A stretch of DNA of 64,000 bases, taken from Branchiostoma floridae. Lineage: Eukaryota; Chordata; Leptocardii; Amphioxiformes; Branchiostomatidae. This document shows positions 1 through 64,000 of the stretch, one piece after another; positions within the stretch are counted from its first letter, which is position 1, and each line of letters starts with the position of its first letter. The position numbers were made by a program, and so were the translations under genes. Under the pieces are notes generated by a model. That model did not search any database, had not been told where the DNA came from, and worked only from the letters and a program-made list of their open reading frames with translations. The stretch lies in assembly GCF_000003815.2 (NCBI RefSeq), contig NC_049996.1, forward strand, positions 8,763,310 to 8,827,309. Reading direction: 5' to 3'.

Positions 1-1000
1 ATTGTGACGTCATGTCCCTATGGGACAGCCATTTTGTGACGACTATTATGGGATGGCAACGTTGTGCGCAGACGCAAAAACATTGCGCCTGCGCACTGGG
101 TAGATGTGAAAATTCCGATAGAAAAAAAGACTAGGAGACACGATCGAGCCGTTTGATGGTTTGGGATATCATTTAGTATATAGAAAAGCACTTACAATCG
201 TTTGTTACTGTCACAAACGTGTTAACATACAGCAGTAGATCACCATGTATATACATTTGTGTAGTTACAGCATCAGTAATGTGGTGATGGGACGCCATTC
301 AATGCGAAACGGTCTACGTAACAACTACATTATCTCGCCCATATGTCTTAATATTGATTCTTTTAGCGACCAAACTTGTCGACAACGCAGCTCCCAGTTC
401 TGGACTTAAACAAAAAGTTCCCATCCGTCTTGTTAACCCAAAAGGCAGGGGACAGAAAACGAAGCATTCACCCAGCAAGGAAGGTAATATAAGGAACTTA
501 ACGCGCGTTTTCAAGTAGATGTAAAGCGGGAAGAAATTTGTCAAGTGTTAGAAATATTAACATGAATGCCCTTAAAGATTTTGGGAGTGTGGGCATAGTT
601 AAGGTAAGTCAATGGGTTACAAAAGTGGATATAAAGGTATGAACATAGATTAGAAGGGGACAGGAAAACTTTCCAACCCCGCTTTATATTGGAAATAGCC
701 CTCACAGCTGTTGTTATATTGGTCAATGCTTTGTTCCCTAAAAAGGGCATCCCCCAAAGGCTACAATTGATAGGCGTGCAATTCTTTAAAAGAATCCGTG
801 TTTTCCTCTGTTGCTGTTTTAATTTATTTCATGGCCGAGTCGGAGCACTTTTCTTGGTGAGAGGGGCCGCATTTTCTCAGATGAACTGAAGAATGTAATA
901 AAGGCATTCCTTCTCTTTTTATACCAAGGTCTGGATCTATTTCATGTTATATATCATGATATATGTAAGTAGTGAGAACATAAATATCTGCATATAGACA

Positions 1001-1127
1001 TACACACACGTACACACACAAATGCACATACGCACACACACACATACGCGCACACACACACACACACAAAGAGACATATATACACTGTTCCGCGGCACAC
1101 ACATGCGCACGCATAAACGCATACATA
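1001..1127. repeat. CA/TG microsatellite
   Basis: An imperfect (CA)n tract with CG and TA interruptions. It explains the Cys/Val-rich minus-strand ORFs over it. Confidence 0.9.
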
Positions 1128-1572
1128 TACAGAAGTGAAAAACAGAAAAAACTGCAAACATTATCACAGTCTTTGAAAGTATAATCATTGCTAAGGTTTG
1201 GTATAGTAAATTATATCATATTGCTTACAAAAACATCTAAGTTAGTGGCCAGGTGGTATCTTGCGTTAGAAATTTCTGAATTATATCAAAGTAACACCCG
1301 TGTCGAAATGCCTGTCTTGTTTAGGGCTTCGTGTCCAACATGTAACACTATTGCTCACTCTTGCTTGTCGACTAAGTATTAAGTGATCTTTAAGTAAGGA
1401 CACTATTTTACAACATATGCAAAGAAACAGCTCCGTAGCGCGGGGATTCTATGAAATTCGGGACACACCTATGTGCCTGTGACCGCGTTCGTCGAAAAAG
1501 TGCGGGCTTTTCCTCGTGACGTCATATTCAAACGACAATGGTGAAAAAAAGGACATGTAGACGTTTGTATCT

Positions 1573-1672
1573 NNNNNNNNNNNNNNNNNNNNNNNNNNNN
1601 NNNNNNNNNNNNNNNNNNNNNNNNNNNNNNNNNNNNNNNNNNNNNNNNNNNNNNNNNNNNNNNNNNNNNNNN
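1573..1672. other. Assembly gap (100 N)
   Basis: A run of exactly 100 N, the conventional placeholder for a gap of unknown size. ORFs that cross it are artefacts. Confidence 0.98.
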
Positions 1673-1685
1673 AGTGTTGCTAAAG

Positions 1686-1919
1686 GTGGTGTCTCACTGC
1701 ACTTGGGGCACCGGTGCGGCACTGCGGGGTTCGAAAGATTGCTCAACGAATTTCCGAGATTACTGAACAAATTTTCTTACATTTTGTGTATTTTGTTGTC
1801 TTCTAAGTCATACTTTTACGTATTACGCAATATCTAGATTATCTTATAATAACACAATATGCCGCAGTGAACGAACCTCGCAGTGCCGCACCGGTGCATC
1901 AAGTGCAGTGAGATACCAC
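1686..1919. mobile_element. Fold-back (inverted-repeat) element
   Basis: About 45-bp arms: the left begins GTGGTGTCTCACTGCACTTG and the right ends with its near complement, CAAGTGCAGTGAGATACCAC. Both arms contain GCACCGGTGC or CACCGGTGC. The inner part resembles sequence at about 55990-56090 (GATTGCTCAACGAAT-like, then GTTGTCTT...CATACTTTTAC), so the element or its core is repeated. The word AGTGTTG occurs on both flanks but not at the exact edges, so a target duplication is not proven. Confidence 0.6.
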
Positions 1920-4180
1920 AGGAAGTGTTGATCACTATGGGAGGTTGTGGCGCTCTTCGCTCTGTCGCCTCCTGTCTTAAGACACAGGTAATCAGTGAGG
2001 AAGTTATTGGTCACTCTACACCAGGTGTGTTGTTTGAAGGTGAAGTTTAGGGAAGTGCGCTTTGTGGTGAAGACCCCCTTAAGCGTTGTCATTCTCTAAC
2101 AACAGCACAAGGAAACAATATCGCTCACAGTTTACGATCTAGATGGTTTCCAATGACCATTCGATTACTGAACCAATTAAGGAGCTGTATACTAAAGGTT
2201 ATGACCAAGAACGTGTTTGCGAAAAGAGATAGTTGCATCGTAATTAAGTTCGTAAAAGGTTATGTCTCTAGCGTGACGTCAAAGTTATATATCAGTCATG
2301 ATGAAATATATATCAATCTACTTGTGCGCAAGAGACCGGAGTCAGCTAACAGATGTGCCCAGTGTATGTGGTAGAGACTGTCATTCTGGTATAGGACTGT
2401 TTAGCCATAGCCGATGCTGTAGGGCTAATATCAATCAGCCCTATACCATGGTCAATACTGACTGAAGAAGGCCATGTATAAGCAAGAAATCTACGACTGA
2501 TTTCGATCCTGGTCCCTCTTTGTGACAAATGGCTGCGGTTTATCAAAGATAGCCTCAGGCGGCGTCCTTCGGTCGTAAACTGTACTCTTCGACCATCTAA
2601 CTCTTCTGGTGTTTTTTCCTGTCTTATTTGGCTAATTTCTAATATTTTTCCAACGACCTATGGAGCCTGGTAGAGGCTAGATCAAATGAGTTCTCAAGGC
2701 TACCTTTCTATAAATAGATCGATTGTAGATTGACCGTAAGGTGATCAAATCGGATTTGTGACCCTTGATTTTATCATTGGAATATGACGCAAGATCCAAA
2801 AGTACGATTCCAAAGACAGATAAACATAACAAGCGTAGAATATCGTTTTTGTCTGTAAAATTCGTTGAGTGATTTGTGAAATTTAAGTCGCTCAGGTTTC
2901 ACTAATGGAAAGGGGTGTAAGGTCGCCATATGACATGCATACCAGGAATGTAATAACTTTATCTGTCGACCTCTATGGTATTTGCTTACCTTTGTGAAGG
3001 ACATTGTTTTCAATATGTTACGCAAAACCAAAACTACATTCTCCGCCAAACGTTTGAACAGAACAAGATGAATTGATACGTAAAACACAGACAGATTTGA
3101 CCATCTTATCTTGTATCGTTTTCTACTGACACAAAGGTTAACACAGGTATGAAAAAGCCACACGGTTTACCTCCCCTGTGTAGACATGTGATTACGACTG
3201 TCAAACTACGTCAGGATGATTGACAGGCAGGACGGACGACAAGCATGGTGCATCGATTTTTTGGGGCTAGTTAGCGCTTAAAATCCAATAGTTTACCGTG
3301 CGAACAAAGGCGACCCCGGGCGCAAATCCTTCGGCACATATTTGTCATTTTTTCTCGAATGCCTCACTTAGTCATTTGATAAGAATTATGATGACTCAAT
3401 CGATTGAGAGCAAAACATGTACAAACGCGTGGGGAAGAGTCAAGAAGGTACCAAGGTCGAAATGTTCGCTGGGCAGAAGCGGTGATGCCACTGAAAACAG
3501 CGCACCATGCGGATATATAGGAAACTGCATACCCATGAGCGTAAAGCTGTTGAGAGAAGTATAACATTGCAGCATTAGTTGTTTTACTTACATGGTTGCC
3601 CTTCCGATGTTGCTGGATGCTGAATTTCAGCAAAACGCCGACAATGTCGTAAGATTCCATGTGATTCCAGGGGAATTCTTCAATCCGAAGAAAATAAGGT
3701 TGGTATCCGAAGTGCGAGTAGTACCGATCCTACGAACAATCGCTACGTCGTCTTCAGTGCAACATCCAAATATCCACATGTACCATAGAACGATGCAGAA
3801 AGTGCTCCGTCTTTTCTAATCTGGAAATCACAAATGTTCACCATGAGATATCAAAAAGGTGTACTGTACAATGTGTGGGCGGAGTTTGGAAGATAAAAAA
3901 AAACTTTACAAAAGGCTCAACATTTGATTTCTACTTTTACAATACCTAAAGCCAAGGGCATATTTCCAAGTCAAGTTTAAGTCCAAGTCAAGTCTAAGGT
4001 CTAGTTTTATACAGAAACAAATAATTAATGTTAAATAGAAGAAATGTAAACAAATTATGCTCATGTCTCACCTTTTTTCGTTTTGTTTGTTACAATGTCT
4101 TTCATATCACACTTTTCGGTCGGACCCCGTTTTGGAAACATGGCCCTATTAGATATGTCTTTTAGAGACTACTTAGATTG

Positions 4181-4380
4181 TCAGTGCCTCTTTCGCAGAC
4201 TTCTAGTAGCGCTGGCTATCATTTTTGGGTAGCGCGCTGATTCGCGATTTTTAACATGGGATAAGCTTCTCTAATGCCTGGAGAGGGAGGTTTGTGGCAT
4301 TAGAGAACTGTAGCCCATATTGAGAGTAGCGAATCAGCACTCACTCCAAAAAGTAGAAGTCTGTGAAGGAAGCCTCCTGA
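4181..4380. mobile_element. Fold-back MITE
   Basis: An imperfect inverted repeat spanning about 200 bp. Outer arms CTTTCGCAGACTTCTA and TAGAAGTCTGTGAAGGAAG pair with mismatches; inner arms TTCTCTAATGCC and GGCATTAGAGAA pair perfectly. The edges are approximate and no clean target duplication was found. Confidence 0.55.
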
Positions 4381-4596
4381 CTGACGCTACATCATATCTC
4401 TGTTGCTAGCGTAGGTTACAGTTTGGAAGACTGTATTGCCCCGCCTTGCAGGTAACGTATCAACCAATAGATATAGTACCAGTCGGGACTTCCGCAACAT
4501 ATTAACTAATACTAATAGATATCGCATCTAGTAATGTAACATACTGTTCATGATACATTTTTGTGACGTAGTCTTTAATAATAGATATGTAATATT

Positions 4597-4659
4597 CAAG
4601 CAGAAGTGAGAGGGAAGTCGCCACGCCTTTGTTTGACTTTCCCTCCCCACTTCTGCTTG
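4597..4659. repeat. 63-bp hairpin
   Basis: Arms CAAGCAGAAGTGAGAGGGAA and TTCCCTCCCCACTTCTGCTTG pair almost fully around a short spacer. No target duplication was seen. Confidence 0.6.
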
Positions 4660-5947
4660 TAGAAGAGGAAGGCAGTTGAGAAATGCGTACTCTACATTCT
4701 AAACATAGTCTCTGCACACTTGTTAACTCATGGAATGTGTCCCTTTCTTCTTGGAATGTTACTTGTTATTCTAATTTGTGTGGTGTTTTCGACTTGATAC
4801 AAAACCAGGATTTAAAGCGCGTGATGTGGGGTTCGTTTGCAAAAGTGTTACCAAGAGTCAGACATTACATATTGAGAGTCAACCACTTCTTGCACACACC
4901 AATAGCACTCTTTCTCCTCTCCTTTGTTATATTTTGGCTTTCTCTGCTTGTCTTCCCTTTAAATTGCAAATTGATCTGTCTTTCTTCCTCACAATACAGT
5001 ATCTTACAATTCGCTAGTAGATACTTCCTCTGCAAAAGAAACCTGTACTTCGGTACCCAATGGATCCTTAGTGGTAACAATCCTTGTGTTGCGTGCCATT
5101 TACTTGGTCACGCATCCGTGTCAGTTAACATTAAAATTATCTCGCGAGCATCGCAATCTAGAAGTTACTCTGAATAAAAGAATATACATGTATCTCACAA
5201 AAATTCATAAACGTGGCGAAATTGTCATTCAAACACAAGTCAGTTCATTCATTCATTCCTTCTACGAAAGTTTCCAATATGACATTCCCACAAATTCTTG
5301 CCGCCCCAAAAAACTATAACTACTGGAAACCCCTTGTTTGTTGGACCTTAACTATTGACAGCATCCGTACATGTAGTAAACAAAGGAAAAAGTCATCGAC
5401 ATATTCTCACCTGTGCCTTGTTTGAAGTACAGAAACCTTGAATCTCTGCTGGCCACATTTTGCTACCTTCCCGCCACAGTGTTATCTTCCAAGTGTAAGC
5501 CGTTACGGAAACGTTTCCCGTATATATACCCACAGGGTGGTCCTTTTCTAGGGAGTTACAGCAGAAAACACATTCCTAACACTACACCGCGACCGCACGA
5601 ACCTCTGTCTCCCACGTAAACAAAGGCATCAGACCTGCCAAAAAAGTGCTACACACGGAGGAAAACATCGTTATAAATGAGTGGCTGTGCTTGGGGAGGG
5701 GCACGCTCCGTTTCGCCGTTACTATGGAGACGGTATGCACGATGCAGGTGCAATGTGTAGTTTTCCACAAAGACCAGGTGTTTTCTATACTTAAGGTGGC
5801 TGACAGAAATTGTCGCTGCCGAAAGTTGAAGGACGCGATACAAATTTCACTAACAACTTCTTCCATGCGAAAATTGTCAAGAGATATTTTCGTATTTGTT
5901 TCGCACAGTGTATCTTCTGCCCTGCTTTAGTCGACTGCTACGTTTGA

Positions 5948-5970
5948 CAAGGATGTTTTTAACCTCCTTG
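5948..5970. mobile_element. Ultra-short palindromic insert (decayed)
   Basis: 23 bp, CAAGGATG...ACCTCCTTG. Flanks CGTTTGA (5941-5947) and ATTTTGA (5971-5977) agree at 5 of 7 positions, consistent with an old 7-bp target duplication. Confidence 0.5.
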
Positions 5971-6012
5971 ATTTTGAAATTGTCGGCAGAAACAGTGGGT
6001 ATAGAAATAGTA

Positions 6013-6252
6013 TCGTGTTGTAATGCAGTGTAGTGTAGTGTAAAGTAGTGCAGTGTAGTGTTGTTCAGTGAAGAGGTAGTTAAGTGCAGTACAGTGTGTA
6101 GTGCAAGTAAAGTAGTGTAGTGTAGTGTAGTGCAGTGTAAAGTTAAGTAGAGTAGTAAAGTGCATTGTAGTGTAAAGTAGCGTAGTGTAGTGTGTAGTGT
6201 GAAATAAATTAGTGTACTGAAGTGTAGTGTAGTGTAGTGTAGTTCAGTGTAG
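6013..6252. repeat. AGTGT pentamer array
   Basis: Degenerate tandem repeat of a TGTAG/AGTGT pentamer, about 240 bp. It generates the Tyr/Leu/His/Thr-rich minus-strand ORFs across it. Confidence 0.9.
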
Positions 6253-7837
6253 TAAACGTAATAAACGGGGACACGGAATAAAGGTCCGCAAAAAAAGTGT
6301 ATAGTAATGCTATAAGCGAAGGACAGGGCCTGTAAGATTTCCTGTGCCCTTGCCCTGAACCCGTTCTTCAAGGATCCTCCCATGATGCCCTGGGGTTGGG
6401 TTCTTCCCTTACTAATTACTAGTATACATACAAGGCAACAGTCACAGTCTACAGGGCAGTATTTTATATGGTTGACACCATAGGTGATTTATAGTGCTTT
6501 CGTTATCATCGTCATATATAATATCAAAATTGAAAAGCAGTGCTGACCTGACTTTGATACGATAGGGGTCGCTTTTTCACTGCCTGGACTTCTGTAGGTA
6601 AATGCATTAAAATCGTGTCTATTAATTTTGATGTTGCACACTTTGTAATCTTAAGATACGTAACTTCAGGCTTTAATAGGTGCCGTGGCCCCTCAGACTT
6701 TCATCGTAGACAGGTTAACGCCCTAGTTAGCAATCAGAAGGATACCATGATGCTTTGCGCAGCAGAGTTTTGGCGGGAGGTTCAAAATGGCGGACTTGAC
6801 AACATTGTCGATCAGGACTCTTCATATTAACATAGTGAGAAGTACACGACACGTAAATGCGACAACTAGTCGGATTGGGTAAGTAGTTTTCCTCAGTTTT
6901 GAGTCTCAATGACCGTAGGTGTTGATGAAAAAAAGCATGTCTTCCACCACAATTGTGTAGCTTGTTGAATTTTGTGGTAAACGCAGGTGGAAGTCACGTT
7001 CATTTACAACTGTATCAAGAAGCAAGAAGAGGTTAACCTGCTTTGAAGCACTAATTCCTGCGGTATCAAAGTCAGACATGAAAGTCACATATCACGTGTC
7101 GCTCAAAGTTGGAAAAGTTGGCCTCTTGGCTTTATGACGAGAGGTGGCCTGGCTGTGACCCGGGGATTAACATAGTGTTCTGCTGGTTTCCTTCGCTACC
7201 AACCTACAGGCACGCTATAAGGCCACACTGACTAACTATTATGGATAGCATCCTCTAGAGACCCCAAAACTAATGTGCGAGGGCGAAAAAAAAGAAAAAT
7301 CCAGCAAAACAATGCAGCTTAACCACAGGACTAGACATCCAGTCCATTCTTTCCCAGCTTTGGTTTGTCTTAATGTTTGCATCCAGCAAGCCTATATGAG
7401 AAAGGCATCGCAATTTCAACAATGTTTTTATTTCCATTCTTTTATCAAGGAGGGAACAAGGGCGCTGTGGTCCCATGCCCCGACCATGAGTGGATGTCAT
7501 CCATAAAACTAAGCCAGTGTGGCCTAAAGTATGCGTGACAAACTAGCCCGTTAAGAACCAATGGGAAGCCTCAATGGTCGATCATGGCGTTATTTCTACG
7601 TGACTGGTCCTCTATACAGAGTTAGAGACCCCATGCAGTGCCCCCTAGTAAATACGCCTTTACAGAACGCACGAGCATATATCTTGGCTCTAACGACGTG
7701 TCACGTTGAGAGTTGCTCCATTTGGTAGTTACTATCTACACAAGATATCTTCTGTGATAACGATAATGGACAAGACATTGATATGTTTCATGCCTATTAT
7801 CGTACATAGTAGATAATGGGTATGGGTCACTATGGGA

Positions 7838-8502
7838 NNNNNNNNNNNNNNNNNNNNNNNNNNNNNNNNNNNNNNNNNNNNNNNNNNNNNNNNNNNNNNN
7901 NNNNNNNNNNNNNNNNNNNNNNNNNNNNNNNNNNNNNNNNNNNNNNNNNNNNNNNNNNNNNNNNNNNNNNNNNNNNNNNNNNNNNNNNNNNNNNNNNNNN
8001 NNNNNNNNNNNNNNNNNNNNNNNNNNNNNNNNNNNNNNNNNNNNNNNNNNNNNNNNNNNNNNNNNNNNNNNNNNNNNNNNNNNNNNNNNNNNNNNNNNNN
8101 NNNNNNNNNNNNNNNNNNNNNNNNNNNNNNNNNNNNNNNNNNNNNNNNNNNNNNNNNNNNNNNNNNNNNNNNNNNNNNNNNNNNNNNNNNNNNNNNNNNN
8201 NNNNNNNNNNNNNNNNNNNNNNNNNNNNNNNNNNNNNNNNNNNNNNNNNNNNNNNNNNNNNNNNNNNNNNNNNNNNNNNNNNNNNNNNNNNNNNNNNNNN
8301 NNNNNNNNNNNNNNNNNNNNNNNNNNNNNNNNNNNNNNNNNNNNNNNNNNNNNNNNNNNNNNNNNNNNNNNNNNNNNNNNNNNNNNNNNNNNNNNNNNNN
8401 NNNNNNNNNNNNNNNNNNNNNNNNNNNNNNNNNNNNNNNNNNNNNNNNNNNNNNNNNNNNNNNNNNNNNNNNNNNNNNNNNNNNNNNNNNNNNNNNNNNN
8501 NN
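7838..8502. other. Assembly gap (665 N)
   Basis: A run of 665 N. Its non-round length suggests a size estimated from read pairs or an alignment. The very long ORFs across it are artefacts. Confidence 0.98.
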
Positions 8503-10523
8503 TGCAATCAGCCCGAAGCTAAACATTTCTGTCCGGAAAGAGTTCGTGACGCAGGTTTGACAATAACAACATAAGTATGTCCACGTTGTGACCATTATCA
8601 TTACCAGATAGATAAAGACATTTTCTACATTCTCTACGTTATAGTATCTATGTATCCCCTGGCAGTACTACAAGCCTTTGGGTATAAGTTTGCAAATTTA
8701 ATTATTATTCTCCCAGTTGCAAGATAGCCTGAGCTCTCTCGCTTTTCTTTCGGGACAACACGACTCAAATTTTTAGATCCAATCCTATCTGGCCTCTCTT
8801 TTCCCTCTCGCAAACACGCTGAAAAGTTCTCAGCAGTTTGTTCCTGGTAGTGACAGATTTTATCTGCGTGTCGGAATGGGACTGGCACCGCCATTGTGAC
8901 CGGGAGATGTTTGCCTCCTTATTCCAGCCACTCCAATTTTACACGGCTCATTTTGGCGGCTCGTCGCTCGTGGTGTTCTTTGTGGGTTTGTCTCCGCACG
9001 AAGGGGAGCCTCTCGACGTTTTGACTTGGAAATAGCTGGGAACTTCTTAGGAGGAAAATAAGACATTTTAGAGACATCTCTAACTCGGCACTGATGGTAG
9101 ATTTTCTACACAAGAATCATCTGTAATATGACCATCATTCGCGGTCCATCATTGGATCTTCAGATAGTTTTTCAAAGTCTTTGGTTTCGTTTTTGAGAAC
9201 TTTTTAAGGCATGATCAACTTTAATCGTTAATTGGTCGTTGTGAATAAACGTTTGCGTCATGTTTGAGTATTTCCAATAATTGCTGCACGAAATTTTAAA
9301 CTTCTAACACGCTATACTTGAAGGTGGTCATGAGAGACCATAGAAAAGCGCATCGCCATATTTTGTAAAAAAAATCGTTCTTCAAACTTTAAAGATTGAC
9401 GAGGCAAGAAAACCAAGATGACACCGTGATTGAAAGCTCAAGTTGCTTGTCTCCATTCTGTACAAATCTCCCTCGTCACGGGTCATCTGAGGTCAGCACC
9501 TTGCGCTTGCCCCTGTTTACGACATTCCTGCTGTCCCGGACCGTCCAGTCGCATTACTATCGGTTCCTGGCAATGTCGCGAACATAATACACGCCCCCCT
9601 CCCCCATACTATCAAACTCTGCGAATGTAATACTAGTATAAACCTGCCCAAGAAGACCACTCAGGGGGACCGGTAAGATCTGGTCTATGTGGGAAGGTGG
9701 TCACTATAAACAGGGTCCTAATGATTGTGTCAATGGGAGAAGTTCAATGTACCACCAAAAAGTGGTCACATTGGCCAGGTAATCATTATATAGAGGTGGT
9801 CACTTGTCCAGGTTTAACTGCAATTGCATACAGGAGTCAAATTCTGCTTAAGTGCTTTTCTCGCAGCGATGACAGCATTTATTAATCAATACGCGAGCAA
9901 GTTATAATTTCAATTCCTTCTAATATTGGAGGCAATTCTAGATACTACAAATACAACTGATATACCTGCATACATTGTCGTAAGTAAGTATACCCCCTCC
10001 CCCATGACATCAAGGTCTGTAAACCAATCAACTGTATAATTGCACAAGGCCAATTCATCTTAACTTCAACAGACTGGGGTCTTTGTAATACTTTCCGTGA
10101 ATAGTATCATTTCTTCCTCAATATACTAGGGTGTTAAAATTTCAATTCCTTTAAAAAGTTTTGGAGTCTATGTACTAGTATGTAGACATGAATACTCATG
10201 ATTACAACTGAGTGGTAAATTTGCAGACAGTTTTCGCCTTTTCGGTACTAAATTATACTATTTGAAAACCCACAGTCTTGGAGTGTCACGACGCTTCAGT
10301 AATAACAGTGTAGTCCAAAGTCAGGACTTAAGTGTCCACGCTTTGACTAGTGTATACTGTGTTAACATGGCCAGTCTAACGTAGTACATCGTGCATGAAA
10401 ATACTTGGAGCTTACAGGATTTGCAAGATCAATTCTGATGACTTCATTTTGGGTATAAATACGTGGTGTGTATTGAGGATTGCGTGAGAGTCGCAGGGAT
10501 TTTTTGTATCTGGAAACATGTTT

Positions 10524-13180
10524 AGTGACGCTGCCAGACTTAACGCCGAACAATGCGCACAATAACGTGCTATTTTTACCGAAGATGATTCCCTTGACTC
10601 AGAGGCACTAGGTGTTCAAAGCTAATGATGTCACTCTAAGCTTTCAGTCTTGACATTAATGGTTAGAACTTGTACAGTGAGCGAGTCTATTCGCAACAGT
10701 CCACTGCGTCGCATAGAATATCAAAGCAGATCTTTGGGACTTTTGTAAAGAATCACTCAAGTTTGTAAAGTTACAAATTTACTGGGAGATTTGAGTCAGG
10801 CAATTGATATATTACACAGAAAGTCAAATGACGCATTTAGACTTAACACCGGACAATGCGCACAATAACGTGCTATTTCTACTGAAGATGATTCCCTTGA
10901 CTCAGGCGCACGAGGCGTTCAAAGCTGATGATATGACTTAAGACGCTCTAAAAAGGACAGTCTTGACATTAATGGTTAGAACTTGTACAGAGAGCGAGTC
11001 TATTCGCAACAGTCCACTGTGTCCCATAGAATATCAAAGCAGATCTTTCGGCCTTTTGACTGTGAAGAATCACTCATCCCATGTTAACTATTTTTAAAAT
11101 TACAAATTTACTGGGAGATTTAAGTGAGTCAATGGATACGTTGTACATAAAAGTGCACTCACTGACGCTACCAGACTTACGCCGAACAATGCGCACAATA
11201 ACCTGCTATTTTTACTGAGGATGATTCCCCTACCCCAGGGTCACGAAGCGTTCAAAGCTAATGATGTTTTCTAAAGGACGGTCTTGACATTGATAGTTAC
11301 AACTTTCACAGCTACAGTGAGAACGTCTATTCGTACCAGTGCGTTGCATTGAACTTCTAAGCAGATCTTTCGGCATCTTGTGAAGAATCACTCATCTCAT
11401 GTTTGTAAATTAAAGTTACAAATTTACTGGGAGATTTAACATCATTTAAGTGAGTCAATGGATACGTTGCATAGAAAAGTACACTTATGCCAACCGACAT
11501 ACGCCGAACAATGCGCACAATAACGTGCTACATATCCTGAAAATTCCCTTGACCCATGCTCACGAGGAGTTCAAAGCTGATGATGTGACTTAAGATACTT
11601 TCAAAAAGACGGTCGGTCTTGACATTAATAGTTAGAACTTCTACAGCTACAATGAGCACGTCTATTAGTACCAGTACATTGCGTTGCATAGAAAATGTAA
11701 GCATGTCTTTCAGCCTTTGTGAAGAATCACTCATGTTTGTACTGTTACAAATTTGCTGGGAGATTTAACCGTTATTTAAGCGAGTTAAAGGATACGTTGT
11801 ATAGAACAGTACACTTATGCTACCAGACATACGCCTAACAATGCGCACAATGAAGTGCTATGTACTGAAGATGATTCCCTCGACCCATGGTCACGAGCCG
11901 TTCAAAGCCAATGATATGACTTAAGATGCTTTCAAAGGGACAGTTTTGGCGGTAGAACTTGCACAGCAAGTACGTCTATTCAAGGACGTCCTTGGTCTAT
12001 TCATAACACTGCATGGCGTAGAAAATCAAAGCAGATCTTTCAACCTTTTGTGAAGAATCACTCGTGTTTGGGCAAATTTACTGGGAGATTTAAGAAAATG
12101 TGTGGAGTGATTCAAGATTCGTTACAAGAAAAGTGCGTTTTGTGACGCTATTAGACAATGCGCACAATAACGTGCTATCTTTACTTAAGATGATTCGCCT
12201 GACTCAGGGAACGAGGCGTTCAAAGCTGATGATGTGACTTTTTCAAAAGGACAGTCTTGACATTAGATCTTGCACATAGAGCGAGTCTGTTTGTAACAGT
12301 CCATTTTTTTTTCTATTTGCTTTTGGACAGACGAGGACTATGTGGCACTGCACTCAAGTTTTGTAACTTATATTAACAATGCCACATACACGGTACAGAC
12401 AGAAGGAAAGCCGTGTAAAGTGCCTTTCCCAAGGGCACAACGTCGGGGACACAGTGGGAATCGAACTCAGGACCCATAGATTCCGAGCCGAAAGCTCTAC
12501 CAGTTGCGTAGCAATGAAAATCACACAGATCTCTCAGCCTTTTGTGAAGAATCGCCAGACTGGAATCGCTCGTGTTTGTGCAAATGTTTTTGGAGATTTA
12601 AGAATATGTGTGGAGTGATTCAAGGCACACGTTACAAGAAAAGTGCATTTGGATGACGCTATCAGACTTACGCCGAACAATGCGCACAATATTTAGCGTG
12701 CTAGTTTGTACTGAAGATGATCCCCTGACTCAGAGCACGAGACGTTCAAAACCAATGACATGACTTAAGGTGCTTCCAAAAGGACAGTCCTGACATTAGA
12801 ACTCTCACAGTTCTCGCAACAGTCCATTGCATAGCTTAGAAATTCAAAGCAGATCTTTCGGCCTTTTGTTAAGAATCACTCGTGTTTGTACAAATTTACT
12901 TGGAGATTTAAGAAAATGATTCAGAGTTACGTGCACTACGTGCACTGACTCAGAGTTGCGTGCGTATGGCAGACTTTCAAGCTAATCTGATACGACGTTG
13001 AATGCTTTCAAACGGACAGTTTTGACATTGTTCTAAATTTGCACTGGCACTACAAGTAACTTTTTTCTTAACGGCCCTCACATGATTACTGAGCTCAGAG
13101 AATGTCTCGTTTTTGTGTGTGTGAAGAATTACTCATGATTGTACAAATCAACGTTTACAGATATACAGAAAATGTGATGA
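10524..13180. repeat. Satellite of ~320-bp units downstream of Wnt1
   Basis: The anchor CAATGCGCAC recurs at 10551, 10854, 11187, 11509, 11839, 12156 and 12678, giving spacings of 303, 333, 322, 330, 317 and 522. The long interval contains a SINE. Each unit also carries TTGACATTA, CAAAGCAGATCTTTC, GTGAAGAATCACTC and AAATTTACTGGGAGATTTAA in the same order. A degenerate eighth unit fades out after about 12.95 kb. No ORF is conserved from unit to unit. Confidence 0.92.
12304..12504 (-). mobile_element. tRNA-derived SINE inserted in the satellite
   Basis: Minus-strand element with RNA polymerase III boxes: A-box-like CTGGTAGAGC (12503-12494) and B-box GAGTTCGATTC (12468-12458). A non-tRNA body with GTGCCCTTGGGAAAGGCACT follows, and it ends in an A-rich tail (plus-strand run of T from 12304). 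It splits a satellite unit, whose left part stops at AACAGTCCA and whose right part resumes at TGCGTAGCAATG. A clear target duplication was not identified. Confidence 0.8.
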
Positions 13181-13939
13181 GTAAGCCAATGTGGGCAATG
13201 TTACGTGGGCCGGGAGGAAACCCATTATACGTACGTTCTAACGTTTGCTCTTCGGAAACAACCTATGGTGGGTTTATGGCTATGCCGAATACACTTTGAG
13301 CCTGACCTTCGAGCCGCTCTCTTCGCAGACATCGGGAGAAGTTTTTTTTTCATTAGGGAGAGGGGGGTAGCTAATTCTGGAGTTTTAATATTTGCTAAGG
13401 TTCTCTATGTCGGGAAAGGGATTTTTAGCGAGTTTTCTTGTGAAGGCGCGAATATCATAGACCTTTTGCTGTAAACTTAGCTAATGCTGGTTCTTTACGG
13501 ACTAATTCTGTCACTGACTTAAACCATTATTCGTTATCTACGCGTTAAGCTCGCAATGTGTTAAGAAGAAGCCCCCTTACATAAACCCTCTACGAAGACA
13601 CCCCGAAGTAAGAAACAACAGAGACCGAGATCTTATAAAAAACATTGTATTCATGAACAGTCGAAGTGCAGCAGAGATATCTTTACACAGACCTTGCCAA
13701 TAGGATATTTTCATCAGTGAAAAGTGCAGGGAAGACACAGCATTATTGCACAATAATATTTTTCCACATTTGATATTCACATGTCATCTTTTCTGTCTCG
13801 CACACAACCTAACCCCATCCTCTGGGAATAAAGTGAAACTTTATACATACTGAACATGGTAATGTTAAAACGATTTCTATCAAACGGTTACTAGCGAGAG
13901 CGTCATAAAATCTGGCACAGTGCGTTGCCTGTGACGTAC
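13181..13939. other. Spacer between satellite and Wnt1 3' end
   Basis: No gene, RNA or repeat was recognised here. Confidence 0.4.
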
Positions 13940-14542
13940 TTTATTACGTCAAAGGTCAAAGTGTATAACTGTCTGTCGTAGGGTCCCGCCCTAGACTTAC
14001 GTCGGGTCACATCATAAGAACACAAACTCTAGTCAAATACTACACTTCTACATTCTCTACTAATCTTCGTACGACAATATCTTAAAACCATCGGGTTAAA
14101 GTAAAGAAACACATCCATAACTGTCAATGTCTAAACATTTCAAAGAATCTAGCCAAGTCAGGTATGCTAGTTGAGTCATCTAGTCGGGTCGATAAAAAGC
14201 ACAGAGGAGGATGCCTTTGCAGCAATAAATAATGTAAGATCTTTTCTCCACATTTATATATAAATATAGATTCATAAATAGTAAAATATGTACAAAATCG
14301 TCTGTTCCCTGCAGAGCTATGTATTGATATCGGGCCAGTGTGGATGATGACAAAAAGCTACAAGACGGAACGCACTCCTTCGTGTACACGCGTACGTTGT
14401 GTCGTCTGCCCATCCGTTGCATCTCTGATTTTACAGAGAAGTGCAGAGACTTGGGTGGCACGTTTGCCGTGGTCTTGGAATCTTAGTCCGTTTCTGTCCT
14501 TTGAAGGACTACGCTTACTACGGAAGACAGAAGCGAGTCCTA
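13940..14542 (-). other. Wnt1: Probable Wnt1 3' untranslated region
   Basis: Stretch directly downstream of the Wnt1 stop. The first canonical minus-strand AATAAA I find is at 13945-13940 (read as tttatt on the plus strand), about 600 bases past the stop. The 3' end is a guess from that signal alone; transcript data would settle it. Confidence 0.3.
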
Positions 14543-15031
14543 CTACAAGCACGTGTGGATGGTCTTCGTTCTGACGCACTCCTCGCACTTGACCTGGCAG
14601 CACCACTGGAACGTGCAGTTACACCTCTCCTTCGTCACCTCTTGTCTCGTCGCGTACCCCCTCCCGCAACACAACAGGTCGCAGCCGTCCAGTCCGCGTG
14701 ACGTCACGTTGCACTCTCTCCCTCTCGTCCCCTCGAAGCCGAGCCGTGGGTTGTTACGGCAGAAGTTGGGCGATCTCTCGTGGTAGACCAGGTCGTTGTC
14801 TGTGGGGAACTTGTGGCGGGAGTTCTTGGGGACGAGCCCGGTGACTTTCGCCCTGGAGCCCCGGTTGTTGCCGATGTCGGGGACCGCGACCTTGGAGGCG
14901 CCGTCGAACTTCTCCTTCAAGCTGTCGCCGACGTCTCGGAAGTTGGGGAGGCGCATCCAGCAGGTCTTCAGCGTGCAGGACCCCGACATGCCGTGGCACT
15001 TGCACTCTCTGCGCAGGTTTTCAGCTACAGC
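14543..15031 (-). CDS. Wnt1: Wnt1 exon 4: acylation site and C-terminal cysteine-rich domain
   Basis: The acceptor is TTTCAG just before 15031; the stop is TAG at 14545-14543. It encodes residues 215-376. In order: [19 protein letters not shown] with the acylated Ser230; [48 protein letters not shown]; and [16 protein letters not shown] in the thumb-like C-terminal domain that contacts Frizzled in known Wnt structures. The C-terminus HTCL matches the usual Wnt ending (a cysteine in the penultimate position). The overlapping plus-strand ORFs here are shadows of this GC-rich exon. Confidence 0.96.
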   Translation of the reverse strand, partial: AVAENLRRECKCHGMSGSCTLKTCWMRLPNFRDVGDSLKEKFDGASKVAVPDIGNNRGSRAKVTGLVPKNSRHKFPTDNDLVYHERSPNFCRNNPRLGFEGTRGRECNVTSRGLDGCDLLCCGRGYATRQEVTKERCNCTFQWCCQVKCEECVRTKTIHTCL

Positions 15032-18000
15032 CTGAAACATTCAGAAAAAAGAAAGCACGTCAGTCAATGTCATCTTGCAGAAATCAACAGGAATGACAAA
15101 AAAATGTGCGAAAAAGGTTTCCAGCACACTCGTGGCAATAAGCAACTGGAATCTGCCTTTGAGCTAACAATGCCTAAATGCACAACGTTAGCAATATTGA
15201 GACGCCTTGATTACTCCTAATGTGTTCTCCATCCGGGACATTGCAGCAAACCACACAAATGTCCCAGAAATACTGGCCGAATCTATCGTTTGTAATTTCG
15301 ACCCATTGTAAGAAGAATGTCCGAGGTCATCTTTCCGTTTGAGAAAGGAATCCTGCGATTTAGGGTGAATCAAAGGCAAGACGAGCGAGACAGATGATAC
15401 TCAATTTTGTGATTAGAGAGGTGAACCGGGGGTCACCGAAGAATACCCTTAAAGACAGCGTAGGGCTCTTAATAGCACCCATAAGCCTCAAGAATTCCTC
15501 ATAGATTGATAAGATCGATCTTTTTTCATCCATTTTAAGCAGGGAGTTAAGAATTGACATTCTAGTTCGCAGGTATTTGGGTTTTAGAAAAGGCGATGTC
15601 CCGACTCGAGGTATCCCGGATCATCTAGTCAACAAAAATGGCAGCTAGGGTCCACCCAAGATCAGCTGACAAACGAAAGGTCACTTCGAGTCAACGCTCC
15701 GAGATTATACACCCAGCACACGATTTATGGTCGTTCTCTTTTGCGAACATTTCTCGTAGTGCTCGAACAGCGAGACTTGGAACACGTGAACTGATGCGAA
15801 CAGGTAACTTGTGTGGTCGCTGGTTGGAGCTATGTACCGAAGGAATGGTTGTTTATTTAGATGCGGTGACGATGGGGGTGATACAATGTGCCAGTTTACG
15901 CACCCGAGGCGAATGTACTTATGTATCATTAATACGCGTCATTACCCACAATTACTGGTCATTAGGACTCAGGGAGGTGGAAACAGAGAAAACCAGGTGT
16001 CAAGAAAGATGGCGGGGGCATGCTGCATTTTACTGTTACGTCAGGCCGCGACCTGTGTGACGGCTAGTAAAGAAAACCAGTGGAAAATTGCGATGACTGT
16101 AATCTTCGGGACATCAAACAAACCGCCTGAGCCGCGAGGGATCATGGTTTATGACACACCTGTCATGGCTTACACGTAAAACTAAACGTGGGACATCTCC
16201 GACTTATTGTATCACGATATCTGTCTTAATCGCAGCGGCACGTGCTTCACTGGGGAGGTTTTATCCCCAATGTTATCTGCGTTATCTACCTATTGAAGAA
16301 AGACAAAAAATGTCACGCCTACAGGTGTACCCTTTACTGAAGTAGATAGTTGATACAGAGTGTTAAGTGCCTGTCCGGATGTGCTAAGATACACGAAATG
16401 GGTAACTCGATGCCACAATGTTGATTCTCATATCATAGCTCGGAGCTCGAAACGCTAAGATAGATATCGTCTTTTTTTAGCAGAAGAATGGTAGCAATGC
16501 AGAAATTTGCATGGTTGATGTGTAACTCTTTAAGGATTTTATTTTAGTGGGAAAACTTAGCCAATCGACTTTTTAGATTGTAATCTTTAAGAGATGGAAT
16601 CGAGGAGTACATAAACGCAAGACTACATTGTTCTTTATAGATAAAGATAAGGGACACATTTTTGCCTGACTTCAATGAAGTCGACCGATAGTTAGGAGGC
16701 CATGGCCGGGCTAGTAGACATCTGGACGGCGGGCTACGATTGGTGGGCTCCCGGGGAAACTGACTTTGACGCGGAGGAATGCTTGGAACACTATAATAAG
16801 GGGAGCGCACGGCCGGTGGTTATCCCAAAACAGTGCATCTAACCATCTATACTGCACCAGCTAAGTATGCCTTCAAAGGTGAGGTAATTACAGGCCGGTA
16901 GGGGGGAATTGTGATGGTTAGTGCTGTACGGTGGCACGGTTACGCACACCGTGTTGGTCCTAATCATCATCACGTATGTTTGTATTTTGGTAACGCGTAC
17001 ACACTGACATATATACAAATTATTTTCACATTACAATTTGCTGTTAATGGAGTGAAAAAAAATTGAGCGTGCCGCCTCGTTTCTGAAAAGTCGTCAACGC
17101 TATAAAACCGACCATGTTTGTTTGCATCAACTGAATGGTGTGGTGACCTAAAATTTATTGCCGCCATGGGTTTGCTTGTTTCTAAAACACCTCTAGAAAG
17201 AAAAGCGGAAATTTTCTGTTTGTTTGGACGGGACATCCGCGGTAAACGTCAACCCACGCGAGTTTGTTATGGCAAGAGCACGGCCCTGTGTTTACGCCGT
17301 CCTTGTTTAATAACCACTACATGGTCAATAATGACCACAAACTCACGAGGACGGAAACCCGCCTCTTACTCTGTCACTGACATGTGATGGGTAGGACCAC
17401 CCATCTCTTCAACCCGTCTTGCATTTAATTCACCCTTTTGCTCGCAGACAGTGGTAATCACGCTATAGTTTGAAATTTGTTCGTTAAGAATGCATGATGG
17501 GATAGGTAGAAAGAAAAAATGGCGACTTACCACCCTGCCTGCCTCGTTGTTGTGCATGTTGACCAGGTAGCGGACGGAGTCTTTCGTCTTCTCCCCAGCA
17601 TCCACGAACTGCTTGGCGAACTGCTTGCCGAACTCCACGTTGTCGGAGCAGCCTCCCCACTCCCAGTCCTCACCGGCAGGGCCCTTGCTTCGGTAGTCGC
17701 ACGAGCAGGTCTCGATCGTGCCCTCGGCGCAGTTTCGGCCGACTTCGTGAGCGACGGCAGCCGACATCACAGCGTAGATGAAAGCCGTTTCTCTACATCC
17801 TAGAAAAAAATAAATAAAAAATGTTCAAATTTTCTGCTTTTTTTACAATACCAACGAGGCAATAAAACGAGCGTGAGAACGAAGAGGTGTAAAAGTGATG
17901 ACGTCAACAATAATTACTTAGCTAATTGAAAGATTACTTAACACTCGCAATTAGCACATCTCAAGAAAGAAAGCGAGAAAGTTCCCAGACTTCCCCAAGG

Positions 18001-21000
18001 AGTAGGTTGTGAAGTACAAAAAGGAATAACAAAGGCCAAGACGTCTTATTGTAGTCGGAGGTGTCTTGTCATTCTTGCGGGTGTTAAGTTGTCGTCTGTG
18101 TGTCCTTGTCATTGTAATGCAAGAACATATTTACTTAAGGAGTTTATTTAAGAAGATGTTGACAGTTACATCAATCACGTGTCCCGTATTACACCTGTTG
18201 GGCATTGCATCCAATAAAAATGTATGGGTGTTATTAGAGATAGACATATATTGGTGAATACTTGAGATGTGGCGGATATCATGAAAATTGCTGGGCTGAA
18301 TGTTTTTCCTTGGTTTACTGTATCTAAGGCACGTGGTAGTAATAAATCAAGAGTAAAGTCAAAGCTACGGAAATCTCTAAGCTCCTAGCGGAAACACATC
18401 AACATAAAGCCGACCATGGGATTTCTAAAGCGCGCAAATTGCCGAACCCGAGACGCAAGGCCCACGATTCTGCCATAGTTGTCTCTATTGTTTTGCACGT
18501 TTGGAATGACAGAGAAATGACAACTTTGATGCGCTGACAAAACCCGTCTCCTCGCCTTCCCCGGGACAGTGCTGGCGGGGACGGAAGCTGTTGTTTCCGA
18601 GCGCCGGGCAGTGATATTTCGGGCCCCGAGGGGCGGTAGAAAAGTTCCGGCCTTTTCATCCATTCTGAGGATAATCCCACAAATATCACAGTTCCCTGAT
18701 TCCCTCCGCCGTGACGGACAAACAACCAAACTGTTCCGTACAAATGACTATCGTCGCTATTGTATTGATCAAGGCTGAGGCAAGAAATTTTTGCACGTGT
18801 AGTGGCTTTTGAAAAAAATCAACAACAAAATAAATCTTGAAATATTAAAGTAAATGCTAGTAATATTTGCACTACCGTCATTACATTGTTCTGTGCACGA
18901 ATCGGATACTATTTTGCGTGAATTGGTATGGTCCAGAAGTGGGGTAACAACCCCCGAGGTTGCACAGGTGGGAAAGTAGAGGAGAACCAGGGTCAAATTT
19001 ACGAGTCTGAGATAGTCCAGGTCGGCTTTTCTACCCCATGATTATGTGTCTTTATTTTCGGCGAGGGAGGTCCCTTCCCCCGAGGGCAAGCCAACCTCAC
19101 CGCGATGGCATTTCGTCGGCAAAAATCAGACGTCGCTTCACCCAGGTGTGTGTCTGTCTGAAAAAATTTTCACATTTTTCCTCAGATGATGATATTTTTC
19201 TAAACGTACCCCCCTCCCCTCGAAAAAATCGTTGACTGAGTTTGTTGTGGGTCTACGCATGCGCTCACGTTTCTTCCCAGTTCCTCGTGTCAATTACGGA
19301 GCTCTTTTCGCAGAACACTTTTCGCAGCTCTAATTGCGCGAACAAACAGAGAATCGGTGGGAACTGGACAACACAAAAACCCTGGGACCTTCAAAATGGA
19401 GCCGCCTTAGAAGAGACCCGGTCTCAATCAATACATACGACGGAACAACAGCCACCTCCGCACGGGAAATTTGAAAAACAAAAGAGTTTCAGTAGCGTTT
19501 AATTGATTAATTTGGCATTTCTCAGGAGAAGGTGAAACGCATACCGCCGTAGTTTCATTGTTAGCGTCCGAACCCTGGATTACAGAATAATGCACTGTTT
19601 GGAGTGGGTAAGTCTATGCGCGAGTTGCCTGATTTACATGAAAGTGTCGGTTTACTTTGACTCCATTGCGGCTTACCTCTGTGTGTACAGAGCGACGAAG
19701 TGGCTTACGTGGGAACTCAATTTTCAAAAATAATTTCTAAGGTCAATTCTAGGTTTCATAAAAAAATCACTATCAAGAATTGTCTGTCGACTACAATGTC
19801 CAAAGCGTTCGTTCCTAAGCCTATTCTAGAACTGTTATACTACAATTTAGATAAATATATAAACAAGAACAATACCACGGTCACGGTGGGAATATGTCTC
19901 AACTATCCCTCCACATGTTTGTAAACATAACATATCATAACACACTGTACGGACCCCATCCGGATACAGAAACAAACACCCAATATGAGAAATGAGAACT
20001 CTGACTATCACACCACTTTCTACGTGCCAATTTCGCGCCAAATCAGGTTAAAGTTGCAAGGGTTGTTTTTCCGTGGTTCTTGATTTATCGTATTTTACGA
20101 GTGAAAGCGGGATAGAATGGAACCTGGTTCGAAAAGCCTAATGATGACGAGTTTGTTTTCATAACACACGGGTGGTTGGACAGGGGACCATCTGATTCGG
20201 TCGGGCGAGCTCGTAAGCCGACAAACCCCGGAGTTTTATTCGGGTTTACTCGGGTTGAGTCGGGCTTACTGTGGGTTACGCTTTCGCTGGTTTGTACACA
20301 AACACATAAAGGGAGATCCTTGGAAGGGATTTCACGCAGTTATCACAATTTAGCGGTTCTATGAATGACAGGGCTTTGTTGGAGTCGCACCGAACGGGGA
20401 GAGCGCGACGTGTCAGATAGGGAACCAGAGAAAAGAACCTTCACAAACCGTCATTTGAGTTAATACCGAACCAAAGACTGAAAGCGAGCATGCTGTATTC
20501 AACTTTCTGATCCCCCTAATTCTGACGTTGTTAGCGGGCCAGCTTGCCGCCACATAGTCCCACAGAACAACACACCGTCGACACTCACAAGTTTGCAGTC
20601 GTGCCCTGCTTCCACGAATTACACAAAGGACATAGATAAGGGGATATCCAAAATAGAGGGTCCTACGACCTGTTCCCGTGAGAGCCATTTTCTAAAGATC
20701 CGCCACAAAACAAGCGCATAGAAAACCCGAGAACAATTGTTACGAAACGTGGGACAATAATTCGGAGAACCTACCGCGCTTGAGGATGTTCCCGAAGACG
20801 GAGTTGACGTGGTCGTTGGTGTTGACGGGACAGTTCCATCGCCGGTTGGAGAACTGATGCTGGCACTCCTTGATGGCCAGCATGGCCCCGGTCCCGATGC
20901 TCTCCAGCGTCCCCGGGTTCCGTCGCACCAGTCGCCGCTGCTTCTTGTTCAGTGGGTGCTTCTTGGGATCCAGCATGATGGTAGAACCTGGCTTCCTCGC

Positions 21001-22156
21001 CACACCGGGAACCATGTTAGCATGCTCCTGCACTGCTACAGTGCTAGCGATGCCCCTAAAACAGAAATACAACATTTCTTATAAATAAATGTCGATACTA
21101 CATATACATATTGCACAACGAGCATAACAAACAACTTTAACTTGGTTTCTCAATACAACTCTCGACTCGATATACATAATCGTAGAAACCATAATTTTAA
21201 GCGCATTAGGCGGCGTCATTGCCGCTATACCATCTGAAAAACAAACAGTGCCAGATTTATCCATGTGTAATGCTTCGCCTATACAGGCGTGAACTTATGG
21301 CACAGCATTACTTCCAAGTCAGCGCAGTTCCTAAGGTAATACTTAGAAAATCTACAGAACTATAGGACCACCAGGAAATACTAACTGTAGTTTAAAACAT
21401 CCAGAGAAAGTTGTGTTCTGCGGCAATACGTAACCATAATTATAACCCCCTGCTGCTTGGGGGAGGGCGATCTGTGTCTTGTCTATAATTGTTGGGTAAA
21501 AGAGTAGTATCAAGATGTCTGGATTTTTTTAGACTCACAAATAGACCCCAAAAAATGTGGTTTGGGAAAGCTTGGTGATAATTTTCGTATCGGATGAACT
21601 GTTTTTAGATCGATAAGATCAACTGAAGCTTGCTCACAACATCTTGGAAAAGAGAAAAAAAGTCCCGAATTCTCGCCCAGACAGGATAGCTACCCTAGCA
21701 ACGGCGGCGATGGAAATCATTTTCTTGTGCGATCAATGAAATGCTATGGTAAACGGAACGAAAGAAAATACTGAAATAAACGACTTGTGTTCCCACAGCA
21801 AGAACTACCTGTAACAGTGTATCCGGAACCACACGATGTGACGAAATGATATGATGGTGGGAAAGTTACGAGACGAACCGGACACGTTAGTAAACTACAC
21901 GTCATTGGGAGAGTACGTTCGATTTGTTTTGTACGAGCGGAGCTGGCGACATGGCAGGCAGAGGACGGTACAAGTGTGTACGGGCCCCCGTCCTGCGTGG
22001 GGGTGAGAGGGGGGAGGGGAAACACCGCCCCGAAGGGAGGGGAACAACTACGGGAGGTACTTACCACCATCGCCCGATCACAGCATGCACTCTCTCCACG
22101 GGCACCACGGCCAGGAAGAGGAGAACCACCGCCCAGAAGGTGCACACTAACTTCAT
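14543..22156 (-). CDS. Wnt1: Wnt1 gene (four coding exons, complete)
   Basis: Secreted Wnt ligand that signals through Frizzled/LRP5-6, mainly to beta-catenin. The coding exons on the minus strand are 22065-22156, 20775-21055, 17531-17799 and 14543-15031. Joined they give 1131 nt, or 376 residues plus TAG; human WNT1 is 370. All three introns are GT...AG with phases 2, 1 and 0. The product has an N-terminal signal peptide, the GRWWGI motif at the exon 1/2 junction, [46 protein letters not shown], and a cysteine-dense C-terminus ending HTCL. Ser230 in CHGMSGSC matches the serine acylated by Porcupine (Ser224 in human WNT1). NVT and NCT in exon 4 are potential N-glycosylation sites. Assignment to Wnt1 over other subfamilies rests on GRWWGI, the GGCSDN context, FDGAS and SPNFC spacing, recognised by eye. 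No frameshift or premature stop was seen. Confidence 0.95.
17531..17799 (-). CDS. Wnt1: Wnt1 exon 3: central Wnt domain
   Basis: The acceptor is TCTAG just before 17799, after a T-rich tract, and the donor is GTAAGT at 17530-17525. Two bases finish the split glycine, then 89 residues (126-214) follow: [42 protein letters not shown] and MHNNEAGRV. The exon ends in phase 0 directly after the NNEAGR motif, a position shared with Wnt6 in this window. Confidence 0.94.
20775..21055 (-). CDS. Wnt1: Wnt1 exon 2: N-terminal Wnt domain
   Basis: The acceptor is TTTTAG just before 21055 and the donor is GTAGGT at 20774-20769. The first base completes the split Trp codon, giving WWGIAS. The exon then encodes 93 residues (32-124) and leaves one base. 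It carries the [15 protein letters not shown] helix, the [14 protein letters not shown] motif and ends NILKR before a split glycine. The donor has G rather than A at its fourth intron base (GTAGGT), which is weaker than the other donors of this gene. Confidence 0.93.
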
Positions 22157-22700
22157 AGTATGCCACTCGAGATGCAGCGCGATCACAAGGATGTCGATCG
22201 ATTCGGCGTGAGGGCCCTGAAGTGCCGAGGGTCGTGTTTCCGCGGCGCCTTGGAAGGACAGGGTAACCGACAGACAGGCCGGGAGTCGTCGGTAGTGAAG
22301 GCACGTACGTCCGCCGCTGGCTGGTCCAACCACCCGGTGTTCTGTTGTATCCGCGTGTAGGGCGGGATGATCACTGATCACACCCGTCGGCAAGTTCGAT
22401 CTGACACTGATAGGCGACGGTAGTCCGTAGGTAAAACTAGAACGTTACGAGAGCGAGGAGAGCGACTAAGTTGAGAGGTGCGTCTTCCACAAGGTCTGAC
22501 GACTGAATGACTAACCCAACGCCTCCGCCGACTCTTGTAGTCGTACGCCAGGTAGACTTGTCGCCCGGACTATGCGCATATCAAAGCAGCGCGCGAAATT
22601 TTTGTCCCTATTGTTCCCCAATTTACGCGAGTGTCACAACACACCGGCACTTTCAAGGCGCTGACAAACAACTTGGCGCGAACGTTGCACGCTATTGTTC
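21930..22700 (-). promoter_or_regulatory. GC-rich, CpG-dense stretch around Wnt1 exon 1 (likely promoter)
   Basis: Visibly GC- and CpG-rich against AT-richer flanks, spanning exon 1 and about 550 bases upstream of the ATG. No TATA box stands out. One TCF/LEF-like core (ATCAAAG) lies at 22580-22586, about 430 bases upstream of the ATG; a single 7-mer is weak evidence. Confidence 0.4.
22065..22156 (-). CDS. Wnt1: Wnt1 exon 1: start codon and signal peptide
   Basis: The ATG is at 22156-22154. The exon encodes 30 residues plus two bases (TG) of a tryptophan codon. Residues 1-20 ([20 protein letters not shown]) form a charged n-region and a hydrophobic core, a classic secretory signal; cleavage is likely near residue 24-25. 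The donor is GTAAGT at 22064-22059. This ATG was chosen because the in-frame sequence upstream is not signal-like and the first hydrophobic run begins exactly here. The exon ends in GRW plus a split W, as in vertebrate WNT1. Confidence 0.92.
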
Positions 22701-24389
22701 GCCCGCGAAATACTGGCAACCCCCGATTGCTAATTGGTTAATGCTTACGCAGAATGTATATGAATTACTACAACAAGCAACTTTCAAATAAAGACCTGGT
22801 GGGCCGGTCGGGACGCCTGGGGCCATGACACGGCACGGCGACACAGCGACTTGTCTGGGGAGGCCTGCCTGCCAGATAATTGCCCAGATCATTCGTCAAA
22901 TTGTGACAATTTTCGCATCAATTACACTCTGTCTTTTGGTCGCACTACAATCAATTACATACAATTTAGGGACCTCGTCGACACAGAGGCCGCGGAGACC
23001 AGCAGACTCACAACTCCCCGCGTTTAGTCGAGCCACTGGCGCGGAATATCTGACCCTTTTCTTCCAATATGCCCCCCCCCCCCCATCTAATTGTGTAAAA
23101 GACGATCTAATTATAATGAGACGACCGTTTAGCAGAGGCTGCAGGGTTCAAGAGTTGAAGGCGAGGGAAGTGGCTAACATGTCATGACGTTTCTGTCACA
23201 GAACAATCTCGTACAAAATTACATACATAATACAGACAAAATTGGACCACATCTTTCTTGTCGGTATCAAAGATAGTACTAGTAATGTTAAAAGTTTGGC
23301 TAATTAAAAAAAAAAGCGAAATCTTTCGCGAAATCGAATCAACATATCCGTTCCTTGTTCTCATTTATGACTCTTCTTAGATTTATCAACAGATAACACA
23401 ATTAAAACTTTTCTCTTACAGTCAATTGCGTCGGAGAAATGAAACAAGAACATACTGGACACAATAGATGTGCCAAGCTTCACGTTTCTTCAAGAACACT
23501 GTATCCATATGTGTTAGTTTACTAAAAAGAGACATGCTTCAAGTGCCGTCATAAGCCTCTATTAGGAAATGATATAGTGTACGATAAGCTAGTGGCGACA
23601 ATGGGGGCACTTGATATACGGGTGTGAAGTGTTGCGGTAGTTGTGGCGAGATTTACGGAGATCATTTGTTGTACGGGGTGGCGACGGTTACTCTGCCCAC
23701 CCGGGCGGCATGCCCTCCCCCTCTGCGGGGCGCCTCCGTGCCACCGCCGTTTCTTACCCTGCTGTCAAACGGGACAAGAATTGTTTTCTACTACCACCTC
23801 GAGAGATGTGCGTCATTTTCCCAGGAATTCTTACTGACCATCCATGACAAAAAAGTGTGATGAACGCCAAATTCCTTATGAGTCAGTCAGCCGTCTGAAT
23901 ACACATCTCAAGGCGTGAGAAACTTTTCCAAGAAAGCATATAACGTCCTTGAAGAAAGACACCAAGGAAATGCACAAACTGCGCGACTCTGACTTGTATT
24001 TCTCGGTAAGCCACTTCTGAAATCACACTGACAGAAGGCGCTCTTTCAATGCATACTTCTTCCTGACAACTTGTAATTATTTCTTTTCGGACGAGCGGCT
24101 ATCGTCTGCGTAACCATAGCGACGGCTACCTCCCCTCCAGTTTGAACCAGCTCGTGGCTTGTATTTCCCGCACGCCCATCGACGATCAGAGATTATCCGA
24201 GATAATCTTCGCATCACATGTGTTTTATTGGTCGCTAAGAAGATCATCGGCAGGTATCTGCTTCTCTGATCTCTTGGTTAAAACAACACAACGCCGCTGG
24301 GTCCGAGGTGGCCCCAAAAAATATGTTGAAATTGTCCGAATTCCGCGCTAATTAGCATGTCGACGAGACAGTGAATTGTTCTTCGCCTT

Positions 24390-24735
24390 TTGTACAAATT
24401 GATATACGTCATTTATTCATCTTCTAATAAACATCACTAGCATTTTCAGCCTTTGGTTCTTATTGTGCCACTATCGTAAGGTGTATTGTTGTACAGCATT
24501 CTTCTCCTTCAGAAGTTTCGGTTACCTTTGAAAAGAGTACAAACTTCATCATCTGATGAAGCTATTTGCAAGTTGATATGCGTATTCTTTCATCTTCTAA
24601 TATAAATCACTAGCAGTCGTTCTTTTTTACTGTGCCACTATCGAAAAGTGTATTGTTGTACAGCATTCCTTACCCTTCAGAAGTTTCGGTTACCTTTGAA
24701 AAGAGTTCAACCTGATCACGTAATGAAGCTATTTG
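24390..24735. repeat. Two-copy tandem duplication (~167 bp)
   Basis: TGTGCCACTATCG recurs at 24464 and 24631, with matching flanks (TTCATCTTCTAAT, GTGTATTGTTGTACAGCATTC, CAGAAGTTTCGGTTACCTTT). The copies differ by point changes and small indels. Confidence 0.85.
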
Positions 24736-25039
24736 CCTGAAAACTGTCTTCTCATTGAGTGCGCCACTCAGCCATGCGCGTGCGGACAACCACCAAAGCG
24801 CCGACCCGTCCGACTTGTTTATCTCGAGTACGGTAAACAGCGTCAAGTGGACAACAAAGACACTCGGAAGAAATACAAGACAATTCAACTTCGTCTCTAT
24901 TCAGATAATAGCATTTGATTTTCGGTCACAATTACATCAAAAGGTCGAAAAAGTCGCCGCACATGACAGACAAGACTAAAGTTTCTCCTCCAGTATACCA
25001 AGGAGGTATACCAAACAAGACGTAAGGGATTGCACCCGT

Positions 25040-25165
25040 CCTTTCGGATGGTGAAGTAAAGCCAGCGGCCCCGTGTATGTGGGAGCCATTGCGTAAGCCT
25101 CAAACGTCAAACCTACACGTTAAAGAATCCAGCACACTTATCGAAAAATTAGGCTGTTATGACCC
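25040..25165. mobile_element. SINE-like fragment, copy A
   Basis: Shares a body with 36849-36960: TTCGGAT...AAAGCCAG...GGCCCCGTGT...GGGAGCCA, then CACGTTAAAGAATCCAGCACACTTATCGAAAA. The ACGTTAAAGAA(C/T)CCA core is the most conserved part. The element ends are not defined. Confidence 0.5.
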
Positions 25166-25740
25166 GGTGTGCTTATAAGTTTAAAAAAAAACATGTGCCG
25201 TTGTGCCGTAGCGAGACAGTTACACAAATGGCACGGATATTTTACTTGAGGTTACACCAAAAGCTCCTTGGTTACACGTTTCATACCAAAGGTTTCTTTC
25301 CTCGTTCATACTAAACAGTACAGCCGCCCTAACTTCCCACAGCAATTGGAACCTAAAACCTTTCATCAGAGCCTTGCTAAAACTGGATATTTTTAATATC
25401 ACAGACAAAAGAGATGTGTCATTATCAAACATTCTAGTTTCGCTGCGGTATCGTTACAAGCCGTACGTAGATAGATACGTAGTAAAAAAGGGCCCAAAAT
25501 GTACGATACACTGCTCTCTTTCAGACAACTAGTTTGTCTCTACCAGACAACTTGATATGACCAAGGAGTTTTGATACTAGTATGACGAAGAGAATGATTT
25601 GCTAGAGTACTGTAGTTACCCGAGTAACCCGACCATCGAGTTTACAAATGGGCAACACATAAGCCAAATAATCTTCTTCAGAAGATCCGCCATTTTTGGC
25701 CAATTCCTAGTGTTTTTTCCAACAACATAATGAGTCTAAA

Positions 25741-25761
25741 CAACGATTTTTAACCTCCTTG
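25741..25761. mobile_element. Ultra-short palindromic insert (decayed)
   Basis: 21 bp, CAACGATT...AACCTCCTTG. Flanks GTCTAAA (25734-25740) and GTCTGAG (25762-25768) match at 5 of 7 positions. Confidence 0.5.
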
Positions 25762-26585
25762 GTCTGAGCGAGGCTAGCGCTGTTCATTGTGCGTGAAAAG
25801 GTTGAAATGTTTTCCAGCTAAGTATTTGTATTACTCCGCCGCCTAGCGCCAGCGCACACATTACAGCAACATCACTGGACTAGCTAGCCTCCTTCACAGC
25901 CTTCTTGTAGCGTCATTTTGTTCCTGTGAAAAGCACTGATTCGTGTTTTGAACATATGAGATACTAGTAGGTTCTTATGCCTAGAAGGGTGCCCCCTCGC
26001 CACATGATATACCCAGTATAAGAATCTGGCCTGTATGTTAAAATGGCGACCCCCCCCCCCCAAAAAAGGAACATACACAACAGCACCCAACAAAGTCTAC
26101 AAATGAGGCTAGCCTATCTTACATAGACTTGCAAATGTATTAAGTCGTTATGTGAAAACTGATCGATCATTTCCAATGCCCTAAACAGAAATACTGGTCC
26201 GTCAAATGTCAGTCTGCGGTAGGGAGAACACTAAAAATACGACACATAAAAACACACAGATTTTGCAGATAGCCTGCACATAAATCTGCCTCACATGACG
26301 AGCTGGATTAACTTTTACATGATCTTAAGCCGGGCTAATCGTTTTACTGTCATCTGATGTTCGTGCAGAGATTTTATCGAAGTAACGATCACCTTTTGTT
26401 AGATAGTATTCAGAACTGAGCTTTAAATAGACATTCGTTTTACGTGTCATGGAAGTAGTTTTGTTTACAGTAGTTAGTTCTTTTAGGTATTATTGACGTA
26501 GCTTGATTTATATACTTGGACTTGTTAAAGAGTTTAAAAATAACTACCGTATGATTAGTCTTAATATACTCTGACTTGGTAAATT

Positions 26586-26612
26586 CAAGGAGGTCTCTAT
26601 ATAACCACATTG
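26586..26612. mobile_element. Ultra-short palindromic insert, intact 7-bp duplication
   Basis: 27 bp, CAAGGAGG...AACCACATTG, with a decayed right arm. It is flanked by GTAAATT on both sides (26579-26585 and 26613-26619). Confidence 0.7.
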
Positions 26613-27920
26613 GTAAATTGGTGTAAATGGTGTAAAATGAATTCAATAGACCCTTAAATGTGTCCATTTCGTAACTCCAGATTCCCTCATACACTTTGGA
26701 GTTAAATGAAAGCTCCTTGTTTGAATACAAAAGTAACGCTGAAATATCTACTAAAGTATATTCCTCGTGCGTTTTGACCTCCATGCACAAACCGACTAAA
26801 GCTAGCTAAATACAGTCCTACATTTGTTCCATAACCAAGAAGCGAAAAGAATCCGAACCGAATACTGGACAATGATACTCATGCCAACATGTGTATGCTT
26901 GTGAACATGACTTTGTTGCGACATTTAGTTAACTTGGGCAAAAATGTACAATGAATGTCTTCATCTATTCATTACCAAATACAACAATGTACTAGTAGAT
27001 GTACAATTGTGCCAAGTGCGGTATCTTGTCTACTTCTGTCATTATCCAAACTAGACCACTTGCTATATCTATCATTACTCTCTAAATAGATTTGGAACGT
27101 TGTCTCGGCTTTTACGAGAATTGACTTTTAAACTGAAAGAATAGATCGGAACGGAGGACTGAATAATTAAATCAACAATACAACGTATTGTCGACTATCA
27201 GCAATAACATTACGAATGTATGCCAAGATTTTACACCTGCTCTTTAATTATAATGTCAAAGAAATGAGAAGTATTCATAAACAACACTAGCTACTAGTAT
27301 CTACGACTCAAAAATTAAGATCATAGCTTGTCCAAAAACATGAGATAGAAAAAACGGTTCTGCTGCACTACAATGGAAAGCCACCAGAGGCAAAATCTAA
27401 ACATTTCTTTGATAGGAAAAGGCCTAACTACATGTATACACTAAATTCTATAACATTCCTTGGTATAAGTTGATTATCTTGTAACGTCCTTGGTCTCAGA
27501 ATAAGGTCACCATAGAACGGCGTGGCAAATTGGTCTTTCCAGCCATATATTTTTTATAGGAAATGAATAGGTTTCATACAAATTGAGGTCTATATACAGC
27601 ATATGGTTGGCACGTGGGCTATGCAATGACGTACTGTTGACAATGAGCTCGAGGAAAAGAAGTGTAATTATCATTAAATCATTTCCTTCTCGGCTCAAAA
27701 GAGGAGCACAGTTCTTCTTGTTCTGTGTCTGCTATATTTCCGACAGGACGGACGTTGTCCAAGTTTGTGGCATTGTTTCTTGACAGGACTGCAGTGATTG
27801 AAGTTTCCTGGTGTGACACAATGTCATGTATCATGGGGAAGGCATCCTCCGACACTAGCAATTAATTACAGGAAATACATTTGTGTCATTATGTGCGTTC
27901 CTTTTAGCACTTAGTCACTG

Positions 27921-27953
27921 CAAGGAGGTTATATTCAGAATATAACCTCCTTG
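27921..27953. mobile_element. Ultra-short palindromic insert, intact 7-bp duplication
   Basis: 33 bp, CAAGGAGGTTATA...TATAACCTCCTTG. It is flanked by GTCACTG on both sides (27914-27920 and 27954-27960). Confidence 0.85.
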
Positions 27954-28016
27954 GTCACTGCGATATATGTGGTGCACGATGTTCGTACACAGCCAGTTCA
28001 AGATGTTAATTGAGAT

Positions 28017-28093
28017 TGCAGAGGAGAGGGATAGGGGGAGGGAGAAAAGGGCAGAGGAATAGAGCCAAAGGGAGCGAAGGAGAGATAAGAGGG
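28017..28093. repeat. Polypurine (GA-rich) tract
   Basis: About 75 bases almost entirely of A and G on the plus strand. Low-complexity sequence. Confidence 0.7.
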
Positions 28094-28240
28094 AAACATT
28101 ATGGGAGTACTCGAGTTTAATTCATTGTTGACGTTTTCTCGCTTGTTTTCTTTCCCCTGTTTTCACGGACTTGTGTTTTTTTATAGAATAGACGAAGCTG
28201 TATTTGGATAGTCCTAGTAGATAGTAGATGGCCGGAGGCT

Positions 28241-28409
28241 AATCTCCAAGCAGATCCTACGGTAGCATAAGATAGTATCAAAAGCTGGCAAAAGAGTAAA
28301 GTCGGCCTTTGAGTGTTCTTGGCTACTGTGGTTACACCTCGAGGACGGCTATACTCCTCTGCCAACTTTTGATACCATTTTATGCTACCGTAGGATCTGC
28401 TTGGAGATT
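28241..28409. mobile_element. TAATCTCC-family MITE
   Basis: About 169-bp inverted repeat: AATCTCCAAGCAGATCCTAC at the left and its complement GTAGGATCTGCTTGGAGATT at the right, with TAGTATCAAAAGCTGGCA further in. No matching flanks were found, so this copy may be rearranged. Confidence 0.8.
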
Positions 28410-28799
28410 CCTTTCCCCTGCACCTGCAGCCTGTTGTATTGTTCTGTCCTGTTCCCCTGTGCGCTCCCGCGGTGAGGGGACAGATATGTGGTCCTTTGTG
28501 ATGCTATGGTGTGTTTTACGTCTAAAGTACACTAGAGCAATGGCGTGGAATCTCTCACCCTTTCGTCAAGACTTCTCAGAAATACAACAAGAGTGGTCAC
28601 AATAGTAAACAAATACACAGAAGAAATTAAACTTTGAAAGCCCTTCCGCGCTTCTGAATAATAAAAGACATATTCAAACTCTTCTGTTTCAACATCCACA
28701 ACAGAAGAAAATGTATGTTCTATCTTTTTTCTAATATGAAAAAGTAGAAAAGGGAGACATTTGGAACTTGTGGAAACAAAAGCTGGCAATGGACTTTTG

Positions 28800-28890
28800 C
28801 AGGTCTAGTAGTAGTTGTAGGAGTTTGCATTGGCTACCTAGGCCTGCTAAACTCCTTTGCCAACTTTGATATTTTAGAATCTGCTTGGAG
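28800..28890. mobile_element. Half copy of a TAATCTCC-family MITE
   Basis: Only a right half is clear: GGCTACCTAGGCC, AACTCCTTTGCCAACTTTGATA, then AATCTGCTTGGAGATTTA. The left half is missing or unrecognisable. Confidence 0.5.
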
Positions 28891-29120
28891 ATTTACAAAG
28901 AAGTCTTGAAGCAAATGCACTAGAAAATGATAGCCTTCACCAGGCCTTCCTACGAGGGTGCGGGGATGGTAGAATTCGGCCAAAAAAATCGGGAGATGGG
29001 CCAGGGGATTCAGTCCGCGCTTAGGTTCATGTTTCCCCTCCAGAGCCGACCAACTCCTCTGGTAGCAAAACTTCCATGGCAATTTTTTTCTCCTCAAAAT
29101 AGCCAGCGTAGTCAGTCTGG

Positions 29121-29140
29121 TCAAGGAGGTTAACCTCCTT
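29121..29140. mobile_element. Ultra-short palindromic insert, smallest copy
   Basis: 20 bp, with an 18-bp perfect palindrome (AAGGAGGTTAACCTCCTT) at 29123-29140. It is flanked by AGTCTGG on both sides (29114-29120 and 29141-29147). Confidence 0.8.
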
Positions 29141-29672
29141 AGTCTGGCATTTTGTCTGGTAGATACTAAGAAAACGAAGCGCATTTGACAAGTGCTCGTT
29201 AGCGACAAGCCGCAAAATGTCATACGTCCCGCCCCCTGAATAGCTTTCCCACCAGGTGTTACGTGCAGACATGACTATGTGATAATTTGCCATTGACATA
29301 GCGACTATAATACCTGCCAATTTGTATAAACTTCTGACAACAAGGTGACAATTTGGTGGAAGGCTGAGTGTCTAATTCCCCGGGGCTTGCGACTGCCGTG
29401 AGAACGTGGGGACCGTCCCGCCGTTTTCGTCGCCAAGAGAGGGTGTAGAGTTCGGGAAGCTTCATTTTCCTTCTCGTGGATTTGTGATATTACAATAAAC
29501 AATACTAGTACATTTGTATATAATGCTCTTTTCTGAAGATTAGAAGTGATGCGCGCCATTTTGTAGCGTGTAGCAAGAAGGTTAGTACGCATACTTTAGA
29601 GGAAGACGCAGGACATTGTCAACAATTTCAAAGGAAAAACTTTCAAAAAGGCAGAAATAAATTCCCTAGATC

Positions 29673-29749
29673 GGATACCAAACCCCAGCCCGGTCTCAAA
29701 AATATCTATTGATAGATATTTTTTGAGATCGGGCTGGGGTTTGGTATCC
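29673..29749. mobile_element. 77-bp near-perfect hairpin element
   Basis: Arms of about 36 bp: GGATACCAAACCCCAGCCCG at the left and its complement CGGGCTGGGGTTTGGTATCC at the right, joined through AAATATCTATTGATAGATATTT. Only a few mismatches, so it is probably a recent insertion. No target duplication was seen. Confidence 0.7.
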
Positions 29750-29874
29750 AGGTTTCAATTCCTGTGCAAATACGTTTACAGACAAATGCTTTATAGGCTA
29801 AAAATGCATCGTGTAAAAGCAAATTGTGGCTCATAGCCTCTTTAGCCCTACAAGACTGGCATTTTTAGTGAGAG

Positions 29875-29912
29875 CAAGGAGGTTAAAAATCACTCTTTTT
29901 TTAACCTCCTAG
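29875..29912. mobile_element. Ultra-short palindromic insert, intact 7-bp duplication
   Basis: 38 bp, CAAGGAGGTTAAAAA...TTTTTAACCTCCTAG. It is flanked by GTGAGAG on both sides (29868-29874 and 29913-29919). Confidence 0.85.
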
Positions 29913-29997
29913 GTGAGAGCATATCATTTCGCCGAAATCTCCAAACAGAGGTTTGAGTCGAGAATATTCATATTGTCACCGGGTCTCCGCAATAAAC

Positions 29998-30026
29998 CAA
30001 GAGGAGGTTCTTTTTTAACCTCCTTG
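29998..30026. mobile_element. Ultra-short palindromic insert, intact 7-bp duplication
   Basis: 29 bp, CAAGAGGAGGTT...AACCTCCTTG, with a two-base expansion in the left arm. It is flanked by AATAAAC on both sides (29991-29997 and 30027-30033). Confidence 0.85.
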
Positions 30027-30650
30027 AATAAACCAAGTACAATAGTATGATAAACAAAGATAAAGAAGACACTCATATGTAACGTCCTTGGTCTTATTTA
30101 GTTACAATATTGACAAATTCTTTGTTGTAAAAGGAATGCGGTTATGTCTAAATTTTTGAATATTTTTTTCACCATGGAGTATGTGTGAACTAAAAATGAC
30201 CCTACTGGTAGAGTTTGTTATGGGACTGTGTTGGTCATGAGGAAGAACTTTATATGATACAATGTATGGCAACAACTATTACACAAAGTACAAAATAGAG
30301 GTATAGGATAAAGCTTAACAACAATAAGGGCTAACATAATTCTTTGATATAGTATTGCAATGGAGTAGGCTAATCATTAGTTTTGGTATTTTTTCTAATA
30401 GCAGAGCAGTCCTTCATATGTTTGCCTATTTCTGTATTATGGTCATGTGTGTAAAATAAGATAAAATCAACCACTTTAAAATTTGTTTCTGTTGCTATCT
30501 TTTCCGCCATTCACACTTACATATGAAGTGTGTAGGCGTTTCAAAAGATGGCCAGATGTCGCACGTTGTACAAAAAGGTTCTAAAAAGTTCACCCAACCC
30601 GGATGTCACCTATACCCCACATTCTTCCCTAATGGTTAATGACTACTACC

Positions 30651-30770
30651 TGACACAGCCGTGCGAATCTGCCGACTACGAATAATCGGGTGAATCATCA
30701 AAACTGTACATGACACAGCCGTGCGAATCTGCCGATTACGAATAATTGGATGAATCATAAAAACTGTCTG
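30651..30770. repeat. Two-copy 60-bp tandem repeat
   Basis: TGACACAGCCGTGCGAATCT begins at 30651 and again at 30711; the rest (GCCGA(C/T)TACGAATAAT...GAATCAT(C/A)AAAACTGT) matches closely. Confidence 0.9.
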
Positions 30771-30795
30771 GGTCTGGATACGACTGGTTCTAGTT

Positions 30796-30870
30796 ATCTC
30801 CAAGCAGATCCTACGGCATGTAGTAACAAAAGCTGACAGAGGGGTGAAGCTGGCCTAGAAGTGTGTATGC
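30796..30870. mobile_element. Left half of a TAATCTCC-family MITE
   Basis: TTATCTCCAAGCAGATCCTA then AACAAAAGCTGACAGAGG and GAAGCTGGCCTAG follow the family's left half. The right half is not found before the next copy begins at 30910. Confidence 0.6.
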
Positions 30871-30909
30871 TCCGGTGCCCGCCTGACTCCCTTTGAAACC
30901 CGACAAAGA

Positions 30910-31078
30910 TAATCTCCAAGCAGATATTGCGGTAGTTTAAGACAGTAACAACTAACATATTAAAGCTGGGGAAGGAGTTTAGACGGCAGAGGAGTTTAAG
31001 ATCTGCCGGCTAAACTCATTTCCCAAGCTTACGTTACTGTCTTAAACTACCGTAACCGTAAGATCTGCTTGGAGATTA
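30910..31078. mobile_element. TAATCTCC-family MITE with near-9-bp duplication
   Basis: TAATCTCCAAGCAGAT... at the left and ...ATCTGCTTGGAGATTA at the right; inner arms TAGTTTAAGACAGTAAC and GTTACTGTCTTAAACTA. Flanks CGACAAAGA (30901-30909) and CGACAAGAT (31079-31087) agree if one base is deleted. Confidence 0.85.
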
Positions 31079-31620
31079 CGACAAGATGCCTACACGCCAA
31101 GAAAACAACAACGCCCGAGCCTAACCTCTGCTTGGAGAGTAAGAACTATACCAGAAGTTAACGGCCGACATTGCTTGTTGTGAACGCCCACTCACATGAT
31201 GAGATAAGGAAAAAAGACAACTAAAAGAGACAAAACTCTTTCATGTTTCGGCTATTTATACCAGTAATCCAGTCAATAGCATTTTGTAACAGGAACTGAT
31301 CAATGTTGAAATCATCCACCCACTTGCTACAGCAAGGAGGTTATAGTAAGTCAACAAGTAATAGTCACAACTTGTAGTTGTAGTTGTAGTACCAAAGCTC
31401 CATACTTGTAGTACATAGTGCCACAATTGAGATCCTACACCCACTCAGTACTAGTATTTAGGCTGTGATTGGTATGTAGATATAGTGAAATTTGTGCGTG
31501 GAAAAGTACATCCTATCCTTGAAAGTATCGAACATTCTGGAAAGAACCACATTAACTATATAAATATCAATAATTTCAGGGTCACGGTGGACCAGGATAG
31601 CATTACTCATAGAGTTTATA

Positions 31621-31990
31621 TTTCCAAGTAGTACGTTTTACCAACAGAACTGTACAAACTAATATTGAACGTCATGAAATAGCGGTCACCCCGATATTAA
31701 CTTTGGTACTGCCCGTCCAAATACTTGTTTCGGAGCGTGTTGTGACACCCCGTTGTGACACAAAAGTTTTCTTTTTAGTTTCAGAAAACCAAAATGTATC
31801 CGGATTTCCAAGTTACGCTTTACCAACAGAACTGTAAAAACTGATACTAAACGTGATGGACTAGATGTTACCCCGATATGAACTTTGGTACTGCCCGGTC
31901 AGCTATCTATATTATTTTTCGAGCATGTCGTGACACCCTGTTACATGTTGTGACACAAAAGTGTTCCTTTAGAAAACAAAAAAAAGGCAT
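31621..31990. repeat. Two-copy tandem duplication (~182 bp)
   Basis: CTTTGGTACTGCCCG occurs at 31701 and 31883, with shared flanks (TTTACCAACAGAACTGTA, CCCCGATAT, GTTGTGACACAAAAGT). Confidence 0.85.
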
Positions 31991-33680
31991 CCGGGTCATT
32001 GCACTTAAAACGGCTGAATTTGAAAGTGAAATGTTTATTTTGAACTTCGTGTACAGTATTTTTAGTTGCGTACACGTTTAGCGTCCTGTTAGTTGGCGTA
32101 AATGACGTCATCAGCTTTTTGTGACTCATCTTACCAGGGCTCGAGGATTAGCTCATGACGTCATCACGCCTACGTCATCGCTTACTGCAAACTATTATAT
32201 AAAGGCGTCGCAAATCTTTTCTTTTCTTACTGTATACATGTTAATGTAGGTGTTTAAATGTTACATACATTGACGTTATACTTTTATTCCAACATAACAG
32301 TCACTTTGGTAGATGACTGTACGACTAGTTTGTCCACTAAGCCCTTGATTGTGTGATTCTTTTCTTTTCCGGATCACGCAATGTCATGGTCGGACAGAAT
32401 TCGAACACCCACGTCAACTCTTCTATCAAATAGATTCAACCCCCTCCTGTATATCAATGGGCACTTTCTACAGTCATCAAAAGAGTTGAGACGTCATGAC
32501 TTGCTGTGTGATTTGTTCTTGTAGCTGTAGTACACGGAACAATGACGTAATGATGACGACAACGGGACAACTGGTCTTTATACAAAAACTAGATAAAAAG
32601 CGATACAACAATCATTATCTACATTCAGGGATTTGCTAAGCGCCATTCTCCAACGCTGTTCACACACGTAACGCATGTACACAACACAACATAGGCACGT
32701 GGAAAGGAGAAGGACCTTCTGTGCACTTCTGTCTATTGGAAGCGAACGAACTCAAGGACATTGTTTTGTCGAGCTTTGCAGTACCAATCACTCTCACTAG
32801 ATGTCGCTACACAACCATCGGCCAATGAGACGAACGGAACGCTATGTTCGGTAGTGCGACGGGTGGGCATGTCCTGTGGCGGGCCTCTTAACCCCCGTCA
32901 GCTTTTTTATCTAGTACAATGTACTAACATCAATGTTTACCTATTTGGTTTTCAAGCAATCCCTCCTGCCATGGTTTGGCTTCGTCTTGCTTCTAAGTGT
33001 AGGTAAAACGTAAGAACAAATGCATGTTGTTCTAAATGGCTTTTAGGTCGCATTCCTACAAAATGTCATCATGCATTCATAAAAAGAATTTCAAACAACA
33101 TCACCGTAAATCTGTAAATGCATTAGCACTGTATATCTTTGCGCAGCGTCTGCCGTTCTATTTCATGTCGACGGGCGGCGCTCGTGAAACGTTCAGTAAT
33201 GTCGACGGCCAGGTTTCAGTGGACGTCTCAAACGTTTGTTCTTTAGTAATGGTCATGTACAGTAAAGCAAGTGTAAAGTGTCCGAAATGCTTTTGGTCCA
33301 GAGAAATACCTCTCAAAGGTTCACTTGTCTGACAGGCAAGCATTAGAGTATACCAGTGCAGAAATGGCAGTTTCTGTCGAACATGGGCATTTTGAAATAT
33401 CTGACAGAGATAGTTCGATAGCTTAAATGCCATCACATTCACAATACAGTACATCGTACACGGTACAAACATGTCTGTTGGCCTGTCCATATGATACACT
33501 TTGTCTGAATGACAATGTCCTTTCAGCTTCAACTCTTAAGGTCACCTTACTCGCAGAAAGCTCCCCAAGACAAGTACTTATCCATATTAGATATGTTGGT
33601 AATCACGTGCTTTATGACAGACATCTCCTCATGTCGATTCCTCGTGAATTCTTGAGATGAAAAATTCTGGAGCTGCCCTC

Positions 33681-33856
33681 TAATCTCCAAGCAGATCCTA
33701 CGGTAGCAAAAGATAGTATCAAACGCTGCCAGAGGAGTGAAGCCGGCTTAGGAGTGTGTTTGGCTACCCAGTGGCTGATGCCCTCAGTTGGCCAGCTATA
33801 CTCCTTAGCCAGCTTCGATACTATTTAATGCCACTGGTAAATCTGCCTGGAGATTA
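33681..33856. mobile_element. TAATCTCC-family MITE with perfect 9-bp duplication
   Basis: 176 bp, from TAATCTCCAAGCAGATCC to CTGCCTGGAGATTA. It is flanked by GCTGCCCTC on both sides (33672-33680 and 33857-33865). This copy defines the family's ends and its 9-bp target duplication. Confidence 0.92.
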
Positions 33857-35285
33857 GCTGCCCTCGGCTTCCAGACAAAGTGCTCTCCGTTGTCATGCCT
33901 GCTGTGCCGAACAATGCCGAACTATGCCGAACAAAGCCGACCTGTCCTTCACGAACCCGAGTGATTTAATGCGTCTGTGGAGCAGCCGCTTGTTCGGAAT
34001 GACCTCTGACCTGCCGGACCAAGAGTTCCCGTCAGCCATTGTGTCGGGCTTGGCTCCGAACGGCGTTGTCATGGCAACGCTTGGTGCTATATGTTGACTG
34101 ACAGGAGGGTCACAGATGACGTATCACTTGTTCACTTGTTGTTATCCCCATCTTCTACTCTGGACAAGTAGTTAAAAGGTGTCAATTAAGAATCAACGAT
34201 TGAAGATCGTTTAGTTCGATGGCACTGATCGTAGCCACATAGCGAGGTGTGAATTATACTCTGAAAATGATTTATGCCTCAGACACAGGACATTATTCCC
34301 TATACAATGATCTTTGCGTAAACAAATAGTACACAGTAATATGACATTTTTGGCACCGAACTTGGTTCCACGGTTGTCCTAAACATAGTGTAAATGTCGT
34401 AGGAAGTTGCTGTCGATAGGATCATATGCATTTTGCACGTTGGCAGGACCATCCTGTCAATAGTGCGAATTTTCCTATTATTTACAGGATCGCCCTGTCA
34501 ATAGCCTCTTGAAATATCGAATGGTTGTTCCATGGATGTCTAATGTACGGCACGTGACAGGGCCTTACATACGTGACCAGCGTGTCGCGACCTTGACATT
34601 CAAGAAGTCTTGGTTAGGAGAATGAATGAATTATTGTGTGCTCCAATGAACTGTTTGTTCTGTCGGTGAGGTGAGCTATAGAAATGCATACTAGAAATGT
34701 CTATCCCATTGGGTAGGCTTGCTGTTTGGTTGCTTGGGTTACTTTCCAATTAACGTAGATTCAGTGATACAAGGCCTGTTTGGATTTTATCTAAGAAAGA
34801 AAGTCAAGTGGAATTTTCATTAACAGTGATATGAACAACGTTAATGTTCCGTATACCATTCATTAGTCGAAGTTCACAATTAGTGACTCGACGATTGTAT
34901 TATTCACATGTGGTGAATATCATTTTAATTGCGGTGAATTGATTTATAACAAAAGACAAACTGTTGCGTCACTCGCAGAAAGACAAACATAGATAACCTC
35001 CGAGAAGATGTGAGAATGGACAGGTTCTCTGACCGACCGTCCTTTTTCTCCACCCCAACATCTGCTTGGAGATAGAGACATGCACGTACATAACTCCATT
35101 AATGGAACAGTTGTACCCATTGTTTTCCCTTCGTCGTGAGACAACAACTCCACCCTACACACACCCCTGTAAGTTTCCTGTCCACCTGCATGTGTGTCCG
35201 TCAATAAGTCTCCAAGCAGAGGTAAGGGTGGAGGGGCTAGAACTTAGTGGCCGCGATACGCTGTCACAAAAATGAAGGCTTCAAC

Positions 35286-35311
35286 CAAGGAGCTTTTATA
35301 AAAGCTTCTTG
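35286..35311. mobile_element. Ultra-short palindromic insert, variant arms
   Basis: 26 bp, CAAGGAGCTTTTA...TAAAAGCTTCTTG. It is flanked by CTTCAAC on both sides (35279-35285 and 35312-35318). The arms differ slightly from the other copies but are complementary to each other except at one pair. Confidence 0.8.
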
Positions 35312-35641
35312 CTTCAACTAGGCTGTGCCAGGCCCCACGTGTCGCTGGAAATAATAGCAGAAATTTGCCAAGTAGACAGCTAGCATGCCAGAGGAGTCAG
35401 CCGATCAAAAGGACAGTTGGGTAACTCCACTGGTATGTTATCCGTCTATTTGGCCAATTTTACTATTTCTTCAGCGACATGTGAAGCCTGGTAGAAGCTT
35501 GGCTTCAACCCATTTAAATCTGGTAACTCTGGCCGTCTTGTATTAAAGAAACGGAGGGAGTCAGACGAAAGAAATCTCAGTCCCTATAAGCTCCCGCATC
35601 GTTACCCCTGCTTGAATATGTCTTGGCGGGCGGTGAGTGTA

Positions 35642-35825
35642 TACTCTCCAAGCAGAGGTTAGGCTCCGGCTGTTTTTTTAGATGTTTTTTAAGCGTTTTT
35701 ATCGGGGTTTCTATTTTGTACCATTTTGTTCTCGTTAGGCCGCGAGATATAAACAAAACGGTGCAAAATAGAAAGCCCGCTAAAACGTCAAAAACAGCGA
35801 GAGCCTAACCTCTGCTTGGAGAGTA
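35642..35825. mobile_element. TACTCTCC-type MITE with 9-bp duplication
   Basis: 184-bp inverted repeat beginning TACTCTCCAAGCAGAGGTTA and ending TAACCTCTGCTTGGAGAGTA. It shares CTCCAAGCAGA with the TAATCTCC family but has a different interior (CTATTTTGTACC and GTGCAAAATAG arms). Flanks GTGAGTGTA (35633-35641) and GTGAGTGAA (35826-35834) match at 8 of 9. Confidence 0.88.
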
Positions 35826-36266
35826 GTGAGTGAACAGACAGACAGCCTGCCCGGAGCCCGTCACCTCTGCTTGGTGAGTAGTGATCATGAGAGAACAGAC
35901 AGACAGACAGCCTGCCCGTCACCTCTGCTTGGTATGACAGAACAGACAGACAGCCTGCCTGGAGCCCGTCACCTCTGCTTGGAGAGTAGTGATCATGAGT
36001 GAACAGACAGACAGCCTGCCCGGAGCCCGTCACCTCTGCTTGGTGAGTAGTGATCATGAGTGAACAGACAGACAGCCTGCCCGGAGCCCGTCACCTCTGC
36101 TTGGTGAGTAGTGATCATGAGTGAACAGACAGACAGCCCGCCCGTCACCTCTGCTTGGAGAGTAGTGATCATGAGTGAACAGACAGACAGCCTGCCCGGA
36201 GCCCGTCACCTCTGCTTGGAGAGTAGTGATCATGAGTGTACAGACAGACAGCCTGCCCGGAGCGAT
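35826..36266. repeat. Minisatellite (~50-61-bp units) built from a MITE end
   Basis: CCTCTGCTTGG recurs at 35809 (inside the MITE), 35864, 35922, 35972, 36033, 36094, 36148 and 36209. Each unit reads CACCTCTGCTTGG(A/T)GAGTA, GTGATCATGAGTGAACAGAC, AGACAGCCTGCCCGGAGCCC. Spacings are 50-61 because of small internal deletions. The array starts exactly at the right end of the MITE. Confidence 0.92.
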
Positions 36267-36848
36267 GCCCTCGTCACTTCCCCTGCAAACAAAACTCGTT
36301 TGTTGTTGCGGTGGCGCTCGGCTGACATCGGGGACCTCTCGGCCATTACTCATCGGCACCCGAGGACCGGCCCTTGACACGCATTGTTCTTGCTCGTTGG
36401 CGCCTTTTGTTCGGGCGGGACTACTCGGGAGGCACGGTTAATAAGTCGGCACGATTTACGTCGCTGGAAACACGCCTGATCGCAAATTCACTTGATCCCG
36501 GCATTCCTGAGGAAAATGTCGTCTGACAATCCCGACAGCACTTGCGAATCCTTTCATCCACACCACGAGACGTGTCTTCGCCAAAAACCGTTTGTTTAAG
36601 ACAAGTACAATTGACAAATAATCCATTGACTATATTCCTTTACACTTATTGATTTAACAATTCACCGCCGTAAGGTATTTGTGCAGTTCAGTTAGCAATG
36701 ATAGTTGAAAGACATGACATAATGTTGCAACAGCCACCTGTCACGAAGACCACTTCCATTGTTCGATTGTAGTTTGAATAATTTTCTCTTCCGAGATGAC
36801 TACAGAATGATATTTGGACTTCACTCCAGTGAAACTGAGCCAATATCT

Positions 36849-36960
36849 TCGGCTAGGGCCGTGCCTCGGATAGGACGTTAAATTGAGACCCTGTGTTTGA
36901 GGAGAGCCACACCTCGAGCACGTTAAAGAACCCACCACACATCGAAAAAAGGAGGGATCA
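36849..36960. mobile_element. SINE-like fragment, copy B
   Basis: Homologous to 25040-25165: CTTCGGCTAG...GGATAGGACGTTAAATTGAG...ACCCTGTGT...GAGAGCCAC, then CACGTTAAAGAACCCACCAC and ATCGAAAA. No A- or B-box was identified in it. Confidence 0.5.
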
Positions 36961-38485
36961 TTTTTTGGTGTGAGTGGTTCTTCAAAACGTACAGGCATAT
37001 GGCTGCACCTGGGGCAATTACTGTCGCATTAAGGTCACCTGAGTTTGTCAGCCGCTCCAGACACTTGCGACCCCATGTAAGCTCCTCACAATTCAGCCCA
37101 TGGCTTTTAAGAGAGGGTAGTCACCCCTCCCAACAACAGAAAAAAATTGTATGATGTGTTCAAAGACTCACTCACACTCACAGTCACATACATATTAGAC
37201 AATATGTCTTCTCACTATCAACAAATAACCTACCAACCTCCTTGGCTGTACCTACATTCTTCAGTGGTTAACTGCTAATTAGTAAGTAATGTTTACGCCA
37301 TTGCCACAACATAACATTTTATTTGGTCAAGATCTTCTTTTATGTCAGTGTAGTGCACACAAGTGCCCTAGGTGAAAGGACAGAAAAGCATCATACACTG
37401 CAAAAGATACAAATGCTTTTGCTATTTGTATTGATAAGAAAGTAACAAATAACAGAAGATGCTACTAAGAGACTCTTCAAGTAAATGACCATAACGAATG
37501 AATCACGCACTAACTTCACTCTAATATGTGTTTTGTAACATGTATGTGTAATGATATGTGTATGGATTCATTTGGACTATAAATTGTGTAGTCTGTATCT
37601 TTGTTACTGTATACTTTATCTGACCTTGACCTCTTCCTTCATGCCCTCAATGAAAAGCGGTCTGGATGTTGATTTGTGCTTCTCATTAATAAAAAGCGTT
37701 CAAACAAACAAAATAAGATGACGCGAAGAACAACTCGTTGTATAAAAGATTTTATTACCTTGCAAGTTGATAAATAATCTCTTTCACATATACGATCATA
37801 ACGAGTCATTTTGGTGATTCATTGCAACACGGACACATTATGTACAGCTCTTTTCGATTAAAAAACAAACGAAAAGCAGGAACGACCAATGGAGAAATGA
37901 TTAGATACTTTTTTTTACATCTTCTCTTTTTAAACGGTACCGTTTCGGCCATGACGTGCCCTAATTTATGCTAATATATGCTGAAGGTTTACAAACATTT
38001 TTCTCCACCCTCCGTTGTCAACAGCTAATTTAAATTTCTCTCTAGGCGGTTGGCCTGAACTGTATTTATTGCATTTCAAGCAACGAGTAAAATATACTGC
38101 GCATTTACAACGATGAGAAATAACACTCAGCCACATTAACAAAAATAAATATCAATTTACAAAACTCAGAAGCTTGCTCCTTTTTTCTCTTACTTGTCTT
38201 TATCATACATGCGAGACAGGAGCTGTTCTCGTGAATAAATTATGATAATTAGGTACTTCGGAAGTAGCTACATTGTTGCAAAGTAAGGTGGAAATTAAGG
38301 AACGGGACGAGACGGAAATGGCTGAATTAAAACTTACAAGAACATTTTACATCAGTACGATTCATGGTAAAATAGCCTTGTCAATATCACATGGTCATGG
38401 ACATCCGGAATTCTATGGGGAGGGGCAGTGCTTTCTGGTAAACACGTTTTAATGTTCTCAAAATTAATTTCATCTTGGCCAACTT

Positions 38486-38589
38486 TAATCTCAAAGTAGA
38501 TCTATAGGGAACAGTATCCAAAAAGGGCTAAACATTGTCCCGAGCTCTTGGATACTGTCTTTGCCCCAAATAGATCTGTATGGAGATTA
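38486..38589. mobile_element. Short variant of the TAATCTCC MITE family
   Basis: 104 bp, TAATCTCAAAGTAGATCTAT...AGATCTGTATGGAGATTA, with inner arms AACAGTATCCAA and TTGGATACTGTC. Flanks GGCCAACTT (38477-38485) and GGTCGACTT (38590-38598) match at 7 of 9. Confidence 0.75.
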
Positions 38590-39309
38590 GGTCGACTTAG
38601 GTTTTTTTACAGCAGTCTGTGTTTTGGAACGGCTTCAATATGCTAGAGAATTAGCCGAAGAAAGACATCAGTTCATATAAAACCATTTGGAAAGCTTTGG
38701 GACATTGACATTCTGCGTTTAAAACGTTTGTATCAGACGTTCTTATTGTCTCATTTGATAACTGAGCTTCACCAGTGTCAAGAACTTAGGTGAAGGAAAT
38801 TTACAATTTCCATTAGAAATACCACCAACCTACCTAGGTGGTATTTTTGTACTGGCTTACGACATTAACAACAGCATATCCAGAAGACTATCGCCTTCAA
38901 GTGGACGTTAGTAGCGAATAGGTAGCTGATAAACCACGTTTAAGTAGTTTCGTTGAGTGTTATCATAATGCGCTTATCGACATTATAGTAACTACCGGAT
39001 TGGCATGTTGTATAAAGTCTTGTTCAGCTAGGGAAAAACGCATCTTAAGCTCAAATGATTTCCTTTCATGAGATAATCTTTTTGATCTGTTGGATGTGAA
39101 TCAGGAAACTTCGTAATTCTTTGTGATGGTGGCTTGTCAACTTGTTAACATTCCGAATGAAATTAGTCTAGATCTACGCATGGTTCCCTATAGATTTATA
39201 GCTTTGTTATCATTAAGTACAACCAACTGCTTGTTGCAGAAGGTTGTCTTTTTTCACGACCAGTTTTATGGATCGTCAGTAACCCAAACCTACTTATGTC
39301 GGGCCGTTC

Positions 39310-39430
39310 TAGCCTGGGTACCATCTGATTGCTACCAGTGCTCCTTAAACTCGCTGCCCTGAAAAAAGTCATTTTTCAGGGCAGCGAGTGTAGGGACCCT
39401 GGCTACAAGTAATATGATGGCACCCAGGCT
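39310..39430. mobile_element. TAGCCTGGG-family MITE with internal hairpin
   Basis: 121 bp, TAGCCTGGGTACCATCTGAT... to ...GGCACCCAGGCT. Flanks GGGCCGTTC (39301-39309) and GGGGCGTTC (39431-39439) match at 8 of 9. The middle (39350-39388) is a hairpin with 17-bp perfect arms, CTCGCTGCCCTGAAAAA. Confidence 0.85.
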
Positions 39431-39744
39431 GGGGCGTTCAGCTTCCAGTGGTACAGTTTACACATCGATGCAAAAGTTCTTCTTTAACAAGTTTCTTTGA
39501 AAAGAAATCGCTGAGCAAAACGACGGTGCTTTTATCAGGGTCAGACAAACATTAAGATCGCTCTCACTTCGCTTTAAAACCAAGTCGGGATGAGCCTCAG
39601 AATCCCTCTCTCCTCTGACGGCAACCGGAGCCAGTCTTCCTTCCCGTCTTGGCAAGCGTTGTCAGCTACACTCTTACGGTAGTCAGTAGTGGACAGAAGC
39701 TTGAGAATACACAATATATAATCCTCGGGGAGGGAACGCCTCGC

Positions 39745-40206
39745 TCATAAACACTCGTGCACAGTTTTGACCGCCGTGCATTTGGAGCACTTGACTACGC
39801 AGCACCAGTGAAAGCGACACTTGCAGTTTTCTTCCACGACCACCTGTCTCTCCTTGTACCCTCTCCCACAACACAACAAGTCACAGCCGCCGATCCCCAT
39901 GGACGTGGCGTTACAAGCCCGACCTTTGGTCCCTTGCGACCCTGTTTTTCTGTTCCTTTTGCAAAAATTCGGCGACTCGTTCGTATACACGAGGTCCTCT
40001 GCCGTGGGGGCTTTGATAGTGTCCCCGACGGGTATGAGATATTTGCCGTTGTTGGAGCCCATGACTTGGAAAGCGCCGTTAAACCTCTCCTTTAGCCGGA
40101 CCCCGACCTCCCGGAATATCGGCATCTTTTTCCAACACGTCTTTACTGCGCATGAGCCAGACAGTCCGTGGCACTTGCACTCCGTCCGCATGAAGTTCTT
40201 CACAGC
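39745..40206 (-). CDS. Wnt6: Wnt6 exon 4: acylation site and C-terminal cysteine-rich domain
   Basis: The acceptor is CCCCAG before 40206; the stop is TGA at 39747-39745. It encodes residues 191-343: AVKNFMRTECKCHGLSGSC with acylated Ser206, [56 protein letters not shown], and ENCKCRFHWCCVVKCSKC, ending HECL. The RFHWCCVVKC block and the VMGSNNGK segment are typical of Wnt6 rather than Wnt1. Confidence 0.96.
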   Translation of the reverse strand, partial: AVKNFMRTECKCHGLSGSCAVKTCWKKMPIFREVGVRLKERFNGAFQVMGSNNGKYLIPVGDTIKAPTAEDLVYTNESPNFCKRNRKTGSQGTKGRACNATSMGIGGCDLLCCGRGYKERQVVVEENCKCRFHWCCVVKCSKCTAVKTVHECL

Positions 40207-43200
40207 CTGGGGACGAGAGTAAAAAAAGAATAAGTTGACAACCTTAACAAACTAGCCTAGGTGCCATCTTCCGTACTATTCGAGTGAAAAGATTGAGCCA
40301 GTAGTTACTATAGTATAGAAAATGGTACTTAAGCCAAGAACAAACTAGAAGTAGTTTCCCCGTTGGTGAAACGTTGAATGAATTTCTACTGCTTTGATAA
40401 AGTGGTACAACATACAATAAAGCACACCGTAGAGGGTTATATTGCAACAAATTTCGCAGACTTGTAAAACTTTTACGGTATTTCAGACCAGTGACTTGCC
40501 GGTTCGTTAATATTTGTTAAAAATGAAGTGGAAATGTCTCCGGTGTTATCTTACACTTTGACCTACCTAGCATTTAGAAAGTGAGAGATGTGCAAATATC
40601 AGTGGCGACCTTTGTTGATCTGCCATTTTGTATGATGCATCATGGTCTTACAATGCTTCATTATGGATCACATTCATAGATCTTCGCCTTTGTGAAGCTG
40701 GCCGCGTTGCTGCTATACATTTTTTTCTGGCTCTCTGTCTGTCATCTTACATCTAGACGGATGCATACATTGATACATGTTTCAACTTCCTCCGGTCTCC
40801 TAGGCACCCAGGAGTCAAGACCAAACATCCCCTTCAGCCTTGCCAAATCAAACCTTCTTTTTTCCCCAAATTTCCTCGCATTCTCCGCGCTCGCCAACCC
40901 CTCCGGAGAACTGACATTTCAGTGTCCCTCCTTTTAGGACATTGGTCATGCTCTCCGCGGGGGGTGTCTACGCTACACGTAATGGACTGGCGACTGACAG
41001 AAGCTGTTTAAAGGGCTAACCAGCTGAGGCGAATGGAGAATAAAGGAAATCACTTTCATGTTAGCCCTTCTGAAAGAAAAGTTCAGCAACAAAAGTTGAC
41101 ACAGCGTCACCCTATACATAACCTTCTACATCGCGTTTTCACAGGACATTGTTGCTATTATTGCTTTGGTAGGCAAAGCGAAAAGTGGCGAGAAGATTCT
41201 GATTACAAGTTTCCGATGCTCAATTTGCGTTTTCAAAATTCTTAATGAGCCTTGCGCTACTTTCATTGAATTGAAGAAGAATTGTCGTATATTGCGACTG
41301 TTTGGTACAACGGTTTCATATTAAAGATAGACACATAGTTGCAATAGTCTGGAGATCCTACCCACAAGTTTCGACGATCCAATGATTCCAAGATTGCATT
41401 TTCGAATTTTTTGGATGAGATTTGCGGTACACATGTACTATCATTCAATCAGGGAATCGAAGAAGAATATTTTAGCATATTTTTTATCGTTTGGTACAAC
41501 AGTTTTACAAGACACTCACGTGCCTGTGGCTTAATAGAAATGATTTATAAGTAAGGTACAAATAGGATGAAAATGTCTTTGCCCCCTCCCCCCAATGGAT
41601 CGAAGCTCTGCCACGCGCAAAGCATACTGGGACCGCAGCAGCTGTTGTTCCATCCCAGCTGTGAGTGACAGAGGATGGAGCCGTTGTGTGGATGTGACGG
41701 GAACAGGCGGGCACACGGCTCATAACAATGAGAAAAGACTGGAGATTACAGCAGCCAGACATGAGAAAGTTGGTTAGTCACGGCTTTTGATAATTAGTCA
41801 CTTGCACCTGTCGTCAGAACGGCTGAGACTACGTCTCTAGGGATTGCCCGGCGTCCCCCTACCAACAAAGCTTCAAGTCAACAGTTTCAAATGAAAAATA
41901 TTGCCCTTTTCTTTCTGTTTTTGCAAATTTTGTTTCAATGAGCTATTGAAAAAAATGCAATTTCTAACGCATTGCAGCTGAATTGAACGCCCTGGTTGGG
42001 TTTTTGGTTAACCTATTTTCGCCCATAGCGAATGGTGAATTTACACGTCTGAAACACCTGTCAATCATATTCGTGTCTAGCCTGGGTACCATCCGGATAG
42101 TAGTTCGCTCCTACGTTCGCTTCTGCTATCAGCACAGAGAAGCGACTGTATATAGTATGTAATGAACGCCGGAGCGAACTACTTTCCGGATGGTACCCAG
42201 GCTAATTCGTGTCCATTCTGGCGGGTAAATCTGACTTTCGAGGCTTCAGAGCTATGCTAATGAAATGAATGAATGAATGAAGACCTTTACTGCACATTTC
42301 TGCCCAACTAGTCTAAGAACAGGTCATATGTTAACAATCATACACATATTTGTGTAGAGATAAACGTCTAATATTTTCTATTAGTATTACAGTCAACTTC
42401 TCTCGCTTCTTGATAATTACATACATATAGTGAGCTGTCTGATTTGTTAGAGTCGGTTTATTTAGTATCAGTGGTGAGCTTAAACTAATGATTTGACATT
42501 TTCCATCGCATATTTATAAAATCCACTTGATCCTTCGCTTGTTCGCTACCTTTTCTCTCAGATGAACACAAGGTCAGTGAACCGGCGAGGTGGACAAGTC
42601 AACCATGGAAACAAAGGCCGCAAAATTATCTGGGTTTTGCCTTTGAAAAAGAAGCACCCCCATTAAACAATTGCACAAAACGGCGAGACAATCACCCGGA
42701 TAGTTCCTAAATGTCAAATACGGAAGACCACAGGGACAGCCACATCTCCTGTCAGCCAAGACCCTATACCCCATCTATTGTGCGCGATGAGCTTCTAATC
42801 AGGCTTATCTATTTTATACCTACTTATGCTATACAATGGTCGCATTTTGCGTGCTACCTTTGAACGTGGATTTATGAACAATCTCCGTGTATGCTAGGAA
42901 TGCCTTTCTAACCGATGTACGTGTATAGCGTCGTTGCCTTAGGCGGTGCGAATACCGAGAAACAGGGAGAGTTAGCGCGGGTCAACCTTGTATTATGATT
43001 CGATAACTCCGGATCAAACGATAATGATGCCATTTGTTGTCTAGATGCCACCAACGCAGTGTGAACGACACACAGAGTGGCTAGTAACTGTTCCAACTGA
43101 AGAGGAGGGACACGTCGCCCCAAAACATGGCTTATGACAAGGTCATATTTCTAAACTGGGGCTGTTTGGGAGGACGACAAATGAAAGTGTTTATCAAGAA

Positions 43201-46200
43201 ATATACAAAAAAAGTTTGCTCATGACTTGTCATTTTTACACGCGTGTTTTGTGTTGTTTTAAACATCAGAATTTCGTCCCCGCAAACTGCCCGACCGGGC
43301 ATTGGTTTGGTAATGTGTGTGTGTTGCAAAATAAAAGATGGACATTTCTATGCTGATGCAACTTGTCAGGAGAGATTTTGCTCTAGCTAATAAATGCGGC
43401 ATTTCTACCAGTTAGTCTTCCATGAATAACTTATCTTTTTAATACATAGATTCTGCAGAAATTCGTTCACTCATACCGACGGATATTGTGTTAAAGACTG
43501 ATTCATCTCCCTACTGTACTAAACTGATCTCTGCTCCACTAAGCTCTTCCTAATTGGAAATCAACTTTTAGGATCTAAACATAAAATTGCTGTCTGGTTT
43601 CAACTGTTAACACAAATGTCCATACCCAAATGGAATCCAGATTCCTAGCACCCTTTATCTTAAATGTGCCCCTAAACGTATTCTCATTGCAGTAGTTTAT
43701 CTTTAACTGTAGTTTATCAAGTCGGTTCTAAAACAAGGTTTATTCCCAAATGAGTACTTAAGTCACTCCCAATGTGTTTTTAAGTAACTACTGTTATTTC
43801 AGCCATGGACAAATGTTGACTTGTCATGAATTTGAATTGTGGAATCTTTCTTCTGCTTCTTCTCTTAAAGACTTTGTCTTTTCTGTAATGTTAGCTCTGG
43901 GTAAACTGATATTGAATGTGCCATAAGTAACGGCAAACACGTCAAGTTGCGGCTCTTTCTTGTGGTACAAAAACCTCGACCTTTTGCGGTACTTTGTAGC
44001 TCCTGTATTCTTTTCTCTCGCTCAATTCCTACGTCTGACATTGTGCGCGGCCGCCAGGCGGTTTCCTAGGTAACGGCGGAGCCAGAATCGTCCGTTGGCG
44101 TCTTTCCTATTGTCCCATCAGGCCACGCGGTTTGGCACACCGTTCTCGTTCCCATAGCAACTATCCAAACTACTGTAGTAGTACGGCGTCGCTACGTCAT
44201 ACACGTCACTATAATCATAGCCCTTTCTTCATTCAAATGGTCTATTTTTAGTCGCTGCACTAAATTTAGCGAAATGTCACGGGGAGCGCCTTTCTCGATA
44301 AAGGGCAGGAAGGAGGCTTTTATTTCCTGGGTGGAATTTATATGAGAAACCACTAACTGGGGATGGAAGTTGTAAAGGAAAAGTGCGTCTGGCGTGGCGT
44401 CAGTGTTTGCATTGACGTAAATGTGTAAATACAAGAACTATAAGGACAATACGCACGATACAATGGGGCACGATACAATAAGAGCACCGAAGTTCGGGGT
44501 CTCGTGCAGTGTTTTAGAAGAAGTATTTCACTTTTGAAAACCGCCCAAACTTTGCTTGGTTGGAAAAAAAGCTACATTTGCATCACAGAAAAAGTAGGTC
44601 ACTATCGGCATCCGTTAAGAAAGTTCCTCGGTAGTAATCTCAAAGCAGATCCTAGGGTGGTATACGATAGTATCAAAAGCTGGCAAAGGAGAGTAGCCGG
44701 CCTAGGGGTGTGCATTGGCCTTCGGTAGCTATACACGCCTAGGCTGCCTCTGTCAGCTTTTGATACTATCTCATGCCACCGTAGGATCTGCTTGGAGATT
44801 ACCTCAGTAGAACAGTTTTGCTCTGCTTTGTAAACACATGTTGGGGAAACTTGCCAACGACTACCAAATCGAAGATACTTCCTAAACAATTAACTCGTCA
44901 TGTATTTTATATTGTCTAATACTTAGTATACTTATTCTGTTTGGTTCTTCATCAACTTGCTGTTCATCTAGTTCACTATACTGGCAACTAGCTGTTTTGT
45001 TAGCTTCTAGCCAGATGCTATCTTATCACAATTAAGTTCTTTTAAGGTTTTAAGGAGATCTATGACTTCCGTAGGTTTATCTAATGCCGCTGATCATTGG
45101 CTACGATTATCCAGGAGATTTGACAAGTTGATCATATCAAAAGATGCTTCCACTGTCCGTTCTTCCGTCCAATTCACTATGAAGAATGTGTTGCCTGTAG
45201 TGTTTAGGACTGCCTTATCTATGTGTAAGTGGGGACGTTGTCAGGTCACTTCGCTTCAAACATCGCCGCTCCTACCTAGCGGCTGCCTCTGATGTTATCT
45301 CTCTGGGTTTGAAAGCATATCTGAACGCTGCGGCCCTTTTGTTCTTCCGGGCAAATAGGCATGTTCTCTCGAAAGATAAGGCTCTAACACTAGTAGTGCT
45401 TAACATGCATCTTTTAGCAACGGGAATTTTGGGCGCCAATGTTTGAATTTACAACGTATGCAGTATCATCAGAAGTTTCAAGTATGACCAAGATTGTTTC
45501 AAACATTTTCAGTGAAACATTTATAATTTTCACTGAAAAGTATTGAAGTTTCTTAAGTGGGAAAGTCGTTGTCTACAATTGAATATTCCATGTCAACTTC
45601 TCCCAAGCTTATCATGATCATCCACCTTTTCCAGAAATTATTCAGCAAGTTCCTCTTACATTTTTCTACAGTTGTTTTGCTTGTTTATTGCTTCCATCTC
45701 TGAATAGCAAGTTATCTGCTCACACAAAAGTTTTTAAATGCTTTTCGCAAGTGTTTTATTGAAGCCGTCGACGTTTCCGTGACCTTCTGTCACCCCCCTC
45801 ATCGCAATACGGAGTTCTATCTTACAATGCAACTAGGTGTCGTTGCTTACAGATGCGATCCCAAACTTAAACTATTAAGTATTTTTTTCTGTTTGTAAAA
45901 ATTGAAAGAGTTATCACTCACCAGTCTTCCCGCCTCGTTGTTATGTAGCGTCAGGAGTGTTCTGATATCGGATCTGTGTCTGGTCTGGGCGTCCATGAAC
46001 TCTCGGGACTTTGTGTAGCCGAAGTCGATGTCGTCTCCGCATCCCCCCCACTCCCAGCTTCCATCCGGGCTCTCTCCCTTCATCTGGTAGTCGCAGCCGC
46101 ACTGCAGCAGCTCGCCCATGCTGCAGGACTGCGTCACCGCGAACGTCACGCCCGCTGACGTCACGGCGTACACGAACGCCGTCTCACGTATATCTGTAGA

Positions 46201-49200
46201 ACATCAGAAAGGAGAAACTCATGTTTGGTCATCTTTTTTTCACTGAAAGAGATAATGTCTTTAAGAGACATTAGAGCGTCACAAAAGTGGTCATATCTCT
46301 CTCTCTAAGCTAAGGTCTTTTATTCAGCACTCAACGATCGCGAATGTCTTTTAATGAGCTCTGGGTGATCTTTCAATGATTTTTGTGATCTTTCAATGAT
46401 CTTCGAAGTCTTTTAATGATCGTTTAATGATCGCAATGATAGTACAATGACCGCAATGTTTTTCAATGGTCTCAATAATCTATCATTGATTTCCAATGTC
46501 TATCTATTATCTTTCAATTATCTTTTATATGATCTCGGTGATAATCCAATGCCATCAATGGTTTTTCGATGATCTCAATGATCTTGCAATCATCTCAAGT
46601 ATCTTTCGAAAATCTCAATGGTCTTTCGATGAACTTCAATGTCTTGCAATAATGTTTTCATGGTATTAATGATCTTTCAATTATTGTCAGTGTCTTCCAA
46701 TGATCTTTCAATGATCTTTTATTGATCTCGTTGATTATCCAATTGATGATGTTTCAATGATATCAATAGTCCTTCCATGATCTCAATGATCTTTTTAATG
46801 ATATCCAATTTCTTCCAATAATCTCTCCGTGATTCAATGATTGCCGGTGTATTTCAATGATCTTTCCATGGCCTTTTCAATGGTCCAAAAATATCCCAAT
46901 GGTTTCAATGACCTCCCAATGGTCTCAATCATCTTTCAATGCTCTCAAAGATCTTTCAGCGATCTCAATGTCTAATTGGTATCTCTCAGTGATCTTTCCA
47001 TGGCCTCAATTATCTGTCAAAGATCTCCAATGATCTCAATGGCCAGCGATGTTAGGTCGCTTTACCCTGAACCCTGTTGTTTTGGACTCACCAAAGTATT
47101 ACACTTTACCAGAAACAAGGGGTGAGTCACTAAGTAGGAGTGTGACAAAGGGAACACACTAGATCGAAAAACATCAACACCAGAACAAAACGCTTCTTGT
47201 TAGGTGCAAACAGACACGAGAACAAAACAGCTGACAGCTCAGCTTCCCTCCCTCCCACCAGTGTAATGATATAGAGCCAGTCTTCGCCTTCAATGACATA
47301 AAACATGTTAGTACTCGTGTTGTTTCGGCATTCCAATATCTACGTATAGCTCCGTTGCCAAACAAAGGTTTTACGTTGAGAAGAAATTGTTCCTGTTAGG
47401 GTACTTATTTTGGTGGTATCTACCAGATTCTGTAGTCATAGGTGGCTGGACTAGTAGAAATTGGCTAAACAGACTGTCACTGAAATTAAATGAATGATAT
47501 CCTAGACGAGTTAAGTTGCAAACTGTACTCCTATTGTCGACAAACTCCTCTGGTACATAGCTATATCTATTTGGCCAATTTCTACTATTTTTCCAGCAGC
47601 CCAGAGTATGGTAGAAACTAGCAACTTTGCCCTAAATACTCCCCTACAAAAAAGAGGTCATACGTTCCTATTTCCACTGGGTACGTCATTGTGGATAACA
47701 AAGGAAACAAAGACCCAGGATTAACTCTCATGTTAATCCTTTAGACACGTTAATCTTACAGATCCACCTTCTCTTTAACACATCTCACCATGTAGAATCC
47801 AGACCCTGAAATAATCTCATAAGAAAAGCAAGGCAGGCTTACATGATAGCATTCCAGATTTGTCTGAACAATAGTGTGTGCCTGGGGCAGTAGAACTGTA
47901 CCACCCGGTGGGAGAGACATAGCTGTTTTAATCACAGCTGACCTTTATGTCACTACTGATTTAGGGAGCTGTGATAAACATGCAGAAAGTACTCCCAACT
48001 CTAAAGCAGCTCTGAACCAATGTATATGTACAGTCGCTGGTAGTGTTTATATCGTTTTCAATGCACTTAAGAAGTACAATATGTTGCGATACAAACTGAT
48101 GTTCGCAGCTTCTTTATATTCGATATTTCATTAAAATGGTAGATAAACATGCTGAAAATACTCCCAACTCAAACACAGCTCTCAAACCCCTCTTAGCCAA
48201 TATGGAGAGTCGCTGGTAGAGTGCATATCGTTTCCAGTGCAATAAAGAAGTACAATATTTTGTTAGTTATGACACTACTGATTTAGAGATCTGTGATAAA
48301 CATGCAGAAAATACTCCCAACTCAAACACGGCTCTTAAACTCCTCTTAGCCAATATGCAGAGTCGCTGGTAGAGTTTTTATCGTTTTCAGTGCAATAAAG
48401 AAGTACAATATTTTGTTAGTTATGTCACTACTGATTTAGGGATCTGTGATAAACATGCAGAAAGTACTCCCAACTCTAACATAGCTCTTAAACTCCTCTT
48501 AGCCAATATGCGGAGTCGCTGGTAGAGTTTTTATCGTTTTCAGTGCAATAAAGAAGTACAATATTTTGTTAGTTATGTCACTACTGATTTAGGGATCTGT
48601 GATAAACATGCAGAAAATACTCCCAACACTAACGCAGCTCTTAACTTAAACAATATATTTAGAGTCTCTGATAGAGTTTATATCGTTTTTAGTGCAATAT
48701 GTTGTGTTACAAAGTAATGTTCGCAGTTTCTTAATATTTGATATTTCATTAAAAATTGTATAGAAACATGCTGAAAATACTCCCAAGTCAAACACAATTT
48801 CTAACCAATATACAGAGTCACTGGTAGAGTTTGCATTGTTTTCAGTGCACTTACAAAGTACAAAGTACATGTTATCTTACATTATGGTATCTAAGCATAT
48901 TGTTCGCAGTGTCCTTATAACCATATTTGATAAAAATTGTTAGAGAAACAGTCCGTCGACGGCTACGTTTTGTGACACCGTGATGGTATGTTTTGCCGCA
49001 CACACAATGACACCACAAATTATGAGAACGTGATTTGGAGATTTTACACCCGAAAAGACTCTTAAGGCGGGGCAATCTTAGAAAAACGCGGCGGTTACGA
49101 CAGACGGATTTGTGGTTCTTTGTTGTGTTACTAACAGTATCACAAGTGAACCAGTGGCTATCCCTCCCAGCCTAGCTGCAACAATAACGGGTATAATGCG

Positions 49201-52200
49201 ACAATCAGAGCAGGTATTCAGCCGTGCCATTTTTCAAATGAACTTCTTTTGCCTCAAACGTTTCACACGGTCAATTTTCCTCTCATCATTAGTATCAGTG
49301 AGACCGTGCGTTTAGCTGAATACCATGTACCAGTATAGCCAGCGTTTGTTATGAGTTTTGCAAGAGACATTGTTCGTTGAAAAAAAAAGTGATGTAATTG
49401 CAACTATGTTTGTATTCTAAGCTGAATACATTTGTGCCAGTACAGCCATGTTTGGATTTTTTTACAAAGGATATTGTTCGTTGAAAGGTGATGTAGTTGC
49501 ATGCGCGGTTGCCGTATTTACCAAGGTTGTACGTTTAGCTGAATATCAGTCTTCACAACTTTTGTTAGAAGTTTTACAAGGGATATTGTTTGTTGGTTGA
49601 GAAATGATCTAATTGCATGTAAGATTGTCATATTTCCCGACGTTGTGCGTTTAGCTTAATACCAGTATATCCAGCGTTTGTTATAAGTTTTGCAAGAGAT
49701 ATTGTTCGTTGAAAAGTGATATAATTGCAACTATGTTTTTTTTTAGCTGTATACCAGTATAGAATACTAGTATAGCCAGTGTTTGTTACAAATTTTGCGA
49801 GGGATATTGTTCGTTGAGACCTGATATAAATGCATGTAAGGTTGCCGTATTTCCCGATGCTGTGCGTTTATCTGAATACCAGTATAGCCAGTGTTTGTTA
49901 GAAGTTTTGCAAGCTTTTCTTTTGCGCGATATCGTTCGTTGAGAACTGATACAATTGCATGTAAGGTTGCCGTATTTCCCGAGGTTGCACGTTTAGCTGA
50001 ATACCAGTCTATCCAGCGTTTGTTAGAAGTTTATGTTGGTTTTTGTTTGGGATATCGTTCATTGAGAACTGATATAATTGCATGTAAGGTTGCCGTATTT
50101 CCCGAGGTTGTGCGTTTAGCTGAATATCAGTCTATCCAGTGTTTGTTACAAGTTTTACAAGGGATATTGTTCGTTGAAAAGTAATATAATAGCATGTAAG
50201 GTTGCCGTATTTCCCGAGGTTGTGCGTTTAGCTGAATATCAGTCTACCCAGCGTTTGTTAGAAGTTTTACAAGGAATATTGTTCGTTGAGAACTGATCTA
50301 ATTGCTTGCGCAGTTGCCGTATTTCCCGAGGTTGTGGACCAGGTGAAATGAAGACGTCAGAGTTTGCTACAAAGTTACCAGATTGATGTCGGTCTGGATT
50401 GACCTTTGGTAACACATGAGTGGTTCCGTGGGGCTTGCCGAGGCTGTCACAACAGGCCCCGGCACCGGGGCAGGGTGCACACAACCAGGCATCCGACATG
50501 GAATTCGCTCCGGGCCCTTTTTCTTCCCTCTGCTAACCTGGCCATGCTTGGCTTCTCACGCCGGCACCAAACACACAAACACGCCGTGTTGTCCCTGCCC
50601 ACCCACGGGTTCCTACACACAAGTTTACTTTACTTTCCCACTTGTCTTTCCAGACATATTTTACAGAAAAAAAGGAGGGACGCAGGTGACAGATGTCATG
50701 TCGTCCAGAAAGGAGCCGCCATTTTGAATTCCCATGGGGCATCTGGTTCATTATCCCAAGTACCAGTAGCTGATAATGTGTTGTAATATCGTCCAATTTA
50801 GAGATGTTACAAGATAATTCCTCACTTAAATACCAAAATAAGGTACTTCATTTGCACGGTACTACCCAATTCTTCGTGCTATAAACTACGCTAAGAAGCT
50901 ACTTCGCATTTTACACAGTTAGGACATCCATCTAACTACTGCATACTACCAACACACACGTATGTAATTAATAGTTAAGTGACAAAGCGGTTTAAAAGGC
51001 TTATGTGACTAATTGCGGACAGCAGCTAATGTGGCTAAACGCAATTATACACAATGTGTTAATGTGCCAAAAGGTGATGCATGCGTGTTTTGAGAAGTCG
51101 CCGAAAACATATCAACAACACCGTGCTAATGGCAATACATTCGTGCGTGTGGGGCAGGAATTTGAAGAAGTCGCCAGTAGAGTTATGGATACACGCAACT
51201 CTAATGTGTTGTCATCATCAAGAATTTGGTTACAAGACTAAAAGGGCACGACCTTAAGATTTTTTTGGCAGTAGACTATAAACACTAAGAAAGTCAGGAA
51301 ATTTGGTCCTTCCTTCCTCCCATCTATCGATAAGAAATTACATTTGTACTGAACGAAACAACACAAAGTTCTATGTTAAGAAGGTTCTAATCTGCTAGTT
51401 ATATGTAGACTATTGTTGGAAGATTGGTAGCAACATTTTAAATATTTTTGGTCGTCGTCTGACAAAACCAAGGGGAACAAGGATTAGATATAAAAAGGAA
51501 GTTTAGAAACCTTGCAAATTTCGCCACCAATCGTTCCCTCTTCCGCGGTCTGAAAAAGATTAGGAAAAAACAGAATATATCCATAACTCCACCGGCCCTG
51601 GTCTGGGATAGCATTCCTAACTAGCATCACAAGTGGGTCCAAAACTTTGGGGAGTAAAGGCTTCTCAAAACACAGCCTACACAGCATCTATGTGAAAATA
51701 AGCACAGCCTAATAGCTACCTGGTAAGGCAAGAATGAAGAAATTCATAATCTCCAGGCAGATTTACCAGTGACATAAGAAAGTATCAAAGATGGCGAAGG
51801 AGTACAGCTGGCCAAAGGGAGTCATCAGCCACTGGTCCCTCCGGTAGCCAAACACACTCCTAGGCCGGCTTCACTCCTCTGGTATTCTTATGCTACCGTA
51901 GGGTCTGCTTGGAGATTAATAAATTCACTCATTATTAGGGAGATGTACATGTATCCTCACACAATCCATCAATCTCACCTTGGTTGAGAATCCTCCCGAA
52001 GAATTTATCCGCGGTGGAACAGTTCCATCTCCTCTCCTTAAACTGGAACTGGCACTCCCCCGTGCCGAGCTTGGCGCCCTTGATGACTTCATGCACGATC
52101 TCGGGCTCCTTGCGGCAGATCTCGGCCTGCTTGCCGATGAGTCGGCGGGTCTTTCTGCAGATCGACCGGTGGTCCATAACGAGCGGGCTGCCCACCGCCC

Positions 52201-53955
52201 TGTGGGAAATTTGGTTCAAGGTTTCGGCCCTACAGTCAGTGGGTGGCGAGAAGGGGAGACGGGAAGCACTCACTAAGTGCAAGGGGCTTCCATGGAGAAC
52301 ATGCAAAAAATCACAAAGGGATTCTCTTTATATATATACGGTGGAATCGATAGTACACTACATCTCAATATCGACGCACTTAACTCATGACTACACCTAC
52401 CAAATCTGTAAAGCTACAACTAGAACAACCAATATTACACCTTTTGCCTCACCACAAACATAGGAATCTTAAGATTGATCAAGAATGTTCGGAGAAGCGC
52501 CCAATGCGAGTGAATCGTTGGTACATTAGCACATGGCCTCGACATATGGCCAGGTCACAGACATTTGGTCGACCGTCGTGACTAAAACAGAACGAAATTC
52601 CCAGCGACATTGTCCACACGCGTGGCTACGCTGTACAGAACTTTGCGGACACACTTACTGCGAGAGTTGAACCCACAGGATGAGAAAGTACAAGCCTTCA
52701 CATAGGCGCATGCTGGCCCTGGGAGCTGCCCGGTCGCAGCGCGCTTCTGACTGACGTACGCGGATAGGAGAGTGTGTTCTCGCGGCTAAATGGACCCCCC
52801 ACCCGGCAATCCTCCTCCAAATCCACCCGGAACGGACCGACCTCGTACCCAGGTAAACACGCCTGTTGTCTCCACCCGTAAACAAGTAGAACAACATATC
52901 CTTTCCTAATCCCCATCATTAAGTTACTGAATTTCACATTAGCAGGATTGTTGTCTCAACACCAATTTTCTCGTTAACGCGTTTCGTGGCCAAACAAAGA
53001 CGGGGGAGAGGTTCAAAATGCCGAGCGAACAATCCAGGGCCTACGGTAAAAAGGAGACCCCCTTTCTGGGCCGTGTTTTAAGCATTCAAAGATATCGGAA
53101 CGACCCCGAGGGCTCGGTTTGATAAGGGCTGCTATCTTTTTTGGTCTTTACGAGGCATTAACCAATCGTTTCCCCATGGGTTTCCAACATGAATATTCTA
53201 GCGACAGGACAATGGTAAAGAGAGGGGACAGCAATGCGATCCTCAAGTCACAAAAGTGGAGGGAAAAATTTTCCGCAAACACGACTCGGTTCTCTCGCTA
53301 TCTCTGTTATGATCTAACAAGATATGTCGACAAGACAAGACCTTGTTGTCAGTGACTATCCCTATGTTGTTTTACAAGGGATAAGTATTTTTGGGACTTA
53401 GCGTGATTTTTTTGTTACTCTTCACAAGGCTGTCATTGCGTGGAGCTGTCACATATGCCGAGTGTTCTTTACATGTAGTTATGAGAATATGTATAAGTCT
53501 CGGGGAGCTGTGCTTGCAGCTTCTCGGTAGACAAGGCCGTGGGTTCTTGTTAGGCGAGCCGGTGTCCTGGCGAATAAACGCGTCTATTGTACTTTACTCA
53601 CTGCGCACATATCGCTCCGAGCGAAGTAACGTCAGACAAAAGTTATTATCTGAATATGGCCACGGGCTGAAAAGCAGGACACCAATATGTAGCTGTGTCT
53701 AGAAAAACTGTGTGTAGAACTTTGCAAGGTGAACACACGCCTCTGCCCCCCTCCCTCCGATCTGACAAACACATACACCAGGGACGGGCGTCGCTACGTA
53801 CTACCTCCTGGGGCGGCTAAAAGGATCCTCGTGCAACAATTAAGTTTGTACGGGCCGATTACGCAGGGGTCTACTCACCACCACAGTCCTATAATGCTGG
53901 TAGGACAAAGCAGATAGAAGAAGAACACGGTGAAGACGAGGTGGGCAGAGGCCAT
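39745..53955 (-). CDS. Wnt6: Wnt6 gene (four coding exons, complete)
   Basis: Secreted Wnt ligand of the Wnt6 subfamily. The coding exons on the minus strand are 53879-53955, 51979-52199, 45922-46193 and 39745-40206. Together they give 1032 nt, or 343 residues plus TGA; human WNT6 is 365. Introns are GT...AG with phases 2, 1 and 0, identical in place and phase to Wnt1 in this window. Subfamily markers are GLWWAVGSPLVMD, ECQFQF, ACSMGELLQCGC-like SCSMGELLQCGC, GGCGDDIDFG, CKCHGLSGSC and ENCKCRFHWCCVVKC. Ser206 is the predicted Porcupine acylation site. NCS (exon 2) and NAT (exon 4) are potential N-glycosylation sites. The collagen-like Pro/Gly insert of vertebrate WNT6 is missing from exon 3, which accounts for the shorter length. 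Introns 1-3 are about 1.7, 5.8 and 5.7 kb, and the last two are full of repeats. Confidence 0.95.
41190..41510. repeat. Degenerate two-copy duplication (~189 bp) in Wnt6 intron 3
   Basis: GTTTGGTACAAC(G/A)GTTT occurs at 41300 and 41489, with related flanking words (CAAGTTTCCGATGCTCAATT against CAAGTTTCGACGATCCAATG; GAAGAAGAAT). Divergent, so old. Confidence 0.6.
42078..42204. mobile_element. TAGCCTGGG-family MITE with perfect 9-bp duplication
   Basis: 127 bp in Wnt6 intron 3: TAGCCTGGGTACCATCCGGA at the left and its exact complement TCCGGATGGTACCCAGGCTA at the right, with AGTAGTTCGCTCC and GGAGCGAACTACT further in. It is flanked by ATTCGTGTC on both sides (42069-42077 and 42205-42213). Confidence 0.95.
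44635..44801. mobile_element. TAATCTCC-family MITE in Wnt6 intron 3
   Basis: 167 bp, TAATCTCAAAGCAGATCCTA... to ...TAGGATCTGCTTGGAGATTA; inner arms GATAGTATCAAAAGCTGGCA and its near complement. Flanks CCTCGGTAG (44626-44634) and CCTCAGTAG (44802-44810) match at 8 of 9. Confidence 0.92.
45922..46193 (-). CDS. Wnt6: Wnt6 exon 3: central Wnt domain
   Basis: The acceptor is CTACAG before 46193 and the donor is GTGAGT at 45921-45916. Two bases finish the split Asp, then 90 residues (101-190): IRETAFVYAVTSAG, SCSMGELLQCGCDYQMKG, WEWGGCGDDIDFG, SREFMDA and LHNNEAGRL. Vertebrate WNT6 carries a Pro/Gly-rich, collagen-like run after the CGC motif; here a short CDYQMKGESPDGS linker takes its place. Confidence 0.95.
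46350..47045. repeat. Degenerate TCAATGATCTT short-period array in Wnt6 intron 2
   Basis: About 700 bp of loosely repeated CAATGATCTTTCAATGATCT words with an 11-12-base rhythm and many substitutions. It starts about 160 bases from exon 3 on the acceptor side. Confidence 0.85.
47941..48880. repeat. 153-bp tandem array in Wnt6 intron 2
   Basis: GATAAACATGC or its variant recurs at 47973, 48142, 48295, 48448, 48601 and 48761. The three middle spacings are exactly 153; the outer ones are 169 and 160. Units carry TTATGTCACTACTGATTTAG, ACTCCCAACTC and GAGTCGCTGGTAGAGTTT. Confidence 0.93.
49309..50335. repeat. ~115-bp tandem array in Wnt6 intron 2
   Basis: The anchor GTTTAGCTGAATA and variants recurs near 49311, 49418, 49533, 49650, 49742, 49867, 49992, 50114 and 50227. 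Units contain CCAGCGTTTGTTAGAAGTTT, GGGATATTGTTCGTTGAGAA and GGTTGCCGTATTTCCCGAGG. Confidence 0.93.
51747..51918. mobile_element. TAATCTCC-family MITE next to Wnt6 exon 2
   Basis: 172 bp, TAATCTCCAGGCAGAT... to ...CTGCTTGGAGATTA. Flanks AGAAATTCA (51738-51746) and ATAAATTCA (51919-51927) match at 8 of 9. It ends about 60 bases from the Wnt6 exon 2 donor. Confidence 0.92.
51979..52199 (-). CDS. Wnt6: Wnt6 exon 2: N-terminal Wnt domain
   Basis: The acceptor is CCACAG before 52199 and the donor is GTGAGA at 51978-51973. After one base completing the Trp codon it encodes 73 residues (27-99): AVGSPLVMDHRSICRKTRRL, the KQAEICRKEPEIVHEV helix, ECQFQFKERRWNCS, and FGRILNQ before a split Asp. A MITE (51747-51918) lies only about 60 bases inside the following intron, past the donor. 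Confidence 0.94.
53879..53955 (-). CDS. Wnt6: Wnt6 exon 1: start codon and signal peptide
   Basis: The ATG at 53955-53953 sits in a good Kozak context (GCCATGG). The exon encodes 25 residues plus TG of a split tryptophan. MASAHLVFTVFFFYLLCPTS is strongly hydrophobic and signal-like; it is followed by IIGLW. The donor is GTGAGT at 53878-53873. Splicing to exon 2 restores GLWWAVGSPLVMD, as in vertebrate WNT6. The exon is too short to stand out as an ORF and was found by looking for the missing start. Confidence 0.92.
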
Positions 53956-54800
53956 GGCTGCACCGGGGCTCCCTCGACAGGTCTGAGCGGTCGCCCGGGC
54001 GCGTCCCACCGACGGTTCTCGCTATGCCTTTCCCTCACGAAACACTCGCAATTTCAGACCAGGATCGGCAGGTCCCGTGTATCTCATGTATTTACATGGC
54101 CACTTGAAGTTTGTTTGGAGTATAATCAATATGATCAAATTAAGGCGACGTGATTGGTCCAGTGGGTCTGAATGGGCAACGACGTGTCAATCACTTTGTG
54201 GGTATCTACGTCATCGAGGCGGACCACTTGGCCGACAAAATTGAACTTTAATGGCATCTTCTCAGTTTTACAGCGGTAACGGTTTAGCTCCTAATACATT
54301 TCCTGTCACCGATTCATCGGAAAGTATCAGCATTCCCAATGGACTTCGAGTCTGCAGAGATCATTCTATTAAACTGGTGCTCAAAGCCGGAATGACAATC
54401 GGTCGAGACAGTTAGGCGGAGTTTTTCGGTGGAACCGTCGGCAGGAGGCACGATTTAAGGCGGAGCATGTTGCGCGGACAATGCCGCAGGAAAGGGCAGC
54501 CCGTACGGCATGTTAGTAGCCATTGAGCCGTTGACAAGGTTTGACATACGGGGGTAACACAACGGACTGAAGGGACACAGCTCTTTTTCAGCTTTTGCTA
54601 CTTGTTCTTCCACGGTCCCATCAGCTTTGTCCTTCTGAAAGAACGCCATATGCTGTTGCAGTGTTGTACCCGCTGTCCACTACAGTGTGTCGGACATTAT
54701 GGTGATAAGCAGGGGGCAAACTTGACCTTTGCCCTTGACGACCTTCCATATTGAAGAACAAACATGGCGACCGTGACGTCAGACCACCGACTCAAAGTGC
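53880..54800 (-). promoter_or_regulatory. Upstream region of Wnt6 (probable promoter and 5' UTR)
   Basis: The stretch 5' of the Wnt6 start is moderately GC-rich and free of the MITE families seen elsewhere in the window. No TATA box was recognised and the transcription start cannot be placed from sequence alone. It contains the unassigned minus-strand ORF at 54455-54649. Confidence 0.3.
54455..54649 (-). CDS. Unassigned 64-codon ORF upstream of Wnt6
   Basis: ATG at 54649, TAA at 54457-54455. I do not recognise the protein. Its makeup is unusually protein-like for this window: a charged N-terminal half (MAFFQKDKADGTVEEQ, then VAKAEKE), then a Pro/Tyr/Met-rich half (ELCPFSPLCYPRMSN, then MATNMPYGLPFP). 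There is no signal peptide or membrane segment. It lies about 500 bases upstream of the Wnt6 ATG on the same strand, so it could be an upstream ORF in the Wnt6 leader, an exon of another gene (TTTCAG inside codons 3-5 is a possible acceptor), a tiny independent gene, or chance. Confidence 0.25.
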   Translation of the reverse strand: MAFFQKDKADGTVEEQVAKAEKELCPFSPLCYPRMSNLVNGSMATNMPYGLPFPAALSAQHAPP

Positions 54801-55511
54801 CAAACAGACCGAGATCTAACGAATACTGACGACTTGACATCACAAAAGAATGGCTCTAAATAGCTGAAGAGTCATTCCCTAATTTGACAAGACATATATT
54901 AGCTGAACCTTTTCTATTACCTATTTTATGGATCTTCAATAACAGGCGTCTAACCGTCTAACTACCCAGTAAAATATATCTGATGTTACATAACTTGACT
55001 CGGAGATGAAATAAGATCATTCAATTTAAACATCGTTAACACTTCAAAGAAAGAGTTTGATGATCTCTTTTGTGTAAAAATATCACAAGTAAAAGTATTC
55101 GGTGATAAGCCGACTGCAAAACTAATCTATTCACAGTTTCTATAGGGAAACTATCGGAAAAACAAATAGGATAAGTTACCATGACAACGACAAGATGCAT
55201 TGTTCGCTCTTTATTTTCAAAATATCACCAGAGATGTGCGACAAAGACAACCATAAAGCAAACCAGTTCTAATCGTCCATTGTAGAGCTATTAATCGCAA
55301 GTCGCAATCTCTTGCAAACTCTTTTAGATACAGTTCATGGCTCCCAATACGGAGGGGGGATGTCTACCACAGAACTTTAAGAAATAATGTCAGCTTCACC
55401 AGTTTCAAATGTAGGACGTCCCGGTTTAGTAACAGCACTCTCCCCTATTGCCTCAGCGTCCTCAATGAAAACTTGTAGTGTTTTGAATAGAATCGGACAC
55501 GTTAGTTTTAA

Positions 55512-55537
55512 CAAGGAGGTGATTTTTAACCTCCTTG
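55512..55537. mobile_element. Ultra-short palindromic insert, intact 7-bp duplication
   Basis: 26 bp, CAAGGAGGTGA...TTAACCTCCTTG. It is flanked by GTTTTAA on both sides (55505-55511 and 55538-55544). Confidence 0.85.
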
Positions 55538-57904
55538 GTTTTAACGAATTCAATATGTTGTATGTACGTATACCGTTAATGTAAAGAGAACAATGTACAA
55601 AAATTGTAATTAGGGTGCAACAGTTTTTAATCTAATAAACCATTTCTCATTTCTCTCGCTGAAGAATAACGTGCTGTACCCGCTTTGCAAAGACCATGGC
55701 TCAGAGTTTGGATAAGCCATGTTTGCCCTAGTCGCGTGCGTTTATTTTCCCAAGCTCTTAGAACCCTTCAAATCAAACACGGCGGAAACCCTCGACCATG
55801 TGCTGTCCGCCCTTTTCCGTAACAATAGGCAAACTGGGTACACAACGTCCTGGTCTTTCCATGGTTGTCAGGGAAGGAAGTCTAGCAATGTACGGCTTCT
55901 ATAGACCAGGCACGTACGGCAATCTTTGTGTATTACCATTTACACTACGTTTCCACTGGAGGCTACGTCTGTGCCGATCAAAGATTTGGCGAATTGCTCA
56001 ACGAATCTCAAACAAAAGGCAATAATCTTTTTACGCTTTGCATGTTGTTGTCTTTTTGTCTTTAAAATCATACTTTTACATCGTGCACTATATTCCTATT
56101 ACAAAATCAAGGGCCATACAAACCCAACTTTGGTCACTATATAAATGTTCTTGTCGTATGGTCGTTTGGCGATCACTGTCTAATGGAAACGAGGCTCAAA
56201 TTTTTCCACATTCTGACAAGAGAAAGTTAGCACTTTCACTTCTATGACACACGACAAGGACGTTTCGCCCCGAAAGCTATTCATATATTTGTCTGTTAGG
56301 CCATCAAACAAGGCACATGCTTTTGGAGAAATTCATCAGGTTGACGTTTTTGTAGGGTACTAGTATTTGTTCTTCAGCGCATTGAGCATCTACGTTGCCA
56401 TGGCAACCCTTCGCCTTCGGTGACTGCAAGATGTTTCAGACAGCTGACCAATGCATTCAAGACGCTGTTTTGAAGATTATTTTTTCTTAATTTTAGCAGC
56501 GTGTGGGCGTGAGAGCCTGTGGACAATATGTGACCCAGAGAACGGAAAGGGTCCGCCTGACGCAATACGGTCTTTCTTTAGAATCTCCTTTCAATTGGAT
56601 CTAGAAAAAATACATCTAGTCGATGACGTAGATTTGTTTGACGTATAGAGCATTTTTGGCAACGCCTAAGGGAGGGATGCGTTCTTCTTGCAAGCTATGA
56701 GAGGTATTACCGAAAGATGATGTACGTAGTTCTTAGCGTAGAGTTGAAGATGGGAAACGAATACCGAACACTGTTGTTCCTACGTCGCCATTATTTAACT
56801 CGTGATCACTGATGTTTTATACCCATACATACATAGCAATTTTGAAAGGTGCCCAACTGATATCTATACAGATTTTAGGGTGAAATATTGTAACAATTCG
56901 ACTGACTTTCGAACTTCATTTTTTGGGGTTAAAGCTCTGCTGTATCCGATACATGTGTGATGAATATTGTCCAATCAAATTTGTGAAAACCAGCTCATGA
57001 TGACATCATGAGTATACGCATGCGCATTAGATAATTGGTCGAGCGTTAGAACTGGACAGGAAAAGCTACATTAGATGACGTCATGATTAACCGGATTTGA
57101 CTTCTGCGGCTACACCTCTTTGTGCGGTTGATACTTTAAGACCTATTTCTTTCACTTCAAACGCTGGACGATGAAAGGAATGGTGAGGAAACGGTAAACA
57201 ATCTGTCTGATATGTTATCGAAGTGGAACTGCTGAATGACTCATAGTGAATGGAGGTGTTTTTATCTATTTTTTTAAAGCTTGGCAAAAAGAACTTTGGT
57301 AGCACATTCTTAACCCTTTAAGACGCATCCAAGACGCAATACTGTTTTAAGGTGCTTCTTCTATCAATCCATCTGTTGTCTTGTCTTCGAGTCGTGTTAT
57401 GCTGTGTTATGTGAAAGGAGAACGCCTGGTGATAGTGGTAGCGTTACCAACTACAGGAGAATTTTAATGGATCGTTTCCTACCCGTCACTATGCAGATTT
57501 AGAGAGGAGCCATTTAGTTCACAGCGTCTTGCAAGTTGTCTTTTTCAATTTTACAACGTTTAGCCCATTTTAAAGATCTCAAACCCGTTTCTACGATTGA
57601 TGGTTGGATCAGAAAACAAAGCTACTGGAGATCTAAGAACCGTCCTTCCCCTGTATAGATATAAATCATCATAGTAGAACAGGGCTACTTCTAAGGCTAA
57701 CGTCAAAAATAGAAATGTATATGATGTATAGTTTAGTGACTTTAATATCATACTTTTTGTTCCCGAAAGCTGCCCGGCCGGGCCCCGGTTTGGAAATGTG
57801 ACCCAAGCCTAAAGGAGCTTCACACGAAGCATGGAACATCCTAGTTTTCAGTTGTAAGCGAAAACTATTTCTTCAGCCTGTTCAGTACGTGAAATTACTA
57901 GAAG

Positions 57905-57928
57905 CAAGGAGGTCATATAACCTCCTTG
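57905..57928. mobile_element. Ultra-short palindromic insert, intact 7-bp duplication
   Basis: 24 bp, CAAGGAGGTCA...ATAACCTCCTTG. It is flanked by CTAGAAG on both sides (57898-57904 and 57929-57935). Confidence 0.85.
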
Positions 57929-59849
57929 CTAGAAGCTACTGTACCATATCCAATTGCGTCTGGAAGTGGGTAAAAAAAGTTTGCAGTCAAGGAATTTCAG
58001 GTCATTCACCCTTTCCAGTCGTCAACAACCGCCAAAAGAGCAGTTCTTCACATGTCTGTTCTGTGATTACTAGTATTGTCCTGAAACAGTCACGTCCCTT
58101 TTCCCAACAGGAGGGCTTTGAAAAGACTGCACTGTTTCCATATTTTCACCATTACGTGTAGAAAGCGCGAGGTTGTAATGATAGACTTTAACCCTACCCG
58201 GCGACACTAATACAAGGGTACATATCCCCGACATATTGTTGAACGGTGTCCCCTACACACCTCTGGAATAAACGCTACCCAAGGTTCTATCTCTGCGATC
58301 AGTTCCCAGGCCTTTTGAAAAGAGCGCTTAAACAAGTCTCATTTATACATGGTTCATCCGCTTTTATAGAAATTATCCACTTATGATGGTGAGTGAGATA
58401 ACAAGCTAAACGGCCTCCATTGTGTAGACTTGTTGTCCCCAAATGCTGGGACACAATGCCGAAAAGTGGATGACTTCACACGCACACCTGTCGCAAAATA
58501 CCTGCCGTAAGTCGTTAAGTCGTGAGATGATGGCGATGATTGCGGGGGATTTTTTGGTGGTTCATATTTTTGGCATGATCACAGAGTGAGCCCCCAAGGA
58601 GTAGATCTATTGATAACATAGCGGGCTGTAGTTACAGGTACAACCACCATGTCTGCAACTACCTCAGTGTTATTTTCCTCTTCGTGTCACAGCTGCTAAC
58701 AATTATGCCATTGATACATAGTTGATACAAATGATATACATTATCAAGAACTAGCGGATCAAGTGTACTAACAAATCTATGTAGGAACTAAACCCTGTAT
58801 ATAACAAAGAATGAGAAACATTCATTTCAGTCACTTGGACAAGATGCCGCTATTCGCCATTATTCACAAAATCAAAATACAGTTCTTCAAGTCTGAGGTT
58901 GGACATCCAGGAATTGGTAATGATATTAACATAATTCTTGTGAGAAATCCCTGCTTTCTTTGTTTCTAGAGTCTTAATAATATATGTATATATTACATGA
59001 ACTTCCGTACCCCAGTGGGATAGTCGCAACAGGTTTGCTATGTATGTTGTTTAGATGTCGGAAAACTCTGATGGCAATCAGTAAGGTCTAAGAATAGTTT
59101 GTTGTGGTGTTGTTGTTTGTGTTATTGGATGGTCACTGGCGCGAGGTGGGGTATCCACGGGTCGGGTCGGGGCGACAGTTTTAGAATACAGGTCCCCTAA
59201 ACACCCCACAGGCATTCTCACCGAATTCCTAGTATTGTCTGGTCGTATTTTGTGTGTGTTTGGTTCACATGTAGCCACAACGCTAGGACATACCCTCTGG
59301 GCAAGAGGTTGAACAACTCAACTTTTTTTTTAAACTACGATATCTCCGTTTTTCCAATTTTGTTAAGTCGTCGCGGGAAGAATTTTGTTTTCTGTTCCAT
59401 GATAACCATACCTGGGACCTTGCCACGTGTTTCGGCATAATTTGGGAGCCGAACCCATGACCCCAAAACACCCGGGAGGGACGCTTCTCCGGCATTCTTG
59501 CCACAACTAGTGCAGTGAGTTTACGATCAACACCCCGAAAGGGCTTGATCTTTATCCTTGATATGTCTTTCGGTTATGATCACAATATTACGTACACTCT
59601 ACTGGCACCCTTACGGTTTGGACCAACAAAGGAAATGGACTAACTTCTTCATAATCGCAGTTAAACTTTCAAGAACATAACACCTAGTCGTAAAATACGA
59701 TCCACCTTAATATTTAATTTGTCATAAAGTAGCCTTGTTGTAAACAAGCCGTCTGGCTCTCAGCCACATACCCTATGAACATACTTAGTAATTGGTATGC
59801 GTCGAACATGACACTGAGAAACAAGAAGGTAGCAGTAGAAAGGAGTTAA

Positions 59850-60260
59850 ACTTACAGCAGAATGACGGCCAGAACGATGTCCATGGCTAAACTCTTCACG
59901 CGTGCAGTTTTCCGGCGGCGCTCTGAGGAAAAGTGTCGAACACGTCGTCCTGCCTGCCAGATCGCGGGGTCTCCAACTGCTGCCGCGCACACGACATGGT
60001 CAAAACTGCCTCCCGGGATTATAATTACAGACGCCGCGGTCCCCGGAAGTTCTCGGCCAGCCCGCCCCGTGAGAGTTTTCCCGCGCTCCTGGAGTTTTCT
60101 GCTGGCATTCTGGGGGACAGGCTGAGGGGAGGGGGGCGTCGGTCGGGGCACAGACGTGTTTTACATGACTGATGATGAGTCGGGCCGTGACGTCAGAGAT
60201 ACCGACACCAGATAGGACCCCAGCCCCGGAAGCAAGGACGATTTCAGCACGTCTCACGGC
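59850..60260 (-). promoter_or_regulatory. GC-rich, CpG-dense stretch upstream of Wnt6
   Basis: About 400 bases with clear GC and CpG enrichment in an AT-rich neighbourhood, directly upstream (minus-strand sense) of the candidate exon at 59856-59884. It has the look of a CpG-rich promoter but no core promoter motif was recognised. Confidence 0.3.
59856..59884 (-). CDS. Candidate short 5' coding exon, in phase with Wnt6 exon 2
   Basis: A Kozak-perfect ATG (GCCATGGAC) at 59884-59882 opens MDIVLAVIL plus CT, followed at once by a strong donor GTAAGT (59855-59850). The peptide start is hydrophobic, like the beginning of a signal peptide. The exon ends in phase 2, the phase accepted by Wnt6 exon 2 (52199), which would give MDIVLAVILLAVGSPLVMD. 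It sits at the edge of a GC-rich stretch (59.85-60.25 kb). It could be an alternative Wnt6 first exon, the first exon of another gene, or chance; no other exon of a third Wnt was recognised downstream. Confidence 0.3.
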
Positions 60261-62342
60261 ACAGGAAACTCACCTTGGACAGACACCATTGTCAGACGAC
60301 AGGTGGTCGTTTTCCCGCCATTTTTCTTCTTTGGTTGCATGGCACATGGTCGCTTTGTTGACAAAGACGCTCCATTCCTACCAAGGACAATTACATAATG
60401 TCATTTATCCTACCAAGAAATATAGAACTTCTATAGCTTTTTCCCCACATATTCGTCAGCTTAAAATATACATGTAAACAAATGAATAAAACGCTTCAAC
60501 AGGACAGAAACTCATGTACCACTCAATCGCTATACTGGGTAGATGATCTTTTTCATTAGTTGGGGATTGTTTGCAGATAGATGCACGAAAATGATTAGAG
60601 TTGCGATCAAACAGAAATGTTACAATTTTGCGGTCAAGTAGGAAATTAGTTGTCAAGATCGCGTTCTTTTCTTTTGTTGTCCTTCGGTTTATTGATAACA
60701 TTTTCTACCTGCCGCATTGCGTGTGTTCAATACCATACGAAAAGACCAGGTTGGGTACTTTTTCAAGCATGTCTGATGATTTGAATCTTTGAGAAATAAC
60801 CGTCATTTTACTTGTTCAAATCTCGTAATGTCACGCGAGAAGTTCACCACATCCGTGGCAACTCGTGGCAACTGCTATCCGGAGCGCTAAACTTCGCATC
60901 TTGTACCAACATTTGTGTTGCGTTTTCTATAGGCTCTTTATAGAAGTCTGCATTCTTATCTGAAAACCTTTCCGGTAAAAAACGGTCCTTTTTCCCTCCA
61001 TTGTACATCTATAGAATACTTTCGACTTCTTGTCCACAAAGAAAGTGCTTCAACTATACAAAATCAACTTAAAAACACTCTGTGAACATAAGCAATGGCA
61101 CCGCAATAGTAAACTTTGACTTTTCTTCTGGTAATCCCACCACAGCAAACAAAACCGAGCGGTGAGCTTTCTTGTGTGAATGCCTCTGACAAGTCAATGG
61201 ACTTCTCGCCGCTGCAGGATTGTTCTTACCCTCAAACGCGTTGGCAGAAGGGCGGCAAAATGGCGGTGGGCCTGCCCCCTTTCCTCTCGGTCCGCCGCGC
61301 TCTCCTCGGTGAGAGTACAGACGGCCGGACAGTCAAAGCAGGAACGCTGCAACGGGCACGAAGCAGCTTTATTTTTTAGCACGGGGATTGCTGAAAGGTC
61401 AAGCGTTAATAACGTCATGAAAAACTGACCAAACTTTCTCGGGAAAAGAAACTGGAGAAAGAGATGTCCTTATTTGCTCAAGATACACGGAAACTTTGTA
61501 AAAGATTCAAACGTTATAAAAAGACTAAGAAATTTTACTGTCATTGCTAAAACAGCATTTAAGGACCCCCCGTTAATACCTGATTGTGAACATGAACGGA
61601 CTGTTAAATAAAATTGTTCTTTTCTTTCTTTATTCTAAATTTGAAAGGATTCTTCAACCGCAAAGGCAAGCACTCCGTGCATCAATGAAGGAAAGCTTTT
61701 GGACTTTTTATCTTAGATTTAATGAATGAAACTTTTGCCATGCACAATATCACTTATGTTTTTCATTCGACTTAAGGCAAGCTTCGTGCAAGTCGTTGGT
61801 GAAGCTGAAAAACGTTATTACTTGAGGTTTTCCATACGCCTATAGAAAGTCGTGCCTTTCTCCCAGTCACGTTCATTTTACGAGTCTCTGAGACTTTTAG
61901 CATATCACGACAACCTTCACTTCTATAGCTAGCTACTGTCTTGTTGAGCTTTTTCGCAGCTTAGTAGTCTCACCAATTGCAATGCAAAAATACCGTTTCC
62001 CAAGCCATGTCATTAACATCGACGTGCAGTATGAGCTAACGATCGTTTTCCAAGACTAGACTTTCGACATGTGCTGGTTTCTGTCGCACCGCAGTCGCAT
62101 TCGTCGTATGCAGTCGTACGATTTTAAAATGTGTCAGAAATTTTCAAGCAGGCAGGCTGTTGACAGAAACAACTGCCGACAGGGATCTAAGACACCCTTT
62201 TGTGTATATAAGAACAATTAATTCTGTATGATATATGCACGATTGTCCCAAGGATGCTTTCTGTTTGAGATCGCACGGCGATCGTGGGACCTATATGACC
62301 GAGCTCTACAATATCCATGCCGCAATGATAAGAACATTGGTT

Positions 62343-62552
62343 ATACCCCTGTCACATTATCCACGATCGGCGATATCTAAGATCGACAGAGGGTTGCGCG
62401 TATTTTTCACCTAAAAACCGTCCCTGTCACATATAAGCCATACTTCGTACTTTGTACAATTGTTGTGCAATAAAGTTAGTATTATAAGCGAGGCTCGGGC
62501 CATCGCCGCAGAATCGTCGTCCGATCGATTTTCGCCAAATGTGACAGGGGTA
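62343..62552. mobile_element. Inverted-repeat element with ACCCCTGTCACAT ends
   Basis: TACCCCTGTCACATT near 62344 pairs with AATGTGACAGGGGTA ending at 62552, about 200 bp apart. The right end belongs to the first unit of the tandem duplication at 62456-62744. Confidence 0.5.
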
Positions 62553-62744
62553 TTAGATCGCTTCCTCTCCCAAGGGTGCGACCTACTCATTGCCGACTCT
62601 ACACAATTGTTGTGCAATAAAGTTATTATTTTAAGCGAGGCTCGGGCGATCGATGCAGAATCGTCGTCGGATCGATTTTCGCCAAATGTGACAGTGGTAT
62701 TAGATCGCTTCCTCTCCCAAGGTGCGACCTACATCATTGCCCGG
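62456..62744. repeat. Two-copy 147-bp tandem duplication
   Basis: ACAATTGTTGTGCAATAAAG starts at 62456 and at 62603. The copies share AAGCGAGGCTCGGGC, GCAGAATCGTCGTC, GATCGATTTTCGCCAAATGT and TATTAGATCGCTTCCTCTCC with only a few differences. Confidence 0.92.
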
Positions 62745-63714
62745 GGTTAGAGGTCGGCAGGTCGGCACAAACGGTATTATCTCTGCCAGCTTAGCGCCTT
62801 TCACGGCGTTGTTTTGTTGGCGGCGCGGCAGGGACACATCAGACACTGGCGACGGAAGGTGACGCATACTTCTCATGTTTTCCCGCGCAGGTGACCCGAG
62901 GGGTGGTTCATTTCTGTTTTTAGAACCACCTTCTTTCCCTAAACCAGGGAATTCTTTCCAGTTCGTCTGGAGAAATCGCTGCAGTATTTTGTACAGCACC
63001 CGTATTCGTGACCTTTTCTCGTACAGCAAGGCTAATATGAGAAAGTAGAATCTATGATTAGTCAAATCATACACCCGCCTCCTTTCAATTAATAACGGTT
63101 GGTCCCCTCAAGGTGTGTGGTACAAGGCGATCCATCGCGTGAGGGGACAGGCATGACATGTATGTGGGGGGTTGGATACATATATCGGTTCCGCTCTTAT
63201 GACGACAAGCACGGCATACGGGATGGGGGGTAGGGGCTGCGATTTTGATCAACCTGTCAAGGATTTTCTAAAAGAATCAAAGTTTGGTGGACTTCTTTCC
63301 TCAATGTTCGATTCCTACATTTTCCACATGTTGTGCATATTCGGAGTTTGATAATCCAGCGATGTGCCCTATCTTTTCTATATCAGAAACATCTCCCTTT
63401 TGGTGATATGCGATGACGATTCAGGGCTTAGGTTTGCACGAGGAGCATTATCTACTACAGTAGTATATGCTGTCTACTTTGAAGCGCCGCCTTGCACATT
63501 GTATTGGTACGACAGGGTACTTCAATCAGCAAATGTGTGTAGACCTGGTACAGAAATGACCTGTAGATCCTTAATTGATGATTGATGTAGATAAATTAGA
63601 GATAAAATAATAGTCAAAGGCGCAAACATAAAAGGATGAGAACCGAAAATAATGATGATTTTTCTTTGTGTACTGATCATTGTTAGCTTTACACTTAGGA
63701 TGCATGTTCGTCAC

Positions 63715-64000
63715 TGTGTGGATGGTGTTCAACACCAGGGACAGGTATGTTTGTGTGTGTGTGTGGATATTGTTCATCACCAAGGGCATGTATCAACCTG
63801 TGTGTATATGGTGTTCAGCATCAGGGACAGGTATGTTTGCCTGTGGGTGGATGTTATTCAGCACCAGGGACAGGTGTGTTTACCTGTGTGTGGATGGTGT
63901 TCAGCACAAGGGACAGGTGTTTTTACTTGTCTATTTATGGTGTTGAGCACCATGGACAGGTGTGTTTACCTGTCTATTTATGGTGTTGAGCACCAGGGAC
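63715..64000. repeat. 43-bp minisatellite running off the window
   Basis: The word CA(C/T)CA(G/A)GG(G)ACAGG and its neighbours recur with anchors at 63732, 63777, 63818, 63861, 63904, 63947 and 63990. The last four intervals are 43 bases each. Units contain TGTTCAGCACCAGGGACAGG and TGTTTACCTGT. The array continues past base 64000. Confidence 0.93.

Follow-up and report, generated by a model that had tools for sequence, protein, structure and literature searches.

Short palindromes in the amphioxus genome as probable excision scars of P-superfamily transposons

The genome of Branchiostoma floridae contains short palindromes flanked by 7-bp direct repeats which are very probably the scars of P-superfamily transposons that inserted and were later excised, and not the shortest of mobile elements. 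They were studied in a 64-kb stretch (the window) and across the 513-Mb genome. A lancelet fluorescent protein as query has 68 matches in this genome, the best at 88% over 34 residues and 85% over 55; the Pfam GFP family gave none here or in control genomes. The scars keep at most about 17 (GC lineage) or about 20 (GG lineage) outer nucleotides of each inverted repeat, a minority exceeding these values, and two long elements with such ends encode, as judged from their domain matches, P-superfamily transposases with a P/THAP9-type RNase H domain. A broader reading, to which even chances may be given, is that the elements form an amphioxus P clade in which THAP is replaced by a RAG1-type (Chapa) zinc domain and of which one lineage cuts 17 nt and the other 20 nt inward from its ends. 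Both rulers would then be preserved in vivo by thousands of scars, and the RAG1 N-terminal domain would have travelled on transposons beyond the Transib/Chapaev group.

At up to ~2,700 exact sites, fossil scars of this kind show without experiment how a transposase cuts and how the breaks are repaired in vivo, and the apparent shift of the stagger, 17 nt in one lineage and 20 nt in a related one, makes the determinant of this unusual P feature testable. Relative to open-access papers, the genome-wide record of P-type excision, the apparent 20-nt stagger and the RAG1 N-terminal-like domain on P transposases appear to be new: within that literature no report of such amphioxus scars, or of a Chapa domain in P elements, was recognised.

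Palindromes in the window and across the genome

The sequence-only reading had described ten palindromes of the CAAGGAGG/CCTCCTTG type, eight with perfect 7-bp flanking repeats and two with 5/7 matches. All ten are present as described, the 5/7 flanks being those of 5948 and 25741, and one further copy, at 11981, had been overlooked (Table 1). A strict scan of the window (CAAGGAGS with ≤2 mismatches per arm and ≤3 in both arms, flanks with ≤1 mismatch) returned 8 sites against a mean of 0.05 over 20 shuffles, namely seven of the ten (without 5948, 25741 and 29998) and the new copy. The frame of the footprint at 29121 is ambiguous by 1 base, a CAAGG..CCTTA reading giving the flanks GTCTGGT/GTCTGGC. 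The palindromes of the window lie partly between two Wnt exons.

Table 1. Footprints in the window (positions counted from its first letter)
Positions	Strand	Feature	Flanking repeats
5948..5970	.	Decayed footprint CAAGGATGTTTTTAACCTCCTTG	CGTTTGA/ATTTTGA, 5/7
11981..11994	.	Footprint CAAGGACGTCCTTG, within 330-bp tandem repeat	GTCTATT/GTCTATT
25741..25761	.	Decayed footprint CAACGATTTTTAACCTCCTTG	GTCTAAA/GTCTGAG, 5/7
26586..26612	.	Decayed footprint	GTAAATT/GTAAATT, perfect
27921..27953	.	Family A footprint, 33 bp (inverted repeat CAAGGAGGTTATATTCAGAAGGAGATTGGA)	GTCACTG, perfect
29121..29141	.	20-bp footprint CAAGGAGGTTAACCTCCTT(A)	AGTCTGG/AGTCTGG
29875..29912	.	38-bp footprint, arms TTAAAAATCACTC / TTAAAAAAAGAG	GTGAGAG, perfect
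29998..30026	.	Footprint, left arm with extra bases (CAAGAGGAGG)	AATAAAC/AATAAAC
35286..35311	.	GC-lineage footprint	CTTCAAC, perfect
55512..55537	.	26-bp footprint CAAGGAGGTGATTTTTAACCTCCTTG	GTTTTAA, perfect
57905..57928	.	24-bp footprint CAAGGAGGTCATATAACCTCCTTG	CTAGAAG, perfect

A genome-wide pattern search, which had been proposed together with a scoring of the flanks against controls, found 2051 exact CAAGGAGG-N0-30-CCTCCTTG sites compared with 5 for the reversed control pattern, and 684 exact CAAGGAGC-type palindromes compared with 2. In 40 consecutive sites (numbers 2–41 of the 50 listed) of contig C1 the flanks were perfect in 23 and had one mismatch in 11, against 0.05% and 1.2%, respectively, for mispaired flanks; an alternative shuffle in which loci could pair with themselves gave 1.6% and 1.8%. 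The first listed site of this contig, outside the 40, has outer flanks with 3 mismatches. Among 92 fetched sites (four sets) the 7-bp duplication was perfect in 65 and had at most one mismatch in 82; two of the 10 sites with two or more mismatches (L038 and L112) carry an 8-bp repeat instead. The target-site pattern at the scars is T..GTNNNAC..A.

Paralogous empty sites were found for the window copy at 11981 and for two other loci (L053 and L041). Four of six other aligned stretches of the 330-bp repeat around 11981 have a single GTCTATT and no palindrome, and the remaining two have neither the palindrome nor an intact 7-mer. Selection might instead have spread the palindromes as functional hairpins (regulatory or RNA), as their near-perfect symmetry and their position partly between Wnt exons could suggest; however, flush locus-specific 7-bp repeats, empty paralogous sites and decay are signatures of transposition that need no function, and this explanation is the least credible of those considered, with hardly any weight left to it.

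Longer elements with the same ends

The pattern CAAGGAGGTTATATTC matches both the 33-bp palindromes and end pairs spaced 733–1594 bp. Six fetched family A elements have inverted ends identical over 28–31 bp, with a perfect 7-bp duplication in five and an 8-bp duplication (ATTATTGC) in one, and family B contributed two elements (1157 and 1165 bp) with 7-bp duplications. The family A end has 152 matches, of which 97 are within short palindromes and 12 are the ends of the six elements; the three fetched from the other 43 (L019, L020 and L029) are lone ends.

A long element with the same ends and a transposase gene, which the sequence-only reading had suggested looking for, was found twice by means of PF21787 and a transposase search. 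The first, C19:10308832-10317273 (8442 bp), has the perfect 7-bp duplication CTCTAAC and matches PF21787 (8.6e-22), PF21788 (1.9e-5) and PF21789 (3e-8); its first 14 nt match the left arm, CAAGGAGCTTTTAT, of the window footprint at 35286. The second, C11:17071456-17080139 (8684 bp), whose second end was located by a search with the first end and its 7-mer, has the perfect duplication AAGTCAT and matches PF21787 (77.6 bits) and PF21789 (3.3e-7). In P-superfamily transposases a GTP-binding insertion splits the RNase H domain; no match to the GTP-binding domain occurs in the scanned piece of the C11 element, and a PDB search with the core of its transposase gave nothing relevant. Another candidate for an end of this element, C11:17072182 (CAAGGAGGTTGAAAAGAGGG), was rejected on a flank mismatch, the true ends being 17071456 and 17080139. 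The predicted fold of the second gene's product has a mean pLDDT of 40.4 and was set aside.

The ten elements with palindrome-type ends thus comprise eight of 0.7–1.6 kb and the two transposase-coding ones of 8.4–8.7 kb; their inverted repeats measure about 30 bp and the target duplication is 7 bp in nine and 8 bp in one. Insertion by a cut-and-paste transposase making 7-bp duplications, as had been proposed, is supported by the sites and by the C19 and C11 elements, both of which have, as members of the P superfamily should, inverted repeats and a target duplication around the gene. The 8-bp duplication of most P elements is not what was found, since 7 bp prevails (9/10 elements, 65/92 scars) and the 8-bp exceptions are one element and two scars.

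P-like and hAT-like superfamilies had both been named as candidates, and only the former agrees with the two transposases. Short footprints are common among hAT elements, and the scars and ends might belong to hAT or some other superfamily, with the P genes merely as passengers. Against this, the duplications are of 7 bp and those of hAT elements of 8 bp, P/THAP9 RNase H domains characterize both coding elements found with these ends, and hAT footprints are not known to retain 17–20 nt of the inverted repeat; an origin in another superfamily is accordingly very improbable.

Arm lengths and joins of the scars

The proposed course of events begins with the insertion of a P-superfamily element, which duplicates 7 bp (occasionally 8 bp) of the target. 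The transposase would later excise the element by a staggered cut, flush with the element's end in one strand and displaced by 17 or 20 nt into the inverted repeat in the opposite strand, so that the chromosome would retain single-stranded tails of inverted-repeat sequence. These two tails would then be trimmed, annealed and filled head to head by the end-joining machinery of the host, producing a palindrome between two target duplications which thereafter would decay neutrally. Since the sealed breaks would hold no more of each end than its terminal 17 to 20 bases, the palindromes may record the working of the cutting enzyme.

Arm lengths were taken from sites with one arm exact over at least 15 nt (GC lineage) or 16 nt (families A and B and C11-type ends, all of the GG lineage), using all listed sites for A and the C11 type and the first 100 of 254 and 629 matches for B and GC, respectively; the palindrome patterns allowed lengths up to 52–54 bp. 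A 46-bp form (11 of 100 listed rows, three of these one base different) was excluded from the family B count, since it has the appearance of a single footprint that a different repeat family has carried along, and four rows of it were also skipped in choosing 20 family B flank sites. Among the GC matches listed, the longer arm measures at least 18 nt in 8/72 and at least 19 nt in 1/72 by the lower bound, and at least 18 nt in 12/72 by the upper bound, with one site at 27 nt. In family A the lower bound reaches 18 nt or more in 22/62 and exceeds 20 nt in 0/62, although two sites would reach 22 nt on the assumption of a variant end. Values above 20 nt occur in 3/62 family B sites by the lower bound (21–23 nt in 8/62 by the upper), among the matches listed, and in 2/14 C11-type sites (21 nt in 3/14 by the upper). 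The scars thus show what a P-type footprint should contain, two duplications and the terminal bases up to the inner cut, with a minority over the limit.

At the joins, shared bases were found in 36/62 family A sites and, among the matches listed, in 34/62 of B and 26/72 of GC; filler was found in 23/62, 11/62 and 28/72, respectively (B and GC again among the matches listed), counts that include some joins which are probably point mutations of others. Filler-free joins have shared bases in 36/39 (A), 34/51 (B) and 26/44 (GC) cases, the last two among the matches listed, compared with 50, 44 and 53% expected under random blunt joining. A single 3-nt join accounts for 25/62 family A sites against 7.7% expected under random blunt joining; the window footprint at 27921 is one of these 25 identical 33-bp joins, which fit a GAA/TTC microhomology. 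The 33-bp join at 25 places can also be read as the spread of one sequence. In family A, 62 scars with the exact 16-nt end compare with at least six elements among the first 100 of the 152 end matches, which suggests that end joining often sealed the breaks after family A excision.

These data bear on the earlier proposal that the palindromes are minimal insertions consisting of just two terminal repeats. As ultra-short mobile units they would transpose with P transposase supplied in trans, making a 7-bp duplication at each new copy, and perfect duplications even around 14–16-bp pieces, as well as the same 33-bp sequence at 25 places, would be in keeping with this. The remaining 37/62 family A sites, however, represent 31 further joins, the most frequent family B form reaches only 6/62 among the matches listed, three distinct GG-type ends all show retained lengths that stop at about 20 nt, the recurrent 33-mer is consistent with microhomology, and Drosophila P is said to require terminal stretches of 138 and 216 bp for mobility (PMC1562414). 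The proposal was rejected because of the limit on arm length, the varied joins with microhomology or filler, as after departure of an element, and the 0.7–8.7-kb parents with repeats of about 30 bp; some small probability, larger than that of the other alternatives, is still granted to it.

Relation to known P elements and a RAG1-like zinc domain

Among the closest known counterparts is the excision of P elements in Drosophila, where a transposase of the same superfamily makes a staggered cut of 17 nt (PMC7776569) that should leave inverted-repeat bases at the donor site. The GC-lineage scars also end near 17 nt, whereas those of the GG lineage end near 20 nt, and the amphioxus duplication is 7 bp in contrast to the 8 bp reported for P elements (PMC4168063), including those of zebrafish (PMC7776569) and Anopheles (PMC1562414). 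Galileo, a member of the superfamily in Drosophila, is described as having 7-bp (rarely 8-bp) duplications, a palindromic target GTANTAC, long terminal repeats and a THAP domain (PMC4168063); the amphioxus elements share the duplication length and a palindromic target but have repeats of roughly 30 bp and a RAG1-like zinc domain. The P-MITEs of Anopheles (205–2450 bp, 5 to 310 copies) are likewise non-autonomous derivatives of P, although with 8-bp duplications, and the word "footprint" is absent from that paper (PMC1562414).

In the P superfamily a THAP domain, outside the catalytic core, is usual. The C19 and C11 transposases have RAG1_imp_bd (PF12560) in its place, their N-termini matching it at 7.1e-8 and 7.2e-10, respectively; no Pfam match was obtained upstream of the transposases in five of the six forward frames (all but C19 frame 1). 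PF12560 probably covers the Chapa domain, which is stated to occur in no known transposable elements outside the Transib/Chapaev group (PMC4411706). Aplysia N-RAG-TP is described as having only RAG1 N-terminal-like sequence (PMC8355894). The amphioxus transposases resemble Chapaev, Transib, RAG1 and N-RAG-TP (the last compared by description only) in the PF12560-type N-terminus, but differ from Chapaev, Transib and N-RAG-TP in that it accompanies a P-superfamily catalytic core, an arrangement that bears on the origin of the RAG1 N-terminus. The N-terminus of the C11 protein also matches the RAG1 fragment 21wb (3.9e-7).

Palindromic footprints and their target duplications

All ten palindromes that the sequence-only reading had described as two transposon-end arms between 7-bp target duplications were found again on re-reading the window. 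A strict scan of the window yields eight sites, where 20 shuffles average 0.05; seven are among those ten and one (11981-11994) is additional. The window corresponds to C18:8763310-8827309. In the genome (513,431,437 bp, 431 contigs) a lancelet fluorescent protein finds 68 exon-sized matches that mostly cluster on two contigs, with identities of up to 88% (34 residues) and 85% (55 residues), so that Branchiostoma is the very probable genus. Genome-wide, the exact pattern CAAGGAGG-N0-30-CCTCCTTG occurs at 2051 sites, not all of them independent events since part are repeat-borne copies of one footprint, and its reversed form at 5; for CAAGGAGC-N0-30-GCTCCTTG the figures are 684 and 2. The repeat-borne 46-bp sequence, CAACGAGGTTAACCTCCTTG, lies in locus L067 (flanks CTAAAAG and CTAAGAG) and in 10 other places among the matches listed, three copies differing by one base, and seems to be a footprint copied as a passenger inside another repeat family.

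The strict scan gives 8 sites for the 64 kb of the window, 3 for 138.6 kb of other loci, not counting the seed sites, and 1 for the 50.9 kb surrounding the elements described below; the window was picked for its palindromes and its enrichment may thus be an effect of selection. Seven of the 11 window footprints fall within 25.7-35.3 kb, a stretch with a Wnt C-terminal exon on either side (Table).

A GG lineage (families A and B and C11-type ends) and a GC lineage (C19-type ends) are distinguished. Flanks were compared in 40 consecutive GG-type sites on contig C1 (sites 2-41 of 50 listed), 20 consecutive GC-lineage sites on C2 (out of 72 listed), 20 family B sites on C3-C5 (consecutive except for four skipped 46-mers) and 12 family A sites. 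Perfect 7-bp duplications occur in 23, 14, 17 and 11 of these, respectively, that is 65 of the 92 pooled sites (82 with at most one mismatch), whereas mispaired flanks from the first three sets are perfect in at most 0.55% of cases. Two of the 92 sites carry an 8-bp repeat in place of the 7-bp one. The first listed GG-type site, outside the 92, has outer flanks with three mismatches, and a shorter inner palindrome there has CCTACAC on both sides. The consensus of the 65 perfect sites, T..GTNNNAC..A, looks palindromic and is close to the target GTANTAC that PMC4168063 gives for Galileo.

The empty sites expected of insertions, proposed earlier as a check, were found in its internal form, in paralogous copies within the same genome, for three footprints. 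The footprint at window 11981 sits inside a 330-bp tandem repeat, in which four of six other aligned stretches have a single GTCTATT without palindrome and the other two have neither palindrome nor intact 7-mer. For the footprint of locus L053, two repeat copies in L028 have one 7-mer each, one base off (TGGTAAC, GGGTGAC). The weakest case is that of L041, as its one empty counterpart (L022, GTAACAC) is alike for only ~14 bp left of the site.

Parent elements with the same ends

The palindromes are not a new kind of element; the sequences indicate that P-type excision in a chordate has left in them a large and still legible fossil record. The 16-nt A end, CAAGGAGGTTATATTC, has 77 + 75 genome matches, 97 of these 152 being accounted for by 62 short palindromes. 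Six pairs among the matches listed are separated by 733-1594 bp; each of the six elements was fetched and shows identical inverted ends of 28-31 bp, with a perfect 7-bp duplication in five and an 8-bp one in the sixth. Three of 43 further A-end matches were fetched (L019, L020 and L029) and are lone ends. The B end, CAAGGAGGTTAAAGAA, has 227 + 199 matches, and the two B elements fetched (1157 and 1165 bp) both have 7-bp duplications. No frame longer than 129 codons occurs in the one A and one B element read for frames. Locus L016 holds a complete 1573-bp A element (1830-3402) and, 39 bp away, a 33-bp footprint (3442-3474) flanked by a separate 7-bp repeat, for which local re-insertion is one possible reason.

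A genome search with the P/THAP9 RNase H domain family (PF21787) gave three matches, the third on C6, and complete elements were sought around the best two. Both proved to be long elements encoding P-superfamily transposases (Table); the second end of the C11 element was located in extra flanking DNA using the first end and its 7-mer. The transposases are 59% identical over ~319 residues, and of 20 matches in a genome search with the transposase, the remaining 18 span only part of the query.

Positions of elements and exons, and end sequences at the stop (slash; where retention stops at most sites)
Feature	Position	Strand	Ends or domain match	Duplication	Sequence at stop
C19 element	C19:10308832-10317273, 8442 bp		CAAGGAGCTTTTATCAGGAGGAGAGAGCAAG	CTCTAAC	TCAG/GAGGAG; second GGAG overlaps stop
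C11 element	C11:17071456-17080139, 8684 bp		CAAGGAGGTTGAATAAGGGAAAGGAGTCGG	AAGTCAT	GGGA/AAGGAG
Family A end					AGAA/GGAG
Family B end					AGAG/AGGAG
Wnt C-terminal exon	window 14546-15040	-	PF00110, 1.3e-64
Wnt C-terminal exon	window 39748-40203	-	PF00110, 4.8e-61

Retained ends, joins and a putative excision route

As described in PMC7776569, the two strands are cleaved at different places by the Drosophila P transposase, with one cut at the boundary of the element and a second 17 nt further in, giving 17-nt single-stranded extensions. After a cut of this type the donor chromosome should retain both target duplications and, of either inverted repeat, the outermost 17 nt. Retained lengths are given as lower bounds for the longer arm, because bases common to both arms at the join make the length ambiguous, and the patterns admitted palindromes up to 52-54 bp, so that longer leftovers escape detection. 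On this measure, GC-lineage footprints (72 sites among the matches listed) keep at least 18 nt in 8 cases and at least 19 in one, where 27 nt remain. Of the 62 family A sites, the complete set, 22 keep at least 18 nt and none more than 20, though two would reach 22 nt under the assumption of a variant end. More than 20 nt are kept at three family B sites (62 among the matches listed, 46-mers dropped) and at two of all 14 sites with C11-type ends. Taken as upper bounds, lengths exceed 17 nt in 12/72 GC sites, and 20 nt in 0/62 A, 8/62 B and 3/14 C11-type sites. Retention stops near 17 nt in the GC lineage and near 20 nt in GG-type ends, with a minority exceeding it. Random deletions should leave a freely varying part of the ~30-bp ends, which the observed lengths do not show. 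In the ends read, a GGAG motif begins 0-2 nt past the stop (Table) and may set the cut position; the stagger possibly differs between the two lineages.

At the joins, 1-3 shared bases occur in 36/62 A, 34/62 B and 26/72 GC sites, filler in 23, 11 and 28 (part of it probably point mutation) and blunt junctions in 3, 17 and 18. Among filler-free joins, shared bases are found in 36/39 (A), 34/51 (B) and 26/44 (GC) against 50%, 44% and 53% expected from random blunt joining, the A excess being mostly one 3-nt join (25/62 against 7.7% expected). The pattern suggests end joining that draws on microhomology in the GG-type families; the GC lineage gives little hint of such use. Two unlinked A-type scars (L018, 4910-4952; C7:24761637-24761690) have CACAAGGCCTTCTGA at both joins, which suggests that the end is a variant one or that the filler was templated.

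The sequences themselves show the insertions with their 7-bp duplications, the parent elements, the limit on retained length and the form of the joins. By analogy with the Drosophila enzyme, excision would then proceed through a staggered cut, leaving single-stranded inverted-repeat tails on the donor chromosome, whose sealing would give the order seen in the footprints (duplication, arm, reversed arm, duplication).

A RAG1-like zinc domain on the transposases

The N-termini of both transposases match the RAG1 N-terminal region (PF12560, 7.1e-8 for C19 and 7.2e-10 for C11). They are 57% identical and have six cysteines in common, in three CxxC pairs; the C11 protein also matches RAG1 chain 21wb (3.9e-7, from two stretches weak singly, 0.92 and 0.012). 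Five of six upstream frames, counted over the two elements, were scanned and contain no THAP domain match. This zinc domain is unexpected on a P-superfamily transposase: in their account of the Chapa domain, the N-terminal RAG1 finger, Kapitonov and Koonin confine it among known transposable elements to the Transib/Chapaev group (PMC4411706). A P-superfamily carrier would widen that range, and the PF12560-bearing transposases (C19 loci L005/L032/L033; C11 loci L006/L034/L035/L078) bear on the origin of the RAG1 N-terminus.

Both elements contain a second, convergent reading frame of ~350 aa (54% identical; C11 copy at L034:943-1995, + strand), which has no Pfam match in either. Near the same end, the C19 element has a C2H2-finger-like frame (24.4 bits, slightly below the Pfam cut-off), and a comparable frame is visible by eye in the C11 element.
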